Assembly: GCF_900104775.1 (NCBI RefSeq)
Contig: NZ_FNSA01000003.1
Location: 2,790,001-2,854,000 of the forward strand
Origin: Tsukamurella tyrosinosolvens
GTDB lineage: Bacteria > Actinomycetota > Actinomycetes > Mycobacteriales > Mycobacteriaceae
Direction: 5' to 3'
Length of the DNA: 64,000 nucleotides
Shown: positions 1 to 64,000 of the stretch, one piece after another
Layout: each line of letters starts with the position of its first letter
Numbering within the stretch: position 1 is the first letter of the stretch
Notes under the pieces: model-generated
Told to the model about the DNA's origin: nothing
Seen by the model: the letters and a program-made list of their open reading frames with translations, nothing else
Databases searched by the model: none
Program-made: the position numbers and the translations under genes

Positions 1-1755
1 CTTGTCCTGCTTGGTCTTCGGACGGACCTTGGGGCACATTCGTCCGACCAGCGCGGAGAAGGACGCCGCCGCGTGCAGGTCCACGGTGCGGATCGTCAGA
101 TCTCGCCCCTGTCGAAGCGCGGGGATGTAGCCGCGCTGGACCAGATCCTCGATGACGGACGGCCGGCAGCCGGCGATGGCCGCAGCGCGATTGCGCGAGC
201 AGAAGAACTCCGCGGGGTCCAGCTCAGGCGTGTCCTCGAGCTGCCACTCCTGGTACCGGGCGTTGTCCACCGGCGTCAGATGCGCGCCCTTGAGCGCGGC
301 ACGGTCGATTTCGCGACGCTTGGCCAGATCGCGCACGTAGCGCTCGACGACGCCACCGTGCCGGCTGATCTCTATGCCGGGGACGACCATAGCGCCGTCT
401 CGGATCTCCATCGCGATCTTGCCCTTGGCCGCCCAGCGACGAACCGTTCGCTCGCTCACACCGAGACGCTCTGCTGCCTCCGCGAGCGGGTAGTAGGGGG
501 CTGAATCGGGCTGGTACCTCTGCGCGTTCGGGTTGATCTTGCGATCCCGCTTGAGCTTGCGTCGGCCACACAGGTCGAGCACGTCGTCCACGGCCACACG
601 CAGCGACCCGGCGCGGATCATCCCGCGCACTCCATCGCGCTGCAGAGCCTTGCGCGCACCGGAGACCGTCAGGTTCATCAGCACGGAGGCGCCCTTGACG
701 TCGATCGTCAGGCGGCCGAGGTCGTCGACGACCGCGGTGTCTCGGCGGTCGATCTTCCCCTCGAGCGACGCCTGGATCGCCCGATCCTTCCGCTCCTCGT
801 TGTTGAAGCGCGCCGACAGGTCCGCATGCATCTGCGGGTCGTGCCCTACATGGAGGTCGAGGAGCTCCCGCGAGGGCGCCCTTCGCGTGACGGGCACGAG
901 GCGCTTCGGATCGAACGGGATGCGGTAGTAGGACAGCTCGTCCGCGGTCACCACCCGGCTGCCGTTGAGGCCGGCGAGCGTGAAGCGGAGCTCGGGGTCG
1001 TTGTGCCAGCGCATCACGGTCCGCGGATGCACGCGCACGATCTTCGCGAAGTCGTCGACAGGCATCCCGAGGTCGAGTCCGTTGGATGCCTTGACCCGCG
1101 GCTCGGGGATCTTCATCTCGCGGTCGCCGGCCACCCAGCGCTCGACATGGTCCGAGCGGATGCGAATAGTCCTGCCCACGCGGAAGGCCCACAGCTTCAG
1201 CGCGAAGATCTGCGCGTGGACCTCGGTCTGCGACACCGCCATCTCAGCGGCGGCCTCGCGGATGGTCAGCAGCCGGACACCGACGTCGAGCCCCGGGAAC
1301 AGCTCCGGGTAGTTCTTGACGTAGCCCTTGGGGAACGAGAAGCGGTTCTCATGTGCCTGGTGCTGCCCGTTGAACTTGCCCTCGAGTTCGGGGCGAAGCT
1401 TGCGCAGCGCCGCCGTGTCGAGCACCGGGAAAGGCTTCGGTGCGTTGGCTCGGTAGAACGGATCGCTGCCGCTGATGGCGAGGATGCCGCGCACACGCTC
1501 GTCGTCGGCTGACCCTGGGCGCGGGTTGGGATTCGTCAGCGCGCTCCGCTCCACGAGCTCGCGCTCGGTCACCTGCGGCGGCGTCGGCAGCACGGAGGCA
1601 GGCGCAATCTCGTCGACGGCGGTGTCGGCGAACTCGAAGATCGCTGCGCGTTCTGCGTCGGAGAGGTTTGCGGTCAGCTTCGCCATCACGGCGTCGAAGT
1701 CGAAGTCGAGCCCAGGCGACGGGGAGGCCTCGGGCGCAGCTGCGAGGTCGTTCAT
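1..1755 (-). CDS. Multi-helix-turn-helix DNA-binding protein, 3' end cut by the window edge
   Basis: The frame is open for 585 codons from ATG 1755 to the first base of the window, so the C-terminus is missing. At least five short segments look like excisionase/MerR-type helix-turn-helix units: about residues 163-208 (LTIREAAAEMAVS), 231-275 (VHPRTVMRWH), 354-395, 422-463 (LAEAAERLGVSERTVRRW) and 518-560. Several end with the wing-like IRIRSDHVERW type of strand. Residues 1-160 are acidic and not recognised. A repeated HTH array suggests binding to iterated sites. It is transcribed away from a long non-coding region holding an inverted duplication, as a replication-initiator or partition protein would be, but that role is inference. 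The start is supported by a TAAGGT box 7 nt upstream (leaderless). Confidence 0.85.
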   Translation of the reverse strand, partial: MNDLAAAPEASPSPGLDFDFDAVMAKLTANLSDAERAAIFEFADTAVDEIAPASVLPTPPQVTERELVERSALTNPNPRPGSADDERVRGILAISGSDPFYRANAPKPFPVLDTAALRKLRPELEGKFNGQHQAHENRFSFPKGYVKNYPELFPGLDVGVRLLTIREAAAEMAVSQTEVHAQIFALKLWAFRVGRTIRIRSDHVERWVAGDREMKIPEPRVKASNGLDLGMPVDDFAKIVRVHPRTVMRWHNDPELRFTLAGLNGSRVVTADELSYYRIPFDPKRLVPVTRRAPSRELLDLHVGHDPQMHADLSARFNNEERKDRAIQASLEGKIDRRDTAVVDDLGRLTIDVKGASVLMNLTVSGARKALQRDGVRGMIRAGSLRVAVDDVLDLCGRRKLKRDRKINPNAQRYQPDSAPYYPLAEAAERLGVSERTVRRWAAKGKIAMEIRDGAMVVPGIEISRHGGVVERYVRDLAKRREIDRAALKGAHLTPVDNARYQEWQLEDTPELDPAEFFCSRNRAAAIAGCRPSVIEDLVQRGYIPALRQGRDLTIRTVDLHAAASFSALVGRMCPKVRPKTKQDK

Positions 1756-1762
1756 GCGCTTC

Positions 1763-1768
1763 ACCTTA
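1763..1768 (-). promoter_or_regulatory. -10 box of a leaderless promoter
   Basis: TAAGGT on the minus strand, 7 nt before the ATG of the multi-HTH gene and with no Shine-Dalgarno between. This matches the TAnnnT-N6/7-start pattern seen at other genes in this window. Confidence 0.55.
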
Positions 1769-1897
1769 CGGTGTTGCGTCGTCGGTTGCACCATCGAACG
1801 ACGCATTCGGCGCGTCGCCTACCGCATGTTCGAGGTGTTCCACGTTATTAGAACGCCTGTACCCGTCGACGGCGGAGCAACCACCGTTTCAAGACTT

Positions 1898-2025
1898 CGG
1901 CGTAATCGTCCCTCACGCATCCGAGAAGTTCGCCTTTTGACCTGCGAAAACCGACAACAAGACCGGTCGTTCTTCTTTACCCTGCAAGAAACATGAGCCG
2001 TCGCGGGAGACGGGGGCCCCTCCTC
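1898..2025 (-). repeat. Inverted duplication, left arm
   Basis: About 128 bp that reappears in reverse complement at 2238-2361. The best part, 1921-1946, matches 2314-2339 at 23 of 26 positions. A second block, a GTCGCGGGAGA plus G-run ending near 2025, matches the other end of the right arm. Confidence 0.7.
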
Positions 2026-2237
2026 CCCGCGGTCCACATGTCCGAATTCGTCTACACCAACAGGGACGGCGCGATTCCCGCGCCCTCCCGGACTTCCCGC
2101 AGGCAGATACACATTATTACTCTTGCTAAGTAAATCGTTTTTCGCATCTAGACATGAGAGTGCGTGGTCGCGCCAGAGCTCGCGAACGTGAACCCGACAG
2201 TGCTTCGCACTTCGAACTTGTGTCACGCAGGGCGGCA

Positions 2238-2361
2238 GAGGGTCCCCCTTCTCCCGCGACACACGCGAGCCATCGCAGGCATTCGAAGAACTTCACCAGT
2301 GCATGTCAGTCTCCGCAGGTCGAAAGGGCAACTTCTCGGTTGACCGAGGGACGATACTGCC
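2238..2361 (+). repeat. Inverted duplication, right arm
   Basis: Reverse-complement partner of 1898-2025, with about 210 bp of partly AT-rich sequence between the arms. Conserved blocks are CTCCCGCGAC, CGCAGGTC, ACTTCTCGG and GAGGGACGAT. The arms differ by scattered substitutions and small indels, so this is an old duplication kept in part. Confidence 0.7.
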
Positions 2362-2730
2362 GGGGATGGCCGACAAGGCGGTTCGCAGCCGTCGCACGTT
2401 CGAAGAATTCCGCGCCGGCGCCCGGAGCAACATATGCGCTGGTCAACGCGATAGTCGCCTTCGGTGCGCCCGAAGCCGTCCACTGCCGCTACACCCGCCG
2501 GAGACACAGGCTTGCGCCCCTCCTGAACGAAACTCGCCCAGGGTGACGCCCGCCCCAAGCGAGCGTTAAGCGGGCCGTGTGACGCTGGGCCCATGGATCC
2601 GCTTCACCCGCGAGGACCGCGACCCTCGAGCCCGTTTTCCAGGCCCCACCCGTCGCGCATCCGGTGCGTTCGAAATAGACGCGCGCCTGTGTTCGACAGA
2701 CCGGATCTTTCGCTCAATGAATCGCTCGTA

Positions 2731-2736
2731 TATGCT
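2731..2736 (+). promoter_or_regulatory. -10 box of a leaderless promoter
   Basis: TATGCT ends 6 nt before the ATG at 2743. No ribosome-binding site is present in the gap, so the transcript probably starts at the start codon. Confidence 0.6.
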
Positions 2737-2742
2737 GGTGCT

Positions 2743-3597
2743 ATGAACACGCGCCGGCCCCTCGCCGCCGTGGCCGCGATCCTGGTCGCCGCCACGGCTC
2801 TGGCGTCGTGCGCAGACGGTGGCGGCCGCGGCGCCCCCGAGGCCGACAACGTCGCTGCCACCCCGACGGTTTCCGCGACCGTTGCGGCTCCAGCCGCTCC
2901 GAAGTACATCGACGTAACCGGCCAGGGACGAGAGCTTCCCCGCGATTCCGTGGACCGCGCCCAGTTCAGCGCCACTCCCCAACCGGGAGCCAAGGTGCTG
3001 CGCTGGAACTCCGCAGGTGTAGGCGACCGCTGCACGCTGGGGCCTGCAGTCACGGTCGGATCGCGCTCCGCTTTCCTGACGGCTGGCCACTGCGCCGGAG
3101 CCGGCGTGACCCAGTTCGCCCAGGGCGATGCGGCAGGCAAGGTGCTCATCCCACTCGGCCCAGCCGTGCAGGCTGTGAACGAAGACGGCGTGCCGGGCGC
3201 CGACGGGATCCTCGACGATCGCGCGCTGATCTTCACCAGCACGCCGCCCACGCCACAGATCGCCGGCACTTGGACGGTTGCGGGCTCGCTCACAGTGAAG
3301 GAGACGCAGCGCCTGCCCCACGGCACACCGATCTGCGTCGACGGCGCAACCTCAGGTGTGCGCTGCGGAGGACTCATTTCGGCAGAACGCGGCCGCGTCG
3401 AGTTCGTCGGAAAGCCAGGTACCGCTGCTCCTAGCAAGGGCGATAGCGGTGCTCCGGTCTTCGTTGTTGACGACTCTGGTCGAGCTACGGTGATCGGCCT
3501 GGTCACGAGCGAGGCCCGAGACGGCTCGACCACCAACGCCACCTTCATCGAGCCCGCACTCTTGAGCCTCGGCGCGGAGCTGGTGACCGCGAGCTAG
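2743..3597 (+). CDS. Trypsin-like serine protease, lipoprotein
   Basis: A 284-residue S1/chymotrypsin-fold protease. Residues 1-23 form a lipoprotein signal peptide with lipobox LASC (Cys23), so the enzyme should be anchored outside the membrane. Catalytic residues are visible: His116 in LTAGHC, an Asp at 158/159 in LDDRALIF, and Ser235 in KGDSGAP. The segment LPHGTPICVDGATSG is nearly repeated in the second protease of this window (minus strand, 9509-10303), so the two are paralogues. An upstream in-frame ATG at 2593 exists, but ATG 2743 is chosen because the signal peptide begins there and a -10 box sits just before it. It stands at the left border of the secreted-protein cluster and may process exported proteins (inference). 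Confidence 0.88.
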   Translation: MNTRRPLAAVAAILVAATALASCADGGGRGAPEADNVAATPTVSATVAAPAAPKYIDVTGQGRELPRDSVDRAQFSATPQPGAKVLRWNSAGVGDRCTLGPAVTVGSRSAFLTAGHCAGAGVTQFAQGDAAGKVLIPLGPAVQAVNEDGVPGADGILDDRALIFTSTPPTPQIAGTWTVAGSLTVKETQRLPHGTPICVDGATSGVRCGGLISAERGRVEFVGKPGTAAPSKGDSGAPVFVVDDSGRATVIGLVTSEARDGSTTNATFIEPALLSLGAELVTAS

Positions 3598-3659
3598 ACC
3601 GCCTCTGCGGCCCGCGCCACAGCGCGCTCTGCTTGCTGCCGCGTGCGATTCTCCCGCGC

Positions 3660-5138
3660 ATGGCGTTCCCAGACCTCGACGTTTCGCATCCCTCCGCCGA
3701 GGAGGTGAAGACGTTCACCGATGCCACGACGGCGCTCGAGGCGACGGCGAACTCGGTGCGCACCACGCGGGACGAGATCCAGCGCGGTGCGTCCGGCAAC
3801 AAGATCAACGTCCAGACCGCGGTGCTCACCGACATCGAGCAGAAGCTGCGCGACGCGGCGACGAAGACCGCGAAGGTCGCCGCGGCGATGAAGGTCCTTC
3901 GCGAGGCCGGCGACACCTGGCTCAAGGTGGCGCCCAAGAAGGCGGAGATCGAGGAGGCCGAGAAGGAGGTCGAGACCGCTCGCGAGGTCATGGCGATGGC
4001 CGATCGGATGGGTGTGCCGTCCGGCCCGCCGGCGGCCAAGTTCGAGGAGGCCAAGAAGAAGCTCCGCGAGATGCTCGAGAAGCGCAAGGCCGCCGACGAT
4101 GCCTACAACGCCGCGTGCAAGAAGGCCGCGGGAAGGGTCGAAGTACCCCAGGTACAGGTCGACGGTGGCACCGGTGTCCAAGCTCCCGGCACCGGTTCTC
4201 CGGGATCCGGATCCGGCAACGGCGGAGGATCCTCGAAGCCGGGCGCCGGCAGCGGTGGGGGCGGCGCCGGTTCCGGGTCGCCCGGAGGCGGAGGCGCGGG
4301 CAAGCCCGGCGGCACACCCTCGGCGGCGAAGCCGGGTGGAACCCCCGCGGCCACCCCGGCCGCCGACAAGCCCAGCACCACCACCTCCGCCACGCCGACG
4401 GCCGCCGACCAGGCTCTCGCCAACGCGCTCACTCAGGCCCAGCAGCAGGGCCAGGGCCAGGGGCAGCAGGGTGCGGGCGCGGGCGCGCCTGTGGCCGCGG
4501 CGCAGCCCCAGCAGCAGCCGAACCAGCAGGGCAAGGACAAGGACGGCAAGCTGGACGGATCAGGCGGCCCGATCACCACGGATGCTCTCGACAAGGCCTT
4601 CGGCCTGGGCCTCGGGGGCACCACCGCAGCCGGACTCGGGGGCAGCGGTGCCGGCGCCACGCCCTCGCAGCCGCAGACCTCGCCCTCCGGCACCGCGCCG
4701 ACCACCGGCGGCGGCACCCGGTTCCGTGAGGGCTTCGAGGCGCCCGGCGCCGGCAACCCCGGGGCGAAGCCGCTGCAGTCCGGGGTGACCGGTACCTCCG
4801 TCACCGGCGTGCAGACCGGTGCTGACGTCTCCGGCCGCAGCACCCCGACCCCGGGGGCGTTCTCCAACCCGGCCGGCGCGGGCAACGCCTCGACGAACAC
4901 CTCAGGCGCCTCCCCCGGCAACCAGAACCCGACGCTCGGCCGCGGCACCTCCCCGACCGGCATGCCGATGATGGGCGCGCCGATGATGCCGCCGATGGGC
5001 GGCGCCGGCGGAGGCGGACGCAGCGGCAAGAGCCCTGAGGACCGCGGCGTCCTCGCCGAGAACCCGCTGCTCGACGGGTCGGCGGCATTGGAAGAGGCCG
5101 TTAAGCACGGCACGATCATCCGCCGGGACGAAGCCTGA
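3660..5138 (+). CDS. Candidate T7SS substrate: coiled coil plus Gly/Pro/Gln-rich protein
   Basis: 493 residues with no signal peptide or membrane segment. Residues 1 to about 155 are charged and helical, and likely coiled coil. Residues 165-460 are low complexity (GSG, PGG, QQQ, TTP). The last 30 residues are charged again. Two features tie it to its neighbours. A GGPITTDALDKAF motif resembles GGLPITQDALQRL in the protein at 7125. A Met/Pro tail (MPMMGAPMMPPM) followed by Gly resembles tails of the 7125 protein and the PPE protein. The helical-head, disordered-tail plan and the setting suggest an ESX substrate; this is inference. No clear ribosome site precedes ATG 3660. Confidence 0.75.
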   Translation: MAFPDLDVSHPSAEEVKTFTDATTALEATANSVRTTRDEIQRGASGNKINVQTAVLTDIEQKLRDAATKTAKVAAAMKVLREAGDTWLKVAPKKAEIEEAEKEVETAREVMAMADRMGVPSGPPAAKFEEAKKKLREMLEKRKAADDAYNAACKKAAGRVEVPQVQVDGGTGVQAPGTGSPGSGSGNGGGSSKPGAGSGGGGAGSGSPGGGGAGKPGGTPSAAKPGGTPAATPAADKPSTTTSATPTAADQALANALTQAQQQGQGQGQQGAGAGAPVAAAQPQQQPNQQGKDKDGKLDGSGGPITTDALDKAFGLGLGGTTAAGLGGSGAGATPSQPQTSPSGTAPTTGGGTRFREGFEAPGAGNPGAKPLQSGVTGTSVTGVQTGADVSGRSTPTPGAFSNPAGAGNASTNTSGASPGNQNPTLGRGTSPTGMPMMGAPMMPPMGGAGGGGRSGKSPEDRGVLAENPLLDGSAALEEAVKHGTIIRRDEA

Positions 5139-5191
5139 TGACTGCGCCTTCGCAGACCGTGTGCGATCGGTCCGCGAAGCAGAAACGCGCA

Positions 5192-5197
5192 TACACT
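5192..5197 (+). promoter_or_regulatory. Candidate -10 box
   Basis: TACACT about 100 bp before the small helical gene at 5299. It would start an operon 5299-7010. No -35 box is convincing. Confidence 0.4.
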
Positions 5198-5298
5198 ACG
5201 GGGCAATGCGCCATCCAAACAGGCGCACGTGCATCGCACTGGGACGCGCTTGTGCCCGGCTCGGTGCACCGTGCACGACACAGGAAGGGGTGAACTGC

Positions 5299-5631
5299 AT
5301 GGGCGACAACATCTCGATCAACGACAAGTCCACGTTCCTCGCCAAGACGCAGAAGATCCGCACGGCGATCGAGGCGCTGCAAACCGCGGCGAGCGCCGCG
5401 GGCGCCCTCAAGACCACCGCCACCGCGGAGGCGAAGAAGTTCACCACCGGTGACGTCGCTCCGGTCTACGAGTCGGCCGTCGCGGGCATCGGGACAGTCG
5501 GCGACAAGGTGAAGACCGCGGTGACCGCGATCGCCACCGGTGCGACGAACTGCGCAGACACGGCGGACTACAAGTTCACCGGGATCACGGGCGTCGACAC
5601 CGACGGCGCCGAGCGAATCAGGGGGCTGTAG
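5299..5631 (+). CDS. Small helical Esx-like protein A
   Basis: 110 residues, Ala/Thr-rich, predicted largely helical, with no signal peptide. Size and position, followed 3 bp later by a 123-residue protein of the same type, recall tandem Esx/WXG100 pairs. However, no WxG motif and no clear YxxxD/E secretion motif is seen, so the family is uncertain. ATG 5299 is chosen over an upstream in-frame start at 5161 because GGAAGGGG lies 8 nt before it. First gene of an operon ending in an NlpC/P60 hydrolase. Confidence 0.8.
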   Translation: MGDNISINDKSTFLAKTQKIRTAIEALQTAASAAGALKTTATAEAKKFTTGDVAPVYESAVAGIGTVGDKVKTAVTAIATGATNCADTADYKFTGITGVDTDGAERIRGL

Positions 5632-5634
5632 AGC

Positions 5635-6006
5635 ATGAGCAACGAACCGAACACCATCCGCATCAACGACTTCGCCGGCTTCCAGGCCAGCGTCAACAAG
5701 CTCGAGGGCCTCCGAGGGCAGATCGAGGAGAAGATCAAGGCCGGCGACGCGGTCCTCAAGACGATCACCGCGGCGGCCAGCAAGGGCACCGTCCCGAGCG
5801 CTGGCACCGCGGCCGAATCCTCGGGGACGACGGTCGCACCCGCGTATACCGAGACCGTCTCCGCCATCTCCACGGCCGTGAGCGCCGTGACCACCCAGGC
5901 GAACGCCGCCGGATCGTCCCTCACGACCGCCATCACCGACCTGGGCAAGATCCGGTCGACGCAGCAGGCCATCCAGGAGTCCGGCGCGAACAAGGTGCAG
6001 AAGTGA
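5635..6006 (+). CDS. Small helical Esx-like protein B
   Basis: 123 residues, helical, Ala/Thr/Ser-rich, with a heptad-like N-terminus (FQASVNKLEGLRGQIEEKI). It starts 3 bp after protein A and its stop overlaps the GTG of the NlpC/P60 gene, so the three are translationally linked. A secreted heterodimer with protein A is plausible from the pairing; no direct motif proves it. Confidence 0.8.
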   Translation: MSNEPNTIRINDFAGFQASVNKLEGLRGQIEEKIKAGDAVLKTITAAASKGTVPSAGTAAESSGTTVAPAYTETVSAISTAVSAVTTQANAAGSSLTTAITDLGKIRSTQQAIQESGANKVQK

Positions 6007-7010
6007 CCGGCAGCATCAGCACCGACGACGGTGCAGTCAACGCCGGCAACTCGGGTGCGGTCGCCGCGCTGCCACCGACCACCGGACGTAAAACCGGGCC
6101 CGGCGCGGTCGATCCGCGCCTGACTGCGGCCGTCGACGACTCCGCCGGCCAGAACAAGCGCAGCGGTGATCGCGTCCGTGACCGTGCGGACCGCGGCACC
6201 AAGGACTCCCGCGGCAAGACCGAGATCGACCGCAACGGCTCCGGTTCCGTGTCCGGGGTCGCAGGCAAGGGCTCCGAGGTCGCGAAGGTCGGCGGCACCC
6301 TGATCAGTTCGCTGGGGGCGGGTGCGTCCAGCCTGCTCGGGTCCGTCGGTCAGGCGGGCCAGGGGCTCCAGATGCCCCAGGTGCCAGCGTCCACCGCCGG
6401 ACAGTCTAATCCGACTTCGCTGAGCAGCCCGACGGCCCAGGCGGCGCTCGCCGAGTACCTCGGCGGCGGCGGCAACGGCGGCGGAGTCGTGGGCAGCGGC
6501 GCAGGTTCGGGCATCGCCACCCCCGGTGTCGGAGGAGGCTCCGGCGCCGCTGGTCCCTCGAGCGGCGGCTCCAACGCGTACGAGAAGAAGGTCATCGACC
6601 TGGCCGGCCAAGTGGTGTCGGCCGGTACCCCGTACGCCTGGGGCGGTGGCAGCCTCGACGGGCCCAGCCAGGGCACCACCGACGGCGGTGCCGCTGATGC
6701 TGCTGGGGACTACAACAAGGTGGGCTACGACTGCTCGGGCCTGACGCGAATGCTCGTCTACCAGGCCTCCGGCGTCGAGATCCCCCGCACCTCGGGCGAG
6801 CAGTACTCCTTCGGGCAGCTGATCAGCGCCGCCGAGGCCCGCCCCGGCGACCTTGCCTTCGACGACAACCCGTCCGCGCACGTGATGATGTACGTCGGTG
6901 ACGGAAAGGTGGTCGAGGCACAGCAGTCCGGTACCGATGTGATGTTTAGCGACGCGGCCTCCCGCGGCGTCACCCAGTACGTGCGCGTGGTGACCCCGCC
7001 CGCCGAGTAG
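6003..7010 (+). CDS. NlpC/P60 peptidoglycan endopeptidase with a shared N-terminal module
   Basis: 335 residues, GTG start overlapping the previous stop (GTGA). The C-terminal domain, about 192-330, is NlpC/P60: Cys244 in YDCSGL, His293 in SAHVMMYVGDG, and the family's P-R-T/S-x-x-Q step (PRTSGEQ). This family cuts the peptide stems of peptidoglycan. There is no signal peptide, so export probably depends on another route, with T7SS the obvious candidate. Residues 23-64 (LPPTT, VDPRLTAAV, RSGDR, ADR) are almost the same as residues 23-64 of the SLT protein at 18635. The middle is a Gly/Ser linker. A strong hairpin follows at 7017. Confidence 0.88.
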   Translation: MTGSISTDDGAVNAGNSGAVAALPPTTGRKTGPGAVDPRLTAAVDDSAGQNKRSGDRVRDRADRGTKDSRGKTEIDRNGSGSVSGVAGKGSEVAKVGGTLISSLGAGASSLLGSVGQAGQGLQMPQVPASTAGQSNPTSLSSPTAQAALAEYLGGGGNGGGVVGSGAGSGIATPGVGGGSGAAGPSSGGSNAYEKKVIDLAGQVVSAGTPYAWGGGSLDGPSQGTTDGGAADAAGDYNKVGYDCSGLTRMLVYQASGVEIPRTSGEQYSFGQLISAAEARPGDLAFDDNPSAHVMMYVGDGKVVEAQQSGTDVMFSDAASRGVTQYVRVVTPPAE

Positions 7011-7016
7011 CGGCTC

Positions 7017-7057
7017 CCGCTCCCGCGCCGGTGCCGACGTGCCGTCGCGGGAGCGGG
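7017..7057 (+). terminator. Rho-independent-like hairpin
   Basis: Perfect 12-bp inverted repeat CCCGCTCCCGCG / CGCGGGAGCGGG just after the NlpC/P60 gene, with no T-run, which is common in actinobacteria. Confidence 0.7.
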
Positions 7058-7124
7058 CATCATCGCCCCATGCGCGAGCGACCACGCGTCGCTCGTCTCC
7101 GCGAGAAAGGACGGAACCGACCCC

Positions 7125-9299
7125 ATGGCTCCCACAGACGTGCCACCCGCGACTACCCCTCACGCCGTCGAGCTCGGCGTTCCGACGGCGTGGCCGACGT
7201 TCAGCGAGACGGGCGTCGGCGCCTCGGTCATCGATCTGTTCGAGAAGGCCTCCGTCGCCTTCGGTACCGGCGACGGGGCTGCCACCCTCCAGGCGGTCGC
7301 CCAGGCCTACACGACCGGCGTCACCCCGACTGCGCTGATCCAGGACTTCACTACCGAGCAGCGGACGGCGTTCGACAACGCGCTCATGGCGATCAACCGG
7401 GGGCAGGGCGCGAGTGTGTCCGCGCAGGACATCCTCAACACGAAGGTCAAGATCAACGGTATCGCCACCAGCTTCGAGGCGGCAGTCGAGCAGCTGGTCG
7501 CGCAGTACGCCGGCAGCGGTGGCCCGGAGAGCCCGCAGAACCAGGCGGAGTTCCAGCAGAAGTACATGGAACTGCTCCAGCAGGCCCAGTCGGAGATCTC
7601 CAAGACCGGCTCCGACCACAAGACCACCCAGGAAGCGCTGATGACCGGCATCTCCAAGGGGACCACCCCGGAGGTGCCCTCGACGATGACGCCGACCCAG
7701 CCCGGAAACCCGCAGGTGCCGGGCATGCCCGACTCGCTGGGCAAGGAGCTGCAGTCCGTCGCGGGTCAGATGATCAAGCCGCAGAACCTGCAGATGCCGA
7801 ACTTCCAGCAGCTCGCGCAGCCGGTGACGCAGTCCGCGCAGGCTGCCCTGAGCGAGCTGATGAAGAAGACCGGCGACAAGAGCGGCAAGGACGGCGGTCT
7901 GCCGATCACCCAAGATGCCCTGCAGCGCCTGACCACCGGCGCCGGCCTGACCGGGCAGGGCGCCTCGCTCTCGGACCCGCGGCCAGGACGCGAGGGTGAC
8001 AAGGGTGCCGACGGTGCCGGCCGCGGCGGTCCCGGCCGGGTCCCCGGTTCCGGCCTCCCTGGCCGCGACGAGGGCAGCGGCCGCACCGCCCCTCCGCCCG
8101 GCACTCCGCCGCCGGCGCAGGACAAGATCGAAGGAGCTGGAGACGGGGCCGCGCGCCCCGGCAGCCCCGTCACGGCCGACAACCCGGTCGCCCGCCCCGG
8201 TGGCGGCGACCCCGGCGGGTCGAACTCGACCGTGCCCTCCGCGACGGAGCACCCCACCACCCCTGCAACGAGTTCACCCCCGCCGGCCGCGTCGGTCACG
8301 ACGTCGCTGTCGGCCGGCGATGCACAGACCGGACCGGGGGCGCTTACGACGCACACCTCCGCAGGCGACGGCGCCGGCGCTGGAACCTCGACGCTCGCAC
8401 AGAGCGGCGCCGGCGCGGGTGCGCCGGCCGCGCCCATGGCCGCGACCCCGATGATGGCGCCACCGCCGATGATGGGTGGCGCCGGAGCCGGAGCTCCTGG
8501 CGCTTCGGGGCGCCAGGCCGGAGGCGGTGTGCTGCAGTACGTCCCGTTCACCCCGGACCTGGCTTCCGAGGAGGACAAGCGCGACCTCGCCGACTACGGT
8601 GCGGATCGGCGCGGCCTCGACGGCGCGACCAGTAAGCAGCACGCCGCGGCTGCCTACGCGGCCGGCATCCTGCGCGCGCACCGACGCGTGGGCGTGAACA
8701 CCCGGGTGGCCGTCGGGCTGCAGGACGGCAAGGCCGTCTTCTGCACCAGCGACGGCCTCGGCTTCCTGTTCCCCGGGGTGCGAGCCAGCTCGAAGCTCGT
8801 CCCCCTCGCCACACGCGTACCCACGTCCTTCGCTCAGCGCTGGCTCGGATGCGCACAGCCGTGGCGCCCCCTGATCGACGCCGTGGAGCTCGGGTTCATC
8901 GGGGAGCTCGACGCGATCGTCTCGACCGACCCCACCGCGGAGGCGGTCGGCATCACCGTGATCGACGCCGCGTCGATCGACGAGATCAACCCGTTCCCGG
9001 CGTCGGAGCACCGCGTGATCCTCGACGCGGTCGAGGCCGACGACGCGGATCCCGTCCTCGCGCTGCTGGTTCGGCAGTGGGGGCGCCCGGACGAGTCGGC
9101 TGTGTCGTTGATGCGCCGGCTCGAGGACGTCCAGTGGCAGGGCGATCTGCGGCCCGAGAACGCCGAGTATCTGCAGGTGTGGGCGCACTACCTGCTCGCG
9201 GCCGCGGCCGTGGACCTGCAGCACGACGACCTGGACGACGCGACGTACGCGCTCCGTTCCGCGTTGCGCGTTCCTGCGGCGCCGGTGGTGATCTCGTGA
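7125..9299 (+). CDS. Large candidate T7SS-associated protein with structured C-terminal domain
   Basis: 724 residues, no signal peptide. The first 260 residues are mainly helical. Residues 260-465 are Pro/Gly/Ala/Ser-rich and disordered. About 465-724 is a folded domain without membrane segments. The motif GGLPITQDALQRL near 265 and the tail-like MMAPPPMMGG near 450 match features of the 3660 protein. The segment VAVGLQDGKAVFCTSDGLGF is reminiscent, from memory only, of the C-terminal domains (DUF5632 type) of mycobacterial ESX-linked proteins such as Rv3899c. AGAAAGGA about 14 nt upstream may be the ribosome site. Its stop overlaps the next start. Confidence 0.8.
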   Translation: MAPTDVPPATTPHAVELGVPTAWPTFSETGVGASVIDLFEKASVAFGTGDGAATLQAVAQAYTTGVTPTALIQDFTTEQRTAFDNALMAINRGQGASVSAQDILNTKVKINGIATSFEAAVEQLVAQYAGSGGPESPQNQAEFQQKYMELLQQAQSEISKTGSDHKTTQEALMTGISKGTTPEVPSTMTPTQPGNPQVPGMPDSLGKELQSVAGQMIKPQNLQMPNFQQLAQPVTQSAQAALSELMKKTGDKSGKDGGLPITQDALQRLTTGAGLTGQGASLSDPRPGREGDKGADGAGRGGPGRVPGSGLPGRDEGSGRTAPPPGTPPPAQDKIEGAGDGAARPGSPVTADNPVARPGGGDPGGSNSTVPSATEHPTTPATSSPPPAASVTTSLSAGDAQTGPGALTTHTSAGDGAGAGTSTLAQSGAGAGAPAAPMAATPMMAPPPMMGGAGAGAPGASGRQAGGGVLQYVPFTPDLASEEDKRDLADYGADRRGLDGATSKQHAAAAYAAGILRAHRRVGVNTRVAVGLQDGKAVFCTSDGLGFLFPGVRASSKLVPLATRVPTSFAQRWLGCAQPWRPLIDAVELGFIGELDAIVSTDPTAEAVGITVIDAASIDEINPFPASEHRVILDAVEADDADPVLALLVRQWGRPDESAVSLMRRLEDVQWQGDLRPENAEYLQVWAHYLLAAAAVDLQHDDLDDATYALRSALRVPAAPVVIS

Positions 9300-9478
9300 C
9301 GAAGATCAGCGTGCACGTTGTCGGCGGAGTTCCCCTGATCCGCCTGGCCGGTCCGATCACGGCGACCTCCGGGGCCGAGCTGGCCAACGAGGTGATGTCG
9401 GCGATCTACTACATGACCGAGGATCCGGCCGAGTTCCTGCACCCGCTCAGCCTCCCGCGCTCGCGCCTGGCTTCCTGA
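9296..9478 (+). CDS. Small protein translationally coupled to the 7125 gene
   Basis: 60 residues from a GTG that overlaps the previous stop (GTGA). It starts MTKISVHVVGGVPLIRLAGP and has no recognised domain, membrane segment or signal. The overlap argues that it is made together with the large upstream protein, perhaps as a partner. Confidence 0.65.
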   Translation: MTKISVHVVGGVPLIRLAGPITATSGAELANEVMSAIYYMTEDPAEFLHPLSLPRSRLAS

Positions 9479-9508
9479 GACCGGAGCGCGCGCGGGTACA
9501 GCCGACGT

Positions 9509-10303
9509 TCAGTACTTGTGCACCGACGCTGTCGCGCCAAGGCGCTTGAGCGCCGGCTCCAGGAACACCGCCTTCGCGTGACCGTCGAGGTTGCCACTCA
9601 CCACTCCCACACCGACCGCCTGGCCGGTGGCGTTCACGACGAACACCGGGCCGCCGGAGTCCCCGGGCAGCGACGGGACGTCCAGGCTGAGGCTGTCGCC
9701 AGAGGCGGACAGCACGCGGCCGCAGGTGGTCCCTGACGTAGCGCCCGAGAAGCAGATCGGCGTGCCGGCGGGCAGCTTGCGCGCGTCATTCTCCGACATC
9801 GTCCCGACGAGCCGCGTGCCGGTCAGGCTCGGATCGAACCGGCTCGGCGCCGCCGAGCCGGCGGTGTCCCAGACGACGGCGCTGTCGTCCGCTGTGCCGG
9901 AGGCGTGCGCTGAGGCGGTGTTCGCGACGGACAGCGGAGGGATCGGAAGCTTGAGGAGTCCCTGGGTGTCCTGGAAGGCATAGCCCTGAACGCCGCTGGC
10001 GACGTCGCAGTGCCCCGCGGTGATGAACCCGGACATGCCCAGCGGGCTCGTCACGGCGAAGCCGATGGTGCACGTGGTCACGCGGCCCTCGTCCTCGATG
10101 ACGAAGCCGGTCCCGGGCCGGAACCCCGACGCCGTCATCAGGCCCTGCGGCCCCTTCGAGTACTGCCCGAGGCTCGCGGGTGCGACCCAGTCCTGAGAAT
10201 CCAGCGGCGCCGCCGCGGCCGTCGGCGCGACGGCCGCGAGAGCGCCAGCGGTCGCGAGGACCGCGGCCAGCGCTCGAATGCAGCTTCGAAGTCGGTTCGA
10301 CAT
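9509..10303 (-). CDS. Secreted trypsin-like serine protease
   Basis: 264 residues. A Sec signal peptide (residues 1 to about 32, ending TAAAA) is followed by an S1-type protease with His98 in ITAGHC, an Asp at 139/140 in TADDSAV, and Ser216 in PGDSGGP. The motif LPAGTPICFSGATSG matches the lipoprotein protease at 2743, so the window carries two paralogous proteases that border the substrate genes, one membrane-bound and one free. The promoter is just upstream and leaderless-like. There is no pro-domain of the mycosin type. Confidence 0.88.
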   Translation of the reverse strand: MSNRLRSCIRALAAVLATAGALAAVAPTAAAAPLDSQDWVAPASLGQYSKGPQGLMTASGFRPGTGFVIEDEGRVTTCTIGFAVTSPLGMSGFITAGHCDVASGVQGYAFQDTQGLLKLPIPPLSVANTASAHASGTADDSAVVWDTAGSAAPSRFDPSLTGTRLVGTMSENDARKLPAGTPICFSGATSGTTCGRVLSASGDSLSLDVPSLPGDSGGPVFVVNATGQAVGVGVVSGNLDGHAKAVFLEPALKRLGATASVHKY

Positions 10304-10309
10304 GTTCGA

Positions 10310-10315
10310 ATCGTA
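10310..10315 (-). promoter_or_regulatory. -10 box of the protease gene
   Basis: TACGAT on the minus strand, 6 nt before the ATG at 10303. A second box, TAAAAT with partly palindromic flanks, lies a few bases upstream near 10318-10323. It resembles a degenerate copy of the TCTCTAAAATAGAGA operator. Confidence 0.5.
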
Positions 10316-10521
10316 CCCTATTTTAGACCAGAACGCATCGAGGTAGAGATCGCCCCCGCAGGCGGATGTAGCTGCCGAAACATGCAGATCACACCCCTGA
10401 CGCGCTCGCGCGGGCCCGAGAACAGCCTGTCGCGCAAGACCGCGCCCCGGTCGAAAATCACCAGTGTGGTGGGAGAATGTAGGCCGCAGAACAACCGCCC
10501 CTATCTCGTAAGGAGACCGCG

Positions 10522-10827
10522 ATGAACCTCGTGGGAATCAGCAGCTTCGGCGACGTCCTCGGGCAGGCCGGCGGCGTGAGCGCCGCAGCGACCTCGTTCG
10601 CGACGGCGTCGGCCACGGCGACCGCCGCCGCGGCCGCCGTGACGCCTCCCGGCAACGACCTCGACTCCGCACGCGCCACGGCGCAGCAGGGAGTCACCAC
10701 CGCCAACTTCATCTCCGTGCTCGGGATGGGCATCGAGCAGCTCGCCGAGCGCGCTGCCGAGACCACCACCGACACGGTGACGCAGCAGGCACTGCAGGCG
10801 TTCGGCGCCGCGGCTGTCCTCGCCTGA
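10522..10827 (+). CDS. PE-like protein
   Basis: 101 residues, the length of a PE domain. It is Ala-rich and helical, with a turn at about 48-53 (VTPPGNDLDS) where PE proteins have VxPAGxDExS. It lacks the PE dipeptide and a clear C-terminal YxxxD/E signal, so it is a diverged member. AAGGAGA lies before the ATG. It is placed 2 kb from, and divergent to, a PPE protein gene. In mycobacteria PE and PPE proteins pair as secreted heterodimers and usually lie in tandem, so this arrangement is odd. A hairpin follows directly. Confidence 0.65.
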   Translation: MNLVGISSFGDVLGQAGGVSAAATSFATASATATAAAAAVTPPGNDLDSARATAQQGVTTANFISVLGMGIEQLAERAAETTTDTVTQQALQAFGAAAVLA

Positions 10828-10836
10828 CACCACCTT

Positions 10837-10874
10837 CAAGAGCCGCCGGTCCCTTCGCGGGCCGGCGGCTCTTG
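10837..10874 (+). terminator. Hairpin terminator after the PE-like gene
   Basis: CAAGAGCCGCCGG pairs with CCGGCGGCTCTTG (13 bp, perfect) around a 12-nt loop, 10 bp after the stop codon. Confidence 0.85.
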
Positions 10875-10959
10875 TCTGTCCTCGCGCCGCAGACGCGCTT
10901 GCGATCGCCGGTGCCCTACCTTCCCGCCATCAGCCACATCGAGAGAGGAAGCTTCCGCC

Positions 10960-11748
10960 ATGCGGGAAATGTACGAACCGCCCAAGACGCCGTTCAAGGA
11001 GTGGGCGCCCCGCGCGCTGGTGGTTGTCGCGCTGGTCTGGGCGGTCGTGGCCGTCCCCCTGTGCGGGTGGCTGCTCTGGCGCGGGCCCGAGCCGACCCCG
11101 CAGCCGGCGGAGCGCGAGCTCACGGCCGTCGACGCGGCCGCCGTGTCGTACGCACACACGGCCGTCACCACCGGATGGGTCCAGGTCAAGTCACAGGTGA
11201 CCTCGTCGATCGTCCGCCTCGAGGTCGAGCAGACCGTCGAGGCCGCGACCGGCAACTCCACCGGTCGAGTGCTCTCCGCGAGCACCGCGGCCGATCTCCT
11301 CGTCCTCGGTGACAAGGTGATGCTGCGCGGCAACGCCGAGTTCTGGGCCACACTCGGCGTCATGACGAGCACTCCGGGGTGGGTCGACGTGGAGAACAAG
11401 CTCGGGGATCTCCCCTTCCCACTCGCGAAGGCCGCCAAGTCGCTGGCTCCGAGCAAGGACGCACGAATCGGCACCTCCGAGACCGACAAGACCGAGTTCC
11501 GCAACGGCGACCTCCGCGCGACCTTCTCGCGCAACGGGATCTCGTCCCTCACCCTGGGCGATCGCGCGGCCACCGTCGCGGACACGGCACCCCCGGCGGC
11601 GGAGCAGCTCGCGGCGTGGCAGGCGGACGCCGCCATCACGGCGAAGCTCAGTGGCGTCTCCGGCTCGCTGACTGTGGCTCCCGCTCCCGCTCCCCCGCGG
11701 CCGTCGTCGAGCGCGGCACCGTCGACGTCGAGCCGGCCGGCCCCGTAG
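10960..11748 (+). CDS. Membrane-anchored extracytoplasmic protein
   Basis: 262 residues: a short cytoplasmic N-terminus, one membrane helix (about 18-42, ALVVVALVWAVVAVPL), an outside domain of about 180 residues and a Pro/Ser tail. The outside domain, with SSIVRLEVEQ followed by LGDKVMLRG and FWATLG, has the strand pattern of LppX/LprG-type or similar beta-rich carriers, but this is only a resemblance. GAGAGAGGAAG precedes ATG. It sits alone between two hairpins, next to the PE-like and PPE genes. Confidence 0.75.
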   Translation: MREMYEPPKTPFKEWAPRALVVVALVWAVVAVPLCGWLLWRGPEPTPQPAERELTAVDAAAVSYAHTAVTTGWVQVKSQVTSSIVRLEVEQTVEAATGNSTGRVLSASTAADLLVLGDKVMLRGNAEFWATLGVMTSTPGWVDVENKLGDLPFPLAKAAKSLAPSKDARIGTSETDKTEFRNGDLRATFSRNGISSLTLGDRAATVADTAPPAAEQLAAWQADAAITAKLSGVSGSLTVAPAPAPPRPSSSAAPSTSSRPAP

Positions 11749-11760
11749 TCAGCCCCTGCA

Positions 11761-11808
11761 CACGAGAAGGCCCGCACCTCCGGAATCGGGGATGCGGGCC
11801 TTCTCGTG
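11761..11808. terminator. Strong bidirectional hairpin between convergent genes
   Basis: CACGAGAAGGCCCGCA pairs perfectly with TGCGGGCCTTCTCGTG (16 bp) around a 16-nt loop. It lies between the convergent membrane protein gene and the PPE gene, and can serve both. Confidence 0.92.
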
Positions 11809-11825
11809 TGATCAGACGCCGGAGC

Positions 11826-13058
11826 TCAGCGGAAGAACTCCTGCTCCTCCTCCGTCGCCGGGCGCGAGACGGGCTCGTACTCGACGCCGCTGTCGGCGGC
11901 CACGACGCCGGAATCGCCAGATCCGCGCCCACGGGAGCCCGATCCCGCGAGACCGTGGCCCATCGGAGGGACGCCACCCATCGGCGTGCCGGTGGCGCTG
12001 ATGCGCTCCTGTGCAGGGCCCGCCGCGCCGACTCCCGACAGGACGGACACCTTTCCGCCGGAGCCGCTCCCGGTCAGCTGCTTCGAGAGCCCCGCCGGCC
12101 CGAGCCCGCCGCCCAGGCCGAGGCCGCCACCACCGCCCAGACCGCTACCTCCGCCCAGACCGCTCGAGCCCAGCGGCAGTCCCCCACCGCCGCCCCCGAG
12201 TGCGGGCATGAACGCCGAGCCGGTGCTGCCGCCGTTGAGGAGCCCGCCCAGCCCCGACGCAGAGCCGAAAGCCTGCAGCGGCGCGGTCATCAGGCTGCTC
12301 AGCGAACTGATCGGCGCCGTGAACGACGAGCCGAGTCCCTGCAGAGCCTGCAGCGGCGCCTGGAACATCGACGCGGCGCCTCCGAGCTGGCCCGCGCCTC
12401 CGGTACCGGTCTGCGAGCCTGCCTGGGTCGACGCCTGCGCCGCGGTGAGCGCCTTGCTCGATCCGGCCTTGGCGGCCGTCGCCGCGGCCTGCCCGGTCGC
12501 CTGAGCCGCCTGGCCGGCGGTCGCGCCGGCGTTCGCCAGCGGCGGAGGCGGCGGGATCGGCACGGGCAGCGTCGCCGCCGAAATCACCTCGCCGTAGGTG
12601 CTTCCCACCGCCGTGTTGTTCGTGGTGTAGGCCCCGTACTCGGCATTCAACGCCGCGATCAGCGGCGTGTTCTGCCCGAAGATGTTGCTGGCCTCGGCCG
12701 CTGCCTCGCGCACGCGGTTGTTGACGCTCTGCACCGTCGGCACCATCGTCGTGCGCGCCACGGTGAAGCTCTCCGCCACGACGGCGTTGATCGCTGCCTG
12801 CTTGAAGGCGATACCGGCGAGTCCACCGAGCCAGGTCAAGAACGGCGGCGTGGCGGCGGAGTGGATCGCCTGCCGCGCACCGGCGGTCGAGGCGAGGGTC
12901 GCGAACATCTGCGACCCGGTGATTCCGAGCGTCTGCAGAGCGGCGGACGCCAAGCCGAGCCACGCCGCCGAGCCGGCCACCCACGTGGCGCCGGTGGTTC
13001 CGGTCTCGATGACCGTCGAATTCGCTTCGGGTGGAGCACCCCAGGGGTGTGAGGGCAC
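11826..13058 (-). CDS. PPE family protein
   Basis: 410 residues from GTG 13058 (CAGGAG 6 nt upstream). The N-terminal 180 residues fit the PPE domain: PPE at 9-11 (WGAPPEANS), then long Ala-rich helices. The rest is low complexity (GLGGGSG) and ends with a TPMGGVPPMG stretch and an acidic tail (PATEEEQEFF). PPE proteins pair with PE proteins and are exported by ESX systems. The probable partner, the PE-like gene at 10522, is on the other strand. The Met/Pro stretch before the tail is shared with the 3660 and 7125 proteins. An EspG chaperone gene was not identified. Confidence 0.88.
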   Translation of the reverse strand: MPSHPWGAPPEANSTVIETGTTGATWVAGSAAWLGLASAALQTLGITGSQMFATLASTAGARQAIHSAATPPFLTWLGGLAGIAFKQAAINAVVAESFTVARTTMVPTVQSVNNRVREAAAEASNIFGQNTPLIAALNAEYGAYTTNNTAVGSTYGEVISAATLPVPIPPPPPLANAGATAGQAAQATGQAAATAAKAGSSKALTAAQASTQAGSQTGTGGAGQLGGAASMFQAPLQALQGLGSSFTAPISSLSSLMTAPLQAFGSASGLGGLLNGGSTGSAFMPALGGGGGGLPLGSSGLGGGSGLGGGGGLGLGGGLGPAGLSKQLTGSGSGGKVSVLSGVGAAGPAQERISATGTPMGGVPPMGHGLAGSGSRGRGSGDSGVVAADSGVEYEPVSRPATEEEQEFFR

Positions 13059-13184
13059 GTTGATCTCCTGTTCCGCGCCCTGCGTTCGTGGGCGCAACCT
13101 ACCTGTCCACGGCACAGGTTGACCGCGCCGCGCACTTTTCGGCGCACGCGGCGCGGTCGGTAAAGGCCCAGGGAGAGCTCGTCT

Positions 13185-14852
13185 TTAGGCCGCCCCGCGA
13201 ACCTCCGAGAAGCTCGACGAACGCGCCTCGACGACGGGGACGTCCTCCCCAGCCGGGACTCCGACGGCGCCTCCCGTGCGTGTGCTCGCCTCCATCGGCT
13301 CGAGGTAGACCGTCGCGTGGTACTTCGAGATGTCGGCGCCGAGTACCGAGAATCGCGTGCCGGCCGGCAGCACCACCGCTTCACCTCCCGGTGCGCGCAC
13401 GGGCACCCCCGCGGCTGTCCGCAGCCGCAGAGTGAGCCGCAGCTCCTTGCCGGACACCTCGTCCTGCTCGACCCCGCCGACGATGGGCTCGCTGAGGGTG
13501 AGGCCGCCGGCGTCGCGCAGCTCTCGAGCGAGCTGTCCGACGTCGACGAAGTCGGGGACCTTGAAGTTGGTGGTGAGGTCGACGAACCGTCCGAAGTCCT
13601 CGACCGGGGCGTTCGCAAGCAGCGTGAGCTCCTCGCGCCGGATCTCAGCGATCGGGGTCGAGGCTTCGAGCGAGGCGTCCGGCGCGAGGTGCATCCCCTC
13701 GGGCAGGGTCCGGAGCGCGCGCATCAGCTCCGCGCGACGCTCAGCCGAGAGCGACTCGTCCCGCAGCGGACGTACCGGCGGCGTGAGCGGATGCCGTGCG
13801 GCCACCGACTCCAGATCCAGAACCTCGCTCGTCGCGCGCTGCTCAGAAGGCGCCGTGGGGAACGGGAACCCCGCAGGCACGGGCCTGGTCCGTCGATTCC
13901 GGCCCGGACGGCCGCTCTGGTCCTCGATCGCCCGCAGCGCACTCGAAATGGTCGCTGCTGCCGGGCTGACGAGCATGCGACGCAGCGGGGCGCCTCGGAG
14001 CATCCCGACGTTCTCGTTGTACTCGCCCGAGAGCTCGCGGGTGTGGCACGTCGCCACCCACCAGCGCACTGTCGACTCGTACAGCGACAGCGCCTGCTCG
14101 ACGAAGCTCGTCGGCCACAGGCCCGCGGCGGCGTCGACGGTGACCGGCGCCGCGACCCGCGCGCACCAGCCGGCGGACAGGACTGCTGGGCCCGCATCGA
14201 CGATCGCCGGTGCGGCGCGACCTGCCACCGTGACCGGCGCCGTCGCGTGCAGCCAGCCGCCGAACTCGCCGTCCTCGGGCAGGGTTCGGGTCAGGTCCGG
14301 CAGGAGAACCACCCCGGGAGCGATTCGCCCACCCTGATCCAGCAGGTCCGTGGCACGAACGTCCTCGAGCTCGGCGGGTACCGGCAGGTGGTTCGCCGTG
14401 AACGTGATCTGCGAGCAGATCTTCTCCAGGAACCGCACCTGGAGCTGGCCGACGAGCACCGCCGGCTCGAGCCACGCGCGCCGGTCCAGGGTCAGGGTGG
14501 CCCACAGGGACGCCGGGTCACCTTCCGCGTCGGCGAGGAGCGCCATGGCGAGGTAGTAGGCGTCACGCACCAGCTGGTCGCCGGCGCGACCACGGCGGCG
14601 GGCGCCGGCGCGTCCGACCACACCGGCAGGGCGCGCGAGCAGGCCCTGCCGCAGCGCTACGGCCGTCGACAGGTGCATCAGACGGGCGTCCAGGGCGGCG
14701 TGCTCGAGCTCCCGGACGTGCCCTGGCTCCGGATCCAGCCCCACCATCGCCGCGGCTACGGCTCGTTGCGCGCCGGATGGGCGCAGCGCATTGCCGGTGG
14801 AGCGCCGTGGTGCGTGTCCGAGGTGCATCGAGAGGTGAGCTGCGGTGGTCAT
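13185..14852 (-). CDS. Large protein with possible ADP-ribosyltransferase-like C-terminus
   Basis: 555 residues, no signal peptide or membrane helix. Residues 1-330 are not recognised. Near the end, GGLTLSEP, LRLTLRLRTAAG, GEAVVLPAGTRFSVLG and ATVYLEP follow the order of strands in ADP-ribosyltransferase toxin domains, where E-x-x-LP-x-GT-x-F-x-V marks the catalytic-Glu strand. The STS step is not clearly present, so it may be degenerate or the likeness may be chance. Basis: pattern recognition only. The ATG has a TAGCGT box 7 nt upstream. It is in the ESX substrate region and could be an exported effector. Confidence 0.7.
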   Translation of the reverse strand: MTTAAHLSMHLGHAPRRSTGNALRPSGAQRAVAAAMVGLDPEPGHVRELEHAALDARLMHLSTAVALRQGLLARPAGVVGRAGARRRGRAGDQLVRDAYYLAMALLADAEGDPASLWATLTLDRRAWLEPAVLVGQLQVRFLEKICSQITFTANHLPVPAELEDVRATDLLDQGGRIAPGVVLLPDLTRTLPEDGEFGGWLHATAPVTVAGRAAPAIVDAGPAVLSAGWCARVAAPVTVDAAAGLWPTSFVEQALSLYESTVRWWVATCHTRELSGEYNENVGMLRGAPLRRMLVSPAAATISSALRAIEDQSGRPGRNRRTRPVPAGFPFPTAPSEQRATSEVLDLESVAARHPLTPPVRPLRDESLSAERRAELMRALRTLPEGMHLAPDASLEASTPIAEIRREELTLLANAPVEDFGRFVDLTTNFKVPDFVDVGQLARELRDAGGLTLSEPIVGGVEQDEVSGKELRLTLRLRTAAGVPVRAPGGEAVVLPAGTRFSVLGADISKYHATVYLEPMEASTRTGGAVGVPAGEDVPVVEARSSSFSEVRGAA

Positions 14853-14859
14853 GGCAGCG

Positions 14860-14865
14860 ACGCTA
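14860..14865 (-). promoter_or_regulatory. -10 box of a leaderless promoter
   Basis: TAGCGT on the minus strand, 7 nt before ATG 14852, with no ribosome site between. Confidence 0.6.
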
Positions 14866-15017
14866 GATCCGGCCCAGGGAAAGTCCAGCGGGCAAGGAAG
14901 ACACGCCGGTCAAAGTGCGCCCCGGACGCCTTTTGATTCTCTTTCGCCGTCTAGCGAACTGCGCCGATCGGACCTATCCAAGTCGTGTTCGACCGCGGCG
15001 TTCCCTCCGTTCACCCC

Positions 15018-15023
15018 TACAGT
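15018..15023 (+). promoter_or_regulatory. -10 box of a leaderless promoter
   Basis: TACAGT, 7 nt before GTG 15031. It heads the operon 15031-19675. Confidence 0.6.
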
Positions 15024-15030
15024 CCGCCGC

Positions 15031-15441
15031 GTGAACATGATCCGAGGAGCGACGCGCGAGACGCAGCTCTACCTGACCACGCTTGCATCGGTCCTTGCGT
15101 CATCAGTCGATGCGCCCGAGCCGCTGCTCGATCTCAGCGACGTCGAGGAGCCGTCGCCGGCCGCTCAGCGCGTGGCGGTCGCGGAGGTTCTCGACGAGGT
15201 CCTCGGAGATCTCGACCGGATCCTGCGCACGAAGAAGATGCCGCCTGCCCGCTCGAACGCCACCCTCGGGCGGCTGCTGGTGACGCGCGGCGAGAGCTAC
15301 GACGCCGTCAAGCGCACGTACACGCCCGGCCCCGGCTTCGACACGTTGATCTCCGCTCTCGCGAACGACGCCGTCACCGACGCGGTCGTCGCAGCCATCG
15401 ACGACGGAACCCTCGACCCGAACACCTTGGAGGCTCGATGA
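15031..15441 (+). CDS. Small acidic helical protein, head of the large-substrate operon
   Basis: 136 residues, not recognised. It has acidic helices (DLSDVEEP, AEVLDEVLGDLDRIL), then a basic stretch and an acidic end. The size, lack of membrane segments and overlap with the next gene (ATGA) would fit a chaperone for the 1055-residue protein made next, but no EspG or other chaperone motif is visible. GTG 15031 is chosen for its -10 spacing; ATG 15037 is the alternative. Confidence 0.75.
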   Translation: MNMIRGATRETQLYLTTLASVLASSVDAPEPLLDLSDVEEPSPAAQRVAVAEVLDEVLGDLDRILRTKKMPPARSNATLGRLLVTRGESYDAVKRTYTPGPGFDTLISALANDAVTDAVVAAIDDGTLDPNTLEAR

Positions 15442-18400
15442 CGACGCCCGACCCCACGCAGCAGCAGGTCCGAATCCCGGCCGTTGATCGAGCTACGGTC
15501 GCCGACCCGAACGGCCCCTCCCCGACGACTGCGCCGCAGGAAGGGCTGCCGCGCATGCTCACCGACGAGGAGATCGCGGCGTCGAAGGGACAGCCGTCAC
15601 CCGCGATCGCCCGCCCGCCGGCGCCGACGAAGATGGACACCCCGGACCCGTTCCATCGGGCGGGTCCGATGCCGGCCGTGAACCGCGCGGCTTTCGACAG
15701 GACGTCGGCGCCCTTCACGAACACCAGTCCCGGAATGCCCACCGCGGCGCAGCCTCAGCCCACCCCGGCGCAGGCGGCGAACACGGACCCCGATATGCGC
15801 GCGGCCACGCGGCCGGACCAGGCCGCGTCTACATCCGCCGCACCCGATACGGCACCGGCCGCGTCGCAGCCGGCCGCGGACACTGCTCCGGCCTCGAGCG
15901 CGGGCGACGCTGCGCCGCACGCACAGCCCGCGAGCACCCCGGATGCCGCAGCTTCGTCCGCGCAGCCCGCGGCCGCACCCGACTCGGCGAACGCGCACGC
16001 GGCGCCCGCGGCCGATTCCGCGCCACATGCACAGCCGTCGTCGTCGACTCCGGACGCGCCCACCTCCTCCGCTTCCTCGGCGGCGCCGGACGCGGCGCCG
16101 CAAGCGCAGCCCGCGGCGGCACAGGCAGCGGCGCCGGACGCTGGGCAGGCACACGCCCAGCCCGCTGCCAGCGCCGGACAGGCGCCGCACGCCGCTCCGA
16201 GCGCGGCGCCGAGCGCCGGGTCCCAGCCGGCGGCGGCAGCGGCGCAGAACACCTCGAGCGCCGCGGCGGCCAAGCCTGCGGCGCAGACCGGCGCGCACAG
16301 CGCGGCCAATGCCGCCGCGAAGGGTGCTGGCGCAGCGAAGATCCAGCCCGCGCACGCACCGAATCCGAGCTGGAAGAGCATCGGCAACGTCGCCCTCAAA
16401 GGGCAGACCTCCGGCATCACCGGCAAGGGGTTCAAGGCCGCGCCCGTCAGCGGCGTGAAGAAGCTGCTCACCAACCAGGTCCGGACCGGCCAGACCGTCT
16501 CGAACATGGTCGGCAAGAAGGCGATCGCGAAGCTCGGAGCCAAGGGCATCGCGGCCAGCGGCATCAAGCTGGGTGCGCGTGCACTTCCGATCGCCGGCTC
16601 CATCATCGGCGCGTACGTCGCCTACCAGAACTTCAAGGAAGGCGACTGGGTCGGCGGCGTTCTCGGCGTCGTCAGCATGATCCCCGGTCCGATCGGCTGG
16701 ATCGGGCTCGGCGCTTCAGCGCTGTGGGAGACCTTCGGCGGCGGCGCGAAGACCTTCCCGATGTGGGAGGCACCCGACGGCACCAGCACCTACATCCTGC
16801 AGGCCTCGGCCAAGGACGCCGCCGGCGTCCAGGAGGCCGACGCGGGGCTGCGCGACACCCAGGCAGGTGTCTTCAGCTTCCAGGACGGCCCGAACGGCAC
16901 CGTCTGGGGCGAGACTCCTCCCGACCCGATCCTGCTGAACACCCCCGAAGTCGCCAAGGCCCTGACCGACTGGCTCGGCGGCCTGACGGACCTGTTCGCC
17001 CAGGTCGACCAGGAGCTGACGTCCTCCGGCGAGCCCTACCTCACCCAGTACCGGCAGTCACTGCTGCCGCACCTGACGGCGATGGCCAAGCTCAAGGACC
17101 AGATCGGCGACCTCAACGCGCAGCTCAAGACCGCCTCCGACAGCGCAGGAACCGCCTACAAGGCCGTACTCACCGGAAACCGAGCCGTCCGAGACCGCCT
17201 GTCGACCGACGGCAAGGTCGGCGACAGCGCCTGGGCGACCACCATGAAGAACGGGATCGAGAAGGGCGTGGCGGGGCTCAGCGGCGCGAACGAGAAGATC
17301 ACCAAGCTCTTCGCGACGGCCCCGCCGCCCGCCCTGACCTCGAAGTACTCGACGACCGCAGGCAACGGAAACCCGGAGAAGGCGCCGGATAAGGAGACCA
17401 AGCCGAATCCGACTCCCAGCGTGACACCGTCCGCGGTGGCCCCCTCGGCGACTCCGGGCGGGAAGACGCCCGCGACGCAGACGCCGAGTACGCCGGCCGC
17501 GCAGACGCCGATCACGCCGAGCGTGAAGAGTCCGCTCTCGAGCAACCCGCTCGGAACCGGCGGAGGCAGTCCGCTGGGCAGCGGACTCGGGGGCGGTTCC
17601 CCGCTGTCGTCGTCCGGCGCCAAGCCGCTCGAGACCGGAAGCAACAAGCTCGAGTCGCCGTCGAAGAAGCTCGATGACAAGGACAAGGACTCGAAGAAGC
17701 TCGACGACAAGCGATCCGACGAGCGCAAGGACACGAAGCCGCGTCCGCTCTCGACGGCGCGCCCGGATCAGAACGCGGCGGGCGCTGCTCCTGCAGCCGC
17801 CGGCAAGCAGGACACGGCCATCAAGCCGCCGGCGCCGCTGCCGCAGCCGACGCCCGAGGGCGCCGCGAAGCCGGGCGGCACGCCCGAGGCTCCGAAGACC
17901 GGTCCCCAGAAGGTCGACTTCAAGGGCCAGCAGATCGAGTTCCCGGATCCGAAGACAGCCAAGCTCGCCCAGATCCTCGGCGCCGCGGACCCGACCAAGC
18001 CGGTCAGCCTCGCCGACGCGGCCGCACAGGCAGGGCTCAACCCGCCTGTCCCGGGCCAGGATCCCGGAAAGCAGGTGGCACCGGTCGACGCCAAGCCCGG
18101 CGACGTCCTCGTGGCCGGCGACAAGAAGTTCATGCTGCTCGGCGACGGGAAGTTCTACGACCTCCAGGACTACAAGACGATCGGCAGCGAGCAGCTGCCG
18201 AAGGACCTCGGCAGCCGCGGCGGCTACTTCCACCTGACCGATCCCACGGCTCAGCAGGGTGGCGCTGCGCCCGTCTCGGGTCAGACCGGCGGCGTTCCCT
18301 TCGGTGTCCCGGGCGGCGCGGCGCCGCAGGCCGGAGCCATCGATCCCGCGGCCGCCGGGAGCGGCACCGCCCCGAACGCCGACCCGCCGAAGGATCCGCC

Positions 18401-18605
18401 CGCCGGAGGATCTCAGCCTCCGGCCGGTGGCGGGGCTCAGCCTCCGGCCGGCGGTGGCGGCGTCCCTGCCTCCGGCAGCCCGGGAGTCCCGTCGAAGGGC
18501 GCGCCCGGCTCTGGCCCGGCCAACGCCGCGGCCACCGACACCGGTGCCGGCAGCAACCCGCCGTCGGCGTCCACTCAGGCACTCGACCCTTCCGGCGTCC
18601 GCTAA
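15438..18605 (+). CDS. Giant candidate T7SS substrate with central hydrophobic segment
   Basis: 1055 residues, ATG overlapping the previous stop. Residues 60-300 are almost wholly Ala/Pro/Ser/Asp/Gln. About 366-435 contains an amphipathic helix and a Gly-rich hydrophobic stretch (LPIAGSIIGAYVAY, GGVLGVVSMIPGPIGWIGLG) that could insert into a membrane. About 440-630 is helical. A Thr/Pro/Ser linker and a run of KLDDKDKDSKKLDD repeats follow. A small beta domain lies at about 885-930 (PGDVLVAGDKKFMLLGDGKF), then a Pro/Gly tail. It has no signal peptide. The hydrophobic middle followed by a helical part recalls pore-forming or membrane-docking secreted proteins; this is inference. Confidence 0.8.
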   Translation: MTTPDPTQQQVRIPAVDRATVADPNGPSPTTAPQEGLPRMLTDEEIAASKGQPSPAIARPPAPTKMDTPDPFHRAGPMPAVNRAAFDRTSAPFTNTSPGMPTAAQPQPTPAQAANTDPDMRAATRPDQAASTSAAPDTAPAASQPAADTAPASSAGDAAPHAQPASTPDAAASSAQPAAAPDSANAHAAPAADSAPHAQPSSSTPDAPTSSASSAAPDAAPQAQPAAAQAAAPDAGQAHAQPAASAGQAPHAAPSAAPSAGSQPAAAAAQNTSSAAAAKPAAQTGAHSAANAAAKGAGAAKIQPAHAPNPSWKSIGNVALKGQTSGITGKGFKAAPVSGVKKLLTNQVRTGQTVSNMVGKKAIAKLGAKGIAASGIKLGARALPIAGSIIGAYVAYQNFKEGDWVGGVLGVVSMIPGPIGWIGLGASALWETFGGGAKTFPMWEAPDGTSTYILQASAKDAAGVQEADAGLRDTQAGVFSFQDGPNGTVWGETPPDPILLNTPEVAKALTDWLGGLTDLFAQVDQELTSSGEPYLTQYRQSLLPHLTAMAKLKDQIGDLNAQLKTASDSAGTAYKAVLTGNRAVRDRLSTDGKVGDSAWATTMKNGIEKGVAGLSGANEKITKLFATAPPPALTSKYSTTAGNGNPEKAPDKETKPNPTPSVTPSAVAPSATPGGKTPATQTPSTPAAQTPITPSVKSPLSSNPLGTGGGSPLGSGLGGGSPLSSSGAKPLETGSNKLESPSKKLDDKDKDSKKLDDKRSDERKDTKPRPLSTARPDQNAAGAAPAAAGKQDTAIKPPAPLPQPTPEGAAKPGGTPEAPKTGPQKVDFKGQQIEFPDPKTAKLAQILGAADPTKPVSLADAAAQAGLNPPVPGQDPGKQVAPVDAKPGDVLVAGDKKFMLLGDGKFYDLQDYKTIGSEQLPKDLGSRGGYFHLTDPTAQQGGAAPVSGQTGGVPFGVPGGAAPQAGAIDPAAAGSGTAPNADPPKDPPAGGSQPPAGGGAQPPAGGGGVPASGSPGVPSKGAPGSGPANAAATDTGAGSNPPSASTQALDPSGVR

Positions 18606-18634
18606 GCGCCCACGACCCAGAGACGAGGTGACCG

Positions 18635-19675
18635 GTGAACCATCCGGTTGGAGCAGAGTACGGCGCTGTCGAGAAGGGCGTCGACCAGGGAACTCGAGGC
18701 CTTCCTCCCACCACGCGGGGGAAGTCCGGTGCCGGTCGCGTCGATCCGCGGCTCACCGCCGCAGTCAACGACTCCGGAGAGCAGAACCGCCGCTCGGGTG
18801 ATCGCACCCGAAAGACCGCGGACCGCACGCGGCGGTTCAGTCGTGGGCAGGAGGAGATCCAGAACCGGGGCGGCAAGCAGGTCGACGGGGCCTCTCGCAG
18901 CGGGGACCCCTCCAAGGGCTCGCCCTCGAAGTCCACGTCGCCGACGATGCCGACGATGCAGCAGCCGCAAGCCCAGGCTCAGCAGCCCCAGGCCCAGCCG
19001 CAGGTACAACCGGTCGCGCAGCAAGCAGCGGCGCCGGCCGCCACCGCCCCGGGCGGAGTCACGAGCATCGATCCGAAGACGCTCGCGACGCTGATCGCCG
19101 CGGTCCGCGCGCGCCAGGCCGAGGCCGCCGCGAACGGCGAGAGTACGACCCCGAGCCGTGACACGGGGTCGACGACCTCGGGCAAGGGTTCGGCGACCTC
19201 ACCGCAGAAGCCCGAGCCGCTCGATGTCTCACAGGTCTCGCTGGAGAAGTACGCCGGTGGCCCGCTGACTGAGCAGCAGACCGCAGATGTGATCGATCAG
19301 GCGCTGACCATCAACGGGATCCCGAACGATCCCGCGTTGCGGGAGCAGTGGCAGCAGCTGTACCAGCACATGGCGCAGAACGAGTCCGGCCGAGACCCCA
19401 ACGCAGGCAACGACTGGGACTCCAACGCCACCGGTGCTACCCAGTCCGATGGCCTGCCCGCGAACTCGAGTCGCGGTATCTGGCAATGCATCCCGACGAC
19501 CTTCGCGGCATATCACATGGCCGGAACGTCCACGAGTATCTATGACCCCGTCAGTTCGGCGAGCGCGAGCATCAACTACGTCATGCAGACCTACGGGGTG
19601 TCCGCAGACGGTGGTGGACTCGACGCATTCATGCAGCGTCAGGGCGTCGGCGGAGGCTCTTACCAGGGGTACTGA
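18635..19675 (+). CDS. SLT-type lytic transglycosylase with the shared N-terminal module
   Basis: 346 residues, GTG start with ACGAGG upstream. The C-terminal domain (about 198-335) is a soluble lytic transglycosylase-like fold of the type found in phage tape-measure and ESX-linked proteins: Glu250 in QNESGRDPNA is the likely acid, followed by SRGIWQCIPTTFAAYH and DPVSSASASINYV. Residues 23-64 are nearly identical to residues 23-64 of the NlpC/P60 protein at 6003. The middle is Gln/Pro-rich. Transglycosylase and endopeptidase together could open the wall. After its TGA, the +1 frame continues into a domain found elsewhere in the window (see 19674). Confidence 0.87.
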   Translation: MNHPVGAEYGAVEKGVDQGTRGLPPTTRGKSGAGRVDPRLTAAVNDSGEQNRRSGDRTRKTADRTRRFSRGQEEIQNRGGKQVDGASRSGDPSKGSPSKSTSPTMPTMQQPQAQAQQPQAQPQVQPVAQQAAAPAATAPGGVTSIDPKTLATLIAAVRARQAEAAANGESTTPSRDTGSTTSGKGSATSPQKPEPLDVSQVSLEKYAGGPLTEQQTADVIDQALTINGIPNDPALREQWQQLYQHMAQNESGRDPNAGNDWDSNATGATQSDGLPANSSRGIWQCIPTTFAAYHMAGTSTSIYDPVSSASASINYVMQTYGVSADGGGLDAFMQRQGVGGGSYQGY

Positions 19676-19946
19676 CCCCACCGTCGGGGGTCGTGTCACG
19701 GGGGGCGGTCGCCAGCGCCTTCGCACCGATCCTGCCCTCAAGTTCGCCCCGGACCTCTCCGAGAGCGCGCTGGCCGCGCTCAACGGGCTCGACAAGATCT
19801 GGATGCCGGCCGGGCAGTGTGGGAATTGGACGTGGCCTGACAGCTCCGCGGCCTCGGTTACAGCGCCCCGACGCCACAGCTTCGATCAACTGTTCGAACA
19901 CCCGAGCTCCGTCTCTGCAAGCGGAGGCGTCTCCTGCAATCAGTGA
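19674..19946 (+). pseudogene. Fragment or +1-frame extension related to the ORF at 26777
   Basis: An open frame without its own start codon or ribosome site begins right at the SLT stop in the +1 frame. The stretch RTDPALKF, LSESALAALNGLDKIW matches RKDPDLAF, LSERELADLNGLERIY in the open frame 26777-26974. It is either a remnant of a paralogous gene or a C-terminal extension reached by +1 frameshifting at TAC TGA C. After about 19840 no similarity is seen. Confidence 0.4.
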
Positions 19947-20067
19947 CGCCCATGCGCGCCCACTGCAATCCCTGTTGCGCCCCAGTAGCGGCGCACCGGC
20001 GACGACCGTCGAACGACACGCCGACAGCGCAACGCCCCGCTCGTCTGGACATCTGCAGCCCCTCGCC

Positions 20068-20073
20068 TACTGT
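20068..20073 (+). promoter_or_regulatory. Candidate -10 box of the replication gene
   Basis: TACTGT about 85 bp before ATG 20160. A ribosome site (ACGGAG) is present before the ATG, so this transcript would have a leader. Confidence 0.4.
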
Positions 20074-20159
20074 CAGATGCACATCACGCCCGATCCCGTT
20101 GCGCCTCTCGACCCAGAACTTCGGCGCATCGGAGTCCCCCACGACCACGGAGATCCCGC

Positions 20160-23100
20160 ATGCCCCTGACCCCCGAAGTCGACGCCTTCGCCGCCGCGGC
20201 CATCGCACGAATGGGTGCGCTCGGAGTCCACCTGATGCCGCTCAAGGAAGGTGTGAAGGCGGCGCTGGCGAAGGGCTGGCCGATCGCTCCCGCGTACACC
20301 GCCGACGAGGCCCTCACGTACGTCCGCCGCGGCGGCAACCTCGGGGTGAACCTCATCGCGAGCCGGCTCATCGTGCTCGACGCCGAGGACGCGCTCGCCA
20401 CCGCGGCCGTCGCCGCCGCCGGCTTCCACCCGACGGTCTACCCGGCCAAGTCGCAGGCACCGGCGAACCCGAACCCGGCGAAGAACAAGCGCGGCGGTTC
20501 GCACACCTGGCTGCGGGTGCCGGCCGACCTCGATCCTGCGAAGATCCGCAGCGACCGGATGGGCCTGATCCTGGTCAACGGCGGCAAGATCGACGTCCTG
20601 GCCAACGCCCGCTACGCCGTGGCGCCCCCGAGCCGTCTCGACGAGGCGCCGGGCTACTACTACGCGCCCGTGGCCGGTGGACTGGCGGACCCGAGCGCGC
20701 CGCTCACCGACATCCCCGAGGCCCCGCGGTGGCTCTTCGAGCGCCCGGAGCCGGGACAGCCCGAGGCCCCGCCGTCGCTGGTCTCCCTGCACGGCATCCT
20801 CGCCCCCGAGACCCCGTACGAGCGGATGGAGCGCTCGGCCGCGTCGGAGGAACTGACCGCGAAGATCGACGCCGTGAGCTGGGACGACTGGCTCGCGGGC
20901 GATGCCCGGCTGACCCCTACCGGTGTCTACGACGGCCGCTGCGGCTGCCCCGAGTACTACTTCAACGGCGCGGACAACAACCGCTCAGCCACCCTGCACG
21001 ACGGCTGCGAGCTCGGCAACGGCGCGCACGTCTGGTCCGGCACGATGCGCCGCATCCTGGGCCTGGCCGGCGAGCACTTCTCGCGCCTCGACATCGCGGC
21101 GTCGCTCGCGAGCCCCGGCACGAGCCGGCGCGAGGTCGCCGCGCGCGTCGGCATCGAGCTGCGCAGTCCCAGCGCGCCGGTGGGGTTCGGCGCCTCGACC
21201 TTCGAGCAGCTCGCGGAAGAGGCCGACGCGCGAGGTGACACCCTCACCGCAGAGAACCACCGAGCCACCGCGATGTTCGCCCACGAGGCCGAGCGCCGCG
21301 CCGCCAAGCACCTCGACGTACAGCCGCTGCAGGGCGAGACCCAGTTCACCGGCGCCGCCGTTGGCGCCGACCCGAACTACAACCCGTTCGCGGGGCACCC
21401 CAGCGCGCCCAGGAACCCCGACGACGACGGTGGCGGTGGAGGCGCGGCGGCCGATGGTCATGCCGGTGCGGGCTACAGCCCCACCCCGCACCCGGCAGCG
21501 GAGCAGGTCATCGAGTACGCCGACGACGAGACCGGCACCATCCCGGAGGCCGTCGTCGTCACGCACACCGACCGGCACGAGAAGCGTGCGGGCTCGGCCG
21601 AGGCGGGCTACGTGCACACCTACCCGAACGTCGCCTTCGAGAAGATGCCGATGCCGGGCAACGACGAGCTGATCGAGTACCCGTACCCGCCGATGCCCGA
21701 GTACGTCCAGCCGCCCGTCGGAGCGAAGACGTCCAAGTGCGACGTGCTCCCGCCGATCGTGAACCGGGCCTCCCACCCGTACGTCGACAAGGAGTGGATC
21801 TTTTACGCGACCCCCGGCTTGAGCCAGGTCGCGGCGGCCGCCGATTCTCGCGGGATCTCGCGCTTCGGCCTGCTCGGATCGCTGCTCCCTCGTGTCGTCG
21901 CCCTCATCCCGCCGACCGTGCGCCTGGTGCCGCCGGACGGCCAGGTGCCCGAGGGCAACGAGCCGACTGGCGCCGGCACGTCGGTGAACCTCTACAGCGT
22001 GCTGGTGGGGCCGCCGTCCTCGGGCAAGTCGGTGACGCTCGGCGCGGCGGACGCGCTCGTGCCCGGGGTCAACATGGTCCCGCCGGGTACCGGCGAGGGG
22101 ATCCTCAAGATGTTCCCGCGCGCCTCGAACAGTTCGGCCGCCCCCGGGCAGGCAGGCGACGACGTTTCGGACGGCCTCTCGACGGTCGACAGCTACTCCA
22201 CCCCTTCGGTGCTCCTCAACTCCGACGAGATCGACATCTTCGCCGGCGAGATGACCCGTCAGGGCACCAAGACCTCCGGCCACTACCGGAGCATGTGGAT
22301 GGGTGGCGACATCGGCAACGTCACCAGCGACAAGGAGCGCCACAGCCAGGTCGCTGCGCACACGTACCGCTTCGGGATCCGCCTGGGCGCACAGCCTGAC
22401 GCGTGCACCAGCCTCTTCAGTGAGGCCAATCGCGGCACCCCGCAGCGGTTCCTGTGGCTGCCCGCCCAGCGCATGGTGCGCCGCGGGCCGGTCTACCCGA
22501 CCCGCCTCCAGATCGAGACCGTCTACTGGTTCGACGGAAAGCCGTCGATGCTCCCCCAGACCGCCGCCGAGCAGCCGCCGATCTGGATCCGGCCGCCGGC
22601 CGCCGCCGCGGACGAGATGGCGCTCGAGGAGTTCCGGTCGGCGACCGCGAACACCCTGAGCCCGGACGGGAGCTACGACTACGACGCCAACGACGATGAC
22701 GACGGCAGCACCGCCATCGCGCAGCGTCACGCGCTCCTCGGGCAGCTCAAGGTGTCCGTCGCACTCGCGGCCCTCGACGGCCTGAGCGCACCGCAAGACG
22801 TCCACTGGTACGCGGCCAAGGCGGTCATGGACGTGCGCGAGCACGTCATCCGCGGGCTGGTCTCCCTCACCCGAACCATGACGGACAAGATCACCCGTGA
22901 GCGGGGACGGGATCAGGGCGTGCTGCGCGCGAGCGCCTCTGCGTCCGAGAAGCACGAGACCCGTGAGCGGACTCGCGCCGCTCTCGCGGTGACCTCCGGC
23001 GTGGTGGCGAACCTTCGCGCCGGCGGCGCCACGCGCACGACGATCCCCGAGATCATGAAGCTCACCACGGAAGCCGGGGCGACATCGGCGAACCGGGCGT

Positions 23101-23285
23101 TCCTCTACGAGGCCGTCGCGCAGCTCGTGGCGTGGGGCAGCTTGATCAGTACGCCGGACAAGGACGCCTACATGATCGCCCAGGCGGAACCGGAGGCTGA
23201 TCGGCCGACGCCGGCCAGCGGACCCCAGCGACCCGGACCTACGCCCGGAGCGCCGCCGCCGACGCTCAGCACCATCGGGGCCTAG
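20160..23285 (+). CDS. Primase-polymerase / ATPase replication protein
   Basis: 1041 residues. The N-terminal 200 residues are a bifunctional primase-polymerase (Prim-Pol, AEP) domain: RRGGNLGVNL, then VLDAED with the metal-binding D-x-E (74-76), a basic GGSHTWLR strand, and VAPPSR. A linker with a Cys motif (CGCPEYYF) and a Gly/Asp region follow. From about 560 a P-loop NTPase of the DUF3987/helicase kind shows Walker A GPPSSGKS near 618-625 and an acidic NSDEIDIF strand. Such fusions initiate and unwind DNA on plasmids and integrative elements. ACGGAG lies 7 nt before the ATG. This is the strongest evidence that the window is an extrachromosomal or mobile replicon. Confidence 0.88.
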   Translation: MPLTPEVDAFAAAAIARMGALGVHLMPLKEGVKAALAKGWPIAPAYTADEALTYVRRGGNLGVNLIASRLIVLDAEDALATAAVAAAGFHPTVYPAKSQAPANPNPAKNKRGGSHTWLRVPADLDPAKIRSDRMGLILVNGGKIDVLANARYAVAPPSRLDEAPGYYYAPVAGGLADPSAPLTDIPEAPRWLFERPEPGQPEAPPSLVSLHGILAPETPYERMERSAASEELTAKIDAVSWDDWLAGDARLTPTGVYDGRCGCPEYYFNGADNNRSATLHDGCELGNGAHVWSGTMRRILGLAGEHFSRLDIAASLASPGTSRREVAARVGIELRSPSAPVGFGASTFEQLAEEADARGDTLTAENHRATAMFAHEAERRAAKHLDVQPLQGETQFTGAAVGADPNYNPFAGHPSAPRNPDDDGGGGGAAADGHAGAGYSPTPHPAAEQVIEYADDETGTIPEAVVVTHTDRHEKRAGSAEAGYVHTYPNVAFEKMPMPGNDELIEYPYPPMPEYVQPPVGAKTSKCDVLPPIVNRASHPYVDKEWIFYATPGLSQVAAAADSRGISRFGLLGSLLPRVVALIPPTVRLVPPDGQVPEGNEPTGAGTSVNLYSVLVGPPSSGKSVTLGAADALVPGVNMVPPGTGEGILKMFPRASNSSAAPGQAGDDVSDGLSTVDSYSTPSVLLNSDEIDIFAGEMTRQGTKTSGHYRSMWMGGDIGNVTSDKERHSQVAAHTYRFGIRLGAQPDACTSLFSEANRGTPQRFLWLPAQRMVRRGPVYPTRLQIETVYWFDGKPSMLPQTAAEQPPIWIRPPAAAADEMALEEFRSATANTLSPDGSYDYDANDDDDGSTAIAQRHALLGQLKVSVALAALDGLSAPQDVHWYAAKAVMDVREHVIRGLVSLTRTMTDKITRERGRDQGVLRASASASEKHETRERTRAALAVTSGVVANLRAGGATRTTIPEIMKLTTEAGATSANRAFLYEAVAQLVAWGSLISTPDKDAYMIAQAEPEADRPTPASGPQRPGPTPGAPPPTLSTIGA

Positions 23286-23345
23286 CCGCCGCACATGCGC
23301 CGACTATTGCGTCTTTCAGACGACGTAATTATCGGCGCATCGTTG

Positions 23346-23351
23346 TACGCT
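23346..23351 (+). promoter_or_regulatory. -10 box of a leaderless promoter
   Basis: TACGCT, 6 nt before ATG 23358, within a locally AT-richer stretch (GTAATTATCGG). Confidence 0.55.
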
Positions 23352-23357
23352 CAGGGC

Positions 23358-23579
23358 ATGACCAGCTACATCAAGGCACCGTCCATCCGGGAGCTCGCCG
23401 AGCCGCTCGCCGGCCTGGACTCCCTGGGAGTTTTCGCCGACCTCGCCGCCGGCCGCTACGCCAGCGGCTTCGAGGCGCGCGGCGCATCCGTCGAGGTCAA
23501 GGCCAACCACCCCGATCGAGCGGACGAGATCGACAGGCTGCTGCGCCTGATCGACGCAACGCCGAGCATGTGGGACTGA
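23358..23579 (+). CDS. Small protein of unknown function
   Basis: 73 residues, no recognised domain and no membrane segment. ATG 23358 is preferred to 23295 because of the -10 spacing. The C-terminus is acidic/helical (DEIDRLLRLIDATP). It is followed 6 bp later by another small gene. Confidence 0.65.
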   Translation: MTSYIKAPSIRELAEPLAGLDSLGVFADLAAGRYASGFEARGASVEVKANHPDRADEIDRLLRLIDATPSMWD

Positions 23580-23585
23580 TCCCCG

Positions 23586-23948
23586 ATGGCGACCTTCACT
23601 CGAACCCTGCTCGTGCGGCGCTTCGTGCGCGCAGCCGATGACGCAACCGCGCGACACAAGGCGCATCATGGCCTGACGCTCGCCGCGCGCGCGATCGACG
23701 AGCCGTACGCCTCCATCGCATCCATCGGCATCGACTCGGTGGGTGCCGCCCCGGTCGATGGCGAGCCCGGCGTGTGGGAGGTGGAGTTCAGCGTTCTCGC
23801 GCAGTTGACCAGCTTCGACGCCCTCACCGCGACCGAAGCCGCCGCGCGACTGGTGACGATCGACCCCGGCGCGGCGAACGACGACGTGTACGAGAGCGAG
23901 TTCAGTGTCGTCGACGACGGCGTCTCGCGCCTGCCGCTGGCCGGTTAA
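23586..23948 (+). CDS. Small protein of unknown function
   Basis: 120 residues, soluble. The repeated pattern of WEVEFSVLAQL and ESEFSVVDDG suggests paired beta strands. It begins like a protein with RTLLVRRFVRAADDATAR, a style common in plasmid and phage small genes that act on modified arguments of ssDNA-related proteins, but I do not recognise the family. Likely cotranscribed with 23358. Confidence 0.7.
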   Translation: MATFTRTLLVRRFVRAADDATARHKAHHGLTLAARAIDEPYASIASIGIDSVGAAPVDGEPGVWEVEFSVLAQLTSFDALTATEAAARLVTIDPGAANDDVYESEFSVVDDGVSRLPLAG

Positions 23949-23964
23949 GCCGACCGGCGAACGG

Positions 23965-24870
23965 TCAGGCCCCAGCTGCTCGCGTCGTTGTCGCAGCTGC
24001 GCTCTCGGTCGTTCGGCTCCCCGAGCTCGGCACGGGCGAGCTCGAGCTCTCGCCGACCCCTTCGCAGTGCTCCATGATCGCGGCCATCGCCTCTCCGCGG
24101 TAGCTCTCGTTCGGCTCCGTGTAGCGTCCGGTGAGCAAGCCCGACACGGCCAACGCAGCCGCCGTGAGCTGGTACGGCGACAGGTCCGAACCAGCAGCGA
24201 GTCGCACGGCCTGCTTCGTCGCCACGTCGGATCCCGCCTCCTTGCCCGTGAATCCGGCTTGGCGGTACGCGGCGGTGAACGTGCTCCACTCCCCAAGACC
24301 AGCGAGACGGTACAGAAACCACACCTGCGCGGTGAGCGCGCTCGTCTTCGGCGGAACCGGATCCACCAGCTTCTTCGCATCCGCGCGCTCAAGCGTTCCG
24401 TTCACGCCGACGATGATCGGACGAACGCCCGCGGCGCTGGGGCTCGGTGTCGCCGACGTCGACTCGGTTGACGCTCGCGGCGGGATGGATGTGGGTGTCG
24501 ACGCGGTGGCGATCTTCGTGACCGGGGGCTGGGCGCGGCAGGTCAGTGGATCCGACCTCGCCATGGCGGACATGTCTGCGGGGTCGATCTCAGAGCCCGA
24601 GCTGTCGCTGCTGCCGAAGAGATCGGCGACGGACCCGACCACGTTCGCCACCACCAGCACGGGACGGGCAGCAGACCCGATCACGGAGATGAGCACCATG
24701 GCCACCGACACCGTGATGGCCGTCAGCACCAGGGTCACCCCGAGCGTGATCTTCAGTGCCCGCTTGTGGCCGACGACGCGCAGGATTCGTTCGCCTGCGG
24801 GGGTGAACACCGACTGCATCGCCCTTCGGGCGAGGTTCCCTGCGGTGCTGCGCAGCAGCTTCGGAGACAC
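23965..24870 (-). CDS. Single-pass membrane protein with exported helical domain
   Basis: 301 residues from GTG 24870, with AGGAGGAAGG upstream overlapping the previous stop. The basic N-terminus is followed by one long hydrophobic segment (about 40-85, ALKITLGVTLVLTAITVSV and a second weaker part). A Thr/Ser/Pro linker and a mainly helical domain (about 165-280) follow, with a Ser/Thr tail. The family is not recognised. The helical domain (TAQVWFLYRLAG, WSTFTAAYRQAG, LSPYQLTAAALAVSG) loosely resembles small conjugation wall-hydrolase accessory domains. Cotranscribed with the next upstream membrane gene. Confidence 0.72.
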   Translation of the reverse strand: MSPKLLRSTAGNLARRAMQSVFTPAGERILRVVGHKRALKITLGVTLVLTAITVSVAMVLISVIGSAARPVLVVANVVGSVADLFGSSDSSGSEIDPADMSAMARSDPLTCRAQPPVTKIATASTPTSIPPRASTESTSATPSPSAAGVRPIIVGVNGTLERADAKKLVDPVPPKTSALTAQVWFLYRLAGLGEWSTFTAAYRQAGFTGKEAGSDVATKQAVRLAAGSDLSPYQLTAAALAVSGLLTGRYTEPNESYRGEAMAAIMEHCEGVGESSSSPVPSSGSRTTESAAATTTRAAGA

Positions 24871-24882
24871 GATGCCTTCCTC

Positions 24883-25353
24883 CTAGTTCGGGTCCGGGCC
24901 GGGGTTCGCCGCCGGCGCCGTCCGTGGGGCTCGATCGGCGGTGTCGGGGCGGTCGGGTCCGGGCGCTGAAGGCGCCCCCTGCGCTCCAGGACCGGGCGGC
25001 GGCGCTCCTGGGCCTGAGCTCGCCGCCGGCCGCGGCTTCGGCGGCGTTGAGTTCTTCAGCACCCCGGGGGTCCACGGGTTCGTGCGGAGCGCCCCGTAGA
25101 GCGCGGCGACAAGGAGTGCGTTCGCGACGATCAGCGCGAGATTCTGCAGCGAGAGCCACACCGGCGGGTTCGTCAGCGGCAGCATCACGATGCGCCCCGA
25201 GAAGGTGTTCGTCTCGTACCGCGGCGTGACGAAGCCTGCCAGTGTCAGCCAGGACGCGCCGCCGGGGACAGCGCTCGCCACGACCAGCACGACGAGAAGC
25301 TGAGCCGCGGCGCAGACCGCTGCTGTTCTCGCGAGGATCTTCGGCGTGTTCAT
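24883..25353 (-). CDS. Two-helix membrane protein with Pro-rich tail
   Basis: 156 residues from ATG 25353. There are two hydrophobic helices (about 5-29 and 66-86) with a short loop between them, then a Pro/Ala/Gly/Asp tail. Its size and form recall TrbC/VirB2-like or PrgI-like two-helix conjugation proteins, but no signature is present. The divergent gene at 25424 starts 70 bp away. Confidence 0.7.
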   Translation of the reverse strand: MNTPKILARTAAVCAAAQLLVVLVVASAVPGGASWLTLAGFVTPRYETNTFSGRIVMLPLTNPPVWLSLQNLALIVANALLVAALYGALRTNPWTPGVLKNSTPPKPRPAASSGPGAPPPGPGAQGAPSAPGPDRPDTADRAPRTAPAANPGPDPN

Positions 25354-25410
25354 GCCGGCGGACGTTATCTGCGAACGCGCCGCGTGCGGTTGCGGGGCGC
25401 GGCGCCCGGT

Positions 25411-25416
25411 TACTGT
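25411..25416 (+). promoter_or_regulatory. -10 box of a leaderless promoter
   Basis: TACTGT, 7 nt before ATG 25424, with no ribosome site between. Confidence 0.6.
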
Positions 25417-25423
25417 GCGCGCC

Positions 25424-26113
25424 ATGACGAAGCGTTCGACTCTCCTGACTGCCCTGCTGGTGGGCGCGCTCGCCGTTCCGACGGCATCCGCGTTCGCAGA
25501 CCCCACGCCGCCTCCCCCGCCCGGTCCGGCCGCGGGTGCGCCCAAGCCCGCCGCCCCCGGCGCGGAATCGCCGAACCGGCCGGGGCCCGACGTCGGCCGC
25601 CCCGTGGACCACCCGGTGGCACCCACCACCACGCCGGCGGCCGCGCCCGCCGGCGCCGCGGGGGCCAGTACCACAGCCGCCCGCCAGACGCCGGCCACCG
25701 TGACCGTGACCGCCACGGTCGCCCCGGGCCAGTGTGCGCCGGTCTCCGGCGGGCCCGCGGCCACCTCGGTCACCGATCGCGCCGGTGCGCCCGAGGCACC
25801 CGGTGCGCCGGCCCCGGTGACGGCCAAGCCCACGTCCGCCAAGCCCAAGCCCGGTAGCCGCTTCGACCCGTACACGTGCGCGCCGGTGCCCGCCCCGACC
25901 ACGACGCCCTCGGCTCCGGCCACGACGCAGCTGCCGGCCAACACCGGCGTCGAGACGGCGCCGCCGATCCCGAGCTACACGCCGACGCTCGCCCCCTACC
26001 CCGGCGGGGCCAGCTCGGGGCTCGGCACCTCGGGCTCCACCGGTTCCAGCGACGCTCCTCCGCCGCTCTCGGGACCCACCACCAGCCCGACGATCGCGCC
26101 GGCACCTCGATGA
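25424..26113 (+). CDS. Secreted Pro/Ala/Thr-rich protein
   Basis: 229 residues. Signal peptide 1-26 (TALLVGALAVPTASAFA) is followed by an almost wholly low-complexity Pro/Ala/Thr/Gly chain with only two cysteines in similar contexts (GQCAPV and YTCAPV). It probably spans or coats the cell wall. Its stop overlaps the next gene (ATGA). Confidence 0.75.
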   Translation: MTKRSTLLTALLVGALAVPTASAFADPTPPPPPGPAAGAPKPAAPGAESPNRPGPDVGRPVDHPVAPTTTPAAAPAGAAGASTTAARQTPATVTVTATVAPGQCAPVSGGPAATSVTDRAGAPEAPGAPAPVTAKPTSAKPKPGSRFDPYTCAPVPAPTTTPSAPATTQLPANTGVETAPPIPSYTPTLAPYPGGASSGLGTSGSTGSSDAPPPLSGPTTSPTIAPAPR

Positions 26114-26382
26114 GCCTGGAGTTCGCGCTCCAGGCCGCCAAGGGCCTGGAGCGCGACATGCTCGCCAACGAGTTCCTCGACGCAGAGGCGTACGGGCTGT
26201 CGATCGACAACATCGAGGACCCGCACACCGTTGTCGCCGTGCAGGACGACAGGGTCGTTCACATCGGCCTCAGCGACGGGATCCTGCGGCTGCCGCCGGA
26301 AGAGGTGGTCGACGCGATCAACACGGGGCTGTTCAAGTCCTTCGCGATGAACCAGGCGCGCAAGCACGCTCCGCCGCAGTAG
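26110..26382 (+). CDS. YbaB/EspL-like small protein
   Basis: 90 residues. The central DRVVHIGLSDGILRLPPEEV and the helix after it fit the YbaB/EbfC fold. EspL-like members accompany ESX loci and act as cytoplasmic chaperones or nucleoid-type proteins. The assignment rests on pattern only. Translationally coupled to the secreted protein upstream. Confidence 0.6.
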   Translation: MSLEFALQAAKGLERDMLANEFLDAEAYGLSIDNIEDPHTVVAVQDDRVVHIGLSDGILRLPPEEVVDAINTGLFKSFAMNQARKHAPPQ

Positions 26383-26410
26383 CCCTGCCCCGCGGGAGAG
26401 GAAGAACCGG

Positions 26411-26623
26411 ATGTCCAGCTACACCTCGCGCGCCCGTCTGATCAACCCGGGTGAGGTCGTCGCCTTCATCGACCCCGGCGTGCCCGAACCGCTCATGGGC
26501 GTTCCCGTCACGATCCGCACGGTGCGCCACGACGTGCTGCACACCCGCGTGACCACGGCGTGCGGGGCCGACTTCTCGGTTCGGTCGAGCTCCGCGGTCG
26601 ACGTCGTCGAAGCGAGCACCTGA
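26411..26623 (+). CDS. Small protein of unknown function
   Basis: 70 residues, mostly beta by pattern (GVPVTIRTVRHDVLHTRVTT). It has a good ribosome site (GGGAGAGGAAG). Its TGA overlaps the next ATG by one base (TGATG). Confidence 0.65.
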   Translation: MSSYTSRARLINPGEVVAFIDPGVPEPLMGVPVTIRTVRHDVLHTRVTTACGADFSVRSSSAVDVVEAST

Positions 26624-26781
26624 TGGTGGATTCGCCGTGGCGCAGTTGGCCGTCCGACGCAGTCGAGCGCGCCATGGACTCACTCAGTGATACGACCGAG
26701 CTGTGGCGCGACATGGCCGCCGAGCTCGACCACCGGCGGAAGGCCGAGTCGGCTCACGAGCTCACCGAGCCCTCCGTCTGA
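26623..26781 (+). CDS. Small helical protein, possibly the first half of a frameshifted gene
   Basis: 52 residues, helical (DAVERAMDSL, TTELWRDMAAEL), ending LTEPSV. Directly after its TGA the +1 frame stays open for 66 codons with protein-like sequence, so the complete product may be longer (see 26777). Confidence 0.55.
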   Translation: MVDSPWRSWPSDAVERAMDSLSDTTELWRDMAAELDHRRKAESAHELTEPSV

Positions 26782-26974
26782 GTCGGCCTACGTCGTCAAG
26801 GGCGAACGTCGGCACAAGTTCGCCTACCGGATCGCGCGGTTCCGCAAGGACCCCGACCTGGCCTTCGTCGAGGGGCTGTCCGAGCGTGAGCTCGCGGACC
26901 TGAACGGTCTCGAGCGCATCTACGACTGCGGCAAGATCCGCTGGGCCTTGGACGTGCCACCCGCCGATCAGTAG
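26777..26974 (+). CDS. +1-frame continuation with conserved domain, no start codon of its own
   Basis: About 65 residues: ESAYVVKGERRHKFAY, then FRKDPDLAF, LSERELADLNGLERIY and GKIRWALD. The only in-frame start is GTG 26687, deep inside the upstream gene, where the sequence looks like a shadow. The domain is repeated at 19674-19830, again in the +1 frame after a stop. It could be programmed frameshifting at GTC TGA G, a sequencing indel, or translational coupling from an unusual start. Its stop lies against the end of the convergent ATPase gene. Confidence 0.55.
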   Translation, partial: SESAYVVKGERRHKFAYRIARFRKDPDLAFVEGLSERELADLNGLERIYDCGKIRWALDVPPADQ

Positions 26975-28728
26975 TCCGAGATCACCTTCGCGCCATCGGT
27001 GAACGGCGCGATTCCCGCGTAGGCGCCGGCGAGTGGGTCGTTGACCGCGTTGGCCTCGATGTACTCGAACGTGGCCGGGTCCTCGAGGTCGATGGGGTCC
27101 AGGCGCTGCAGGTCCATCACGGTCATGGCGGCCAGGTTGACCCAGCCGTCCTCGCGCAGCTCGGCGTAGGAGTCCTTCCCGGCCTTCCCCCCGGACTCCA
27201 CGGGCTCCGGGTACTCGAGCTTGACCCACATCCGCGGGTAGAGCTGCGGGATCTTGTCCGACACCTCCCGCTTGAACAGCTCCCAGTTCTCGCGCACATC
27301 CGAGGGCAGCGAGTCGGAGATCGTCTCGGCCGGCGAGTAGCTCCAGTACGCCTGGTAGAGCTCGGCGCTGATCTTGCCGGACTTGTCCGTCACCGTCACG
27401 AGAGCGCGACCCGGTGTGGAGGTCGAGATCGTGCCGCCCATGCGCGTCACCTCCCCCTGAATCTGTTCCGGGAAGGCCTTGCGCACCACCATCGGCGAGG
27501 GCTTGCCCAGCGACTGCACCGTCTTGAACATGTCGAGCCAGTCGCTGGGGACGGTGTCGGCCTTCATGTCCTGAGTCGCGAGGATGACGTTCACGCGGAA
27601 CTCGCGCCCCACCTTGAGGATGTCGACGAGGTCGCGCTCGACGAGCTGGACCTCCTTCGGCGACATCGTCGCCTTCATGTTGGTGCGCACCGACGCGAAC
27701 TCATCGAGGACGAGCAGGATCGGGGTCATGGTCTCGCGCCACGAGGTGTCGCCCTTCTTCGACATCTCGGTGCCTCGACGCTGCCGCTGCTTGAGCAAGC
27801 GCCAGACCATGTGGATCACGAGGACGTGCTCCTGTAGGTTCGTCGACACCGCGCTGACATTGGGGAATCGCATGAAGGGCGAGTAGTCGGTCCCCTTCCC
27901 ATCGACGGCGAAAACACGGTACCCGAGAGCAAAATACTGCATCAGCTCTGCCCTGACCGCCACACTCTTTCCGCCGCCGGTGGCGCCAACGACCTCGCGG
28001 TGCGGCACCTCCTTCGGCTTGACGCGGATGGTGCCGTTCTCCCCCACTCCGATCGCGATCGTGATCTTCGGGAAGTTGCGGGCGGCCTCCTCACGGGAGG
28101 TGACCACCTTCCAGATCTCGGGCGTGACGAGGCTCGGGAGCCCACTGCTGCGGGACGCGTGCAGGACGTCCTGTTCGGGGTCGAAGTTCAGGCGCCAGCC
28201 GTCGCCGAAGGGGGTCTTGAGCTTCTCGTCGAAGGCGTTCTTCGTCGCCTCGGTCGCGAAGTAGCCGGGCTGCGTCGACTGGAAGGCGTACGTGAGCAAG
28301 GCGCCGGCGGCGTCATCGTCGTCCTCGTAGCTGAATTCGGAGACGATCGGGACGAGCGAGTCGGAGAGTGCGTTCACGACACGGAGAAGCCGGACCACGT
28401 TCGGGTTCGCGAAGTTGAGCTCGCGCGCGGGCACCCCCGGCTTGCTCATCTGAACCGGGGGCGGCGGCAGCACGGAGACCGGAACTCCCGCGATCATCGG
28501 CGACGTCTGCGCGGTCAAGCGCGCGTGCTCCTTCCACTGCTTGACCGCTGCGCCGCCGGCCGCCACTCCGACGGCGGCGAGACCCCATGCTCCGGCGACG
28601 CGCCAGTCGCTGAACCCCCACATCGAGACGGGCATCATCACGGCGCCCGCGGCGAAGGTTCCCAGGCACAGGGCCTGCGATTGCGGGGACGCCGAGGCGA
28701 AGCTCGAGGTGTCCCGCTCCTGACTCAC
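26968..28728 (-). CDS. FtsK/SpoIIIE-type membrane ATPase, TcpA-like coupling protein
   Basis: 586 residues, GTG start overlapping the eccE stop. Two membrane helices (about 19-39 and 44-62) are followed by one ATPase domain: Walker A GATGGGKS (248-255), FAVDGKGTDYSPF, Walker B ILLVLDEF (337-344) and ILATQDMKAD. EccC of ESX systems has three FtsK domains (or a split form) and is longer. A single domain with two N-terminal helices is the plan of TcpA/TraB-type coupling proteins, which move DNA in actinobacterial conjugation. Last gene of the ESX-like operon, so it may link DNA to that channel. No relaxase is seen in the window. Confidence 0.85.
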   Translation of the reverse strand: MSQERDTSSFASASPQSQALCLGTFAAGAVMMPVSMWGFSDWRVAGAWGLAAVGVAAGGAAVKQWKEHARLTAQTSPMIAGVPVSVLPPPPVQMSKPGVPARELNFANPNVVRLLRVVNALSDSLVPIVSEFSYEDDDDAAGALLTYAFQSTQPGYFATEATKNAFDEKLKTPFGDGWRLNFDPEQDVLHASRSSGLPSLVTPEIWKVVTSREEAARNFPKITIAIGVGENGTIRVKPKEVPHREVVGATGGGKSVAVRAELMQYFALGYRVFAVDGKGTDYSPFMRFPNVSAVSTNLQEHVLVIHMVWRLLKQRQRRGTEMSKKGDTSWRETMTPILLVLDEFASVRTNMKATMSPKEVQLVERDLVDILKVGREFRVNVILATQDMKADTVPSDWLDMFKTVQSLGKPSPMVVRKAFPEQIQGEVTRMGGTISTSTPGRALVTVTDKSGKISAELYQAYWSYSPAETISDSLPSDVRENWELFKREVSDKIPQLYPRMWVKLEYPEPVESGGKAGKDSYAELREDGWVNLAAMTVMDLQRLDPIDLEDPATFEYIEANAVNDPLAGAYAGIAPFTDGAKVISDY

Positions 28729-31019
28729 TTCGCGTCGTCCTCCCCAGGCAGGTGGTGCCGGCCGCGCGGCTCTTCGTCCTCGACGATCGCCGGGATCACC
28801 TCGGTCGGCAGGTCGTCGTCGGAGACGGCGACGGGCTCGAGCACCTCGGTGGGCAGATCGTCCGCGGGGAACCAGCGCGCGACGGGCGCTCCGGGAACTG
28901 CCTCTCCTGCCAGGTCTTCCGCGGGCAGAACCGGTGCGAGGTCAGCGGGCGACTCCGCACTCTCGTCCTCCGCGGTCCATCCCGGCGCCGCGCCCGGGAT
29001 CAGAACGGCCCCGGAGTCCTCGAACGTTGGGAGCGCGGGTTCCGCTGCGGCGTCGACGTCGACCGCGTCGCGTGCCTCGCCGAAGGCGATCGGCGAGAGC
29101 GGCGCGGCCACACCGCCAACGGGCACTTCAGACGGTCCCGACGGGGCTTCGGGCGTGATCGGCTCGGGCAGCTCGATCGGAGCCTGAGGCGGAAGCATGC
29201 TCGAGATCGGCGGGAGAACTGCCGCCTGTCCGTTCTCACGCATGTCGTCGAAGTTCGCGACCTGGCCCAGGCGCAACGCGGCGCCCTCCCGCGGCGCCGC
29301 GCTGGCGCCCGACGGGTCGATGCCGCCGAGCAGCGCGCGACGTTCCATCGGCGGCAGCTCCCAGAGCACGCGATGCTGCTCCTCGTCTGCGCGGATGGAG
29401 ATCTCCGAGACCCCGTCAGCGGTCTGCACCTCGAGCGCGTTCGACGAGCTCTGAGGTGCGGGCGCCTCGGTGACGAGAAGGACCGCCTTGCCGGCGGCTG
29501 CCGTCCGGTTCCGTTCCCACCACTGGGGCGTGCAGACGATGACGTCTGCACGGACACGGTCGAGTCCCCCGAGGGTCAGCGTGGGGATCGCGCGATGGTC
29601 TACGAGCTCCTGCCACAGCGGGTCGTCGATCATGACGGCGATCTGCAGGTCCTGCGTCGAGAGCCGGGCGACCATCTGCATTGCGAACAGCGTCGGCCCG
29701 GAGAGCCACAGGGGCTCGGCCGCCGGCGAGACGGCGACGAACAGCCGGGTCTTGTCGGCGCGCGAACCGATGAACATTCCCGCCCCGCCCGCGGCGATCC
29801 CGAACCCCAGGTGGTGGTTGTCATCGATCACGGCGCCGGTCGTCAGGAGCGGCCCCCTCTCGGACACCGGGAGCGCTCGCGCGATCCCGGCGGCCTGCTG
29901 TCCGGACGCGGAGCGCAAGCCGTAGCTCGAGGCCTTGGCGAGCGCTTCACCCGACTGCACCAGGTACGTCATCAGCGGCTGCGCGAACGCAGCACCGTCG
30001 GGCCGCGGGGTGAGGGTCAGGGTCGTGTACTGGCGGTGGGCCTGCAGGTGATTCCACGCTCCCGCGGACTCCGAAGTCCAGTGGCCGGCCGCGGGCACGT
30101 AGGTCCGAGTGTGGATGCCGGCGCTGTTGCCACACATCGCCCAGCCCGGGGCCTCGAGCGAACGGGCCAGCTGCGCCCGCACCGTCTCGTCGAAGTCGAG
30201 CACCTGCTGCGAGCTCATCAGATGGCCGCCGAACCCTTGCTCGGCGAGCGCGTTACGGACACGCTTCGCCGCCACGATCAGGGTCTGGCAGAAGCCGCTC
30301 GGCAGTGGCAGCTCGTTGGGGACCGCGCGCGCGTACGCGGCGCCGATCGCGTCGCCGTCGAGGTCGATCGTCACGGCGATCGCGGTGCTGCCGCCGAGCG
30401 GCACCGACACCGGTCCGATCATCGCGTCGAGGACGTCCGCGGCCGTGTCGGCGGATCCGCTCGTCTGCGTTCCGCCGGCCCCCTTCGCCACGCGCCGGGG
30501 CCGCGCGAACTTGTAGCCGATGTTGATCACATCGAGGCTGGAGACCGAGATCCCGTGCCGGATGAGTTGCTGGCGAAGGACGTCCGCGGAGATCTGCGGC
30601 GCCTCGCTGATGCCGGTCGGGCCCACGGTCGTGATCTGCCACGGCCGCGGCGTGATCTCCACCATGGCCGTAGCACTCACACCGTCGAAGACGATGCCCA
30701 CGTTGTCGCGTGAGACCAGCATCGCCTTCTGCGGCGCCGCCTGTCGGGAACGCCGCAGGCGAACCCACTGCGACAGCGTGCGGCCGCGCATGCGCATTCC
30801 GACCCCGGCGGTGAAGACGGCGGCTGCGCCAGCTCCGATGGCCGGGTTGAAGGGCGCCGCGGCGAAGACCGCGGCGGTGCTTCCGACGGACGCGAGCATC
30901 GCATTCGGCACATTCAGGTCGAGCAGCGAGCGCGAAGGGACGGCGAGCCGCTTGGCCGGCTGGATGGCCTGCTCGACGGCGGGGTCGATCTCGGGTGCAC
31001 GATTGCGCTTGCGGGCCAT
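28725..31019 (-). CDS. eccE: EccE, type VII secretion membrane protein, with long acidic tail
   Basis: 764 residues from ATG 31019 (AAGGAGAAGATCTG upstream, overlapping the mycP stop). Two N-terminal helices (about 40-75) are followed by the conserved EccE region starting VSRDNVGIVFDG and ATAMVEITPRPW. The protein is 250 or more residues longer than usual EccE because of a Glu/Asp/Pro-rich tail from about 560. The tail contains two copies of DDLPTEV (about 720-726 and 735-741). In ESX systems EccE sits at the periphery of the membrane complex and binds MycP. The tail and its Thr-Glu repeats are unusual and could be phosphorylated (inference; a kinase gene lies at 38703). Confidence 0.85.
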   Translation of the reverse strand: MARKRNRAPEIDPAVEQAIQPAKRLAVPSRSLLDLNVPNAMLASVGSTAAVFAAAPFNPAIGAGAAAVFTAGVGMRMRGRTLSQWVRLRRSRQAAPQKAMLVSRDNVGIVFDGVSATAMVEITPRPWQITTVGPTGISEAPQISADVLRQQLIRHGISVSSLDVINIGYKFARPRRVAKGAGGTQTSGSADTAADVLDAMIGPVSVPLGGSTAIAVTIDLDGDAIGAAYARAVPNELPLPSGFCQTLIVAAKRVRNALAEQGFGGHLMSSQQVLDFDETVRAQLARSLEAPGWAMCGNSAGIHTRTYVPAAGHWTSESAGAWNHLQAHRQYTTLTLTPRPDGAAFAQPLMTYLVQSGEALAKASSYGLRSASGQQAAGIARALPVSERGPLLTTGAVIDDNHHLGFGIAAGGAGMFIGSRADKTRLFVAVSPAAEPLWLSGPTLFAMQMVARLSTQDLQIAVMIDDPLWQELVDHRAIPTLTLGGLDRVRADVIVCTPQWWERNRTAAAGKAVLLVTEAPAPQSSSNALEVQTADGVSEISIRADEEQHRVLWELPPMERRALLGGIDPSGASAAPREGAALRLGQVANFDDMRENGQAAVLPPISSMLPPQAPIELPEPITPEAPSGPSEVPVGGVAAPLSPIAFGEARDAVDVDAAAEPALPTFEDSGAVLIPGAAPGWTAEDESAESPADLAPVLPAEDLAGEAVPGAPVARWFPADDLPTEVLEPVAVSDDDLPTEVIPAIVEDEEPRGRHHLPGEDDAK

Positions 31020-32431
31020 CAGATCTTCTCCTTCGAGGCACGGCGGCCGTTGCTCGCGAGGTGGATGAGGCCGACGACGCACGCCAGCGCGACGAGACCG
31101 CCGAGGGCGGCGAGCGCGATGTTGCGGCCCACCGTGTCCGGCGGCGGTGCGGGCGGACCGGGGATGGCTGCCACCGGCGGCACGCCGGGAGCGACCGCGT
31201 CGACGGTCACGTCGACGGGAGCGGTGAGGGCCGCCATCGGATCGACGATGCCGGAGCCGAGAAGGCTGCTCAGTGCGGTCGACGGCGTGTGCGCTGTGCG
31301 CTTGATCCGCTCGATCACCTGGTAGCTCGTCAGATTCGGGTAGCGCTCGCGGATGAGAGCCGCGAGGCCCGCGACGTACGCGGAAGCGAACGACGTGCCA
31401 GCGATCGGCTCGTCGCCGTCCTTGGCACGCTGGGCGTTGATCAGCTCACCGGTGACCTTCGAGGGGTCGAGGCTCACCACGTTGATCGCCGGTGCGGCGA
31501 CGCCGACCCACGGGCCCGACATGCTCTTGACGTACGGGTCACCCGTGAGGGTGGTTCCGCCGACGCTCAGCACGAACTGGTCGAACAGGCTGGGCAGGCT
31601 CATCGTCGAGGCGACGCCCCAGCCGCGGCGATCCGACGGGTTTCCCGGCGACGGGTCCGGGTTCTGCGCGCAGTCACCGCCAAGGTTGCCAGAGGCCGTG
31701 ACCACGACGGCGTTCTTCACCACGGCGGCGTAGTACAGGGCGCCGGCCAAGGCGTGCAGTTCGACTTGTCGAGTGGCGGGAACGCAGGCCGTGACGGAGA
31801 TGTTGATGACGGACGCGTTCAGCTTGGCGGCATGCACGATCGCGCGCGCCAGGGTGGTCAGGTTCGACGCGGACTCGGCTTCGCGCGCGTTGCCGGTCTT
31901 CGACGAGTCGATCTCGTAGGCGGCCGAGGTCTGGCGGAGCGAGACGATCGTCGAATCCGGGGCGACGCCGACGAAGCCGTCTCCCTTGGCAGGCTGCGCG
32001 GCGATGATCCCGGCGACGAGCGTCCCGTGATGGTCGCAGTCGAGCAGACCGTCGCCGCCGCCGATGTAGTCACCGCCGCCGCGCAGGCGCGGGAGGCGGT
32101 TGTTGCGGTTGACGCCGGAGTCGATGACGGCGACGGTTTGTCCCTTGCCAGTGGCCAGGCCCTGCAGCTTGGAGACGCCCCAGACGGTGTTGATCGGCGG
32201 CGCGTCGAAGGTCGAGCCGCGGAGCTGGCCGGACTGTGCGCACAGCGCCTTCTGCTTCATCGGGAACTCAGGTCCGGGCGGGGTATCCGCCGGTGCGATG
32301 TCGGTCTTCGGGTCGAAGACGTACGGGCTCAGTGCCATGGCGGACGGTGCCTGCGAGAGTCCGATCACCGCCAGGGTGACGACGACGATGGCCATGAGCC
32401 GCCGGCCGAGGTTCTTCGGGGCGTGGAGCAC
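31019..32431 (-). CDS. mycP: Mycosin, membrane-anchored subtilisin-like protease of a T7SS
   Basis: 470 residues. Signal peptide about 1-33. Subtilase domain with Asp104 (AVIDSGV), His135 (DHHGT), Asn249 (ASGN, oxyanion) and Ser347 (GTSFASAYVAG), so the triad is complete. A Pro-rich linker and a C-terminal helix (about 437-459) with a short basic tail anchor it. Mycosins stabilise the ESX membrane complex and cut some exported proteins. It overlaps eccE by one base (TGATG) and follows a 29-residue micropeptide gene. GGAAGGGAG lies before the GTG. Confidence 0.95.
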   Translation of the reverse strand: MLHAPKNLGRRLMAIVVVTLAVIGLSQAPSAMALSPYVFDPKTDIAPADTPPGPEFPMKQKALCAQSGQLRGSTFDAPPINTVWGVSKLQGLATGKGQTVAVIDSGVNRNNRLPRLRGGGDYIGGGDGLLDCDHHGTLVAGIIAAQPAKGDGFVGVAPDSTIVSLRQTSAAYEIDSSKTGNAREAESASNLTTLARAIVHAAKLNASVINISVTACVPATRQVELHALAGALYYAAVVKNAVVVTASGNLGGDCAQNPDPSPGNPSDRRGWGVASTMSLPSLFDQFVLSVGGTTLTGDPYVKSMSGPWVGVAAPAINVVSLDPSKVTGELINAQRAKDGDEPIAGTSFASAYVAGLAALIRERYPNLTSYQVIERIKRTAHTPSTALSSLLGSGIVDPMAALTAPVDVTVDAVAPGVPPVAAIPGPPAPPPDTVGRNIALAALGGLVALACVVGLIHLASNGRRASKEKI

Positions 32432-32435
32432 GGTG

Positions 32436-32525
32436 TCAGCTCCCTTCCGGGGAGACGTGGTTGGAGGCGAAGGAGGCCAGATGCAGCAGGGCCCAGGCGA
32501 TTGCGAGGGCCAGCACGGCGGTCAT
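32436..32525 (-). CDS. 29-residue membrane micropeptide between eccD and mycP
   Basis: An ATG that overlaps the eccD stop (ATGA) opens a 29-codon frame: MTAVLALAIAWALLHLASF, then a short polar end. It is one membrane helix with an outside or inside tail of nine residues. It fills the gap between eccD and mycP exactly and is too short for usual gene callers. It could be a small subunit of the membrane complex. The coupling to eccD supports translation; function unknown. Confidence 0.6.
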   Translation of the reverse strand: MTAVLALAIAWALLHLASFASNHVSPEGS

Positions 32526-34009
32526 CGGTTTCGGACCATGGGCCAGACCTCCATGATCACGAGGGTCAGGGGGAAGGCCGAGACGGCGGCGAGGAGGGCC
32601 AGGAGCTCGAGCCGGAACTTCGCCAGGGGCGAGTGCATCGGCTGGTTGCGGATGCCCCACAGTGACGAGACGAGGACTCCGAGCACCAGAGGCACGGTGC
32701 CGGCGGCGAGGACGACGGTGTCGGCACCGGTCGGAGAGATCGCGCGTCCGACGAGATAGGCGGCCCAGGTCACCGGGCCGGCGATCAGCAGCGGGATGGC
32801 GAGCGCGCGGGGCACGAATCCCCGGCCCATTGCGAGCGCCACGATGGAGGCGCTCGCGATCAGCCCGAACATGTGCCACTCGTACTGGCGGGTGAAGTAC
32901 CCGCCGGCCAGCGCGGCGACCACGAGAGTGATGGAGCTGGCGATGGTGACGCCGATCAGCGTGTGGATGGTCGCGATGACGCGGCCTTCCTGGTTGAGCA
33001 TCGACTCGATGGCGACGTGTGAGGTGGTACGGCGGGACGCCTGCTTCACGCTGATCTCAGTGCGGTTGTCCACCGGCTCGCCCTCGCCCGCGATGTAGTT
33101 CACGCGGACCTTGTTCAGGTTTCGGGACCGCTTGGTCGCTCGGACGATCATGGACATCGACAGGAACGCGATCTGGGCGGCCGTGGCCTGCGGCGAGACA
33201 GGAAGCAGCAGGTGCAGGACGCCGACCACGACGAGGATCAGAGCAGCGGATCCGACGCCGATGTGCAGCGATGCTGGCGTGTTGTCCGTGACGTACCAGA
33301 GGACGAGCGCGACGGTCGCGGCCGCGGCGCCGATCGTGGTGAGGTGCCAGACGCCGAGTTCGCGTGGCACGGCGATGAGGGCGGCCGCCGAGACCGCAGC
33401 GTATGCGCCGACCGACATGCTGACGCCGACGTCGCGGTACTCCGTGTAGTTCTTGGCGAGGACCGCCGCGACCGCGATGCACAGGACCGTGATGGCGGAG
33501 AGCAGGCCCAGGAACGGCCAGCGCATCTGCGTGTTGCCGGCGAGGATCTCACCGACGCCGATCAGGCCGAGCGCGACGACGCCCAGCGGGAGGGCCCAGA
33601 CCGCGAGCTTGCGGGAGTCCGCCTCCTCCACCTTGGCGAAGTTGTCGCGTCCGACTTCCGCGGCGCCCTCAGCGGTGTCGTCGCGGAGCGTGGGGTACTC
33701 CTCGGTGCGACGCCGATGCGTGAGGTACAGGTCGGCACCGGGCTTGACCTTGGCCGTAGCCAACGTCGCCTCGGGTTCGATGCGTTCACGCATCGCGCCC
33801 TTCTCCAGTGCCCATTCGACTCCGCGCTCCTGGAGGTACTTCCTCGTCGGCGCGGGCGGGTTGTCGTTGAGGAACTGCTCGCGCAGCTGAGGCAGCAGCG
33901 CGACGACGGGCGTGTGGATGTGCAGCTTGATCTCGAACGCGGAAGAGCCCGCGTGCACGAGCACGGGGAGGAAGTCGGTGTCCGCCAGCACCGCGGTGGG
34001 TTGCGTCAT
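32522..34009 (-). CDS. eccD: EccD, T7SS membrane channel component
   Basis: 495 residues from ATG 34009 (alternatives ATG 34030 and GTG 34096). The N-terminal ~85 residues are the ubiquitin-like YukD-type domain (FLPVLVHAGSSAFEIKLHI). A linker and about eleven membrane helices follow, as in all EccD proteins, where they form the central channel barrel of the ESX complex. No Shine-Dalgarno precedes 34009; TACACC lies 7 nt upstream, so it may be leaderless. First gene of the operon eccD, micropeptide, mycP, eccE, coupling ATPase. Confidence 0.93.
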   Translation of the reverse strand: MTQPTAVLADTDFLPVLVHAGSSAFEIKLHIHTPVVALLPQLREQFLNDNPPAPTRKYLQERGVEWALEKGAMRERIEPEATLATAKVKPGADLYLTHRRRTEEYPTLRDDTAEGAAEVGRDNFAKVEEADSRKLAVWALPLGVVALGLIGVGEILAGNTQMRWPFLGLLSAITVLCIAVAAVLAKNYTEYRDVGVSMSVGAYAAVSAAALIAVPRELGVWHLTTIGAAAATVALVLWYVTDNTPASLHIGVGSAALILVVVGVLHLLLPVSPQATAAQIAFLSMSMIVRATKRSRNLNKVRVNYIAGEGEPVDNRTEISVKQASRRTTSHVAIESMLNQEGRVIATIHTLIGVTIASSITLVVAALAGGYFTRQYEWHMFGLIASASIVALAMGRGFVPRALAIPLLIAGPVTWAAYLVGRAISPTGADTVVLAAGTVPLVLGVLVSSLWGIRNQPMHSPLAKFRLELLALLAAVSAFPLTLVIMEVWPMVRNR

Positions 34010-34030
34010 GCGCGCAGGTGTAGTCGACAT

Positions 34031-34341
34031 TCGACCGAACACCAGGCCGGGGCGCGAACGCACGGTCGAGGAATCGAACGCACACTTCCCCGTCACGATG
34101 GCGCACTACTCGACGCACCAGAACATCTGTTCAGACTTCTCGATCTTGCAGTTCGACATCGGGATGGTAGCAACTCTGCAGGACAAGCCACGTTTCACAA
34201 TCGTGCACTAGCGAAAGGTCGACATGCTCCACAACAAATGAATGCCCAGACGACGCATTCCTGAGACGCATGAGGCAGAGTGTGTGCGTGAGGCGGGCGC
34301 ATTCCCGCGAACAGAGAGTGAAGCAACCCATGGAGGCAGCA
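34031..34341. promoter_or_regulatory. Divergent promoter region between eccD and the XRE regulator
   Basis: About 310 bp, locally AT-richer (CACAACAAATGAATG, TCGATCTTGCAG). It must drive the secretion operon leftwards and the regulator rightwards. No copy of the TCTCTAAAATAGAGA operator and no single convincing promoter was found here. Confidence 0.45.
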
Positions 34342-35043
34342 GTGCGCACAGAGAACGCAGAGCCGGCGACGAAGGACCCGGAACTCGAACCGTGGCGGCA
34401 CCTGGGCGAGATGGTGATCGCAGCTCGTAAGAGCCTCGGATGGCGGACGCGGCCGGACTTCGTCCGAGCGACCGGGCTCTCCAAGCGACTGCTCCTCGAT
34501 GTCGAGAACGGCACGCGGAGCACGGTCACACCGAAGACCCTCATGCGTGTCGAACAGACGCTCGGATGGCCGGAAGGCGCGATCAGCCAGATCCTCACCG
34601 ACCCCGACTACGTCCCGCAGACCAACTCCCGGCCGGCCTCGCTGGACGTCTTCCAGCCGCCGAAGTTCTCGCGCGACCCCGTGCGCGTCTCCGTCGAGAA
34701 CATCGAAGAGCTCGCGACGACACTCTCGGCCCTGTCAGCCGAAGCGGAGTCCTCGAATGCCGAACTTCGGCTCAAGCAGAGCGCTGTCCGAATCTGCCTG
34801 CCGTACATCGAGCGTCTCGCCGAGGACAACTGCAGCCCCGGGATCTCCGTCCATGCGGCGATCCGGCCGATCGTCGACGAGTTCGTCCGCGTGGCGAAGC
34901 ACTACTCTCCCAGCGAGCCGGGGGTCGACTACGTCTGCTGGCTGGCCGGCGAGAACGAGTCCGCCTCGCCTGCACTCGTCGAGCGGTACATGGAGCGCTT
35001 CCAGCGCGGTCGACGCTCCGAGGTCGACCGTTCGAGGGACTAG
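34342..35043 (+). CDS. XRE-family HTH regulator with large C-terminal domain
   Basis: 233 residues from GTG 34342, chosen because GGAGG lies 5 nt upstream (alternative ATG 34330). The helix-turn-helix spans about 22-75 (LGEMVIAARKSLGWRTRPDF, GLSKRLLLDVENG). A mostly helical domain of about 150 residues follows and may bind a partner. It is divergent to the ESX operon, so it is a natural candidate to control it. It is also the best candidate in the window for the protein that binds the five palindromic operators; both are inference. Stops overlap those of the convergent phosphoesterase. Confidence 0.82.
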   Translation: MRTENAEPATKDPELEPWRHLGEMVIAARKSLGWRTRPDFVRATGLSKRLLLDVENGTRSTVTPKTLMRVEQTLGWPEGAISQILTDPDYVPQTNSRPASLDVFQPPKFSRDPVRVSVENIEELATTLSALSAEAESSNAELRLKQSAVRICLPYIERLAEDNCSPGISVHAAIRPIVDEFVRVAKHYSPSEPGVDYVCWLAGENESASPALVERYMERFQRGRRSEVDRSRD

Positions 35044-35675
35044 GCTCCGCTGAGCTCGAGGTCGACGACCGCGCATCCGCTCACGTAGAGCACCTCGGTC
35101 TGCCCGTAGAGGTGGCGAGCGGGGTTCTCGTAGGTGTGGCCGTGCAGAAGCCACCGCGGTCGATGCAGGTCCACCCACTCCCGTAGAGCGACGATCCCGA
35201 CGTGCGCAGGGTCGGGCGCATCGTTGATGCCGGCGGGTGGGCAGTGCGTGATCACGAGATCGGCTCCGGGCAAGGCTCTCAGCGCGGCGGCGTACTCGTT
35301 CTGCGTGAACAGGACATCGTCGAGATCCGGCTTGTAGCGCACGCACCCCTGGACCGCGAGCACGCGAAGGGCGCTCCCGTCGGGAAGTTGGAGCTGCCCG
35401 ACCTTCGCGGGAGAAGACCGATCGCCGACCAGATCGACGATGCCCGCGGCTGGCATGTAGTCGGCGGTGCAGTGGTTGCCGTAGACGCCCAACACCGCGG
35501 GAGCGCCGGCAGCGGCCATCGCCCGGGCATGCACGGCTTGGTAGTCGCCGAGGGAGATGATCGCGTCCGGCGCCGTCTCGGTGACGAGCTGGGCGAGGCG
35601 CCAGCGGCCATGCGCGTCGGTCGGCCATCCGTCGGTGTTGTCCGCCAGGACCAACAACCGCAACGCTCGCTCCAT
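35040..35675 (-). CDS. Calcineurin-like metallophosphoesterase
   Basis: 211 residues from ATG 35675 (GAGAGGGGG upstream). Metal-site motifs in order: LADNTD (D-x-N in place of the usual D-x-H), SLGDYQ, YGNHC, ITHCPP and LHGHTYENP. The family hydrolyses phosphoesters of nucleotides, nucleic acids or proteins. The Asn in place of the first His is a variation to note. Substrate unknown. Confidence 0.82.
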   Translation of the reverse strand: MERALRLLVLADNTDGWPTDAHGRWRLAQLVTETAPDAIISLGDYQAVHARAMAAAGAPAVLGVYGNHCTADYMPAAGIVDLVGDRSSPAKVGQLQLPDGSALRVLAVQGCVRYKPDLDDVLFTQNEYAAALRALPGADLVITHCPPAGINDAPDPAHVGIVALREWVDLHRPRWLLHGHTYENPARHLYGQTEVLYVSGCAVVDLELSGA

Positions 35676-35772
35676 CAGCTGCCCCCTCTCCGCGTGCCCC
35701 GTGCGAGCCGCAGTACATCTGCCTCCACGGAAGCGCATCGCCCGTGGCGCGCTCGGACACGGCTGCGATCAG

Positions 35773-36033
35773 CTATGAGCCGTACCCCTTGCGGAGTTCC
35801 TCACGTTCGCGGGCGCGAGCCGCGGCCCGCTCCTCCGGCGTCATGTCCCGGTCGCGGAGGTAGGCCTCGATGCGCTCGGTCACGCCCCTCGGGAGGAGGC
35901 TGCATCCGCTCGCCCCACGTGGCGTCCAGAACCGCGGGTCGTCGGAGTGCTCTTCGGCGCGGTACCCGCACTCCGGACATGTTCCCGCCGCCATGCGTTC
36001 GTGCGCGGCTGGCGTCAGGTACCTCTGCGTCAC
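35773..36033 (-). CDS. Small protein with CxxC motif
   Basis: 86 residues from GTG 36033 (GAGGAG upstream; GTGA overlap with the previous gene). It has a CPECGYRAEEHS zinc-knuckle-like start and an Arg/Glu-rich helix at the end (PEERAAARAREREELRK). Last gene of the operon that begins at the operator 38449. Confidence 0.65.
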   Translation of the reverse strand: MTQRYLTPAAHERMAAGTCPECGYRAEEHSDDPRFWTPRGASGCSLLPRGVTERIEAYLRDRDMTPEERAAARAREREELRKGYGS

Positions 36034-36305
36034 GACATCTCCTCGGCGTTGCTCGACAGGGATTGGACGGGCTCTCGGTTGAACCACTCCAGGTGCCGGA
36101 GTGACCGGCGCGGATGGTCGAACGCGTGGACCGGATGGTGGCACTCGCTGAGATCGCATGGTTGTCCGCGGAAGGCGATCGACGTCGCGTCGTCCTGGTC
36201 AGGCGCGCGTTCCCACGGCGGGTCCGCCCAGTCGCCGCCGTTGAGCATGTCCAGCAGCTGCTGTTCACGCTGCCTCTGACCGCGCGAGTTCCCGGAGGTA
36301 TCCAC
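36030..36305 (-). CDS. Small hypothetical protein
   Basis: 91 residues from GTG 36305, with a G-rich ribosome site overlapping the upstream stop. It contains RQREQQLLDMLNGGDWAD and a Cys/His pair (CDLSECHHPVH) that could hold a metal. No family recognised. Confidence 0.6.
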   Translation of the reverse strand: MDTSGNSRGQRQREQQLLDMLNGGDWADPPWERAPDQDDATSIAFRGQPCDLSECHHPVHAFDHPRRSLRHLEWFNREPVQSLSSNAEEMS

Positions 36306-36307
36306 GC

Positions 36308-36508
36308 CTATCGCCCCCCGTTCAGCTCGGCGAGGTGCTCGTCGCAGAGAACAGCCTCGTAGTCCGGACGGCGCACGTGGCATCCGCACGACAGCAGCGA
36401 TCCCGGCATGGGACCGGTCACGTCCGGGTCGCCGGCATCGAACGGCTCGAGAAACCGCTCCGAGACGGGGCCCGGGTTCTCGATCGGCGGGATCAGGTCG
36501 TCTTCCAT
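36308..36508 (-). CDS. Small Cys/His-containing protein
   Basis: 66 residues, GAAGGGA before ATG. Its acidic N-terminus is followed by SCGCHVRRPDYEAVLCDEHL, a pattern common in small zinc-binding proteins of actinobacteriophages and plasmids. Confidence 0.65.
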   Translation of the reverse strand: MEDDLIPPIENPGPVSERFLEPFDAGDPDVTGPMPGSLLSCGCHVRRPDYEAVLCDEHLAELNGGR

Positions 36509-36510
36509 CG

Positions 36511-36714
36511 TCAGTTCCCTTCGACTGCTGGACGGGCACCCAGCTGGCTGATCGGGGTGAGCCCGTCTGTCGCCTTCCAGAGCTTCGATCCGTCGTCGAA
36601 TTTCACCGTCGCGTACGCGCCGTGCCCGAACACGTCGAGCACGAGGCCCTCGCTGCCATCCCAGTCGCGCACACGCTCACGCTCGCGGACCCCGTTCGGA
36701 TTCAAGCTAGGCAT
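36511..36714 (-). CDS. Small beta-rich protein
   Basis: 67 residues from ATG 36714 (AAGGAG upstream). The RVRDWDGSEGLVLDVFG, YATVKFDDG pattern suggests an SH3-like small barrel. Function unknown. Confidence 0.65.
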   Translation of the reverse strand: MPSLNPNGVRERERVRDWDGSEGLVLDVFGHGAYATVKFDDGSKLWKATDGLTPISQLGARPAVEGN

Positions 36715-36754
36715 CAGTTGCTCCTTCGCTGTGCGGATGGTCAGAACCGTGGCG

Positions 36755-37102
36755 CTAAGCCTTCGTTCGGGCGGACACATGTTCTCGGAACGCTTTCACG
36801 TAGGCGCGGACGGAGCACCTTTCGATCGGGTCACCGCATTCGCAGCGGTCGGGCACCTCAACTCGAACCGCCGCTGCGTCGTCCCAATACGTCAAGGGCC
36901 CTCTGTGGTACTCGTGGTCGACTTGCTGGCACAGTCCGACCTCGTTCCCGGGTTCGCTGTCGTACACCTCGCTTGCCGCCGGCCAGTTGTGCACGTCGCA
37001 CATAAGCACCGGGCCCGAGACGCCGCCAACCTCTTCCCACCGCTGCATGGAGTACGAACAGAACTGGGAGTCATCGTTCGTTGCGGGCGCACCGTTCGCC
37101 AT
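36755..37102 (-). CDS. Small Cys-containing protein
   Basis: 115 residues, GAAGGAG before ATG. Cysteines appear in MCDVHNW, VGLCQQVDHEYH and RCECGDPIERC, suggesting a metal site. Soluble, no family recognised. Confidence 0.65.
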   Translation of the reverse strand: MANGAPATNDDSQFCSYSMQRWEEVGGVSGPVLMCDVHNWPAASEVYDSEPGNEVGLCQQVDHEYHRGPLTYWDDAAAVRVEVPDRCECGDPIERCSVRAYVKAFREHVSARTKA

Positions 37103-37126
37103 CGTGGTCTCCTTCGGCTTCCGGGA

Positions 37127-37303
37127 CTACGCACGCGCGGTGAGCAGCGCGTACACCCGCTCGGCGGCCTTGGTCGACGAATCGCGCCGGCGCTCCCATG
37201 CCCACTGGGCGCCGATGTTGGGCAGGTCTTCGTAGCGCACCTTCCACACCTCCGGGTCGATGGCCTTCTTGAGCTGGTTCACGCTCGGGATCGTCTGCGG
37301 CAT
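37127..37303 (-). CDS. Small helical protein
   Basis: 58 residues from ATG 37303 with GAAGGAG upstream. Helical, with WKVRYEDLPNIGAQWAWERR in the middle. Unknown function. Confidence 0.6.
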   Translation of the reverse strand: MPQTIPSVNQLKKAIDPEVWKVRYEDLPNIGAQWAWERRRDSSTKAAERVYALLTARA

Positions 37304-37331
37304 CAGCGCTGCTCCTTCGAGTTCCAGACGC

Positions 37332-37646
37332 CTACTGGAAGACCAGCTCGGCGCACCTGAGTGCGAACTTGAAGGTGTAGTCCACATGCCCGACAGCGGT
37401 GTTCTCGACCCGCAGTACGTCGGCGCTGTCGACCACGGGCCGGCCCCGTTCCAGTCGCGCGTTGTTCACCGCGAACAGCATCACGTTGCGTTCGTATTCG
37501 ACCCACGCGGGCTCGCCGGATCCCAGGATCGCACTCCGGATCTCGCGCTCGCTCGCTGCCTGCGTCAGCGCAGCGGAGAAGTCGTCCGTCAGCTTCTTCC
37601 AGTCGCGATGCTCAGCGGCGGTGAGAACTCGTGCTTCTGTGTTCAT
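37332..37646 (-). CDS. Small helical protein
   Basis: 104 residues, helical throughout (HRDWKKLTDDFSAALTQAAS). No recognised domain. In the operon downstream of the 38449 operator. Confidence 0.65.
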   Translation of the reverse strand: MNTEARVLTAAEHRDWKKLTDDFSAALTQAASEREIRSAILGSGEPAWVEYERNVMLFAVNNARLERGRPVVDSADVLRVENTAVGHVDYTFKFALRCAELVFQ

Positions 37647-37657
37647 AGCTACATTCT

Positions 37658-37825
37658 TCAGGTTCGGCTATTGGACAGTGCGGTCTTGGTCGAGGGAAGT
37701 ATCTGCGAGCACGGCCACAGTCGCCCACATACACAGATGAGACGATCGGACCACCAACCGGCGCCGCACTCTCGCACCAAGCGCGGACGGTGTTCAGCTC
37801 GATCCGCCGCCGCTGTCGACTCCAT
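37658..37825 (-). CDS. Cys-rich micro-ORF
   Basis: 55 residues from ATG 37825 (GGAG 7 nt upstream, within the end of the previous gene). It contains RECGAGWWSDRLICVCGRLW, with four or five cysteines in a zinc-knuckle-like spacing. It sits exactly between two better supported genes of the same operon. Confidence 0.5.
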   Translation of the reverse strand: MESTAAADRAEHRPRLVRECGAGWWSDRLICVCGRLWPCSQILPSTKTALSNSRT

Positions 37826-37842
37826 CCTCATTCTCCGTTCGA

Positions 37843-38001
37843 CTACCGGATGTTCGTGGATTCGCCGTCACGGGATTCGTGCCAGCGGAGGCCGCAACGG
37901 CCGCACTTCACGTCCGCGCCAGTCTCGTCGATACGCTCGGGCTCGGGCGTGTGCCCGAGCATCTGGCAGAGATCATGTGGCGCCGTGCGCTCGTTGAACA
38001 T
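37843..38001 (-). CDS. 52-residue zinc-ribbon-like protein
   Basis: ATG 38001 with GGAGTGAG upstream, 3 bp after the previous stop. Sequence LCQMLGHTPE then VKCGRCGLRWHESRDG: a CxxC followed by W-H, typical of small plasmid and phage zinc-binding proteins. Confidence 0.65.
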   Translation of the reverse strand: MFNERTAPHDLCQMLGHTPEPERIDETGADVKCGRCGLRWHESRDGESTNIR

Positions 38002-38004
38002 CGC

Positions 38005-38415
38005 TCACTCCATTCGTTCGACTTCTGGTGAATTGCGGATCTGGTTCGTCTGCTCGCCGAGGTGCTTAGCGCGCGGCGCTTCCTCGCGGCGCCGACCCCA
38101 CCCCAAAGGAGGGAGGTCGCTTTCGCGAGGGCTTCCGAGCACCGGACCTGCATGAAGCAGAACCAGGTCTTTCGTCGCCTGGTCGTAGCCCTCCAGCTGC
38201 GCCTCAGACAGCTTGCTCACCGGGGCAAACCGGCGCAGATCGTTGATTGCGGCGGTCAGCGCGGTTACGCGAGCACGCTCAACCTCCAGAGCAGAGCTCT
38301 TGGCATCGAGACGGGACTTGACCGCATACGCCGCGAACGCACCCGCCTCCCGCTTGACGTACTCCACGGTTGCGTCGTCGCTCTCCGTATCGACCTGCGT
38401 CGAAGACTCACTCAC
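38005..38415 (-). CDS. Coiled-coil protein, first gene of an operator-controlled operon
   Basis: 136 residues. The acidic start is followed by a long helix (about 28-62, SSALEVERARVTALTAAIND) and a basic end. No recognised family. The palindromic operator at 38449-38471 lies 34 bp before its start. Confidence 0.7.
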   Translation of the reverse strand: MSESSTQVDTESDDATVEYVKREAGAFAAYAVKSRLDAKSSALEVERARVTALTAAINDLRRFAPVSKLSEAQLEGYDQATKDLVLLHAGPVLGSPRESDLPPLGWGRRREEAPRAKHLGEQTNQIRNSPEVERME

Positions 38416-38448
38416 ACTGGCTCCCTCTCGGCGACCGGCGTCACTCGG

Positions 38449-38471
38449 CTAGTCTCTAAAATAGAGACTAG
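38449..38471. promoter_or_regulatory. Palindromic operator, copy 1 (longest)
   Basis: CTAGTCTCTA-AAA-TAGAGACTAG, a perfect 23-bp palindrome with 10-bp arms. The inner 15 bases TCTCTAAAATAGAGA are the same in all five copies in the window. Here TAAAAT reads on the plus strand, opposite to the other four copies, so it could serve the kinase side as well as the minus-strand operon. Confidence 0.85.
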
Positions 38472-38642
38472 CACGCCAGCGTTCACCTAGGCTGGAATCC
38501 CTCTCGGGCGCTGCCTGCAGCCGCCTCCCGACGACATCCGACGACAGACCGAACACGCGATAAGCGCCCTACCTGCGAGTGTCGCGTCCTCGCTGTGCGT
38601 TCGAATGCCGCGCCGCAGAGGTGTTCACACGTTCGATCAACG

Positions 38643-38648
38643 TAGGCT
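38643..38648 (+). promoter_or_regulatory. -10 box before the kinase leader ORF
   Basis: TAGGCT, 7 nt before ATG 38656: the same leaderless spacing as elsewhere in the window. Confidence 0.5.
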
Positions 38649-38655
38649 TCCAGCC

Positions 38656-38706
38656 ATGTGCCGCCTTCTCACCGACCGCCGAACCGCCAGCGCGAGGCCG
38701 CGATGA
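38656..38706 (+). CDS. 16-codon leader ORF overlapping the kinase start
   Basis: ATG 38656 opens 16 codons, rich in Arg, whose TGA overlaps the kinase ATG (ATGA). Placed at the expected transcript start, it may be translated from a leaderless message and deliver ribosomes to the kinase start, which has no clear ribosome site of its own. Confidence 0.45.
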   Translation: MCRLLTDRRTASARPR

Positions 38707-40325
38707 CCGCCGGCGCCGACGAGGCTCCACCCCAGCTCGCGGGATACCAGATCACACGGCTGATCGGCGTCGGCGGAATGGGCAGGGTCTACCTCGCGAC
38801 GCGCACTACGGCGACGATGAGCGGTCAGCGCGCGATCAAGATCATGACGCCTGCGGCTCCAGACGGCGCCGCGCGGTTCCGGCGCGAGGTATCCATCCTC
38901 GCTGGTCTGGACCATCCGAACATCGTCAGGCTCTTCGACAGCGATCAGACCCCAGACGGCCGACTGTGGATGGCGCTGGAGTACGTCGCGGGCCCGGATG
39001 CCGCCTCAGTGCTGGCCCAGCATGGTCCGGTCGCGCTCCCCCACGCCATAGACATCGTCTCGGACGTCGCCGCGGCACTGGACTACGCCTACGCGCACGC
39101 TTCGATCGTCCACCGGGACGTCAAGCCCGCGAACATCCTCATCGCGCCACCGGCTGCGGGCAGTCGCCCGCAGGCCAAGCTCGCCGACTTCGGAATCGCC
39201 AAGCTGCAGCAGAACTCCACGTCGATCACGCAGACCGGAACCGCACTGGGAACCGTGGCCTTCATGGCACCCGAGACCCTCGAGGGATTCGACACCGGCC
39301 CCCTCGCCGACGTGTACTCGCTGGGTTGCACCGCATACGCGCTCCTGACGGGCTCGGCGCCCTTCGTCGAGAAGACGCAGACCGCCACCATCACCGCCCA
39401 CCTGACGCGGCGACCAGACACGATCACCTCACGGAACTCCGCGCTGCCGGCCGGGCTCGACGCCGTCTTCGCCAAGGTGCTCGCCAAGGCGCCGAACGAC
39501 CGATTCTCCTCCGCGGGTGCGTTCGCCTCGGCGCTCCGGGCCGCGGCCGCCGGCCAGTTCGACGCGCCTACGGCAATTGCGCCGCACCACTTCGCCGCGC
39601 CGACCCACGCCGCCGAGGTGTCCACCACTCCTGCCGCCGCCGGGCCCCGACGGTCGCGAGCCCTCGCGATCGGCGCCGGCGTAGTCACCGCCGTGCTGGC
39701 CGCTACCGCCGGCGGCGCCTACCTGATCAACCGCGGACAGGCCCCAGCTTCCGCGCTCGCGGCTGAAGACCTGATGCCCTCGAAGGAGGAGATCGGCAAG
39801 GCGTTCGGCGGAACCCCTACTGGAACCACAACCGCCGTGGCCGGCACGGTAGCCACGCCGACGAAGGGCATCACCCCTGCGCAGTGCGCATGGTTCACCA
39901 ACGGCCGCATCCCCATCGCTGCCGGCGCCACCGATGCCAGCCACAGCCAGTACCTGCTCGAGGACGCGGGCGCGGCGAGGATGTCCCAGGTGCACGTCGT
40001 GATCGCGCGGTATCCCGGAGCCTTGCCCACGACTACGCCCCCTGAGCGCGGTGCGTGCGAGTCCTTCACTGTGGCCGCCGACGCACCGGGGATGAACACC
40101 ACGATCGGCGTCGGAACAGCGCGCGTGGACGAGACGGTCAAGGGGGCCGTGCGAACGATGATCGTGTCCGTGCCCGCACCCGGCGGGGGTCTGGCGCCGG
40201 TAACCACGGTGCGCGCGTTGGGCACCCGCGGATCGACCATGGTGCTCGTGACCACGGACCGTCCCACAAGTCAGGCGGCCGCGGCCAGCATGGCCGCCGA
40301 GGTGCTCGACCGGGCGAGCTCGTGA
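38703..40325 (+). CDS. PknB/PknH-type membrane Ser/Thr protein kinase
   Basis: 540 residues from ATG 38703. Kinase domain about 14-275: Gly loop GVGGMG (22-27), Lys46 in AIKIM, HRDVKPAN (137-144), ADFGIAK, and APE near 190. A Pro/Ala linker and one membrane helix (about 315-338) lead to an outside domain of about 190 residues with cysteines (AQCAWF, GACESF), like the PknH sensor domain. It would sense a signal outside and phosphorylate Thr residues inside. Possible local targets include the acidic Thr-containing EccE tail (inference). Upstream GTG 38658 is in frame but is not preferred. Confidence 0.92.
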   Translation: MTAGADEAPPQLAGYQITRLIGVGGMGRVYLATRTTATMSGQRAIKIMTPAAPDGAARFRREVSILAGLDHPNIVRLFDSDQTPDGRLWMALEYVAGPDAASVLAQHGPVALPHAIDIVSDVAAALDYAYAHASIVHRDVKPANILIAPPAAGSRPQAKLADFGIAKLQQNSTSITQTGTALGTVAFMAPETLEGFDTGPLADVYSLGCTAYALLTGSAPFVEKTQTATITAHLTRRPDTITSRNSALPAGLDAVFAKVLAKAPNDRFSSAGAFASALRAAAAGQFDAPTAIAPHHFAAPTHAAEVSTTPAAAGPRRSRALAIGAGVVTAVLAATAGGAYLINRGQAPASALAAEDLMPSKEEIGKAFGGTPTGTTTAVAGTVATPTKGITPAQCAWFTNGRIPIAAGATDASHSQYLLEDAGAARMSQVHVVIARYPGALPTTTPPERGACESFTVAADAPGMNTTIGVGTARVDETVKGAVRTMIVSVPAPGGGLAPVTTVRALGTRGSTMVLVTTDRPTSQAAAASMAAEVLDRASS

Positions 40326-40384
40326 AGCCTCTTCGCGAGAATCGCGGCAGTTCATCGCGTCTGGCGTATCGAACACGGTGGCGG

Positions 40385-40469
40385 TAGACTGTCGCCAGAT
40401 CCTCTCCGTGGTTGGTCAGGGTTGGGCGGCGAACGGCCCGGCATTCCGATGCCGGGCCGTTCCCTTTTT
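40385..40469 (+). ncRNA. Candidate small RNA
   Basis: A TAGACT -10 box (40385-40390) flanked by GGCG and CGCC is followed by about 75 bp without an ORF and a strong terminator with a T-run ending at 40469. Such a promoter-terminator unit in an intergenic gap is a usual sign of a small RNA. It could also be only the kinase terminator with a chance -10 box. Confidence 0.4.
40432..40469 (+). terminator. Rho-independent terminator with T-run
   Basis: AACGGCCCGGCAT pairs perfectly with ATGCCGGGCCGTT (13 bp, 4-nt loop), followed by CCCTTTTT. It ends the kinase or small RNA transcript and lies between convergent units. Confidence 0.92.
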
Positions 40470-40487
40470 CCTGGTGGAGTGGACAGT

Positions 40488-40715
40488 TCAGTCCTGAGCC
40501 ACCAGTTCCCTCTCGTACTCCCAGAAGAGTGCCTGCGGGTCGAAACTGTCGGACCACCGAACCCGCACCATTCCCGCGTCGGGCGCGTCGGCGGTCAGGT
40601 CGTCCGGAGTCCAGGCCTTGCGCCGATCGTCGCGGATCACCGTTCCCGTCTGGCCTGGGCGTTCCGGGTGGGTTACGTGCCGCGGCTCGCGGCTCGCGGT
40701 CTTGTTCTCGCCCAC
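40488..40715 (-). CDS. Small acidic-end protein
   Basis: 75 residues from GTG 40715 (GAGAGGA upstream). Basic start, then DDLTADAPDAGMVRVRWSDS and FWEYERELV. Unknown. Last gene of the long operon that starts near 50066. Confidence 0.55.
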   Translation of the reverse strand: MGENKTASREPRHVTHPERPGQTGTVIRDDRRKAWTPDDLTADAPDAGMVRVRWSDSFDPQALFWEYERELVAQD

Positions 40716-40745
40716 TGCTTGTCCTCTCACTCCGTCGATGTCGGT

Positions 40746-40979
40746 TCAGCGATTCCGGGCGTCGTCCGCCGCCATCATCGCTTCGTGCAGCGACGGGTAT
40801 CCGGATCCGACCACTTCGACGTCCCACCCGTCCCGCTCGTAGAGCTGCGCCACCCACTCGCCGGCGTCGTTTCGTGTGACGCCCGCCGCGCGGTGCCCGC
40901 CGGCGACTGTGGCGATGTGCCACTCGACGTCGCCCTGCATCTCGGTGTGCCAGCCGCCGCGGCCCGGCCACGTGTTCAT
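40746..40979 (-). CDS. Small mixed alpha/beta protein
   Basis: 77 residues, ATG overlapping the previous stop (ATGA). Contains HTEMQGDVEWHIATVAG and YPSLHEAMMAADDARN, a pattern of two strands and a helix common in plasmid-borne small proteins. Unknown function. Confidence 0.6.
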   Translation of the reverse strand: MNTWPGRGGWHTEMQGDVEWHIATVAGGHRAAGVTRNDAGEWVAQLYERDGWDVEVVGSGYPSLHEAMMAADDARNR

Positions 40980-41239
40980 GGCGCCTCGTACCAGTCGGCG
41001 TCGTCCTCGGTGATCTGACTCTCGAAGATGACCTTCGGGAAGTCGCCACTGTCGAAGCTGCGCTCGTCGTAGCGGTCGACGCCGCGCGCCGCAGCGAGGG
41101 TGTCGAGGATCCGCTCCGTGCTCCACATCCCCGCGGAGTCGAGATCGACCAGCCCCTGGGCGACCAGGACGTCGATCAGCTTCTCTGGCGTGTAGTTCTC
41201 GGCCTGGTAGGTGTACCCGGCGATGGTGTCGGCGCTCAC
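40976..41239 (-). CDS. Small acidic protein
   Basis: 87 residues, GTG overlapping the previous TGA. Acidic, helical (TPEKLIDVLVAQGLVDLD). Unknown. Confidence 0.6.
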   Translation of the reverse strand: MSADTIAGYTYQAENYTPEKLIDVLVAQGLVDLDSAGMWSTERILDTLAAARGVDRYDERSFDSGDFPKVIFESQITEDDADWYEAP

Positions 41240-41397
41240 CGCAGGTCGTCCGCGTTCTCGCCGGAGTCGAACTCCACGTCCCAGTTCGTGGCGGCGTTCC
41301 AGTGCCCGGAGGTCATTCCGTTCTCGATCTGGCCGACGACCTCCTCCAGGTACTCAGTTGCCCGGTCGGCAGGGACGTTGATGGTGAGCTTGGCCAT
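41236..41397 (-). CDS. Small protein of unknown function
   Basis: 53 residues, MAKLTINVPADRATEYLEEV at the start, with AAGGAGGC a few bases upstream and a GTGA overlap to the next gene. Clear start and overlap make it probable despite its size. Confidence 0.65.
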   Translation of the reverse strand: MAKLTINVPADRATEYLEEVVGQIENGMTSGHWNAATNWDVEFDSGENADDLR

Positions 41398-41430
41398 TGC
41401 GGCCTCCTTCTCGTTCGATCTGGGGACGAA

Positions 41431-42024
41431 CTACTGGCCGGCGACGATGTGCGCGACGTGGGCCTGTGCGCGCGGGTCGCCCGGAATGTCGGACAGGTCT
41501 TCGGCCGGGGACAGCATCTCGGCCCGGAGTGAAGAGCCGCAGGTGGAGGAAAGAAGGACGCCGTCCTTCCGGAACCCCAGGATGAAGTCCGAGTCGGGCG
41601 AGAATCCGCCGACGAGGAAGCCGGCGCCGGGCGGCAGCGCGTCGATCGCCGCGCAGATGGCCTGGTTGTTTCCGCGCTCGACGACTGCCTGCTCGTCGCT
41701 GTCATCCCCATCGCTGCCCGCGACCTCGACGCGCGAAGCGTCGTAGTGCCACAGAGGCGTGTACTTGTCGGCGGTGATCTGCCAGGCGAGAACCTCGCCC
41801 TGCTCGCGGTCGAGGGTCACGGAGGAGTCCTCGACCATCTCCTCGACCGTCGCGTAGATGGGCTCATCGGCGAGGTATGCGTCCGGATCGTCCACCGTCC
41901 AGCCCCGGAGGAACACGGTCCGGACATCGCCGTCGTAGCTGATCAGGCCGATCGCTCCGGCCGGCTGGGTGAGAACTTCCTTGGCCGCGCCAAGGCCGCC
42001 GATCAGATCGTAGGTTTCCTGCAT
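41431..42024 (-). CDS. Hypothetical alpha/beta protein
   Basis: 197 residues, GAGAGG before ATG. Strand-rich (GAIGLISYDGDVRTVFLRGW) with an acidic middle and a second half carrying GFLVGGFSPDSDFILGF. No family recognised. Confidence 0.65.
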   Translation of the reverse strand: MQETYDLIGGLGAAKEVLTQPAGAIGLISYDGDVRTVFLRGWTVDDPDAYLADEPIYATVEEMVEDSSVTLDREQGEVLAWQITADKYTPLWHYDASRVEVAGSDGDDSDEQAVVERGNNQAICAAIDALPPGAGFLVGGFSPDSDFILGFRKDGVLLSSTCGSSLRAEMLSPAEDLSDIPGDPRAQAHVAHIVAGQ

Positions 42025-42039
42025 GGTGTTGCCTCTCTG

Positions 42040-42222
42040 TCAGGGCTCGAGGCAGACGCGATGCGCGCACTGCCCGCTGGTGACGGCGTTGCGGAACCAG
42101 ACGCCGTCGTCGGTGATCTCGCGGTCGTCCTCGGTGCATTTGCGGTGCGGCGCCATGTCCGAGCAACGGTGACCTCTACGCAGGTCGCTCTCGTTCATTG
42201 GGGAGGTGATCTCGGCGGCCAT
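42040..42222 (-). CDS. Small Cys/His protein
   Basis: 60 residues; RCSDMAPHRKC and SGQCAHRVC suggest a metal site. The start overlaps the upstream stop by one base. The next gene follows in 15 bp. Confidence 0.6.
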   Translation of the reverse strand: MAAEITSPMNESDLRRGHRCSDMAPHRKCTEDDREITDDGVWFRNAVTSGQCAHRVCLEP

Positions 42223-42473
42223 CAGCCCAGCCCTTTCTCGTCCAGGTGCTTGCCGAAGTGAGTACGGGCTATGAGGTCGACGTGGGACCTCTCCATCTCC
42301 TCATCGAGGAAGTCCCACCCGCACAGGGTGCATTCGGCAGCGGCGAAACACTTGTCCGGGCCGGACCAGGTCTGCACCTGGAACAGAAGATCCCCGTCCG
42401 GCAAGCGGAACTCGATCGTGCGGGTGTCCGGGCCCCCGTTGAACAGGCCGTAGTCCCCTTGTGGTGCGGGCAC
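42222..42473 (-). CDS. Small zinc-finger-like protein
   Basis: 83 residues from GTG 42473. CTLCGWDFLDEEMERSHVDLI followed by HFGKH: a C2H2-like spacing (split here into two quoted parts of one segment: CTLCGW and SHVDLIARTH). Could bind nucleic acid or only zinc. Confidence 0.65.
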   Translation of the reverse strand: MPAPQGDYGLFNGGPDTRTIEFRLPDGDLLFQVQTWSGPDKCFAAAECTLCGWDFLDEEMERSHVDLIARTHFGKHLDEKGLG

Positions 42474-42475
42474 GG

Positions 42476-42544
42476 TCAGACCTCCATCGGTGCGCCGTTG
42501 GAACTCGGCCTGTACAGCGCGCTCAGGTGTTCATGTTCGGCCAC
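42476..42544 (-). CDS. 22-residue micro-ORF
   Basis: GTG 42544 with GGAGGGAGG just upstream opens 22 codons (MAEHEHLSALYRPSSNGAP) and stops 3 bp before the next GTG. The ribosome site is good but the product is very short, so it may be a leader that couples translation. Confidence 0.4.
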   Translation of the reverse strand: MAEHEHLSALYRPSSNGAPMEV

Positions 42545-42691
42545 GGGGCCTCCCTCCACGATCGGGGTGCGAGTGCGGGTGAGCCTGCCACCGAAGCGCC
42601 CTCTGCCCCGAGCGTGGCGCGGACCCCGAGCAACGCCGCTGGCCGCGCCTTCCGCACCCAACCTGTAGGGCGCGGGGCATTCTGACCGACC

Positions 42692-43360
42692 ATGGACCCC
42701 GCCATAGCGCGAATCTCGAGCGGCCGTGACAGTGCCCTGCGCAGGGCACTGAGGCGGCATGTGCGCAACGCTACGTCGACGCGCCCCGAAGGTCGCGCGA
42801 GACGCCTCCTCGAGGTGGCGATGACCGACATGGCCCGAGCGCACGCCGGCGATCTCCGGGTACTCCACTCGAGCGTTGACCGAGTCGCAGAGGCCGTGGG
42901 TCGCGCGCAGCTCGACGAGATTGCCTCTGCCGTCGCCTCCGGCACCCTCGATGGCGAGATCACCTTCGACATGCGGGACGTCCACTGGAGCTCCCTCGAC
43001 GAGACGCCCACCCCGTACGGCACCTTCGTCGCGCACGTGCTGCTGCACCGGCACCGCCTGACCTCCGACCGCGGTGCGATGGCAGCGACATGCGCCCGGA
43101 TCGTCACGACGCCCAGGCTGGGCGAGCCGCCGGCGTGGGCCGAAGTCGCCCCCATCGCGCTGTCGCACCCCGACGCGGTGGTCGCGGGCGCCGCGGCTGC
43201 GGTCGAGATCAGTACCGCTGCGTGCGATCGGCAAGAACTCCTCGAGAAAGTCGCGTCCGAGCACCGCAGCAGTCCCCTATTGCCGGCCGCGCTGCTCTTC
43301 GTCGAGTCCGCGGTACTGGCCCACGACGGTGTCGGCGAGGCAGTGCGCAACGCGCCCTGA
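42692..43360 (+). CDS. Plus-strand helical protein inserted in a minus-strand array
   Basis: 222 residues, Ala/Arg-rich and helical with no membrane segment. It has HEAT-like alternation of helices (PIALSHPDAVVAGAAAAVEI) but no recognised family. It is the only plus-strand gene between 40.5 and 62 kb, with no clear ribosome site, and opposes the surrounding operon. It may be an insertion or a separately controlled gene. Confidence 0.6.
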   Translation: MDPAIARISSGRDSALRRALRRHVRNATSTRPEGRARRLLEVAMTDMARAHAGDLRVLHSSVDRVAEAVGRAQLDEIASAVASGTLDGEITFDMRDVHWSSLDETPTPYGTFVAHVLLHRHRLTSDRGAMAATCARIVTTPRLGEPPAWAEVAPIALSHPDAVVAGAAAAVEISTAACDRQELLEKVASEHRSSPLLPAALLFVESAVLAHDGVGEAVRNAP

Positions 43361-43370
43361 CAGTCGCACG

Positions 43371-43598
43371 TCACATGCACTCGCCGGCGTGGATCAAGAA
43401 GCAGTTGCGGCACGGGGTCCCGGCGTCGTTGAGGTCGTCGAGGTGCAGCGGGCAGGCGTCGTGCACGATGCGGCCCTCGACGTCGTAGTGCACGTCGTCG
43501 CCCAGGGTGATCTGGCCTCGGCAGTCCGGGCAGCGTCCGGGGTACTGTGCCTGGAAGCTGCGCGCGCCGGAGACCGTGCCGAGTCGTGGTGCGTTCAT
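43371..43598 (-). CDS. Zinc-ribbon-like small protein
   Basis: 75 residues, CAGGAG before ATG. Four cysteine clusters: RCPDCRGQI, VHDACPLH, PCRNCFLIH and GEC. The pattern fits a treble-clef or ribbon with two zinc ions. Confidence 0.72.
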   Translation of the reverse strand: MNAPRLGTVSGARSFQAQYPGRCPDCRGQITLGDDVHYDVEGRIVHDACPLHLDDLNDAGTPCRNCFLIHAGECM

Positions 43599-43652
43599 GG
43601 GATTCTCCTGTCTACAGGTGGGCGGGAAGGATCAGGTGCGGGATCGGTCCGG

Positions 43653-44105
43653 TCACCGGCGGTCCTCGCAGGCGCACCGCCGGGGGCGCATCGACAGCTC
43701 TCCGTCGGCAGCGGTGAAGACCTCAAAGTGGCTGCGCCACTCGTTGCGCCAGTTCGGAAGCTCATGGTCGAGAACCTCGGCGGCGTCTACCGCTCCGGAG
43801 GCGAGGTCCAGGAGCACACCGGGAGCGACGGCGCGGTAGACGTCGATCGGCCGCAGGTTGAACCCTTCCACGAGCGACCGGGTCAACCATGTCGCCGGCT
43901 CATCGACGTACTCGGCCAGCGCTTCCAGGACCTCGATGAGGCGATTGAGCTCGTCGGCCTCCTCGGGGGTCGGGCTGGCGGCACCCCGGCGGAGGAGCCG
44001 AAGTCGCGAGACGGGGACGCCGAGTAGGTCGGAAGCGTCGCCTTGGCCGATGCCGTAGTCGTTGCCGAGGGTCTGCAGAGCGGGCCGGCGAGTGTTCGGT
44101 GTCAC
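43653..44105 (-). CDS. XRE/DUF2384-like DNA-binding protein
   Basis: 150 residues from GTG 44105 (GTGA overlap). The HTH-like part (QGDASDLLGVPVSRLRLLRR) is followed by a helical part and WLTRSLVEGFNLRPIDVY, LDLASGAVDAAEVLD, which resembles the Xre/MbcA/ParS antitoxin C-terminal domain (DUF2384). Such antitoxins pair with RES-domain toxins, but no toxin is recognised next to it. Regulator role is equally possible. Confidence 0.6.
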   Translation of the reverse strand: MTPNTRRPALQTLGNDYGIGQGDASDLLGVPVSRLRLLRRGAASPTPEEADELNRLIEVLEALAEYVDEPATWLTRSLVEGFNLRPIDVYRAVAPGVLLDLASGAVDAAEVLDHELPNWRNEWRSHFEVFTAADGELSMRPRRCACEDRR

Positions 44106-44500
44106 GGCTTCGTCGTCCTGCCTGTGTCGTCGGAGTATCCGAGCTGGTCCAGCGCGGTGTTGATGGCACGCTCGAAGACCTCGTCGGCGTGCTCGTAGGC
44201 GTCGCCGATCAGGATCAGTCCGTCGGAGTCCCAGTCGTACTGGCGGCGTGGGTTCGACCGGAGGATGACGATCCGGTTGAAGGGCAGGCGGACGATGCGC
44301 ACGTGCCGGGCATCGAGGAGCTCGAGAGCGGCCATGACCACGACGCTGCGGCGTACCTGGAGCGACTTCCCGCTCAGCTCGCGGGGTGCGATCCATGCAC
44401 GCCCGAGCGCTCCCCATAGCCACTGCACCCCGGCGAACAGGAGGAACGCGGATGGCAGCGTGAGCGCCCCGATGACGAACCAGGCCGCTGCGTTAGGCAT
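44102..44500 (-). CDS. Single-pass membrane protein
   Basis: 132 residues from ATG 44500 (GCAGGAG upstream). One N-terminal helix (about 8-30, WFVIGALTLPSAFLLFAGV), then a soluble domain with strands (RHVRIVRLPFNRIVILR). Overlaps the XRE-like gene. Confidence 0.65.
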   Translation of the reverse strand: MPNAAAWFVIGALTLPSAFLLFAGVQWLWGALGRAWIAPRELSGKSLQVRRSVVVMAALELLDARHVRIVRLPFNRIVILRSNPRRQYDWDSDGLILIGDAYEHADEVFERAINTALDQLGYSDDTGRTTKP

Positions 44501-44741
44501 GTCGATCTCCTGCGGTCGAGTCGGCGTGCGGATATGAACACTTGCATGTGTCGTGCACAGCGAAGGCACATGCGCCGCACCAGAAGCCCTTCTTCCCGAC
44601 GTACCGTTCTCCGGGCGCGCCGCAGTGGCACGGGCCCTCTTCGTCCATGCGCTCGCCGAAGACGTTGACCTCTCCCCCTCGGGTCGCCTTGGTCAGCTCG
44701 GCCGCGAACCAGGACGGAGACGCGGGGCCTGACTCAGCCAC
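44493..44741 (-). CDS. Zinc-ribbon-like small protein
   Basis: 82 residues. CHCGAPGERYVGKKGFWCGA followed by CAFAVHDTCKC: cysteine pairs with the spacing of a zinc ribbon. Overlaps both neighbours. Confidence 0.68.
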   Translation of the reverse strand: MAESGPASPSWFAAELTKATRGGEVNVFGERMDEEGPCHCGAPGERYVGKKGFWCGACAFAVHDTCKCSYPHADSTAGDRHA

Positions 44742-45054
44742 GGTTCAACTCCGCGGCGCCCTGCGCGGAAGCGATGCGAAGAGCAGCTGCGACCTGCTCG
44801 GCGCAGCAGTCGAACTCGTCGCCGGGGTACCCGTCAGGCTCGCCGATGAGTGGAGCGTTGTGCTCGCGCAGGGCAGCAGCGATCACGGCTGTGTCGGGGT
44901 CGCCGCCGCGGGGGCGACTGACGACGACGAGATCGTCCGCCGACAGGATCGCTGCGGCGAGATCGTGCGCGATACCCGAAGCCGCATCCAATTGTCCTCC
45001 GGACTTCAGAATCGGCTCGATCAGCCGCTTGAGGTGTTCCGCGACGCCGTTCAT
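44734..45054 (-). CDS. Small helical protein
   Basis: 106 residues, ATG overlapping the previous stop. Helical start (MNGVAEHLKRLIEPILKSGG), then PDTAVIAAALREHNAP and a Cys pair (DCCAEQ). Unknown. Confidence 0.62.
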   Translation of the reverse strand: MNGVAEHLKRLIEPILKSGGQLDAASGIAHDLAAAILSADDLVVVSRPRGGDPDTAVIAAALREHNAPLIGEPDGYPGDEFDCCAEQVAAALRIASAQGAAELNRG

Positions 45055-45425
45055 GACGCCACCTCCCCAAGCGCGGACTCCCCGCCGCCCAGTGCTGAAC
45101 GCGGCAACGTGGCCAGGTGGCGGGAGACCGCGCTGAGCAACAGGATCAAGCGCAGCGCGACCACGACACCGGCACGCAACGAGAACACGAGCACAGCTAG
45201 GAGGGCCGCGCCAGTAACGAGCTTTCCAACTCCCAATGCGCCGAGGATCGCCACGCCCCACATCCCCGCGATGACGAGACTGAAGAAGGTTCCGAGTCCG
45301 GCCGCCACCGTCATCGTCGCCCCGGTCGCCCACAAGAAGGGGTAGACAGCGACCGCGGCCGGTCCACACCACGCTGACGCACGCACCCAGACGGGGAGCC
45401 GTTCACTGCGGGCATGTCCGCTCAT
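45051..45425 (-). CDS. Small multi-pass membrane protein
   Basis: 124 residues with three likely membrane helices between about 17 and 105 (AVAVYPFLWATGATMTV, GTFFSLVIAGMWGVAIL, GAALLAVLVFSLRAGVV). Resembles the short membrane proteins called SpdB or similar in actinobacterial plasmids, with no proof. ATG overlaps the upstream stop. Confidence 0.68.
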   Translation of the reverse strand: MSGHARSERLPVWVRASAWCGPAAVAVYPFLWATGATMTVAAGLGTFFSLVIAGMWGVAILGALGVGKLVTGAALLAVLVFSLRAGVVVALRLILLLSAVSRHLATLPRSALGGGESALGEVAS

Positions 45426-45628
45426 CGGATCTCGATCCCGAGGTGGAAGGCGCGGACGGCGGCGAGTAGTGCGTAGGCGCAGTTCTCGGCCTCATCGGGC
45501 GCCATCGACACCCGCGAGTCCCCCACGCAGAGGGTGATGCCCAGCTTCCCGAAGATCGGCTCCGGGTCGACGGTGATGCCGTTGGACTGGACCAGGTAGA
45601 GGTCGTCGTCGTTGAAGTCGGTGCTCAT
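45422..45628 (-). CDS. Small protein
   Basis: 68 residues, AAGGAAAG before ATG. Pattern DLYLVQSNGITVDPEPIFG, then a helix with NCAYALLAAVRAF. Unknown. Confidence 0.62.
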   Translation of the reverse strand: MSTDFNDDDLYLVQSNGITVDPEPIFGKLGITLCVGDSRVSMAPDEAENCAYALLAAVRAFHLGIEIR

Positions 45629-45864
45629 GCGCTTTCCTTGGTTCGGTAGTGATCCCGTGTTCGGCCGACGTGGTCGTGGATGTGCATTGCCGCCTGCACC
45701 GTCAGCCCAGGCGCGGTGTCGGTCTCGAAATTCCCGCAACGCCCGCAGACACGCGCGAGCGTTACCCCTGGAGGTCTGCCGACGGGACGGGTGGTGGGGT
45801 ACCACCCGCTCCACCGGTGCCTCCGCAGCCAGCAGCGGGCCGGGCGACCGACCGGGCCGCTCAC
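45625..45864 (-). CDS. Basic CxxC protein
   Basis: 79 residues from GTG 45864, which overlaps the upstream stop (GTGA). Basic, Trp-containing (RRHRWSGWYP), with RVCGRCGNFE and a His cluster (HIHDH). Possible zinc site. Confidence 0.6.
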   Translation of the reverse strand: MSGPVGRPARCWLRRHRWSGWYPTTRPVGRPPGVTLARVCGRCGNFETDTAPGLTVQAAMHIHDHVGRTRDHYRTKESA

Positions 45865-46028
45865 AATCGGATCCGTTGCGCGGACGGCGGGGTTGTGCGG
45901 ATCAGCCCGCAACGCTCGCAGCAGGATCGATTCGACGAGCTCGGCTCGATGCGGAAGCGGTGCCCGGCATGGTCGACGCACGGCGCGAGCTTCGCGAAGC
46001 TATCGTCGGACCCGATCGAGACGGTCAT
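45861..46028 (-). CDS. 55-residue zinc-knuckle-like protein
   Basis: ATG 46028 overlaps the upstream stop, GTGA links it to the next gene. PCVDHAGHRFRIE and SCCERCGLIRTT give a Cys/His set like other small proteins of this array. It is below usual size limits but fixed by overlaps on both sides. Confidence 0.65.
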   Translation of the reverse strand: MTVSIGSDDSFAKLAPCVDHAGHRFRIEPSSSNRSCCERCGLIRTTPPSAQRIRL

Positions 46029-46324
46029 CGGAGTGCCGCCTCCTCGCCGTCGTCATCGTCGTCGTCCTTCTGGAAACGCTCGGGGACATCTCCGTAGACG
46101 CCCTGACTGTGGATGTCCTCGATCCCCGAATCGTTCGCATAGTCGCGGAGGAGCTCGTACTTGTCCGGGATCCCGTGCTTTCCGAGGTTCGCAGCGATGA
46201 AGTCCGAGACCGCGTCCGGATCGTTCATGTCGACCTTGCCGATCGCCGCGATCGCGTCGAAGACCTCCTCGTCGACGTCATAGGTCGCGACGGCAGTACT
46301 GGTGATGTGGAACTCGATCTTCAT
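46025..46324 (-). CDS. Small very acidic protein
   Basis: 99 residues, GAGGAGAG before ATG. N-terminal strands, acidic helices, then a run of Asp near the end (QKDDDDDDGEE). Very acidic proteins in mobile elements sometimes mimic DNA, which is only a thought here. Confidence 0.65.
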   Translation of the reverse strand: MKIEFHITSTAVATYDVDEEVFDAIAAIGKVDMNDPDAVSDFIAANLGKHGIPDKYELLRDYANDSGIEDIHSQGVYGDVPERFQKDDDDDDGEEAALR

Positions 46325-46368
46325 GTGACTCTCCTCTTGGCTGGTTGGTTGGTCTTGTGGGGAACGGG

Positions 46369-46554
46369 TTAGTCGCCGGCGCAGTAGTCGTCCCAGGCCT
46401 CGGACACCGCCTCGCCCCAGTTGTGGCCCAACGTGGTCTCGACGTCCTCGATCGTGAGCGTGTCGCTACGCAGGTACCGGTCGATCGTCTCGAATGCCTC
46501 CTCGAGCGCGTCCTCGATGATTCGGTCGACACACCGCGCGCTCTGCTCGCTCAT
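46369..46554 (-). CDS. Small acidic helical protein
   Basis: 61 residues, ATG overlapping the vWA gene's stop. Helical and acidic (IIEDALEEAFETIDRYL). Unknown; made with the vWA protein. Confidence 0.62.
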   Translation of the reverse strand: MSEQSARCVDRIIEDALEEAFETIDRYLRSDTLTIEDVETTLGHNWGEAVSEAWDDYCAGD

Positions 46555-47321
46555 CGGAGCAGCCCTGCGGTCTGCGCAGCTGTGATCCAGCTGTCCCACT
46601 CGTCGACCATCGCCTCCGCGAACTCGAGGTCGCTGACGCCGCTCGGGTTCGACAGGAACTTCGCGTCGGCGTTGTCGACCAGACGTCCGTCCATGTCGTC
46701 GAGCTCCTGCAGGTAGTCGACCGGGCGAATGGCGAGAAACTTCAAGAACACGGCGTACTGGGACAGCCGCCGGACCGCAGCTGTGGCACTTCGCCGGTCG
46801 TCCGGGCTGCCGTCCGTCACCACGATGACGAACAGGGGCGCCTGGGTCTTCTCGGCCAGCACCTCGACCTCCTTGAGCGCCGCGGTGAGGTTGGTCGAGC
46901 CCATCTTGCTCGGGCGATAGAGCTCGCGGTCGACGATGCCCGCGTAGTTCTCGACCGTCACGTTGACCTCGGCGCCAACGCCCGAGTCGAAAGGGATGAC
47001 GGGGATGACCCCGTCACCGTCGACCTGCAGCGCGAATCCGAGAGCTCGCTCCACGAGCTGCTGAACGAGCCCGTCGCGGTAGTCCCGGTCCATCGACATG
47101 GAGTGATCGAGGAGGAGCAGGGCCTCGGTGCGCACTCCGGACAGTCCGCGCTTGGACAGGCTCACGCCGGCCTTGTCGTATCGCTTGAGCAGATCGACCC
47201 CGGCGCCGCGCTTCTCCAGGCTCACGCGGTCGTTGGCCGGGCCGTCGTCGCGGACCAGGGCGACGGTGTTCTTGGGGGTGAGGGTGGTGCTGTCGCCGCT
47301 ACGGCGTCCGAACAGGCTCAT
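46551..47321 (-). CDS. TerF-like von Willebrand A domain protein
   Basis: 256 residues, GTAGGAG before ATG. A short TerD-like repeat start (VSLEKRG, VSLSKRGLSG) is followed by a vWA domain with MIDAS motif DHSMS (72-76), GSTNLTAAL and VVTDGSPDD. This is the layout of the vWA protein of tellurite/stress-response (Ter) clusters. No TerD or TerC gene accompanies it here, so its role on this element is unclear. Cotranscribed with small genes on both sides. Confidence 0.85.
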   Translation of the reverse strand: MSLFGRRSGDSTTLTPKNTVALVRDDGPANDRVSLEKRGAGVDLLKRYDKAGVSLSKRGLSGVRTEALLLLDHSMSMDRDYRDGLVQQLVERALGFALQVDGDGVIPVIPFDSGVGAEVNVTVENYAGIVDRELYRPSKMGSTNLTAALKEVEVLAEKTQAPLFVIVVTDGSPDDRRSATAAVRRLSQYAVFLKFLAIRPVDYLQELDDMDGRLVDNADAKFLSNPSGVSDLEFAEAMVDEWDSWITAAQTAGLLR

Positions 47322-47328
47322 GGTTCTC

Positions 47329-47556
47329 CTACTTGAGGTAGTTGGTGGCGAGGACTTCGAGTGCGTCGTCGAGCGTCTGGAGGCGAACGACCTGTGGCTG
47401 CGCGTGTGCGGCCCCGCGCTGCTCGAATCGTTCGTCGGCGACGGTTTCCAGGCGGGTCCGCACTTCCTCGGCCCGCGCCTCGGTCCGGAACGGCCCGACC
47501 GCCTCTGCGATGAGATGTGCGCCGGGGAAGTAGACGACCACGTGTTGTTCAGCCAT
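47329..47556 (-). CDS. Small alpha/beta protein
   Basis: 75 residues. HVVVYFPGAHLIAEAVGPF, a helix with EEVRTRLETV, then a second strand-helix. SPOR-like ordering is possible but there is no firm match. Confidence 0.62.
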   Translation of the reverse strand: MAEQHVVVYFPGAHLIAEAVGPFRTEARAEEVRTRLETVADERFEQRGAAHAQPQVVRLQTLDDALEVLATNYLK

Positions 47557-47734
47557 GCGGCACCGCGGTCCGGCACTGCGGGCAGAGGAGGACGGTTTCG
47601 TCGGGTCCTCCCCACCCCTCCTGTTCGACGGCGTGCTGCTCGGCTTCGAGCTCGCTCGGCGCTGCTTCGGTCAGCGCCGGGCAACGGTCGCACGCCGCGC
47701 GAAACCCGGGCTCTTCGACGAACTTCGGCATCAT
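47549..47734 (-). CDS. Small CxxC protein
   Basis: 61 residues (or 60 from the second ATG). ACDRCPALT at the start and LLCPQCRTAVPH at the end form two CxxC pairs, as in a zinc ribbon. GAGAGAGG lies upstream. Confidence 0.65.
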   Translation of the reverse strand: MMPKFVEEPGFRAACDRCPALTEAAPSELEAEQHAVEQEGWGGPDETVLLCPQCRTAVPHG

Positions 47735-47802
47735 CTACCTCTCTCGGGACTTCGGGGCTCGAGCGTGCACAGCCGCCGCGCCTGCGGACGTGTGCGGCGC
47801 GC

Positions 47803-48270
47803 TCACGCGGCGTCCTCCGCCCGCCGTCGACGCGAATCGTCGAAGGTCAGCAGAGGCTTCGCCCTCTCCCCCGTCCTGAGCTCCACGTACCCCGCGGAGC
47901 GGTTGGCGCATGGGCCGCAGGTGCTGACACTGCAGTGGGGTCCGGTGCGGAAGTCGCCGGCGCTGACGGTTCCGATGAAGTCCGCGCGGTGGTCGCACGG
48001 CGGCTCGAGGTTCCCGCGCTCCTGCCTGAGGGGCTTCCTCCGTGACACCGGGACCACTTCACCGTGCGCGGCCTCCGCTGCGGCCAGTTCCCTCGCCAGG
48101 TGCTTCGCGAGGTCGTGGCCGATGTCGGTGGGGCCGGGCAGCACCAGCCAGTTGCGGTTGGGCCATGCCTCGAGTGCCCCGCCGATCAGCTCAACGAGCT
48201 CGCGCTCGCGTGAGCTCGCTTCGCCGCTGGCTTCACAGGACGTGGGGTTACCGATCTCGGGCACAGTCAC
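47803..48270 (-). CDS. Small protein with Cys cluster
   Basis: 155 residues from GTG 48270, overlapping the TPM gene stop (GTGA). A helical first half is followed by PPCDHRADF, HCSVSTCGPCANRSAG. Unknown family. Confidence 0.6.
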   Translation of the reverse strand: MTVPEIGNPTSCEASGEASSRERELVELIGGALEAWPNRNWLVLPGPTDIGHDLAKHLARELAAAEAAHGEVVPVSRRKPLRQERGNLEPPCDHRADFIGTVSAGDFRTGPHCSVSTCGPCANRSAGYVELRTGERAKPLLTFDDSRRRRAEDAA

Positions 48271-50066
48271 CAGCTCCCCGACGATCCGCCGCCGAAGTCA
48301 CCGCCGCCTCCGCTGTAGCCCCCGCCGCCGAAGCTGGACGAACTCGACGAATTGGAGGACCCCAGCGAGCCGAGGATCGCGCCGGTGGCCAGCCCCGACG
48401 CGTAGTCGGAGCCGTAGGACGTGCCGTAGCTGGACGAGCTCGACCGGCGCGCGAGGCGGCGTCGCCGTTCCTCCTCGGCGCGCCGGCGCCCCTCGGCCTG
48501 ATGCGTTGCCACCTGCCGGTCTACTTCCTCGGTCGCAGCGCGCGCCGCGCGCCGCAGGTCGTCCACCTGGGAGCCGAGTGCGTCGAGATCAGCCCCCTCG
48601 GCGGGGATCGCCGAGACCGTCACGTCCGTCTTGCGCGTCACCTCGAACGCGGCTACAACGGCGCGTTCGGCGGCCTCGGCTGAGACGCCGGGAACAGGCC
48701 GGCTGTACTGCTCGACGATCCGGGCGGCCCGGTCGCGGACGTAATTCAGCTCGGAGATCACGTGCCCGGCTCGCGCCACCTCGTCGGCCGCGGATGCGCG
48801 CAGCTGCGCTGCCTCCGAGAGCGCGGCGTCGACGTCCGCGCGCGGCGGCACATTCCCAGCGCCGATCAGATCGGCGCTGGCGAGGACCTCGTCGCGCTTG
48901 GCCCGCAGAGTCGCTCCGGTGTGAGACAGGTCGATGCCGGGCACTTCCGACGTAGCGGCCTGCTGGTCAAGCAGGCGCGCTTCGGCCTCGAGATCCGCAC
49001 GCTTGCGTTCCGGCGTGCACAGAGCGATCTTGGCCTCCGCCGCGTCGGCGAGGGCCACCGCTTCGCGATCCACGGACCGCAGCTGCTCAATGAGTCTGGT
49101 CAACGCGGCGACACGATCGAGAACCTTGTCCTCCGTGCCGTCATCGAGGATGCCCGCGGGACGGTCGACCTTGCGGCGGAGCTCGTCACGACGTGACAGC
49201 AGCTCGGTGAAGGCGCCCAGGTCGACGGTGCCCTCGGCTTCGGCCGCGGCGGCCGTGGCGCGAACCTTCGCATCCTCCACGCCCGACGTTCTCGCCGCTG
49301 TGGTCGCATCGCTTCGCGCTGCCGAGAACGAGCGGATGGCCGCGTCCAGCCGCCGGCGAGCCTCCCGAGCTTCCTCCTTGCGGCGCGATCGGGTCTGCAG
49401 GACGTGGAAGCTCTGGAAGGCGGCGAAGATGAAGATCGCGAGCGCGATGATCCCGATCGCGAACCGCAGCATGGCGCGGCCGCCCGCCATCGTCGAGACG
49501 TCAGACGCGGGCGCCGACACGAGCGGCGCCGACCCCGATCCTTCGGTCGCATCGGGGGCGGGCTTCAGGGCCTCGTCGAGCGCCACCAAGGTGCTGGTGA
49601 CGGCGCCTGTGAAGTCGGATCTGCGCAGATGCACGCCCATGTCTGCCCGCACGCGGTCGACCCACGGGTCGAGCCGGTGGAAGCTGGAGCCGTACTGGAT
49701 GGCGTTGGTGCGATCCATCCCGAACTGGACCACCAGCAGGTTCGGCTTCGGAGTCTTCCCGTCGGCGCCGAGCCAGGAGGGGCACTCACGGTACGCGTCC
49801 TGCCACCACACCGCGGCTGATCCACCGGGAGTGTTCTGGAAGGCGCGTACGTAGACATCGGCGCCCGTGGCTCCGCGCAGGTCCAGGACTCGTGTCGTGA
49901 CGGACGCGGAGTCGAGCACCTTGTCGTGGGTCGCATCGACGACCGGGGCGGAGCAGGCGCCCGCGGGATCCGCCTGCGCCGGCGAAGCGGCGAGCAGCAT
50001 CGGGCCGGCCGCGATAGCCGTGATCAGGGCAAGGCACGCGGAGCGGTGAACGGGGCGATGCGACAT
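48267..50066 (-). CDS. TPM-domain membrane protein with coiled coil and Gly/Ser tail
   Basis: 599 residues. Signal peptide 1-32, then a TPM (Psb32/YgcG-type) domain to about 180 (VDATHDKVLD, ADVYVRAFQN). One membrane helix follows (about 198-220), and a long charged coiled coil, about 225-520. The tail is SSSSSFGGGGYSGGGGDF-like and ends GSW, the same kind of tail as YgcG proteins. TPM domains bind metal and some have phosphatase activity; their role is poorly known. It is by far the largest protein in the small-gene array and the first gene after operator copy 2. Confidence 0.85.
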   Translation of the reverse strand: MSHRPVHRSACLALITAIAAGPMLLAASPAQADPAGACSAPVVDATHDKVLDSASVTTRVLDLRGATGADVYVRAFQNTPGGSAAVWWQDAYRECPSWLGADGKTPKPNLLVVQFGMDRTNAIQYGSSFHRLDPWVDRVRADMGVHLRRSDFTGAVTSTLVALDEALKPAPDATEGSGSAPLVSAPASDVSTMAGGRAMLRFAIGIIALAIFIFAAFQSFHVLQTRSRRKEEAREARRRLDAAIRSFSAARSDATTAARTSGVEDAKVRATAAAAEAEGTVDLGAFTELLSRRDELRRKVDRPAGILDDGTEDKVLDRVAALTRLIEQLRSVDREAVALADAAEAKIALCTPERKRADLEAEARLLDQQAATSEVPGIDLSHTGATLRAKRDEVLASADLIGAGNVPPRADVDAALSEAAQLRASAADEVARAGHVISELNYVRDRAARIVEQYSRPVPGVSAEAAERAVVAAFEVTRKTDVTVSAIPAEGADLDALGSQVDDLRRAARAATEEVDRQVATHQAEGRRRAEEERRRRLARRSSSSSYGTSYGSDYASGLATGAILGSLGSSNSSSSSSFGGGGYSGGGGDFGGGSSGSW

Positions 50067-50111
50067 CGACAGTCTCCTCGACTTCCTTGTGGGTGAACAC
50101 CACCCATAGAC

Positions 50112-50126
50112 TCTCTATTTTAGAGA
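50112..50126 (-). promoter_or_regulatory. Palindromic operator and -10 box, copy 2
   Basis: TCTCTAAAATAGAGA on the minus strand, 46 bp before the TPM gene. TAAAAT serves as the -10 box inside the palindrome. Confidence 0.85.
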
Positions 50127-50192
50127 CTACAGGGAGTATGTCTCCGCGCCAACAGCGATTGAGCGTGGCTCTCCGGCCGCGTCGCGAGCCGA

Positions 50193-50396
50193 CTATGCGG
50201 CGTCGTCGAACGGCTCGTAGCTGCGAATGAGCGTTGTCGTGCTCATCCGCGACGCGCGACCGGTCACGGTGTTGCTCACTGCTACGGCTCCGCGGATGTC
50301 GTCAGCGACGGCCTCGATGCGCACGGTGTGCTCATCCATCCGGTGCTTCCATGTGCGGCCCTCAGCTATCGAGCGCAGCGCCTTGGATCCGTTCAT
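50193..50396 (-). CDS. Small protein
   Basis: 67 residues, ATG overlapping the upstream stop. Contains DEHTVRIEAVADDIRGAVAV, strands, and an acidic end. Last gene of the operon from operator copy 3. Confidence 0.6.
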   Translation of the reverse strand: MNGSKALRSIAEGRTWKHRMDEHTVRIEAVADDIRGAVAVSNTVTGRASRMSTTTLIRSYEPFDDAA

Positions 50397-50641
50397 CGTG
50401 CCGCTTCCGCGTCTTCCTCCACGCACGCGCCGTGACGGAAGTCGGGCTCCCAGGCGGCGGCCTCCGCGCTCACTGCAGCGAACACCTCGTCACGAGACTT
50501 GACCGACCCGTCGAGGTTGCGGTTGAACGGATTCACCGTCTGCTCGAAGGTGCGCCGGCGCGTCGTTCGCTTGCCGCAGGCCGGGCATGCGCCGGTTCGC
50601 TGGGCTCCGCGCCGGACGGTCTCGAACGTATAGGTGGTCAT
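50393..50641 (-). CDS. Small CxxC protein
   Basis: 82 residues, AGGAGAA before ATG. GACPACGKRTTRRRTFEQTV, a zinc-ribbon half like that of ribosomal or transcription-associated ribbons, and a later Cys in HGACVEED. Confidence 0.65.
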   Translation of the reverse strand: MTTYTFETVRRGAQRTGACPACGKRTTRRRTFEQTVNPFNRNLDGSVKSRDEVFAAVSAEAAAWEPDFRHGACVEEDAEAAR

Positions 50642-51102
50642 GGGGTTCTCCTAGTCGTTGGTCGGTCGGGTCGCGGCGGGCTGGCGAAGTGCGTCGCCCG
50701 TCGGCGTCTGGTGGTCCGCGCACCCGCCTCACCGCGGCTCTCACGAGCCTCTTTTTCCGCGCGCCCGGCGAAGCGCCCGGCGGCGATCCACTGACGCCCG
50801 ACGTCGATGGCACCTTCGGGGGTCCATTCCCATCCGGCGCCCCACACGAGTCCGCGGCTGGCGACGACCGAGCCCGCCTCCGACCCGTCGGAGAAGGCGA
50901 AGTCGCCGTTCTCGTCCCGTTCGGGTTCGTCGAGCTCGATAAGAGCCAGACCGTCGGCCTCGCCGATGGCCTGGGCTACGTGGATGGACCAGCCCGTGCG
51001 GCCGTCGACTGCGCGACCGCATTTGCACTGGTCCGTTCCCTGTGGCGATTCGAAGTGGTCGTGCCCCTCGAAGACGTCGGCGGCCCGGTCGACGGCGCTC
51101 AT
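50638..51102 (-). CDS. Protein with CxCG-W-H motif
   Basis: 154 residues, ATG overlapping the next upstream stop. Contains QCKCGRAVDGRTGWSIHVAQ, similar in layout to the CTCGW motif of the protein at 52295, and GAGWEWTPEGAIDVG. Basic tail. Family unknown but this Cys-Trp-His set is common in actinobacterial phage and plasmid proteins. Confidence 0.63.
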   Translation of the reverse strand: MSAVDRAADVFEGHDHFESPQGTDQCKCGRAVDGRTGWSIHVAQAIGEADGLALIELDEPERDENGDFAFSDGSEAGSVVASRGLVWGAGWEWTPEGAIDVGRQWIAAGRFAGRAEKEARESRGEAGARTTRRRRATHFASPPRPDRPTTRRTP

Positions 51103-51410
51103 CGGACGATCTCGATGCCGCAGGAGGCGAGGAGCTCCCCGAGCGTCCGCGAGCGACGTTTCAGCAGCGAGCAGTTCACCAGCGTGACCCAGCCGCCGAA
51201 CTCGTCCCGAGCGATCCACCCAGGGTTCGCAGGATCCATCGCGTATACGTCCACCAGAGGGCCGGACGTGCACGCGATACCGAACGCATGCTCGGCGTTG
51301 TCGTCGCCGACGATCGGCGGATCGAACCGCAGCACCTGGGCGACGGTGCCGTCGATGAACTTCTCGCGGACGCGGATCTCGCACACCTGCGCCGTCGCCT
51401 CGGTGGTCAC
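51099..51410 (-). CDS. Small beta-rich protein
   Basis: 103 residues from GTG 51410 (overlap with the upstream TGA). Strand-rich (CEIRVREKFIDGTVAQVLRF) with Trp-rich PGWIARDEFGGWV. Unknown. Confidence 0.62.
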   Translation of the reverse strand: MTTEATAQVCEIRVREKFIDGTVAQVLRFDPPIVGDDNAEHAFGIACTSGPLVDVYAMDPANPGWIARDEFGGWVTLVNCSLLKRRSRTLGELLASCGIEIVR

Positions 51411-51670
51411 GTCGTCACTCCCCAGCCGACCGAACCGTCTTCGTAGGTGACCGCAACCCCGGCCTCCCGCAGCGCGCGACGCATCTGCGCACGCATCCAC
51501 GCTCTGTTGCACATCTCGGGGTGCCCGTCTCGCCCGCACGACCGAGCAAGCGGCGGCAGGCCGTGCTCAGCGAAGACCTGATCGGCGCGCGCCCACTCGG
51601 CGGTATCCGGGACCATGCGGCCGTCGCCTGCGAACAGGAGCGTCACGTCGACGCCGGACTGGATGCTCAT
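51407..51670 (-). CDS. Small protein
   Basis: 87 residues. Strand DVTLLFAGDG, Cys pairs (SCGRDGHPEMC) and an Arg-rich helix (RAWMRAQMRRALREAG). Unknown. Confidence 0.62.
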   Translation of the reverse strand: MSIQSGVDVTLLFAGDGRMVPDTAEWARADQVFAEHGLPPLARSCGRDGHPEMCNRAWMRAQMRRALREAGVAVTYEDGSVGWGVTT

Positions 51671-52068
51671 CGGGTCTCCTCGATGGCGTGGCGAACACGC
51701 GAGGCGAGCAGTTTGATCCCCTGCGCCGTCTCCTGCGTGTAGTCGTCGACGCGATCCTCAGTCAGCTCCAGCACGTGATTCACGCGCGCGATGGCAGCGT
51801 TCGCCTCTGCCAGGGCGGCACGGGCCTCGTCACGCTCAGCCTTGCGCTCTCGACCCCACGCCACCGCCTCGTTGATCCGCATTGTCAGCGCTGCGTCCTG
51901 GCTCGCAATCGCCTGGTCGCGAGACGCGGCGAGGGCCATCTGCTCTTCGAGCGCATCCAGGACGCGGTTCAGGATGTCCGCGGACTCGAACTTGCCGTGC
52001 TGTATCGCGAGAGCGTTGGCGTATGCGCGGCCTTCGCGGATGAGGTCGGTCGGTTCACCCACAGTCAT
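51667..52068 (-). CDS. Coiled-coil protein
   Basis: 133 residues from ATG 52068 (TGATG overlap). Nearly all helix: ILNRVLDALEEQMALAASRD and a long charged stretch (GRERKAERDEARAALAEANA). Likely a dimer. Unknown role. Confidence 0.65.
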   Translation of the reverse strand: MTVGEPTDLIREGRAYANALAIQHGKFESADILNRVLDALEEQMALAASRDQAIASQDAALTMRINEAVAWGRERKAERDEARAALAEANAAIARVNHVLELTEDRVDDYTQETAQGIKLLASRVRHAIEETR

Positions 52069-52295
52069 CAGCAGCTCCCATCGCAGGTACACCCGAAGCA
52101 CTCCGGGCACTTCTCGCCCGAGCCGCCTCCGCACTCGCCACTGGTCACTCCGTCGCGGTCCATGGGCTCGTCGCATTCGCGGCAGCGTCGGACGAGGCTG
52201 TCCTTGAGCGCTTGCAGGAGGTTCGGGACGCCGCACACGCATTCCCATGCGCCGCAGCACTCCCACACGCTGTCGGTGCCGTCCTGGTGCGTCAT
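52068..52295 (-). CDS. Very Cys-rich protein (12 Cys in 75 residues)
   Basis: ATG 52295, TGATG overlaps on both sides. Cysteine groups WECCGAWECVCG, RRCRECDEP, GEC and KCPECFGCTCDGSC. It could bind several zinc ions or act like a metallothionein. The density is the highest in the window. Confidence 0.68.
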   Translation of the reverse strand: MTHQDGTDSVWECCGAWECVCGVPNLLQALKDSLVRRCRECDEPMDRDGVTSGECGGGSGEKCPECFGCTCDGSC

Positions 52296-52747
52296 CAGTC
52301 GCTCACCGCCTCCGCTGCCTTCGCGGCGGCCAGGAGCGCGGCAGCCAAGTGAACCGCGGCCCTCGGCGAGCGGAACATGCCGCCGTACCGTCCGGCGATC
52401 CACGCGACGCTGTGTAGGCGCACGTCGCCATCCGGTTCAGCGTGGGCGATCGCACCGCAGCCCGCGTCGAAGGTCGGCCGGTCCACATCCGGCTCCGGCT
52501 TCGGCAGCTCGATGACGGCGATGTCGCCGGCCCCGTCGATCACGGCGGCCAGGTGCTCGGCCCACAGGCGGTACGTCCGGTACTCCGGGGCGTCCATGTC
52601 GGCCCACTCCTGAGCGTCCCAATTGGGCGACTCGGTGCCCATCCATCCGCACGTGCAGCCGTCGACCCACGAGTAGCCGTCATCCGGGCTCAGCTGGTCC
52701 GGGGCGTGGTCCGCAGCGATCGCAGCGAGCCGGTCCTGGGCGCTCAC
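52295..52747 (-). CDS. Protein with CTCGW-H motif
   Basis: 150 residues from GTG 52747. DGCTCGWMG, then LWAEHLAAVID: the same Cys-Trp-His layout as 50638. A second half with SVAWIAGRYGGMFRSP and an Ala-rich helix. Unknown function. Confidence 0.65.
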   Translation of the reverse strand: MSAQDRLAAIAADHAPDQLSPDDGYSWVDGCTCGWMGTESPNWDAQEWADMDAPEYRTYRLWAEHLAAVIDGAGDIAVIELPKPEPDVDRPTFDAGCGAIAHAEPDGDVRLHSVAWIAGRYGGMFRSPRAAVHLAAALLAAAKAAEAVSD

Positions 52748-52968
52748 GACGCACCGCCCTCAGCCTCGGCGGCACGGTCGCTGGAGCAGCGCATGCAAAC
52801 CGGAGGAACGGCATCGAGGAAGCGGCGCACCTGGGCCTCACTGCCCAATCCAAGGGGAAACTCGGCGTCGCAACCTGTGCAGTTGGTGGTCCATATGGTG
52901 CAGCGCGAGGCGCGGCTATAGACCCGGCGCAGAGGCAGAGCGCCGACGGTGGGGTTCGGGGTGCTCAC
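52744..52968 (-). CDS. Small zinc-ribbon-like protein
   Basis: 74 residues. SRCTIWTTNCTGCDAEFPLG and PPVCMRCSSD: paired cysteines of a ribbon. Overlaps both neighbours. Confidence 0.65.
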   Translation of the reverse strand: MSTPNPTVGALPLRRVYSRASRCTIWTTNCTGCDAEFPLGLGSEAQVRRFLDAVPPVCMRCSSDRAAEAEGGAS

Positions 52969-53402
52969 GATGCGCTCCCATCAGGCAGCACGCGAACGTG
53001 GATCAGCGTGCAGTCGGTGTCGTCCCACTCGTGCTCGACCTCGTGGCGACCGCATCCGTGCTCCAAGGCGATGTCATGGGCGGAGTTGCAGATCCAGCCG
53101 TTGTCTTCGACCACACACCGCTTGTAGGGCACCGTCCAGCCGTACTCGTACCGCCAACTGTGGAGAACGCCGTGGAACTCGAGCTCGTCGTACCCTTCCC
53201 ACGGCGCGTCGTTGTCGCAGCCGTACGGGCCATCAGCGGCGGAACGGCCGTCGACCTCGTGGGGTTCGTCGCATCCGATCCAGCCGCCGCACTTGTCGAC
53301 GTTTAGGCACTCGACGGAGTGCTTGAAGCTCGGGCACTCGGGGTCGTAGTCGTTGTCTTTCGTGACGGTGAGGATGTGCCCGCGTGGCTTGTCGGCGCTC
53401 AC
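52965..53402 (-). CDS. Cys/His/Trp-rich protein
   Basis: 145 residues from GTG 53402. Cysteines in PECPSFKHSVEC, KCGGWIGCDEPHE, GCDNDAPWEG, KRCVVEDNGWIC and GCGRHEVEHEW. Probably binds more than one metal ion. Unknown family, resembling other small proteins in this array. Confidence 0.65.
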   Translation of the reverse strand: MSADKPRGHILTVTKDNDYDPECPSFKHSVECLNVDKCGGWIGCDEPHEVDGRSAADGPYGCDNDAPWEGYDELEFHGVLHSWRYEYGWTVPYKRCVVEDNGWICNSAHDIALEHGCGRHEVEHEWDDTDCTLIHVRVLPDGSAS

Positions 53403-53503
53403 TTCTCCGCCTCCTGACGCACGCGGTCGAGGGTGCACGTCCAGCAGTACCGGCCCCAACACGTCATGATGATCCGGCCGCAGCCGCCCTTGCACGCATT
53501 CAC
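53399..53503 (-). CDS. 34-residue Cys-rich micropeptide
   Basis: GTG 53503 overlapping the upstream stop region, and its TGA overlaps the next GTG. ACKGGCGRIIMTCWGRYCW then TCTLDRVRQE: five cysteines, a plausible one-zinc knuckle. Too short for usual gene callers but fixed on both sides. Confidence 0.62.
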   Translation of the reverse strand: MNACKGGCGRIIMTCWGRYCWTCTLDRVRQEAEK

Positions 53504-54330
53504 TGTCCCGCCTCCTGATGCTCAGCACGGACACGCACAAGGGTTGCCTCCGCGGCCTTCTGCGCGATATGCCACGCGGACTCCTCACGGCTCCGCACTT
53601 CGTCGGCAACATCTTCCGTGAGCTTGCGGTCGGCGGCGTCCTGGACGGCCTCGGCGCGCTCACGGTCCAGGCGAACGATCTCGTCAGCGAGAAGGTAGGC
53701 GAAAGATCCGAGCGTCGCGCCCTTAGCCGTAGCCGGGCCGACTGCGCTACGGAGCTTTAGTACAACTTCACGCACCTGCCGCAGATCCTCAGGGTTGCCC
53801 GGGTCAAGTGGGGCGGACACGGGGACACGCAGCGTCCAGTGCCCGTCGCCACGGTCGAGCCAGTCGCCGATCTGGATGGAGCGCCCTGCGCTGTCCTCCA
53901 CTTCCACGAAGCGGCCGGACTCGTGCGAAGGAGGCCCGTCGAAGACGATGTCCAACCAGCCCGATGCATCGTCCCGTGCCAGCGGCGCGGGAGCGGCGAA
54001 TGGAACGCCCAGTACGCGGTCGTCCAGACTCAACGACGACGTGCTGCCGTCGGCCACGCTCTCAACGGCGGCAGCCAACTCAAGGGCCTCGACCACCGCG
54101 GACGTCTCGGCCACCAGCGGCACCAGGTCCGCGGCCTCGGCCTCCTCCTGCGAGCGGAAGTCGTACGTCGCACCGTCCACGCTCACAACCAACCACGGCT
54201 TCGGCCGCATGACCGCCGCGGCCAGCGAGCCGCCCGTGAGCGAGCTATGCGTCAGCACCCATGTGCCGCCCTTCCGGTCGGTGCCACGCCAACCCGGCTG
54301 AGCATCGCGTGCGTAGTTCTTGCCGGTCAT
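53500..54330 (-). CDS. DRKG-module protein with helical C-terminus
   Basis: 276 residues, ATG overlapping the XF1762 gene's stop. The N-terminal part (TDRKGGTWVLTHSS, YDFRSQEEAEAADLVPL) is paralogous to the start of the protein at 54767. A middle domain has GRFVEVEDSAGRSIQIGDW; the end is a charged helix (about 225-275). Unknown function. Confidence 0.68.
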   Translation of the reverse strand: MTGKNYARDAQPGWRGTDRKGGTWVLTHSSLTGGSLAAAVMRPKPWLVVSVDGATYDFRSQEEAEAADLVPLVAETSAVVEALELAAAVESVADGSTSSLSLDDRVLGVPFAAPAPLARDDASGWLDIVFDGPPSHESGRFVEVEDSAGRSIQIGDWLDRGDGHWTLRVPVSAPLDPGNPEDLRQVREVVLKLRSAVGPATAKGATLGSFAYLLADEIVRLDRERAEAVQDAADRKLTEDVADEVRSREESAWHIAQKAAEATLVRVRAEHQEAGQ

Positions 54331-54776
54331 GCTGCCTCCCAGAGGGTCCGTAGGACGTTGTGCTCGGTGCTCGTGTCTTCCCGTGGCCGGCCAGGGGCAT
54401 TCCACCCGGGACGCGGGCTGCGCTCAGCGATGACTCGCCAGCCGGCGCCGCGCAGGCTTGCGCCCGACTCCTCCCTGCGGGTGTAGGTGATCAGCCGGCG
54501 GTACCCGAGGGCGCGGGCCGCGCGCCACGAGGCGCCGTAGAGCGCGCTCGCCGCGTTGCGGGTGCCGTCGGTCGCGCAGCGAGTGACCTCAAGGGTGAGT
54601 CCGTCGTCGAAGTGGCGGGCGACGGGCCGGCCGACGATGGCGACCCCGACGACGGTGTCACCGTCGGTGCAGGCGATCGAGAACTTGTGGCCGACCGGCG
54701 GCTTGTGGTGCCTGTGCACCCGCCCGACGAAGGCCTTGGCCTCGGCGAGCGTGGTGGGGCAGATCGTCAGGCGCAT
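54327..54776 (-). CDS. XF1762-family protein
   Basis: 149 residues from ATG 54776. VHRHHKPPVGHKFSIA, VVGVAIVGRPVAR, LEVTRCATDGTRNAAS and ALGYRRLITYT match the XF1762 family, a GNAT-like fold found in phages and mobile elements. Enzyme activity is not established. Good evidence for mobile-element origin of the array. Confidence 0.88.
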   Translation of the reverse strand: MRLTICPTTLAEAKAFVGRVHRHHKPPVGHKFSIACTDGDTVVGVAIVGRPVARHFDDGLTLEVTRCATDGTRNAASALYGASWRAARALGYRRLITYTRREESGASLRGAGWRVIAERSPRPGWNAPGRPREDTSTEHNVLRTLWEAA

Positions 54777-55471
54777 CGCTCGGCTACCCGATCCGCCGGT
54801 CGCGCCGAACCACGTGCCCTCGAGAAGCGCGGGTTGCGCGCAAGTCCCACGCTCGAGTTCTCGGCGCGGCTCCGCGCATCGGAGAGCCCCGCCAAGTAGC
54901 ACACGAAGGCCACGTTCCACTCCTCCGAGTGCCTGGCCGCTCCTCGAGCGTCGGCGAACTCCTCTGCCCGTGTCCGGTCCTCGGTGTCCTCGTCGTCGGC
55001 GGCAGCTGTCCGCTCCAGACGCTCAGCCTTCTCGATCAACGCGTCCGCGGTGACCGCCTTCGGCTTGCCGATGCCTTCGCGCTCGACCACGGCGGCGGCC
55101 AGGCGCAGCACGTCCGCCTCGCGGTCGGGATCATTCGGATCGAGCAGAGCGTCGGGCCCTTCGGCCGGCGCCACGATCACCGGCGCGCCCACCGTCTGCA
55201 CCAGCCGGGCACGCGAACCGAGGGTGCCCGTCGATGTGTCGCGACACGCCTTGAGAAGCCGCAGGTCATCCTCGGAGAGCTCGTAGAGCGGGCTCAGCCC
55301 CGCGGCTTCGGCCTCCTCCTGCGTGCACGCCCGGTAGCCGACCGAGAGGTCGTTGATGAACCGCGCCCACGGGCGCTCCGCCCGGCTGTCGGTGCGTAGC
55401 ACCCACACTCGACCCTTGCGGTCGATGAACGGCTGGCCCGGGGTGCGTCCCGGGCGAGGGTTCGCGGTCAT
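54767..55471 (-). CDS. DRKG-module protein, paralogue of 53500
   Basis: 234 residues. IDRKGRVWVLRTDS and YRACTQEEAEAAGLSPL repeat the module of the 53500 protein at the same place. A helical region with a Glu/Asp-rich stretch (ERTAAADDEDTEDRTRAEEF) follows. Unknown function. Overlaps the XF1762 gene by 10 bp. Confidence 0.68.
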   Translation of the reverse strand: MTANPRPGRTPGQPFIDRKGRVWVLRTDSRAERPWARFINDLSVGYRACTQEEAEAAGLSPLYELSEDDLRLLKACRDTSTGTLGSRARLVQTVGAPVIVAPAEGPDALLDPNDPDREADVLRLAAAVVEREGIGKPKAVTADALIEKAERLERTAAADDEDTEDRTRAEEFADARGAARHSEEWNVAFVCYLAGLSDARSRAENSSVGLARNPRFSRARGSARPADRVAERCA

Positions 55472-55608
55472 TCCTCTGCCTCTCCGTGGTGGCTCGTGTT
55501 GTGGCGCTCGACTGCACGCTCGGCCGGCGCGCGCTCTTCCCAGTACTCCGACTCCCAGTCGCAGTCAGGGCAGAACGCGGAGTAGGACTCTTCTACGTGC
55601 GCGCTCAA
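55468..55608 (-). CDS. 46-residue C2H2-like zinc-finger micropeptide with TTG start
   Basis: TTG 55608 overlaps the upstream TGA (TTGA) and the stop overlaps the next ATG. AFCPDCDWESEYWEE, then AVERHNTSHH: a C-x2-C and H-x3-H finger. The TTG start is unusual in this array but fixed by the overlap and the conserved finger. Confidence 0.65.
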   Translation of the reverse strand: MSAHVEESYSAFCPDCDWESEYWEERAPAERAVERHNTSHHGEAEE

Positions 55609-55829
55609 TGCGGCGCTCCCGCCGCTTTCACGCACCGCCGGCAGAGCGGTGCGTCAGGCAGATCGATGAGATGGGCGGGAAGCTCCCCGTCGAGGGGGTA
55701 GAGCTCGGTGGCGGCGCTGCACGCCGCTTGGACCCGCCCGGACGCGCCCCACCGGCCTCCCGGGATCTCGATCGCAGTCGCGAGGTGCTTGCGGCCGCTC
55801 CACGTCAGGCCCCACCGCTGCTCGGTCAC
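55605..55829 (-). CDS. Small protein with single CxxC
   Basis: 74 residues from GTG 55829 (GTGA overlap). RWGLTWSGRKHLATAI, then AACSAATELYPLDG and APLCRRCVKAA. Possible zinc site. Confidence 0.62.
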   Translation of the reverse strand: MTEQRWGLTWSGRKHLATAIEIPGGRWGASGRVQAACSAATELYPLDGELPAHLIDLPDAPLCRRCVKAAGAPH

Positions 55830-56047
55830 TTCGCCTCCTCTTCATCGAAGACCTGGATGACGATGCGCGTCGCCCCGTATCGGACCTCTGCTGCGCTTTC
55901 GTAGTGGTACCGAGCCCACGCGGCCACCGCGAGGATGCAGTCGTCCGTGACGTCCTGCTTATCGCCGAGCAACAGAGTTTCGGCCTTGTTCAGGCGCGCC
56001 GCCGAGATCCTGTCGGTGAAACGCTCCGCCTGGATTCCGATCTTCAC
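55826..56047 (-). CDS. Small alpha/beta protein
   Basis: 73 residues from GTG 56047 (GTGA overlap). KIGIQAERFTDRISAARL, then strands with TRIVIQVFDEEE. Unknown. Confidence 0.62.
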   Translation of the reverse strand: MKIGIQAERFTDRISAARLNKAETLLLGDKQDVTDDCILAVAAWARYHYESAAEVRYGATRIVIQVFDEEEAK

Positions 56048-56256
56048 GACTCCCCCTGACTGCAAGCATTCGCGGCGTGAACCCGCTCCGCCGCCATGGC
56101 TTCGAGATGTGAGGCGATCAGCCACTCAGGCACCGGCAGATCCTTGGTCTCGAACCCACCGCCGGGGTTGATCTTCATCGCGAGCCAGGTCGCTCTGGCG
56201 TACCCCTCGGCGCGCTGGCGGGCGCACTCGTCGACCTCCGACCTCGTCGCGGTCAC
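56044..56256 (-). CDS. Small helical protein
   Basis: 70 residues from GTG 56256 (GTGA overlap). Helical, with DECARQRAEGYARATWLAMK and a C-terminal helix. Unknown. Confidence 0.62.
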   Translation of the reverse strand: MTATRSEVDECARQRAEGYARATWLAMKINPGGGFETKDLPVPEWLIASHLEAMAAERVHAANACSQGES

Positions 56257-56546
56257 AGGTTCTCTCCACCGGTCATGGCGACATGGTGGGCGAGCACGGC
56301 GCGGCGCTCCTTGTCGAGCGCGTTCTCGTCGATGCCGAAGGACTCGAACATGAGGCTGCGGCTCGAGCGCGGCACGGGCACCAGCTGCTCGTCGCGGAAC
56401 CCGGAATCCTCCTCGTAGTGCGCGAGCACGATTCCCTTCGCGTCGAGCCACTCGAGGAACTCGAAAACGGCGTCCATCTCCGCCTTCTCGGCGGTCATCT
56501 TGTCGATGACGGGAGTCGCGGGCGCGACCGTCTCCATCGCGCTCAT
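56253..56546 (-). CDS. Small acidic helical protein
   Basis: 97 residues. Acidic helices (KAEMDAVFEFLEWLDAKG), then ESFGIDENALDKERRAVLAH. Unknown. Overlaps both neighbours. Confidence 0.64.
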   Translation of the reverse strand: MSAMETVAPATPVIDKMTAEKAEMDAVFEFLEWLDAKGIVLAHYEEDSGFRDEQLVPVPRSSRSLMFESFGIDENALDKERRAVLAHHVAMTGGENL

Positions 56547-56806
56547 GCCGCATCTCCGACGGAGTCGGCGACGGCGTTGAAGTTGAGCGGCCGCGGAGCG
56601 ACGTCGAGGGCCCCGCCCGGGGCGAGCTCCAACTTGATCGCTTCGGCGACCTCGCCGGCGAGCCAGACGGCGTCCTCCTCCGAGAGCGTGCGTCCACGCT
56701 GGTGGTCGTAGCCGGGGTTGATCCCTCGATCGGAGATGGTCTCCGCGATCACATCCGCGAGACGGTGCGTCTCGATCGTGGCGAGTTTCGCTGTCTGGAT
56801 CGCCAT
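56543..56806 (-). CDS. Small protein, first gene after operator copy 3
   Basis: 87 residues, CAGGAGG before ATG. Helix LATIETHRLADVIAETISD and a region with EEDAVWLAGEVAEAIKLEL. Unknown. The operator lies 47 bp upstream. Confidence 0.66.
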   Translation of the reverse strand: MAIQTAKLATIETHRLADVIAETISDRGINPGYDHQRGRTLSEEDAVWLAGEVAEAIKLELAPGGALDVAPRPLNFNAVADSVGDAA

Positions 56807-56852
56807 CTGGGCCTCCTGGTGTGTTGCGGAGCGGCCCGCTTCGATGCGTCCG

Positions 56853-56871
56853 ACTCTCTATTTTAGAGAGT
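56853..56871 (-). promoter_or_regulatory. Palindromic operator and -10 box, copy 3
   Basis: ACTCTCTAAAATAGAGAGT, a perfect 19-bp palindrome with the invariant 15-bp core at 56855-56869. TAAAAT reads on the minus strand towards the operon 56806-50193. Confidence 0.87.
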
Positions 56872-56918
56872 AGAACGTATCCGTCCGAGACGCAACAGCG
56901 CCTCCCCGAGCGCCTCGC

Positions 56919-57083
56919 TCATTCCGTGCCGCGGACAATTCCGCAGGAGCGTAGATCGTCAACCGCCAGCTGCAGGCGAGCGAGGAGCTCCTCAGCCTCG
57001 CGCAGCGGAATCGACTGGTACGGAACCTCGATCACGAGTCGGTCGAACTGGACCACGATGTCCGCGTTCGGCTCAGCCGCCAC
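56919..57083 (-). CDS. 54-residue protein
   Basis: GTG 57083, overlapping the previous gene by 11 bp. Strands DIVVQFDRLVIEVPYQSIPL, then an acidic helix (REAEELLARLQLAVDDL). Last gene of its operon, just before operator copy 3. Confidence 0.58.
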   Translation of the reverse strand: MAAEPNADIVVQFDRLVIEVPYQSIPLREAEELLARLQLAVDDLRSCGIVRGTE

Positions 57084-57279
57084 AGCGCGCCTGCTCGAAG
57101 TCGGGGCGGTAGAAGTACTCCGCGGGGCCGTCCGAGCGCCAGCGCCCGTCGTCGGTCTTCGCGCGGATGTTCCCGTTCTTGAAGACGTGAGTCACCCGCA
57201 GCGGCCGCTGCTTGAATGCCGCCTCGTACTCCCGGTAGTCGACCGGCAAGACGATGTCGCCCACCTGCAGGTCAGTCAT
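57073..57279 (-). CDS. Small beta-rich protein
   Basis: 68 residues from ATG 57279 (GAGAGGAA upstream). VGDIVLPVDYREYEAAFKQ, then LRVTHVFKNGNIRAKTDDG, like a small SH3-type barrel. Related in layout to the protein at 36511. Confidence 0.65.
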   Translation of the reverse strand: MTDLQVGDIVLPVDYREYEAAFKQRPLRVTHVFKNGNIRAKTDDGRWRSDGPAEYFYRPDFEQARCGG

Positions 57280-57316
57280 AGCATTCCTCTCATCGTGCGC
57301 TTCAGCGCGGGAAGGT

Positions 57317-58108
57317 TCATCTGGGGCCGGTGCCGTTCGTTGGTGACGGGATCTGGTTCCGCGGCGTTGCGACGCGCCCCATGATGGTGAGCCGAGAGAG
57401 CGCCATGGTCTGCGCGTTCGGGGCGGGGTCCTCGGAGGAACCTGTTGCGGCGAGAACCGTGACCGACAGTGCGCGCGACGCCACGGTGGAGTCGATACGG
57501 AACGTGACTGGAGCACGACCGGGACGGACAGGCTGGGTGTAGACGGAACCGCCGGTCCGCCAGGTCAGGAGCGTCGGACTCCCGACCGTGGTCCACATGT
57601 CCACGCCACGGTCGTCGACGTAGTCGTAACCCGGGACGAACGTGACTGCCGAGACCGCGACCTCACGTTCGAAGACGATGTTGAGGACCGGGCGTGTGTC
57701 TTCGCTGCCACAGACCCATGCCCTGGTCGGATTCTGGGCGAGCGCTCCCACCGGGTCCGATCCGATCCGGTTGCAGGTCGTCGTCAGGGCCAGCGGAGTC
57801 AGCGGAACCTCGGGCGCAGCCCAGTCCACGACCCAGTCGGTCGCCGAGGACGGCGCCGCCGCCCCCGGGGGGCGTGGCGTGACCGGTGTCGGCCACGCCC
57901 CGATCTCCTCGGTCTTCGGCGCGGCGCCGAGCCGGTTGAGCGCCTCGGACGTGCGGTAGGTGGTGTAGAGGCCGACCAGGCTCAGCACCAGAGACGCGAC
58001 CGCCGCTGCGAGCGTGACGGCCTGCAGGCGTGGAACTCGCCTCGACGAGCCCCAGGGATCGGCGGCGATCACAGGGACGGCGGGCTCGGGATTCGGATCG
58101 AGCGACAT
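57317..58108 (-). CDS. Membrane-anchored protein with discoidin-like domain
   Basis: 263 residues from ATG 58108 (TGATG overlap). One membrane helix (about 32-50, VTLAAAVASLVLSLVGLYTT), a Pro-rich linker, then a beta domain: LNIVFEREVAVSAVTFVPG, YVDDRGVDMW and FRIDSTVASRALSVTVLA. This order of strands resembles F5/8 type C (discoidin) or NPCBM domains that bind sugars; pattern only. It may sit outside on the cell wall. Confidence 0.68.
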   Translation of the reverse strand: MSLDPNPEPAVPVIAADPWGSSRRVPRLQAVTLAAAVASLVLSLVGLYTTYRTSEALNRLGAAPKTEEIGAWPTPVTPRPPGAAAPSSATDWVVDWAAPEVPLTPLALTTTCNRIGSDPVGALAQNPTRAWVCGSEDTRPVLNIVFEREVAVSAVTFVPGYDYVDDRGVDMWTTVGSPTLLTWRTGGSVYTQPVRPGRAPVTFRIDSTVASRALSVTVLAATGSSEDPAPNAQTMALSRLTIMGRVATPRNQIPSPTNGTGPR

Positions 58109-58272
58109 CAAGGGTTCTCCTCGCAGTAGCAGCCGCAGTTCTCGCACGCCCCCGGCCCGAACACGTCGGGCGGCGCACACTCACCGTCGGCGTAGCAGGC
58201 GAAGCCTGCTCCGTCCCGGCCGACCGGGCGCCAGCAGCGGCGACAGATGAGTTCGGGCACGAGGTCAGCCAT
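58108..58272 (-). CDS. 54-residue Cys-rich protein
   Basis: ATG 58272 lies within the end of the previous gene, and the TGA overlaps the next ATG. LICRRCWRPVGRDG, FACYADGEC and ACENCGCYC: eight cysteines, two zinc sites likely. Confidence 0.67.
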   Translation of the reverse strand: MADLVPELICRRCWRPVGRDGAGFACYADGECAPPDVFGPGACENCGCYCEENP

Positions 58273-58450
58273 CATCGCCCCCTCCGTCCCGGCTCGATGG
58301 GGTGCGGCGGCGACCCCGCGTGAGTCGGTGGGTGAGGCGACGACGCTGAGCTCCGAAGAACCGGCGGAGGCGGCCCGGCCGACGCGAGCGGCCGTCGCGG
58401 TCGAAGAAGTCCAGCGCCGTGTCGAGCAGCTCCTCGAAGATCTCATCCAT
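58265..58450 (-). CDS. Small basic protein
   Basis: 61 residues from ATG 58450 (GTGGAGG upstream). Acidic helical start (MDEIFEELLDTALDFFDRD), then Arg-rich (RRFFGAQRRRLTHRLTRG). A basic tail of this kind may contact nucleic acid. Confidence 0.62.
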   Translation of the reverse strand: MDEIFEELLDTALDFFDRDGRSRRPGRLRRFFGAQRRRLTHRLTRGRRRTPSSRDGGGDDG

Positions 58451-58793
58451 GGCGCACTCCTCCACGTTCGGAGCCGTCTCGCGGTGCGCAGCAGTGTGCG
58501 CGGTGCAGGAGGTCGTCGGCTTCATCCTCGGAAGCAAGGTCCTCGTGCGTGATTGCAGCGAGGTCGCCGGCGACGGAGATCACGCCGGAGCCGTACTCGT
58601 CGCCCTGCACCAGGATCTCGACGAGGCCGGCGGTCGCCGGCACGGTGACGTGCTCAAGGTGATCGGCATCGTGGAGAGCGTGCGCCACCCGGACGAGCAG
58701 CAGCGCGAGGAACTGGCGAGGGGGCAGCCGTCGCGCCTCGTCGAGGGTTCGCGCCGCGGTGTCGAAGAGTTGGACGATCGGCCCCCTACCCAT
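58443..58793 (-). CDS. Small helical protein
   Basis: 116 residues. Helical with LPPRQFLALLLVRVAHALHD and strands TAGLVEILVQGDEYG. Cys pair AHCCAPR near the end. Unknown. Confidence 0.62.
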   Translation of the reverse strand: MGRGPIVQLFDTAARTLDEARRLPPRQFLALLLVRVAHALHDADHLEHVTVPATAGLVEILVQGDEYGSGVISVAGDLAAITHEDLASEDEADDLLHRAHCCAPRDGSERGGVRHG

Positions 58794-59166
58794 GGCACCA
58801 CCCGGTATGGCGGCGACCGCACGCGGTGCAGTCCAGCGGCGCCGGGCTGCAGAGACCGCGCCCGCACTCGACCCCGAAGACGCAGCCGCTGCACATGATC
58901 GAGTAGCGCTCGATGTGGCCGGTGTAGCCGACGGTCTCGCCGCGCCGGCCGCAGCACTCGCAAACCAGGCGCCCTTCGACGCACCACCGTGCCACCAGTT
59001 CGGCGTAGTGGCGGCGCCGGATTGCGTCTGCCTCGATGCCGATCCGCCACGGCGCGATCGGCGTGACGGGGTGTGTGATGCCGTACCAGAGCAGCATTCG
59101 ACGCAGACGGCGGTTCGTGCCGGCGCCGGCCGGCCTTCTCGCGGCCATCCAGGATGTGGTGCTCAC
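58786..59166 (-). CDS. Cys-rich zinc-binding-like protein
   Basis: 126 residues from GTG 59166. Basic start, then RWCVEGRLVCECCGRRG, MCSGCVFGVECGRGLC and LDCTACGRRHTGWC. At least three CxxC-type pairs. Unknown function; probably nucleic-acid or protein binding through zinc. Confidence 0.68.
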   Translation of the reverse strand: MSTTSWMAARRPAGAGTNRRLRRMLLWYGITHPVTPIAPWRIGIEADAIRRRHYAELVARWCVEGRLVCECCGRRGETVGYTGHIERYSIMCSGCVFGVECGRGLCSPAPLDCTACGRRHTGWCHG

Positions 59167-59396
59167 GGCTCCTGGTCCTGACCCTGAATCGTCAGCACGA
59201 TCACGAGCTGGTCGTCCTCCACCCGCAGGCGCGACCAGTCGTCCATGGAGGTGCTGATCCCGTGTTCCTTAGCGACGTCCTGGGCCCACTTCAGCGCGAT
59301 ACCGAAGTCCTTCCAGTCGCCACCCTCCGGCCACGGACACGGGACGATGAACCGGTGTTCGGTGACGGTGCGCACGGTGTGAGTTGCGTTGGTCAT
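59163..59396 (-). CDS. Small protein
   Basis: 77 residues, GAGGAGG before ATG, GTGA overlap to the next gene. HRFIVPCPWPEGGDWKDFG, then a helix and strands (LRVEDDQLVIVLTI). Unknown. Confidence 0.63.
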   Translation of the reverse strand: MTNATHTVRTVTEHRFIVPCPWPEGGDWKDFGIALKWAQDVAKEHGISTSMDDWSRLRVEDDQLVIVLTIQGQDQEP

Positions 59397-59746
59397 GAGG
59401 CCTCCTCGAGGGTCGGTCGGCGGGACGCGTCTGTGGGCGGGTCAGATGTGAGGTTCTGCACGACCACGCCGCGCTTCTTCGTCGCGGACCACAGACGGAC
59501 TGTGGCGCCGCTGGCGTCCTCTCGCCGCACCTCCCAGCCGACCCAGACGCCTTGGCGATAGACGTCGGTGATCGTCGTCATGCCGCCGCCGAGGTGCCGC
59601 ACCGTGATGCTGTGATCGGTCCTGTGCCGCATTCGTCCGCGATGGTGCTCGACGCGCGGCTGGGCACAGACGCGAGCCTCGAGGCCTGCCTTGTTGATGG
59701 AGGCGGCGAGGCGGTCCCATCGTGATTCTCCGTGCGGCCCCGTCAC
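59393..59746 (-). CDS. Small beta-rich protein
   Basis: 117 residues from GTG 59746 (GTGA overlap). Helix WDRLAASINKAGLEARV, then strand pairs (SITVRHLGGGMTTITDVY, WVGWEVRREDASGATVRLW). Unknown. Confidence 0.63.
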   Translation of the reverse strand: MTGPHGESRWDRLAASINKAGLEARVCAQPRVEHHRGRMRHRTDHSITVRHLGGGMTTITDVYRQGVWVGWEVRREDASGATVRLWSATKKRGVVVQNLTSDPPTDASRRPTLEEAS

Positions 59747-60114
59747 AGTCGCACCAGGGTGTGGTCTCGGACGACGTCTGCCGTTCTCCGGCACTGCGGA
59801 CAGAACCACGCGACGGAGCACTCGCGGGAGACGTACTTGCGTAACGAGCGCTGCAGCCACCGGGCGCAGGGGTCACACACCACTCCACGAGCCCGCTCGT
59901 GCTGGACGGTGAGGCACGGTTCCAGCGTCAGGCGCCACAGCGCGGGACCGTGGTAGGCCCGGGCTCCGCGCTCGGCCCCGACGAGATGCGCGTGGCACGT
60001 GATCCGTCTGCTGAGCATCCGCTCCAGCGCCTCGACCTCCTCGATGCCTGACGGGCCGAGGCCACTGATGTCTTCGAAGGCCCGAGTCACGTCCGGGTCG
60101 ATCCGCTCTCGCAT
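59743..60114 (-). CDS. Small Cys-containing protein, first gene after operator copy 4
   Basis: 123 residues, AGGAGG before ATG. A helical start (EEVEALERMLSRRI) is followed by RGVVCDPCARWLQRSL and AWFCPQCRRTADV, two CxxC pairs. The operator ends only 12 bp before the start codon, so repression would be direct. Confidence 0.68.
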   Translation of the reverse strand: MRERIDPDVTRAFEDISGLGPSGIEEVEALERMLSRRITCHAHLVGAERGARAYHGPALWRLTLEPCLTVQHERARGVVCDPCARWLQRSLRKYVSRECSVAWFCPQCRRTADVVRDHTLVRL

Positions 60115-60126
60115 ACACCCTCCTAG

Positions 60127-60141
60127 TCTCTATTTTAGAGA
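60127..60141 (-). promoter_or_regulatory. Palindromic operator and -10 box, copy 4
   Basis: TCTCTAAAATAGAGA on the minus strand, followed by CTAGGAGGGTGT and ATG. The close fit of -10 box, ribosome site and start shows that this palindrome is a promoter. Confidence 0.9.
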
Positions 60142-60188
60142 TTATCAGGAAGTGGTGGAAGGTCAAGATTTTCGATGAGGCGCGCCAT

Positions 60189-60209
60189 TGGGGCGGTGAA
60201 TCCGCCCCA
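60189..60209 (-). terminator. Hairpin after the operon 61792-60214
   Basis: TGGGGCGG pairs with CCGCCCCA (8 bp, 5-nt loop), a few bases past the last stop of the rightmost operon. Confidence 0.55.
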
Positions 60210-60213
60210 GAGG

Positions 60214-60450
60214 TCAGGACGCGGTCTGAGCGGCGGTCGCGGTGTCCGCATCGACGACTTCCATGTGGCTCCAGAAGCCCGACGCCCACACCACGTAGCG
60301 GATCTCCCCCCGCGTGTTGTCCGCGTGCGCGAGATGCAGGGTTCCGTTCCGGTCGACCTCGTCGTAGCTCACGCTGTCGTACCGCACGGGGGTGTCCTTG
60401 CCGGCCGGGTAGACGAGAACGGCCTCGAGGCTGGGGTTGTTGTTCGACAT
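60214..60450 (-). CDS. Small beta-rich protein
   Basis: 78 residues from ATG 60450 (GAGAGGAA upstream). Strands LEAVLVYPAGKDTPVRYDSV, then EIRYVVWASGFWSHMEVVDA. Unknown. Confidence 0.64.
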   Translation of the reverse strand: MSNNNPSLEAVLVYPAGKDTPVRYDSVSYDEVDRNGTLHLAHADNTRGEIRYVVWASGFWSHMEVVDADTATAAQTAS

Positions 60451-60517
60451 GGGGTTCCTCTCGGGGTGGATTGGGCGGAGCTTCTGCCCAGCGACCTGTT
60501 GGGGGCCGCTAGGAGGT

Positions 60518-61117
60518 CTAGGCGGCGACGGTCTCCCCGCCGGCCTCGTGGAGCCGATGGAAGACCGACAATGCGGTGCGCTGCCAGGATTCGGCGACAT
60601 GGAACGACCGAATCGTGTCGGCCGCCTCCGGTGCGGTGGCGAGGAACGCCATGATGGCGCCGTCGCGGAGGTAGAACTGGGTGCCGTAGTAGTTGCCGGC
60701 GGCCCGCATGCCGGAGTCGATGCCCGTGACGTAACTGCCCAGGCGCGGCTCCCGCTCCAGGGCTGCGAAGCGCTCGGATGAGCCGGTCGCGCGGTCCGCG
60801 GCGGTGCGCCGGGACGGCACCAGGAGCCCGAGCTTGACGCTCAGGCGCCACCCCGGCGCAGGCGCACCGTCGCCGGCGGGCGCGAACCCGGCGACACGCG
60901 TCACCCCGAGAGAGCTCTGGGTGTAGACCTCCTCGAAGGACGATCCCGCCTCCTCGGCGAGCACGGTGATGTCGCGAACCCACTGAGCGTGAGCCGCCTC
61001 GAAGACCTGCGCCTCGTCGAGGTGGATGGGGTCCGTAGTGATCCACCAGGCGGCCGGCGTTCCCGCGGGTACCGGGGCCAGGAGCTTCGCGAGCTTGTCC
61101 AAGTCAGGGGTGAGCAT
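60518..61117 (-). CDS. Hypothetical alpha/beta protein
   Basis: 199 residues from ATG 61117 (GAAAGAAG upstream). Trp-rich start (TPAAWWITTDPIHLDEAQ), helix, strands (GWRLSVKLGLLVPSRR) and a region with NYYGTQFYLRDGAIMAFLAT. No family recognised. Confidence 0.65.
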   Translation of the reverse strand: MLTPDLDKLAKLLAPVPAGTPAAWWITTDPIHLDEAQVFEAAHAQWVRDITVLAEEAGSSFEEVYTQSSLGVTRVAGFAPAGDGAPAPGWRLSVKLGLLVPSRRTAADRATGSSERFAALEREPRLGSYVTGIDSGMRAAGNYYGTQFYLRDGAIMAFLATAPEAADTIRSFHVAESWQRTALSVFHRLHEAGGETVAA

Positions 61118-61164
61118 GTCGGTCTTCTTTCGCGCGTGGTTGGTCGGGAGGGCAGTCGCGTCGG

Positions 61165-61446
61165 TCAGTCCGGCGCTTCGCCGTCGGGCAGGAGGTGTTC
61201 GAGCACCCAGGGCGGGACGTCTTCGGACCCGGCGTGCCACACGCGGTAGGTCAGCTCGTCGCCGTGTTCGCCGCCGGCGAGCAGAACCGGCCCCCAGGCG
61301 AGCACCGCCCACGCGCCGCGGATCGCGTCCGCGACGACGCTCTGGACCTCGTGCGGGCAGAACAGCTGGCCGGATTCGGACCGTGGCGGGGCGACATCCC
61401 AGTCACTCACCAGAGCGGCGAGAATCTCGTCGTCGTGCCCATGCAT
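61165..61446 (-). CDS. Small protein
   Basis: 93 residues from ATG 61446 (GAGGAGG upstream; GTG 61455 is an alternative). FCPHEVQSVVADAIRGAW, then strands AVLAWGPVLLAG and ELTYRVWHAG. Unknown. Confidence 0.63.
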   Translation of the reverse strand: MHGHDDEILAALVSDWDVAPPRSESGQLFCPHEVQSVVADAIRGAWAVLAWGPVLLAGGEHGDELTYRVWHAGSEDVPPWVLEHLLPDGEAPD

Positions 61447-61459
61447 CGTGTCCACCTCC

Positions 61460-61792
61460 TCAGCTCGCCACGGGAAGCGTGAAGGACGAGACCCGGTACC
61501 CCAGCTGTGCGAGCGCGAGCTCGGGGTCCGTAGTGCCGGCGACGGAGCGGTGCTGCCAGAAGTCGGCGATGTCGCCGTCCGAGGCTGCGGGGTACACGTG
61601 GCAGCTGTTGCGCGGCGGGTCCGGGATGACGAGGACTGCGCGCGGTACGTCGGCGCCGACGACCATCGGCCGGCTCAGGAGGTAGTAGCGCTGCTCGGTG
61701 CCGATCCGGCTTCCGCGACGGTGCCGGACGCTCTCCATCGCGACGGGGCGCGAATCCACGGGCACGTCAGTGGTGGCATCGAAATCAGCCAT
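61460..61792 (-). CDS. Hypothetical protein, first gene after operator copy 5
   Basis: 110 residues from ATG 61792 (GAGAGGACC upstream; in-frame ATG 61831 is an alternative). RYYLLSRPMVVGADVPRAVL, CHVYPAASDGDIADFWQH. Unknown. The operator is 288 bp upstream, the longest leader of the five operons. Confidence 0.64.
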   Translation of the reverse strand: MADFDATTDVPVDSRPVAMESVRHRRGSRIGTEQRYYLLSRPMVVGADVPRAVLVIPDPPRNSCHVYPAASDGDIADFWQHRSVAGTTDPELALAQLGYRVSSFTLPVAS

Positions 61793-62079
61793 GGTCAGGT
61801 CCTCTCGGCCGCAGGCAATCAGGTCAGGCATCGCAGGTCTACTCGATTCCGTGGATCGGGTTGGTGGGCGGCGCGGGTCTAGCACCGTATTCCGGAGCAC
61901 TGACGGATTTGGGCCTGGCGAGTGGGCCGCCGCACGTACAGACGGACCTCGAAGTCCTAATCGAGAACCCCTTCCTCTTCCCAGCCGTGACCGGCTCTCG
62001 CATCGCTCGGACCGAGATGCAGAGCGACGAGGGCGTTGATCACACCGACACAGAAGCGTCCGGCACCTCACCGTCAGAC
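61793..62079 (-). other. Long leader without a clear gene
   Basis: 287 bp between operator copy 5 and the first gene. I see no ORF with a ribosome site and no strong hairpin. It may be an untranslated leader with a regulatory role, or it may hold a lost gene. Confidence 0.35.
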
Positions 62080-62094
62080 TCTCTATTTTAGAGA
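62080..62094 (-). promoter_or_regulatory. Palindromic operator and -10 box, copy 5
   Basis: TCTCTAAAATAGAGA on the minus strand, flanked by CTAA and GT as in copies 3 and 4. Heads the operon 61792-60214. Confidence 0.82.
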
Positions 62095-62777
62095 TTAGCA
62101 CGAGGCACGCGTGCCTCAAAGCCGAACAGGATCGGCCTGCCTCACAGCCGTGCTCACCAGACAGCCTCTCGAGTGACACGGTGGCCAACGGCCGAGAGAT
62201 GCAGACCTCGACTGGCGCAGCCCTCGCACCGGTGGAACGCACCCCTGGAAGGTTCGTGAGACGGCCCTCGACGTTCCGCTGAATCAAGCGCGCTCCAGCG
62301 CCACCAGATGCTGCTCCGTAGCCCACCCGGAGTCGCCCCGACTGGTCAATTGGTGCGCGATGCCGGCGTGGGCGGTGTGGGCGTCGAGCCCCTCGGCTGC
62401 CGAACGCCACTAAGCCCTGCAACCAAGCCGGGGCCGCGGTACCCGAAGTCCCGTCGCGAGCAACGGCGTAGGGAAGCTCCGACAGAGCCGAGCCATACGG
62501 ATTTGACACACCACCTGCCCGTGCAGGGGTGCAGCGGAACGGCACCCGAAGTGCCGAGAAGTGGGAGATTCGACCTCGCGTGGTCGGCTGCATCGCTACC
62601 CTCCGGACGTTTGACGGCTCGCTGAAGAGAGGGGTATTCCCCCTCTTCGCGACCGCTGTCCGAGTTACTCAGGGCAACGAGAAAATGTCCATCACAGGCG
62701 ACTGAGATGCGCTGACGCGAACGATAGCACGTCGCACGAAACTCGCCACAGAAACGACAAGTTGTCTAGTCGGACGA
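62095..62777. other. Non-coding region between the small-gene array and the hydrolase
   Basis: About 680 bp. A weak plus-strand ORF (62308-62625) lacks a ribosome site and has a low-quality, Arg/Pro-rich translation. The short palindrome GAGGCACGCGTGCCTC lies near 62102-62117. A hairpin at 62624 is the only other feature. Confidence 0.5.
62624..62648. terminator. Hairpin downstream of the hydrolase gene
   Basis: GAAGAGAGGGG pairs with CCCCCTCTTC (one mismatch) around TATT. About 130 bp past the stop of the hydrolase. Confidence 0.55.
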
Positions 62778-63929
62778 CTACCGCGCCTGCCAAGAAGCCG
62801 CCTGCGAACGAGCGATGGAGACCAAGCGCTCCAAGCCGAAGTTCAGATCGATCAGATGCGTCTGATACAGGGGCAACTCGTTAATGGTCTGAGGCCCCGA
62901 CAGTGTGATGCGGTAGAGATTGTTCTTGCCGCCAGTGCACTGCCCGACACCACGGCCCGCACCGATCGTCCACGTGCTCGACGACGTCGGCCAGCCTTGC
63001 GGGTAGGCCGTGACCTGAAGGAGGGCGGCCATCAGCCCTGGCGCGAATGGGCGACTGGGCATCGTGACTCCCACAGGCCCCTGCTCGTCTGCGAGTTTGG
63101 CAGGGTCTGTGCACACGACGGCGCGCCCGGCGCCGACGGGGAGTCCGACAGCGGCGCCGGTGACATCTTCGGCACTATCTCCGAACAAGGAGAGCGCGGG
63201 AGATGACGCGCTTGTCGAGTACGCGACGACGCAGCCGTACTCACCTCGGCTGGTGCATGTCGGGATGTTGCGGAAGTCGCCCCCTCGCGTGGAGCCGGGT
63301 GCTGTAGTCACGTTCCCGCCCAGCAGAAACGCACCTACCACCTTCGAGCGCACCGAGGCGTTCGAGTCCACTTCCTCTCGGAGCAGTTTGCGCAGCATGT
63401 GCGTCCCCTGGGAGTGCCCCAAGAACACGACGCCGCGCCCTCCGTTGTCGCGCGAAAGATAGTCGCGCCACGCGGAACGTACGGCTTCATAGGCCGTGTC
63501 GAATGCCGGCTTGATACTCAAGAGCGACGCCGGTGCGAGCGCGGCGAGCGGGACCTGCGGGTAGAGCGGTGCGAACACACGACACATCCCGGAGAAGCGG
63601 GCTGCCTGCATTGTCGCGATCGACCGCACCTCCGGCGACGCAACGGCCTGGGCGTTGAGGGCAAGGTCGTTGCTCACAGTGGGGTACACGTAGAAGCAGT
63701 CGACGGGCTGATCCGAAGCTTTCGGGAGGCCCGCTTTGGTCACCTTGCCAGTTCCGAGGTCTGTGATGTCCATGGGGACAACACACGGATTTGCTACCCC
63801 GGGTCGACACAGCCAACCCGTCTTGCCTGGCGCTGCGCTGGCACCACCGGCCGCCGTTGTCAGCACGCCCATCGCCAACGCTGCAGCTGCCAGAGCGGAG
63901 ATCCCGCTGGTCGAGAATCTGGTCACCAT
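62778..63929 (-). CDS. Secreted DUF3089-type alpha/beta hydrolase (esterase/lipase-like)
   Basis: 383 residues from ATG 63929 (AAGGTGA 5 nt upstream; GTG 63938 is the alternative). Signal peptide about 1-33 (ending GASAA). The nucleophile elbow GHSQG near 190, YVYPTVSND and FAPLYPQ fit DUF3089, a group of secreted actinobacterial hydrolases. Six or more cysteines (LCRPG, NPCVV, DCFYV, MCRVF, TCTS, YGCVV) suggest disulphides. It could act on lipids of the cell envelope. It has its own promoter and is separate from the small-gene regulon. Confidence 0.87.
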   Translation of the reverse strand: MVTRFSTSGISALAAAALAMGVLTTAAGGASAAPGKTGWLCRPGVANPCVVPMDITDLGTGKVTKAGLPKASDQPVDCFYVYPTVSNDLALNAQAVASPEVRSIATMQAARFSGMCRVFAPLYPQVPLAALAPASLLSIKPAFDTAYEAVRSAWRDYLSRDNGGRGVVFLGHSQGTHMLRKLLREEVDSNASVRSKVVGAFLLGGNVTTAPGSTRGGDFRNIPTCTSRGEYGCVVAYSTSASSPALSLFGDSAEDVTGAAVGLPVGAGRAVVCTDPAKLADEQGPVGVTMPSRPFAPGLMAALLQVTAYPQGWPTSSSTWTIGAGRGVGQCTGGKNNLYRITLSGPQTINELPLYQTHLIDLNFGLERLVSIARSQAASWQAR

Positions 63930-63983
63930 CCACGTCACCTTTTCGGCTGCACGGGGTTGTGTGGCCCCCGCTCCTGAGCGGCA

Positions 63984-63989
63984 AGTGTA
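63984..63989 (-). promoter_or_regulatory. Candidate -10 box of the hydrolase gene
   Basis: TACACT on the minus strand about 55 bp before ATG 63929, with TTGTGC about 10 bp further upstream. The gene has a ribosome site, so a leader is expected. Confidence 0.45.
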
Positions 63990-64000
63990 GAGGGCACAAC

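Follow-up and report, generated by a model that had tools for sequence, protein, structure and literature searches.

Cluster A mycobacteriophages carry stoperators, asymmetric repressor sites which are present in many copies and oriented with transcription. The C proteins of restriction-modification systems are small autoregulatory HTH dimers controlling one or a few promoters. In the IncP-1 plasmids the operator of KorA overlies the -10 box and KorB is a CTP clamp. According to passages of PMC7314908, transconjugants show a transient induction of RP4 genes. In the clade II EGeRS2 systems of the Bacillus plasmids p576/pLS20, as set out in parts of PMC8708921, one repressor acts on its own promoter and on the establishment promoters of several operons, and these are released on entry because the DNA is transferred and the repressor is not. 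Carriers of tRNA arrays include M. austroafricanum, as a section of PMC5966550 records. The terms 'operator', 'promoter', 'repressor' and 'palindrom' do not occur in the main text of PMC12803027 (2026), a study of such elements, and a literature search found neither a description of the operator considered here nor its sequence letters in papers.

That operator is built around the 15-mer TCTCTAAAATAGAGA. A mismatch search of both strands found five exact copies of it in the window, a 64-kb stretch of the Tsukamurella tyrosinosolvens genome, as an earlier note had claimed; the ten matches with up to three mismatches are these five sites counted on both strands, and the expectation from shuffled sequence is 0.06. 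It is not the perfect palindrome of the earlier description but an interrupted dyad, with 6-bp arms, TCTCTA and TAGAGA, flanking an asymmetric AAA. Copy 1 (38453-38467, plus strand) has arms which extend to 11 bp, giving 25 bp in all where 23 had been reported. It lies 37 bp from the minus-strand gene 38005-38415, which runs opposite to the AAAA reading, and 235 bp from the plus-strand kinase gene 38703-40325. The other four copies read on the minus strand. Copy 2 (50112-50126) precedes a 599-aa ORF (48267-50066, minus strand, from ORF translation and annotation), for which the upstream ATG at 50066, preceded by an RBS-like GAGGAG, is preferred to the annotated start at 49718. This copy is one of two sites with no annotated start nearby, and the nearer ATG is preferred there. 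Copy 3 (56855-56869) stands 48 bp upstream of gene 56543-56806, and its 8-bp arms confirm the reported 19-bp palindrome. Copy 4 (60127-60141) is 12 bp upstream of gene 59743-60114, whose RBS and ATG follow directly, as had been observed, and copy 5 (62080-62094) is 287 bp upstream of the annotated gene 61460-61792.

The statement that no other exact copy exists is correct inside the window, but the 5.28-Mb genome contains 16 exact and 12 one-mismatch copies, against none for a reversed control. All 28 fall in C3:2529145-2852094, within one integrated element, which at up to two mismatches holds 31 sites (reversed control again 0). Many operons of the element carry this operator, and the rest of the host has none in a scan of the whole genome at up to one mismatch and of the element with 157 kb of flanks at up to two. 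The earlier note had proposed a search of the whole replicon and of relatives, with a motif frequent across the chromosome and unlinked to promoters as the outcome against it; instead all copies with up to one mismatch lie in the element, where most unambiguous sites are near gene starts, and the motif recurs in mycobacterial elements. The skeleton TCTC-N7-GAGA occurs 30 times between genes of the element, every time with two mismatches or fewer, and eight times within its annotated CDS, seven of these with at least four. Eight of the 31 sites are flanked on each side by a gene within 300 bp, and two lack any by annotated starts; at 19 of the 21 unambiguous sites a start codon or the tmRNA 5' end is 6-60 bp away. 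The AAA core agrees with the direction of the gene at 12 of these 21, so that orientation does not follow the genes. It points to the minus strand at 23 of the 31 sites and in 15 of the 16 exact copies, regardless of gene direction, a bias not accounted for by a symmetric repressor. The idea of an orphan motif, or one due to chance, was rejected in view of the confinement to the element, the 31 sites against a control of 0 and the intergenic bias of TCTC-N7-GAGA.

The element measures 363 kb, carries T7SS and conjugation genes, an array of 38 tRNAs and a tmRNA, and is bounded by an exact 90-bp direct repeat (C3:2519997-2520086 and 2883331-2883420) which corresponds to the opening 90 bp of a gene of the flotillin family. 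A tyrosine integrase gene is annotated at C3:2520289-2521629, and the element therefore shows two hallmarks of an integrative conjugative element, flanking direct repeats and an integrase next to one of them. The annotation names EccB, FtsK/EccC-like, EccD, MycP, TcpA-like and DUF87 ATPases, of which all except the DUF87 ATPase have matches in M. austroafricanum. In window coordinates, a T7SS/T4SS block (26968-34009, minus strand) comprises an FtsK/TcpA-like conjugation ATPase, a 764-aa protein, the mycosin MycP and EccD, and the bifunctional primase-polymerase lies at 20160-23285 (plus strand). By gene content the element looks conjugative; no relaxase is named in the annotation covered, whose tables are incomplete and leave 24.6 kb (2663234-2687859) unannotated. 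Phage identity was rejected, 24 kb of the window having no match in a phage collection and no phage structural gene being named in the seven annotation tables of the element, which leave out that stretch. Rfam gave no match in the window, and for 14 of 20 proteins, mostly from first genes of operons, Pfam yielded no family at E 0.1. Among ten proteins submitted to PADLOC, a kinase, two methylases and an RNA ligase matched models.

Diverged elements in five mycobacterial genomes carry the operator too, with four lineages and 88 distinct sites. M. austroafricanum (MAU) has 20 sites with up to two mismatches and none in the control (21 rows, one site being found on both strands), and four further genomes of its genus hold operator clusters. 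The sites of genome G730 are spread over 242 kb; some of them and of those of G767 are near copies of each other, and G767, G800 and G1021 were taken in as parts of genomes. Across the four lineages, 11 of the 15 columns match in at least 86 of the 88 sites, an agreement that is partly by construction since sites were picked at up to two mismatches. The operator is conserved despite identities of only 24-82% between homologous proteins of Tsukamurella and M. austroafricanum. Two M. chimaera tRNA-array plasmids (322 and 438 kb) have no site at up to two mismatches. Five genomes among 396, all five mycobacterial, have a single copy, and another single copy stands at a MarR-like gene. A look-alike AT-rich repeat was seen in a Cyclobacteriaceae MAG, and a small element in genome G008 has one two-mismatch site near a primpol-like gene. 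At least 120 stretches of viral contigs contain the 15-mer. Among the matches listed their median GC is 0.37, with 2 of 120 above 0.58, and tblastn on the viral contigs gave no XRE protein of the kind discussed below, just cytosine-methylase and RNase H matches; on these two grounds the viral copies, among the matches listed, are treated as chance.

Operator-headed same-strand runs take in 32 of the 88 annotated genes of the window, fewer than the nearly 60 previously proposed, and 222 of 502 across the element, both counts resting on an ad hoc gap rule for simple same-strand runs. Certain targets recur. The operator lies upstream of a WGR-PARP gene in all four lineages, at 16-39 bp, and of an RNA ligase gene in three, at 27-37 bp, the tmRNA carries it in Tsukamurella and G730, and a gene for a ParB-like protein has its own site in two lineages. 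Neither the M. austroafricanum tmRNA gene nor the Tsukamurella tRNA array has a nearby site with up to two mismatches, and the regulon therefore covers only part of the element.

In its extended form the operator would read TA-n-TCTCTA-AAA-TAGAGA-n-TA, and its flank nearer the gene yields TANTCT, the TA being present towards the gene at 15 of the 21 unambiguous sites and away from it at 5 (discordant 12 to 2, p 0.013). The TAAAAT previously assigned as the -10 box is probably not that of the window promoters, where a TANTCT 7 bp further upstream, with a TTG -35, fits better. Candidate -10 boxes, all on the minus strand, are TAGTCT at 38465-38470 for gene 38005-38415 (AGCCTA at the -35 position, not a good match); TAGTCT at 50124-50129, in the class I register, with TTGGCG at 50147-50152 and a 17-bp spacer; TACTCT at 56867-56872, with a weak TTGCGT at 56890-56895 outside the strong -35 list; TAATCT at 60139-60144, with TTGACC at 60161-60166 (16-bp spacer); and TAATCT at 62092-62097, with TTGAGG at 62114-62119 (16-bp spacer). 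Two promoter builds seem to share one operator. In class I, the build of the window copies, the predicted -10 TANTCT would sit at the operator edge with a TTG -35 16-17 bp upstream; in class II, that of the PARP promoters, a putative -10 TAAAAT/TATTTT would lie inside the operator with TTGTCR about 18 bp upstream. The -35-like score peaks at offset -26 in the Tsukamurella element (3.15; mean 1.39, sd 0.35), which fits TANTCT, and at -20 in MAU (3.0) and G730 (2.94). When scanned in gene direction, offset -7 nearly equals -26 (2.33 versus 2.38), and G800, with five oriented sites, peaks at -9, backing neither class. Compensation between the two -10 registers was not seen within Tsukamurella (Fisher p 0.68, 30 of 31 sites), in counts that are slightly off as site 2731577 was entered as minus-strand and a plus-strand gene 19 bp away, with RBS and ATG, fits better. 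The classes are distinguished by their differing -35 offsets and not by register compensation.

The earlier note had a single dimeric repressor acting at all copies. A dyad operator over many element promoters agrees with this, whereas the role given to TAAAAT and the repressor named, an XRE-like protein encoded at 34342-35043 (plus strand), are not supported. That protein has no Pfam family at E 0.01 and in PHROGs falls in one family of unknown function. No operator lies near the start of its gene, the nearest being at 38453, and it is absent from the five queries that have an operator in at least two lineages. Its homologue in M. austroafricanum is 29% identical, and a search for related loci found none. 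Two XRE proteins encoded outside the window suit far better, and we consider it likely that the 15-mer forms the core of an operator used across the element by dimeric XRE/HTH_3 repressors which the element itself encodes. In Tsukamurella type 1 has 346 aa (C3:2634312-2635352; HTH_31 37.9 bits, HTH_3 27.5) and type 2 has 92 aa (C3:2653714-2653992; HTH_3 44.2 bits, HTH_31 42), and in both the domains exceed the curated Pfam cut-off; the mycobacterial homologues were identified by tblastn and alignment only. An operator with no or one mismatch lies just upstream of the type 1 gene in all four lineages, one genome each. The type 2 gene has a degenerate operator in all four, well above background, with three mismatches at 19 bp (MAU), 36 bp (G730) and 29 bp (G800) and four at 23 bp (Tsukamurella). 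Just ten positions in 1.5 Mb have exactly three mismatches, four of them at type 2 genes, and the reversed control gives rates of 0.00008 (three mismatches) and 0.0005 (four) per 60 bp. The 60 bases upstream of a second, tandem type 2 gene in M. austroafricanum contain nothing resembling the operator, the best match having seven mismatches. The motif S-R-I-E-x-G-x-R-P-x-R is invariant in nine of nine aligned XRE proteins, but this shared helix alone proves little because SRIERG-type helices are common in the family. Against solved structures the XRE profile best matches C.BclI, C.AhdI, another XRE, a 434 variant, ClgR and DdrO, with P22 c2 lower.

From the observed sites, their positions and conservation, and the operators at the XRE genes themselves, we infer that the XRE proteins bind the operator and repress by doing so. 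Since the operator covers the -10 region, a bound dimer would exclude RNA polymerase from dozens of operons together. Type 1 would control itself through a near-consensus operator and type 2 through a degenerate, presumably weaker one. Cargo and establishment genes would then be silent in the resident cell and released on entry into a repressor-free cell (zygotic induction) or on loss of the repressor. More tentatively, and with less probability than its opposite, the family may possess an establishment switch in the manner of CI/Cro, with two XREs on one operator and strong and weak self-operators, whereby dozens of operons fire on entry into a naive cell and then shut off. If so, the induced set would consist of the PARP-like enzyme, RNA ligases, tmRNA and many small proteins of unknown function, plausibly serving anti-defence and RNA repair.

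Other readings of the same sites are much less probable. The operator could belong to the ParB-like protein (197 aa, C3:2557578-2558171), with KorB-like partition and repression and the XRE genes as two of its targets. Weak ParB matches in PHROGs favour this, as do sites upstream of its gene, at 18 bp in Tsukamurella (two mismatches) and at 4 bp in G800 (none). It is nonetheless unlikely, for the protein has no Pfam family at E 0.1 and hence no reported HTH, its M. austroafricanum homologue has no adjoining site (the nearest, about 1.5 kb away, is upstream of the presumed operon), and the operators stand singly at promoters, whereas parS sites are typically clustered. Equally doubtful is a promoter consensus for an element activator or alternative sigma factor. 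The motif does stand at promoters, and TAAAAT and TANTCT are -10-like, but a promoter hexamer is one-sided and here the two arms are equally conserved in their outer four bases (86-88 of 88 on each side; the arms differ more in the inner bases, with 80 and 87 in the left one and 79 and 71 in the right). Moreover, the -10 seems to occupy different positions with respect to the dyad, two in all, depending on the lineage, the TTG-type -35 boxes suit a housekeeping sigma factor, and the incomplete annotation covered names no sigma factor. The earlier alternative of single-stranded-DNA promoters active on entry into a recipient would accord with 23 of 31 cores sharing one orientation and with a seemingly conjugative element; it is very improbable, given that Frpo-type promoters are long folded regions and these dyads are short (6-11-bp arms, 3-base loop), with duplex-like -35/-10 spacing and genes on both strands. 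Related M. avium giant plasmids are, besides, described without a relaxase in parts of PMC12803027. A repeat family or chance, for which the Cyclobacteriaceae look-alike, the stray genomic copies and that at the MarR-like gene might speak, is the least probable reading in view of the differing flanks of the element sites, their placement before start codons, the four-lineage recurrence and the empty controls.

An operator for XRE/HTH_3 repressors remains the preferred reading, and would provide a testable regulatory handle on the large mobile elements with tRNA arrays in mycobacteria and their relatives, most of whose genes are annotated as hypothetical. It defines a regulon by the simple run rule, points to two repressor candidates and can be used as a marker for a regulon of small genes of unknown function. 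Should these be expressed on entry, they would form a candidate list of establishment and anti-defence genes. The recurrent targets hint at ADP-ribosylation and RNA repair or rescue at defined moments in the life of the element.

Parallels can be drawn with several known systems. As with the Cluster A stoperators, one repressor site is found in many dispersed copies on an actinobacterial mobile genome; here, however, the sites are dyads at promoters, and their cores agree with the gene at barely more than half of the unambiguous sites. The likeness to C.BclI, C.AhdI and DdrO lies in the structural matches, of which the two C proteins are the best, but those proteins serve one or a few promoters and the operator described here would serve dozens over 363 kb. 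The KorA/KorB/TrbA regulon of IncP-1 (RK2/RP4) is likewise a network of element-wide repressors, albeit from families that differ from the XRE candidates. With the mycobacterial tRNA-array giant plasmids and elements, as portrayed in parts of PMC12803027 and PMC5966550, the element shares its size class, the tRNA array and a hybrid T7SS/T4SS. The p576/pLS20 regulon resembles it in having an element-encoded repressor which would control itself together with several operons. The repressor there is a ribbon-helix-helix protein, whereas here there are two types of XRE/HTH_3 candidate and dozens of sites on large integrated elements of Mycobacteriales, for which zygotic induction is predicted.

The operator, an interrupted dyad whose 15-mer core has the arms TCTCTA and TAGAGA around AAA, marks a regulon that is real, element-wide and conserved. 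The five copies of TCTCTAAAATAGAGA that the earlier note described in the window are present where it placed them (the core of copy 1 occupies 38453-38467), and shuffled windows give an expectation of 0.06 matches with at most three mismatches to the 15-mer. Across the Tsukamurella tyrosinosolvens genome (5,281,118 bases in four contigs) there are 28 copies with at most one mismatch, 16 of them exact, all within positions 2529145-2852094 of contig NZ_FNSA01000003.1 (C3), on which the window occupies 2790001-2854000; the reversed 15-mer has no copy at this threshold. The motif is confined to one integrated element and is not frequent over the chromosome, a distribution in keeping with the promoter-operator that the earlier note proposed. 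Allowing up to two mismatches brings the count in the element to 31 sites against none for the reversed control, and no site is found in 157 kb of flanking host DNA. The looser string TCTC-N7-GAGA occurs in 30 intergenic places in the element, every one at most two mismatches from the operator. Inside annotated genes it occurs eight times, seven of these with at least four mismatches; the eighth, at 2731577, lies at the 3' end of one gene, with the next start codon 19 bp further on.

Judged by annotated starts, a gene or tmRNA leads away from the site within 300 bp on one side only at 21 of the 31 sites, on both sides at eight and on neither at two, and 19 of the 21 unambiguous sites lie 6-60 bp from the start. 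Of the 16 exact copies, 15 have the AAA core on the minus strand, as do 23 of all 31 sites, independently of gene direction, with which it agrees at 12 of the 21 unambiguous sites. Plus-strand intergenic TTTT is commoner than AAAA (65 versus 36, the operator sites themselves included), an imbalance that accounts for part of the strand bias at most. A Ser/Thr kinase gene at window positions 38703-40325, 235 bp from operator copy 1, is similar to the PADLOC PD-T4-6 models (E 5e-79).

The element spans C3:2519997-2883420 (363 kb). At either end stands the same 90-bp sequence in direct orientation, an exact repeat that forms the opening 90 bp of a flotillin-family gene, and at the left end a tyrosine integrase gene adjoins it. 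G+C drops from about 0.73 to 0.68 within it. The cargo comprises T7SS genes, conjugation-type ATPases, DNA polymerase A, a primase-polymerase, two RNA ligases, 38 tRNA genes (C3:2679199-2711646) and a tmRNA gene (C3:2659649-2660075), 6 bp upstream of which an operator copy ends; the annotation tables, in which 24.6 kb between two records is without annotation, name no phage structural gene. A WGR-PARP gene (C3:2721098-2722393; Pfam PARP E 3.9e-24) is also under the operator, and an ADP-ribosylglycohydrolase is encoded some 5 kb from it, at NZ_LR134450.1:273689-274651. A family of repeated helicase-associated-domain proteins lies at C3:2566338-2572979 and 2858827-2859672, with operator site 2571399 inside the first cluster and site 2573039 just upstream of it. 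Amid small ORFs, at window positions 36394-36489, ARAGORN places a doubtful, unusually long tRNA-Glu of 96 bases on the minus strand. Over 24 kb the window matches NZ_LR134450.1 with 100.0% identity; this record, deposited as plasmid 8 of T. tyrosinosolvens NCTC13231, starts with chromosomal genes, among them tyrS, recN, scpB and recC, and is collinear with C3. A second record, NZ_LR134455.1 (plasmid 13), spans most of the element's other half, holds the host's flotillin gene and its neighbours, and matches C3. Both records, although deposited as plasmids, are probably pieces of the chromosome.

Among 401 genomes drawn from the family, the exact 15-mer occurs only in its own genome and at one single site elsewhere, which sits at the start of what we read as a MarR-like gene; it is absent from the 15 other Tsukamurella-genus genomes of this draw. 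A pattern with C/G flanks matched 17 stretches in the GTDB contig collection, and the two that exceed 0.6 in G+C both come from contig NZ_HG964454.1 (Mycolicibacterium austroafricanum DSM 44191). Six Cyclobacteriaceae stretches (L207, L214, L215, L220, L221 and L223) are one common AT-rich repeat of a MAG, an unrelated chance resemblance. M. austroafricanum has 20 sites with at most two mismatches on three contigs (21 rows, one site being matched on both strands; control 0), and of the 502 element proteins 136 find a tblastn match at E 1e-5 in the fetched parts of these contigs, some of them in general families, IS21 transposases for example. Among 396 genomes drawn from its genus, 10 contain TCTCTAWWWTAGAGA (control 0); five of these, M. 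austroafricanum included, have 5 to 10 copies each and five a single one. Relatives, in which the earlier note suggested a search for the 15-mer, do hold operator clusters, in five mycobacterial genomes. Pairing genomes whose XRE genes are 99% alike or whose site flanks coincide gives four lineages in the fetched parts: Tsukamurella, M. austroafricanum with G1021, G730 with G767, and G800. Over their 88 distinct sites, 11 of the 15 core columns agree at 86 sites or more and the remaining four at 80, 81, 71 and 79, an agreement partly by construction as sites were picked at no more than two mismatches. The flanks are not alike in all lineages: Tsukamurella has TAC or TAG, M. austroafricanum TAT. 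AAA orientation is mixed in G730, where a site with two mismatches precedes the element's tmRNA by 5 bp. Two large M. chimaera plasmids from a tRNA-array paper (PMC12803027) have no operator site, so plasmids of this kind do not all carry it. In another genome, G008, a single operator-like site with two mismatches (L168) lies near a primpol-like gene in what looks like a smaller element.

Only five protein queries have an operator (up to three mismatches) within 260 bp upstream in at least two lineages: an RNA ligase, a ParB-like protein, the WGR-PARP and two XRE queries. In two lineages the type 1 XRE gene adjoins eccB, with an operator 24 bp upstream in Tsukamurella (346 aa) and 18 bp upstream in M. 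austroafricanum (99 aa); similar genes in G730 and G800 have an operator with one mismatch and with zero mismatches, respectively. Type 2 XREs begin with MPIHPQR or a close variant and follow a degenerate operator, with three mismatches 19 bp (M. austroafricanum), 36 bp (G730) and 29 bp (G800) upstream and four mismatches 23 bp upstream in Tsukamurella. Positions with exactly three mismatches number 10 in 1,502,195 bases against two in the reversed control, and four of the 10 are at type 2 XRE genes (G1021 included). These degenerate operators are well above background, and the reversed-control rates per 60 bp (0.00008 for three mismatches, 0.0005 for four) strengthen the case for type 2 self-operators. 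A second, tandem type 2 copy in M. austroafricanum has no upstream operator, and no XRE is seen in the fetched part of G767, which stops where the contig does. The motif S-R-I-E-x-G-x-R-P-x-R is common to all nine aligned XREs, and their profile matches C.BclI and C.AhdI best among solved structures, followed by other XRE repressors.

The earlier note took TAAAAT, inside the operator, as the -10 box. In Tsukamurella the more probable -10 is TANTCT at the operator edge, to which a TA flank and the -35 offset point: TA stands at -3,-2 on the gene side at 15 of the 21 unambiguous sites, and on the opposite side at 5 (12 to 2 among discordant sites, p 0.013). In gene direction the TTGACA-like score peaks at offset -26 (2.38; mean 1.34, sd 0.36), 17 bp from TANTCT, nearly equalled by 2.33 at offset -7 adjoining the dyad. 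When sites are oriented by their TA flank, -26 is highest in Tsukamurella (3.15, 20 sites) and -20, 18 bp from TAAAAT, in M. austroafricanum (3.0, 20 sites) and G730 (2.94, 16 sites); the five G800 sites have neither peak. Strong TTG boxes, both strands pooled, number six at -26 and three at -25 over 31 Tsukamurella sites, and five each at -20 over 26 M. austroafricanum and 23 G730 sites, four of the G730 boxes looking like two orthologous site pairs from two related genomes. At the PARP promoters the box is TTGTCR, at -20 or -19, in M. austroafricanum, G730 and G800, and CTGTCA at -20 in Tsukamurella. Because -35-like boxes sit at different offsets across lineages and at these PARP promoters, one operator seems to accommodate a -10 box in either of two registers; compensation between the two was not demonstrable in the Tsukamurella sites.

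Taken from sequence, the arrangement quite probably reflects putative XRE dimers that bind the dyad and would block promoters across the element, each XRE controlling its own gene, one through a strong and the other through a weak operator. The two XREs may compete in the manner of CI and Cro. The regulon itself was not found in the published literature searched; the regulatory principle behind it is an already known one. From this layout a burst of expression would follow when the element enters a repressor-free cell. It is proposed here by likeness to p576, for which such a burst in a repressor-free cell is described (PMC8708921), and to RP4, for which a burst on entry is described (PMC7314908).
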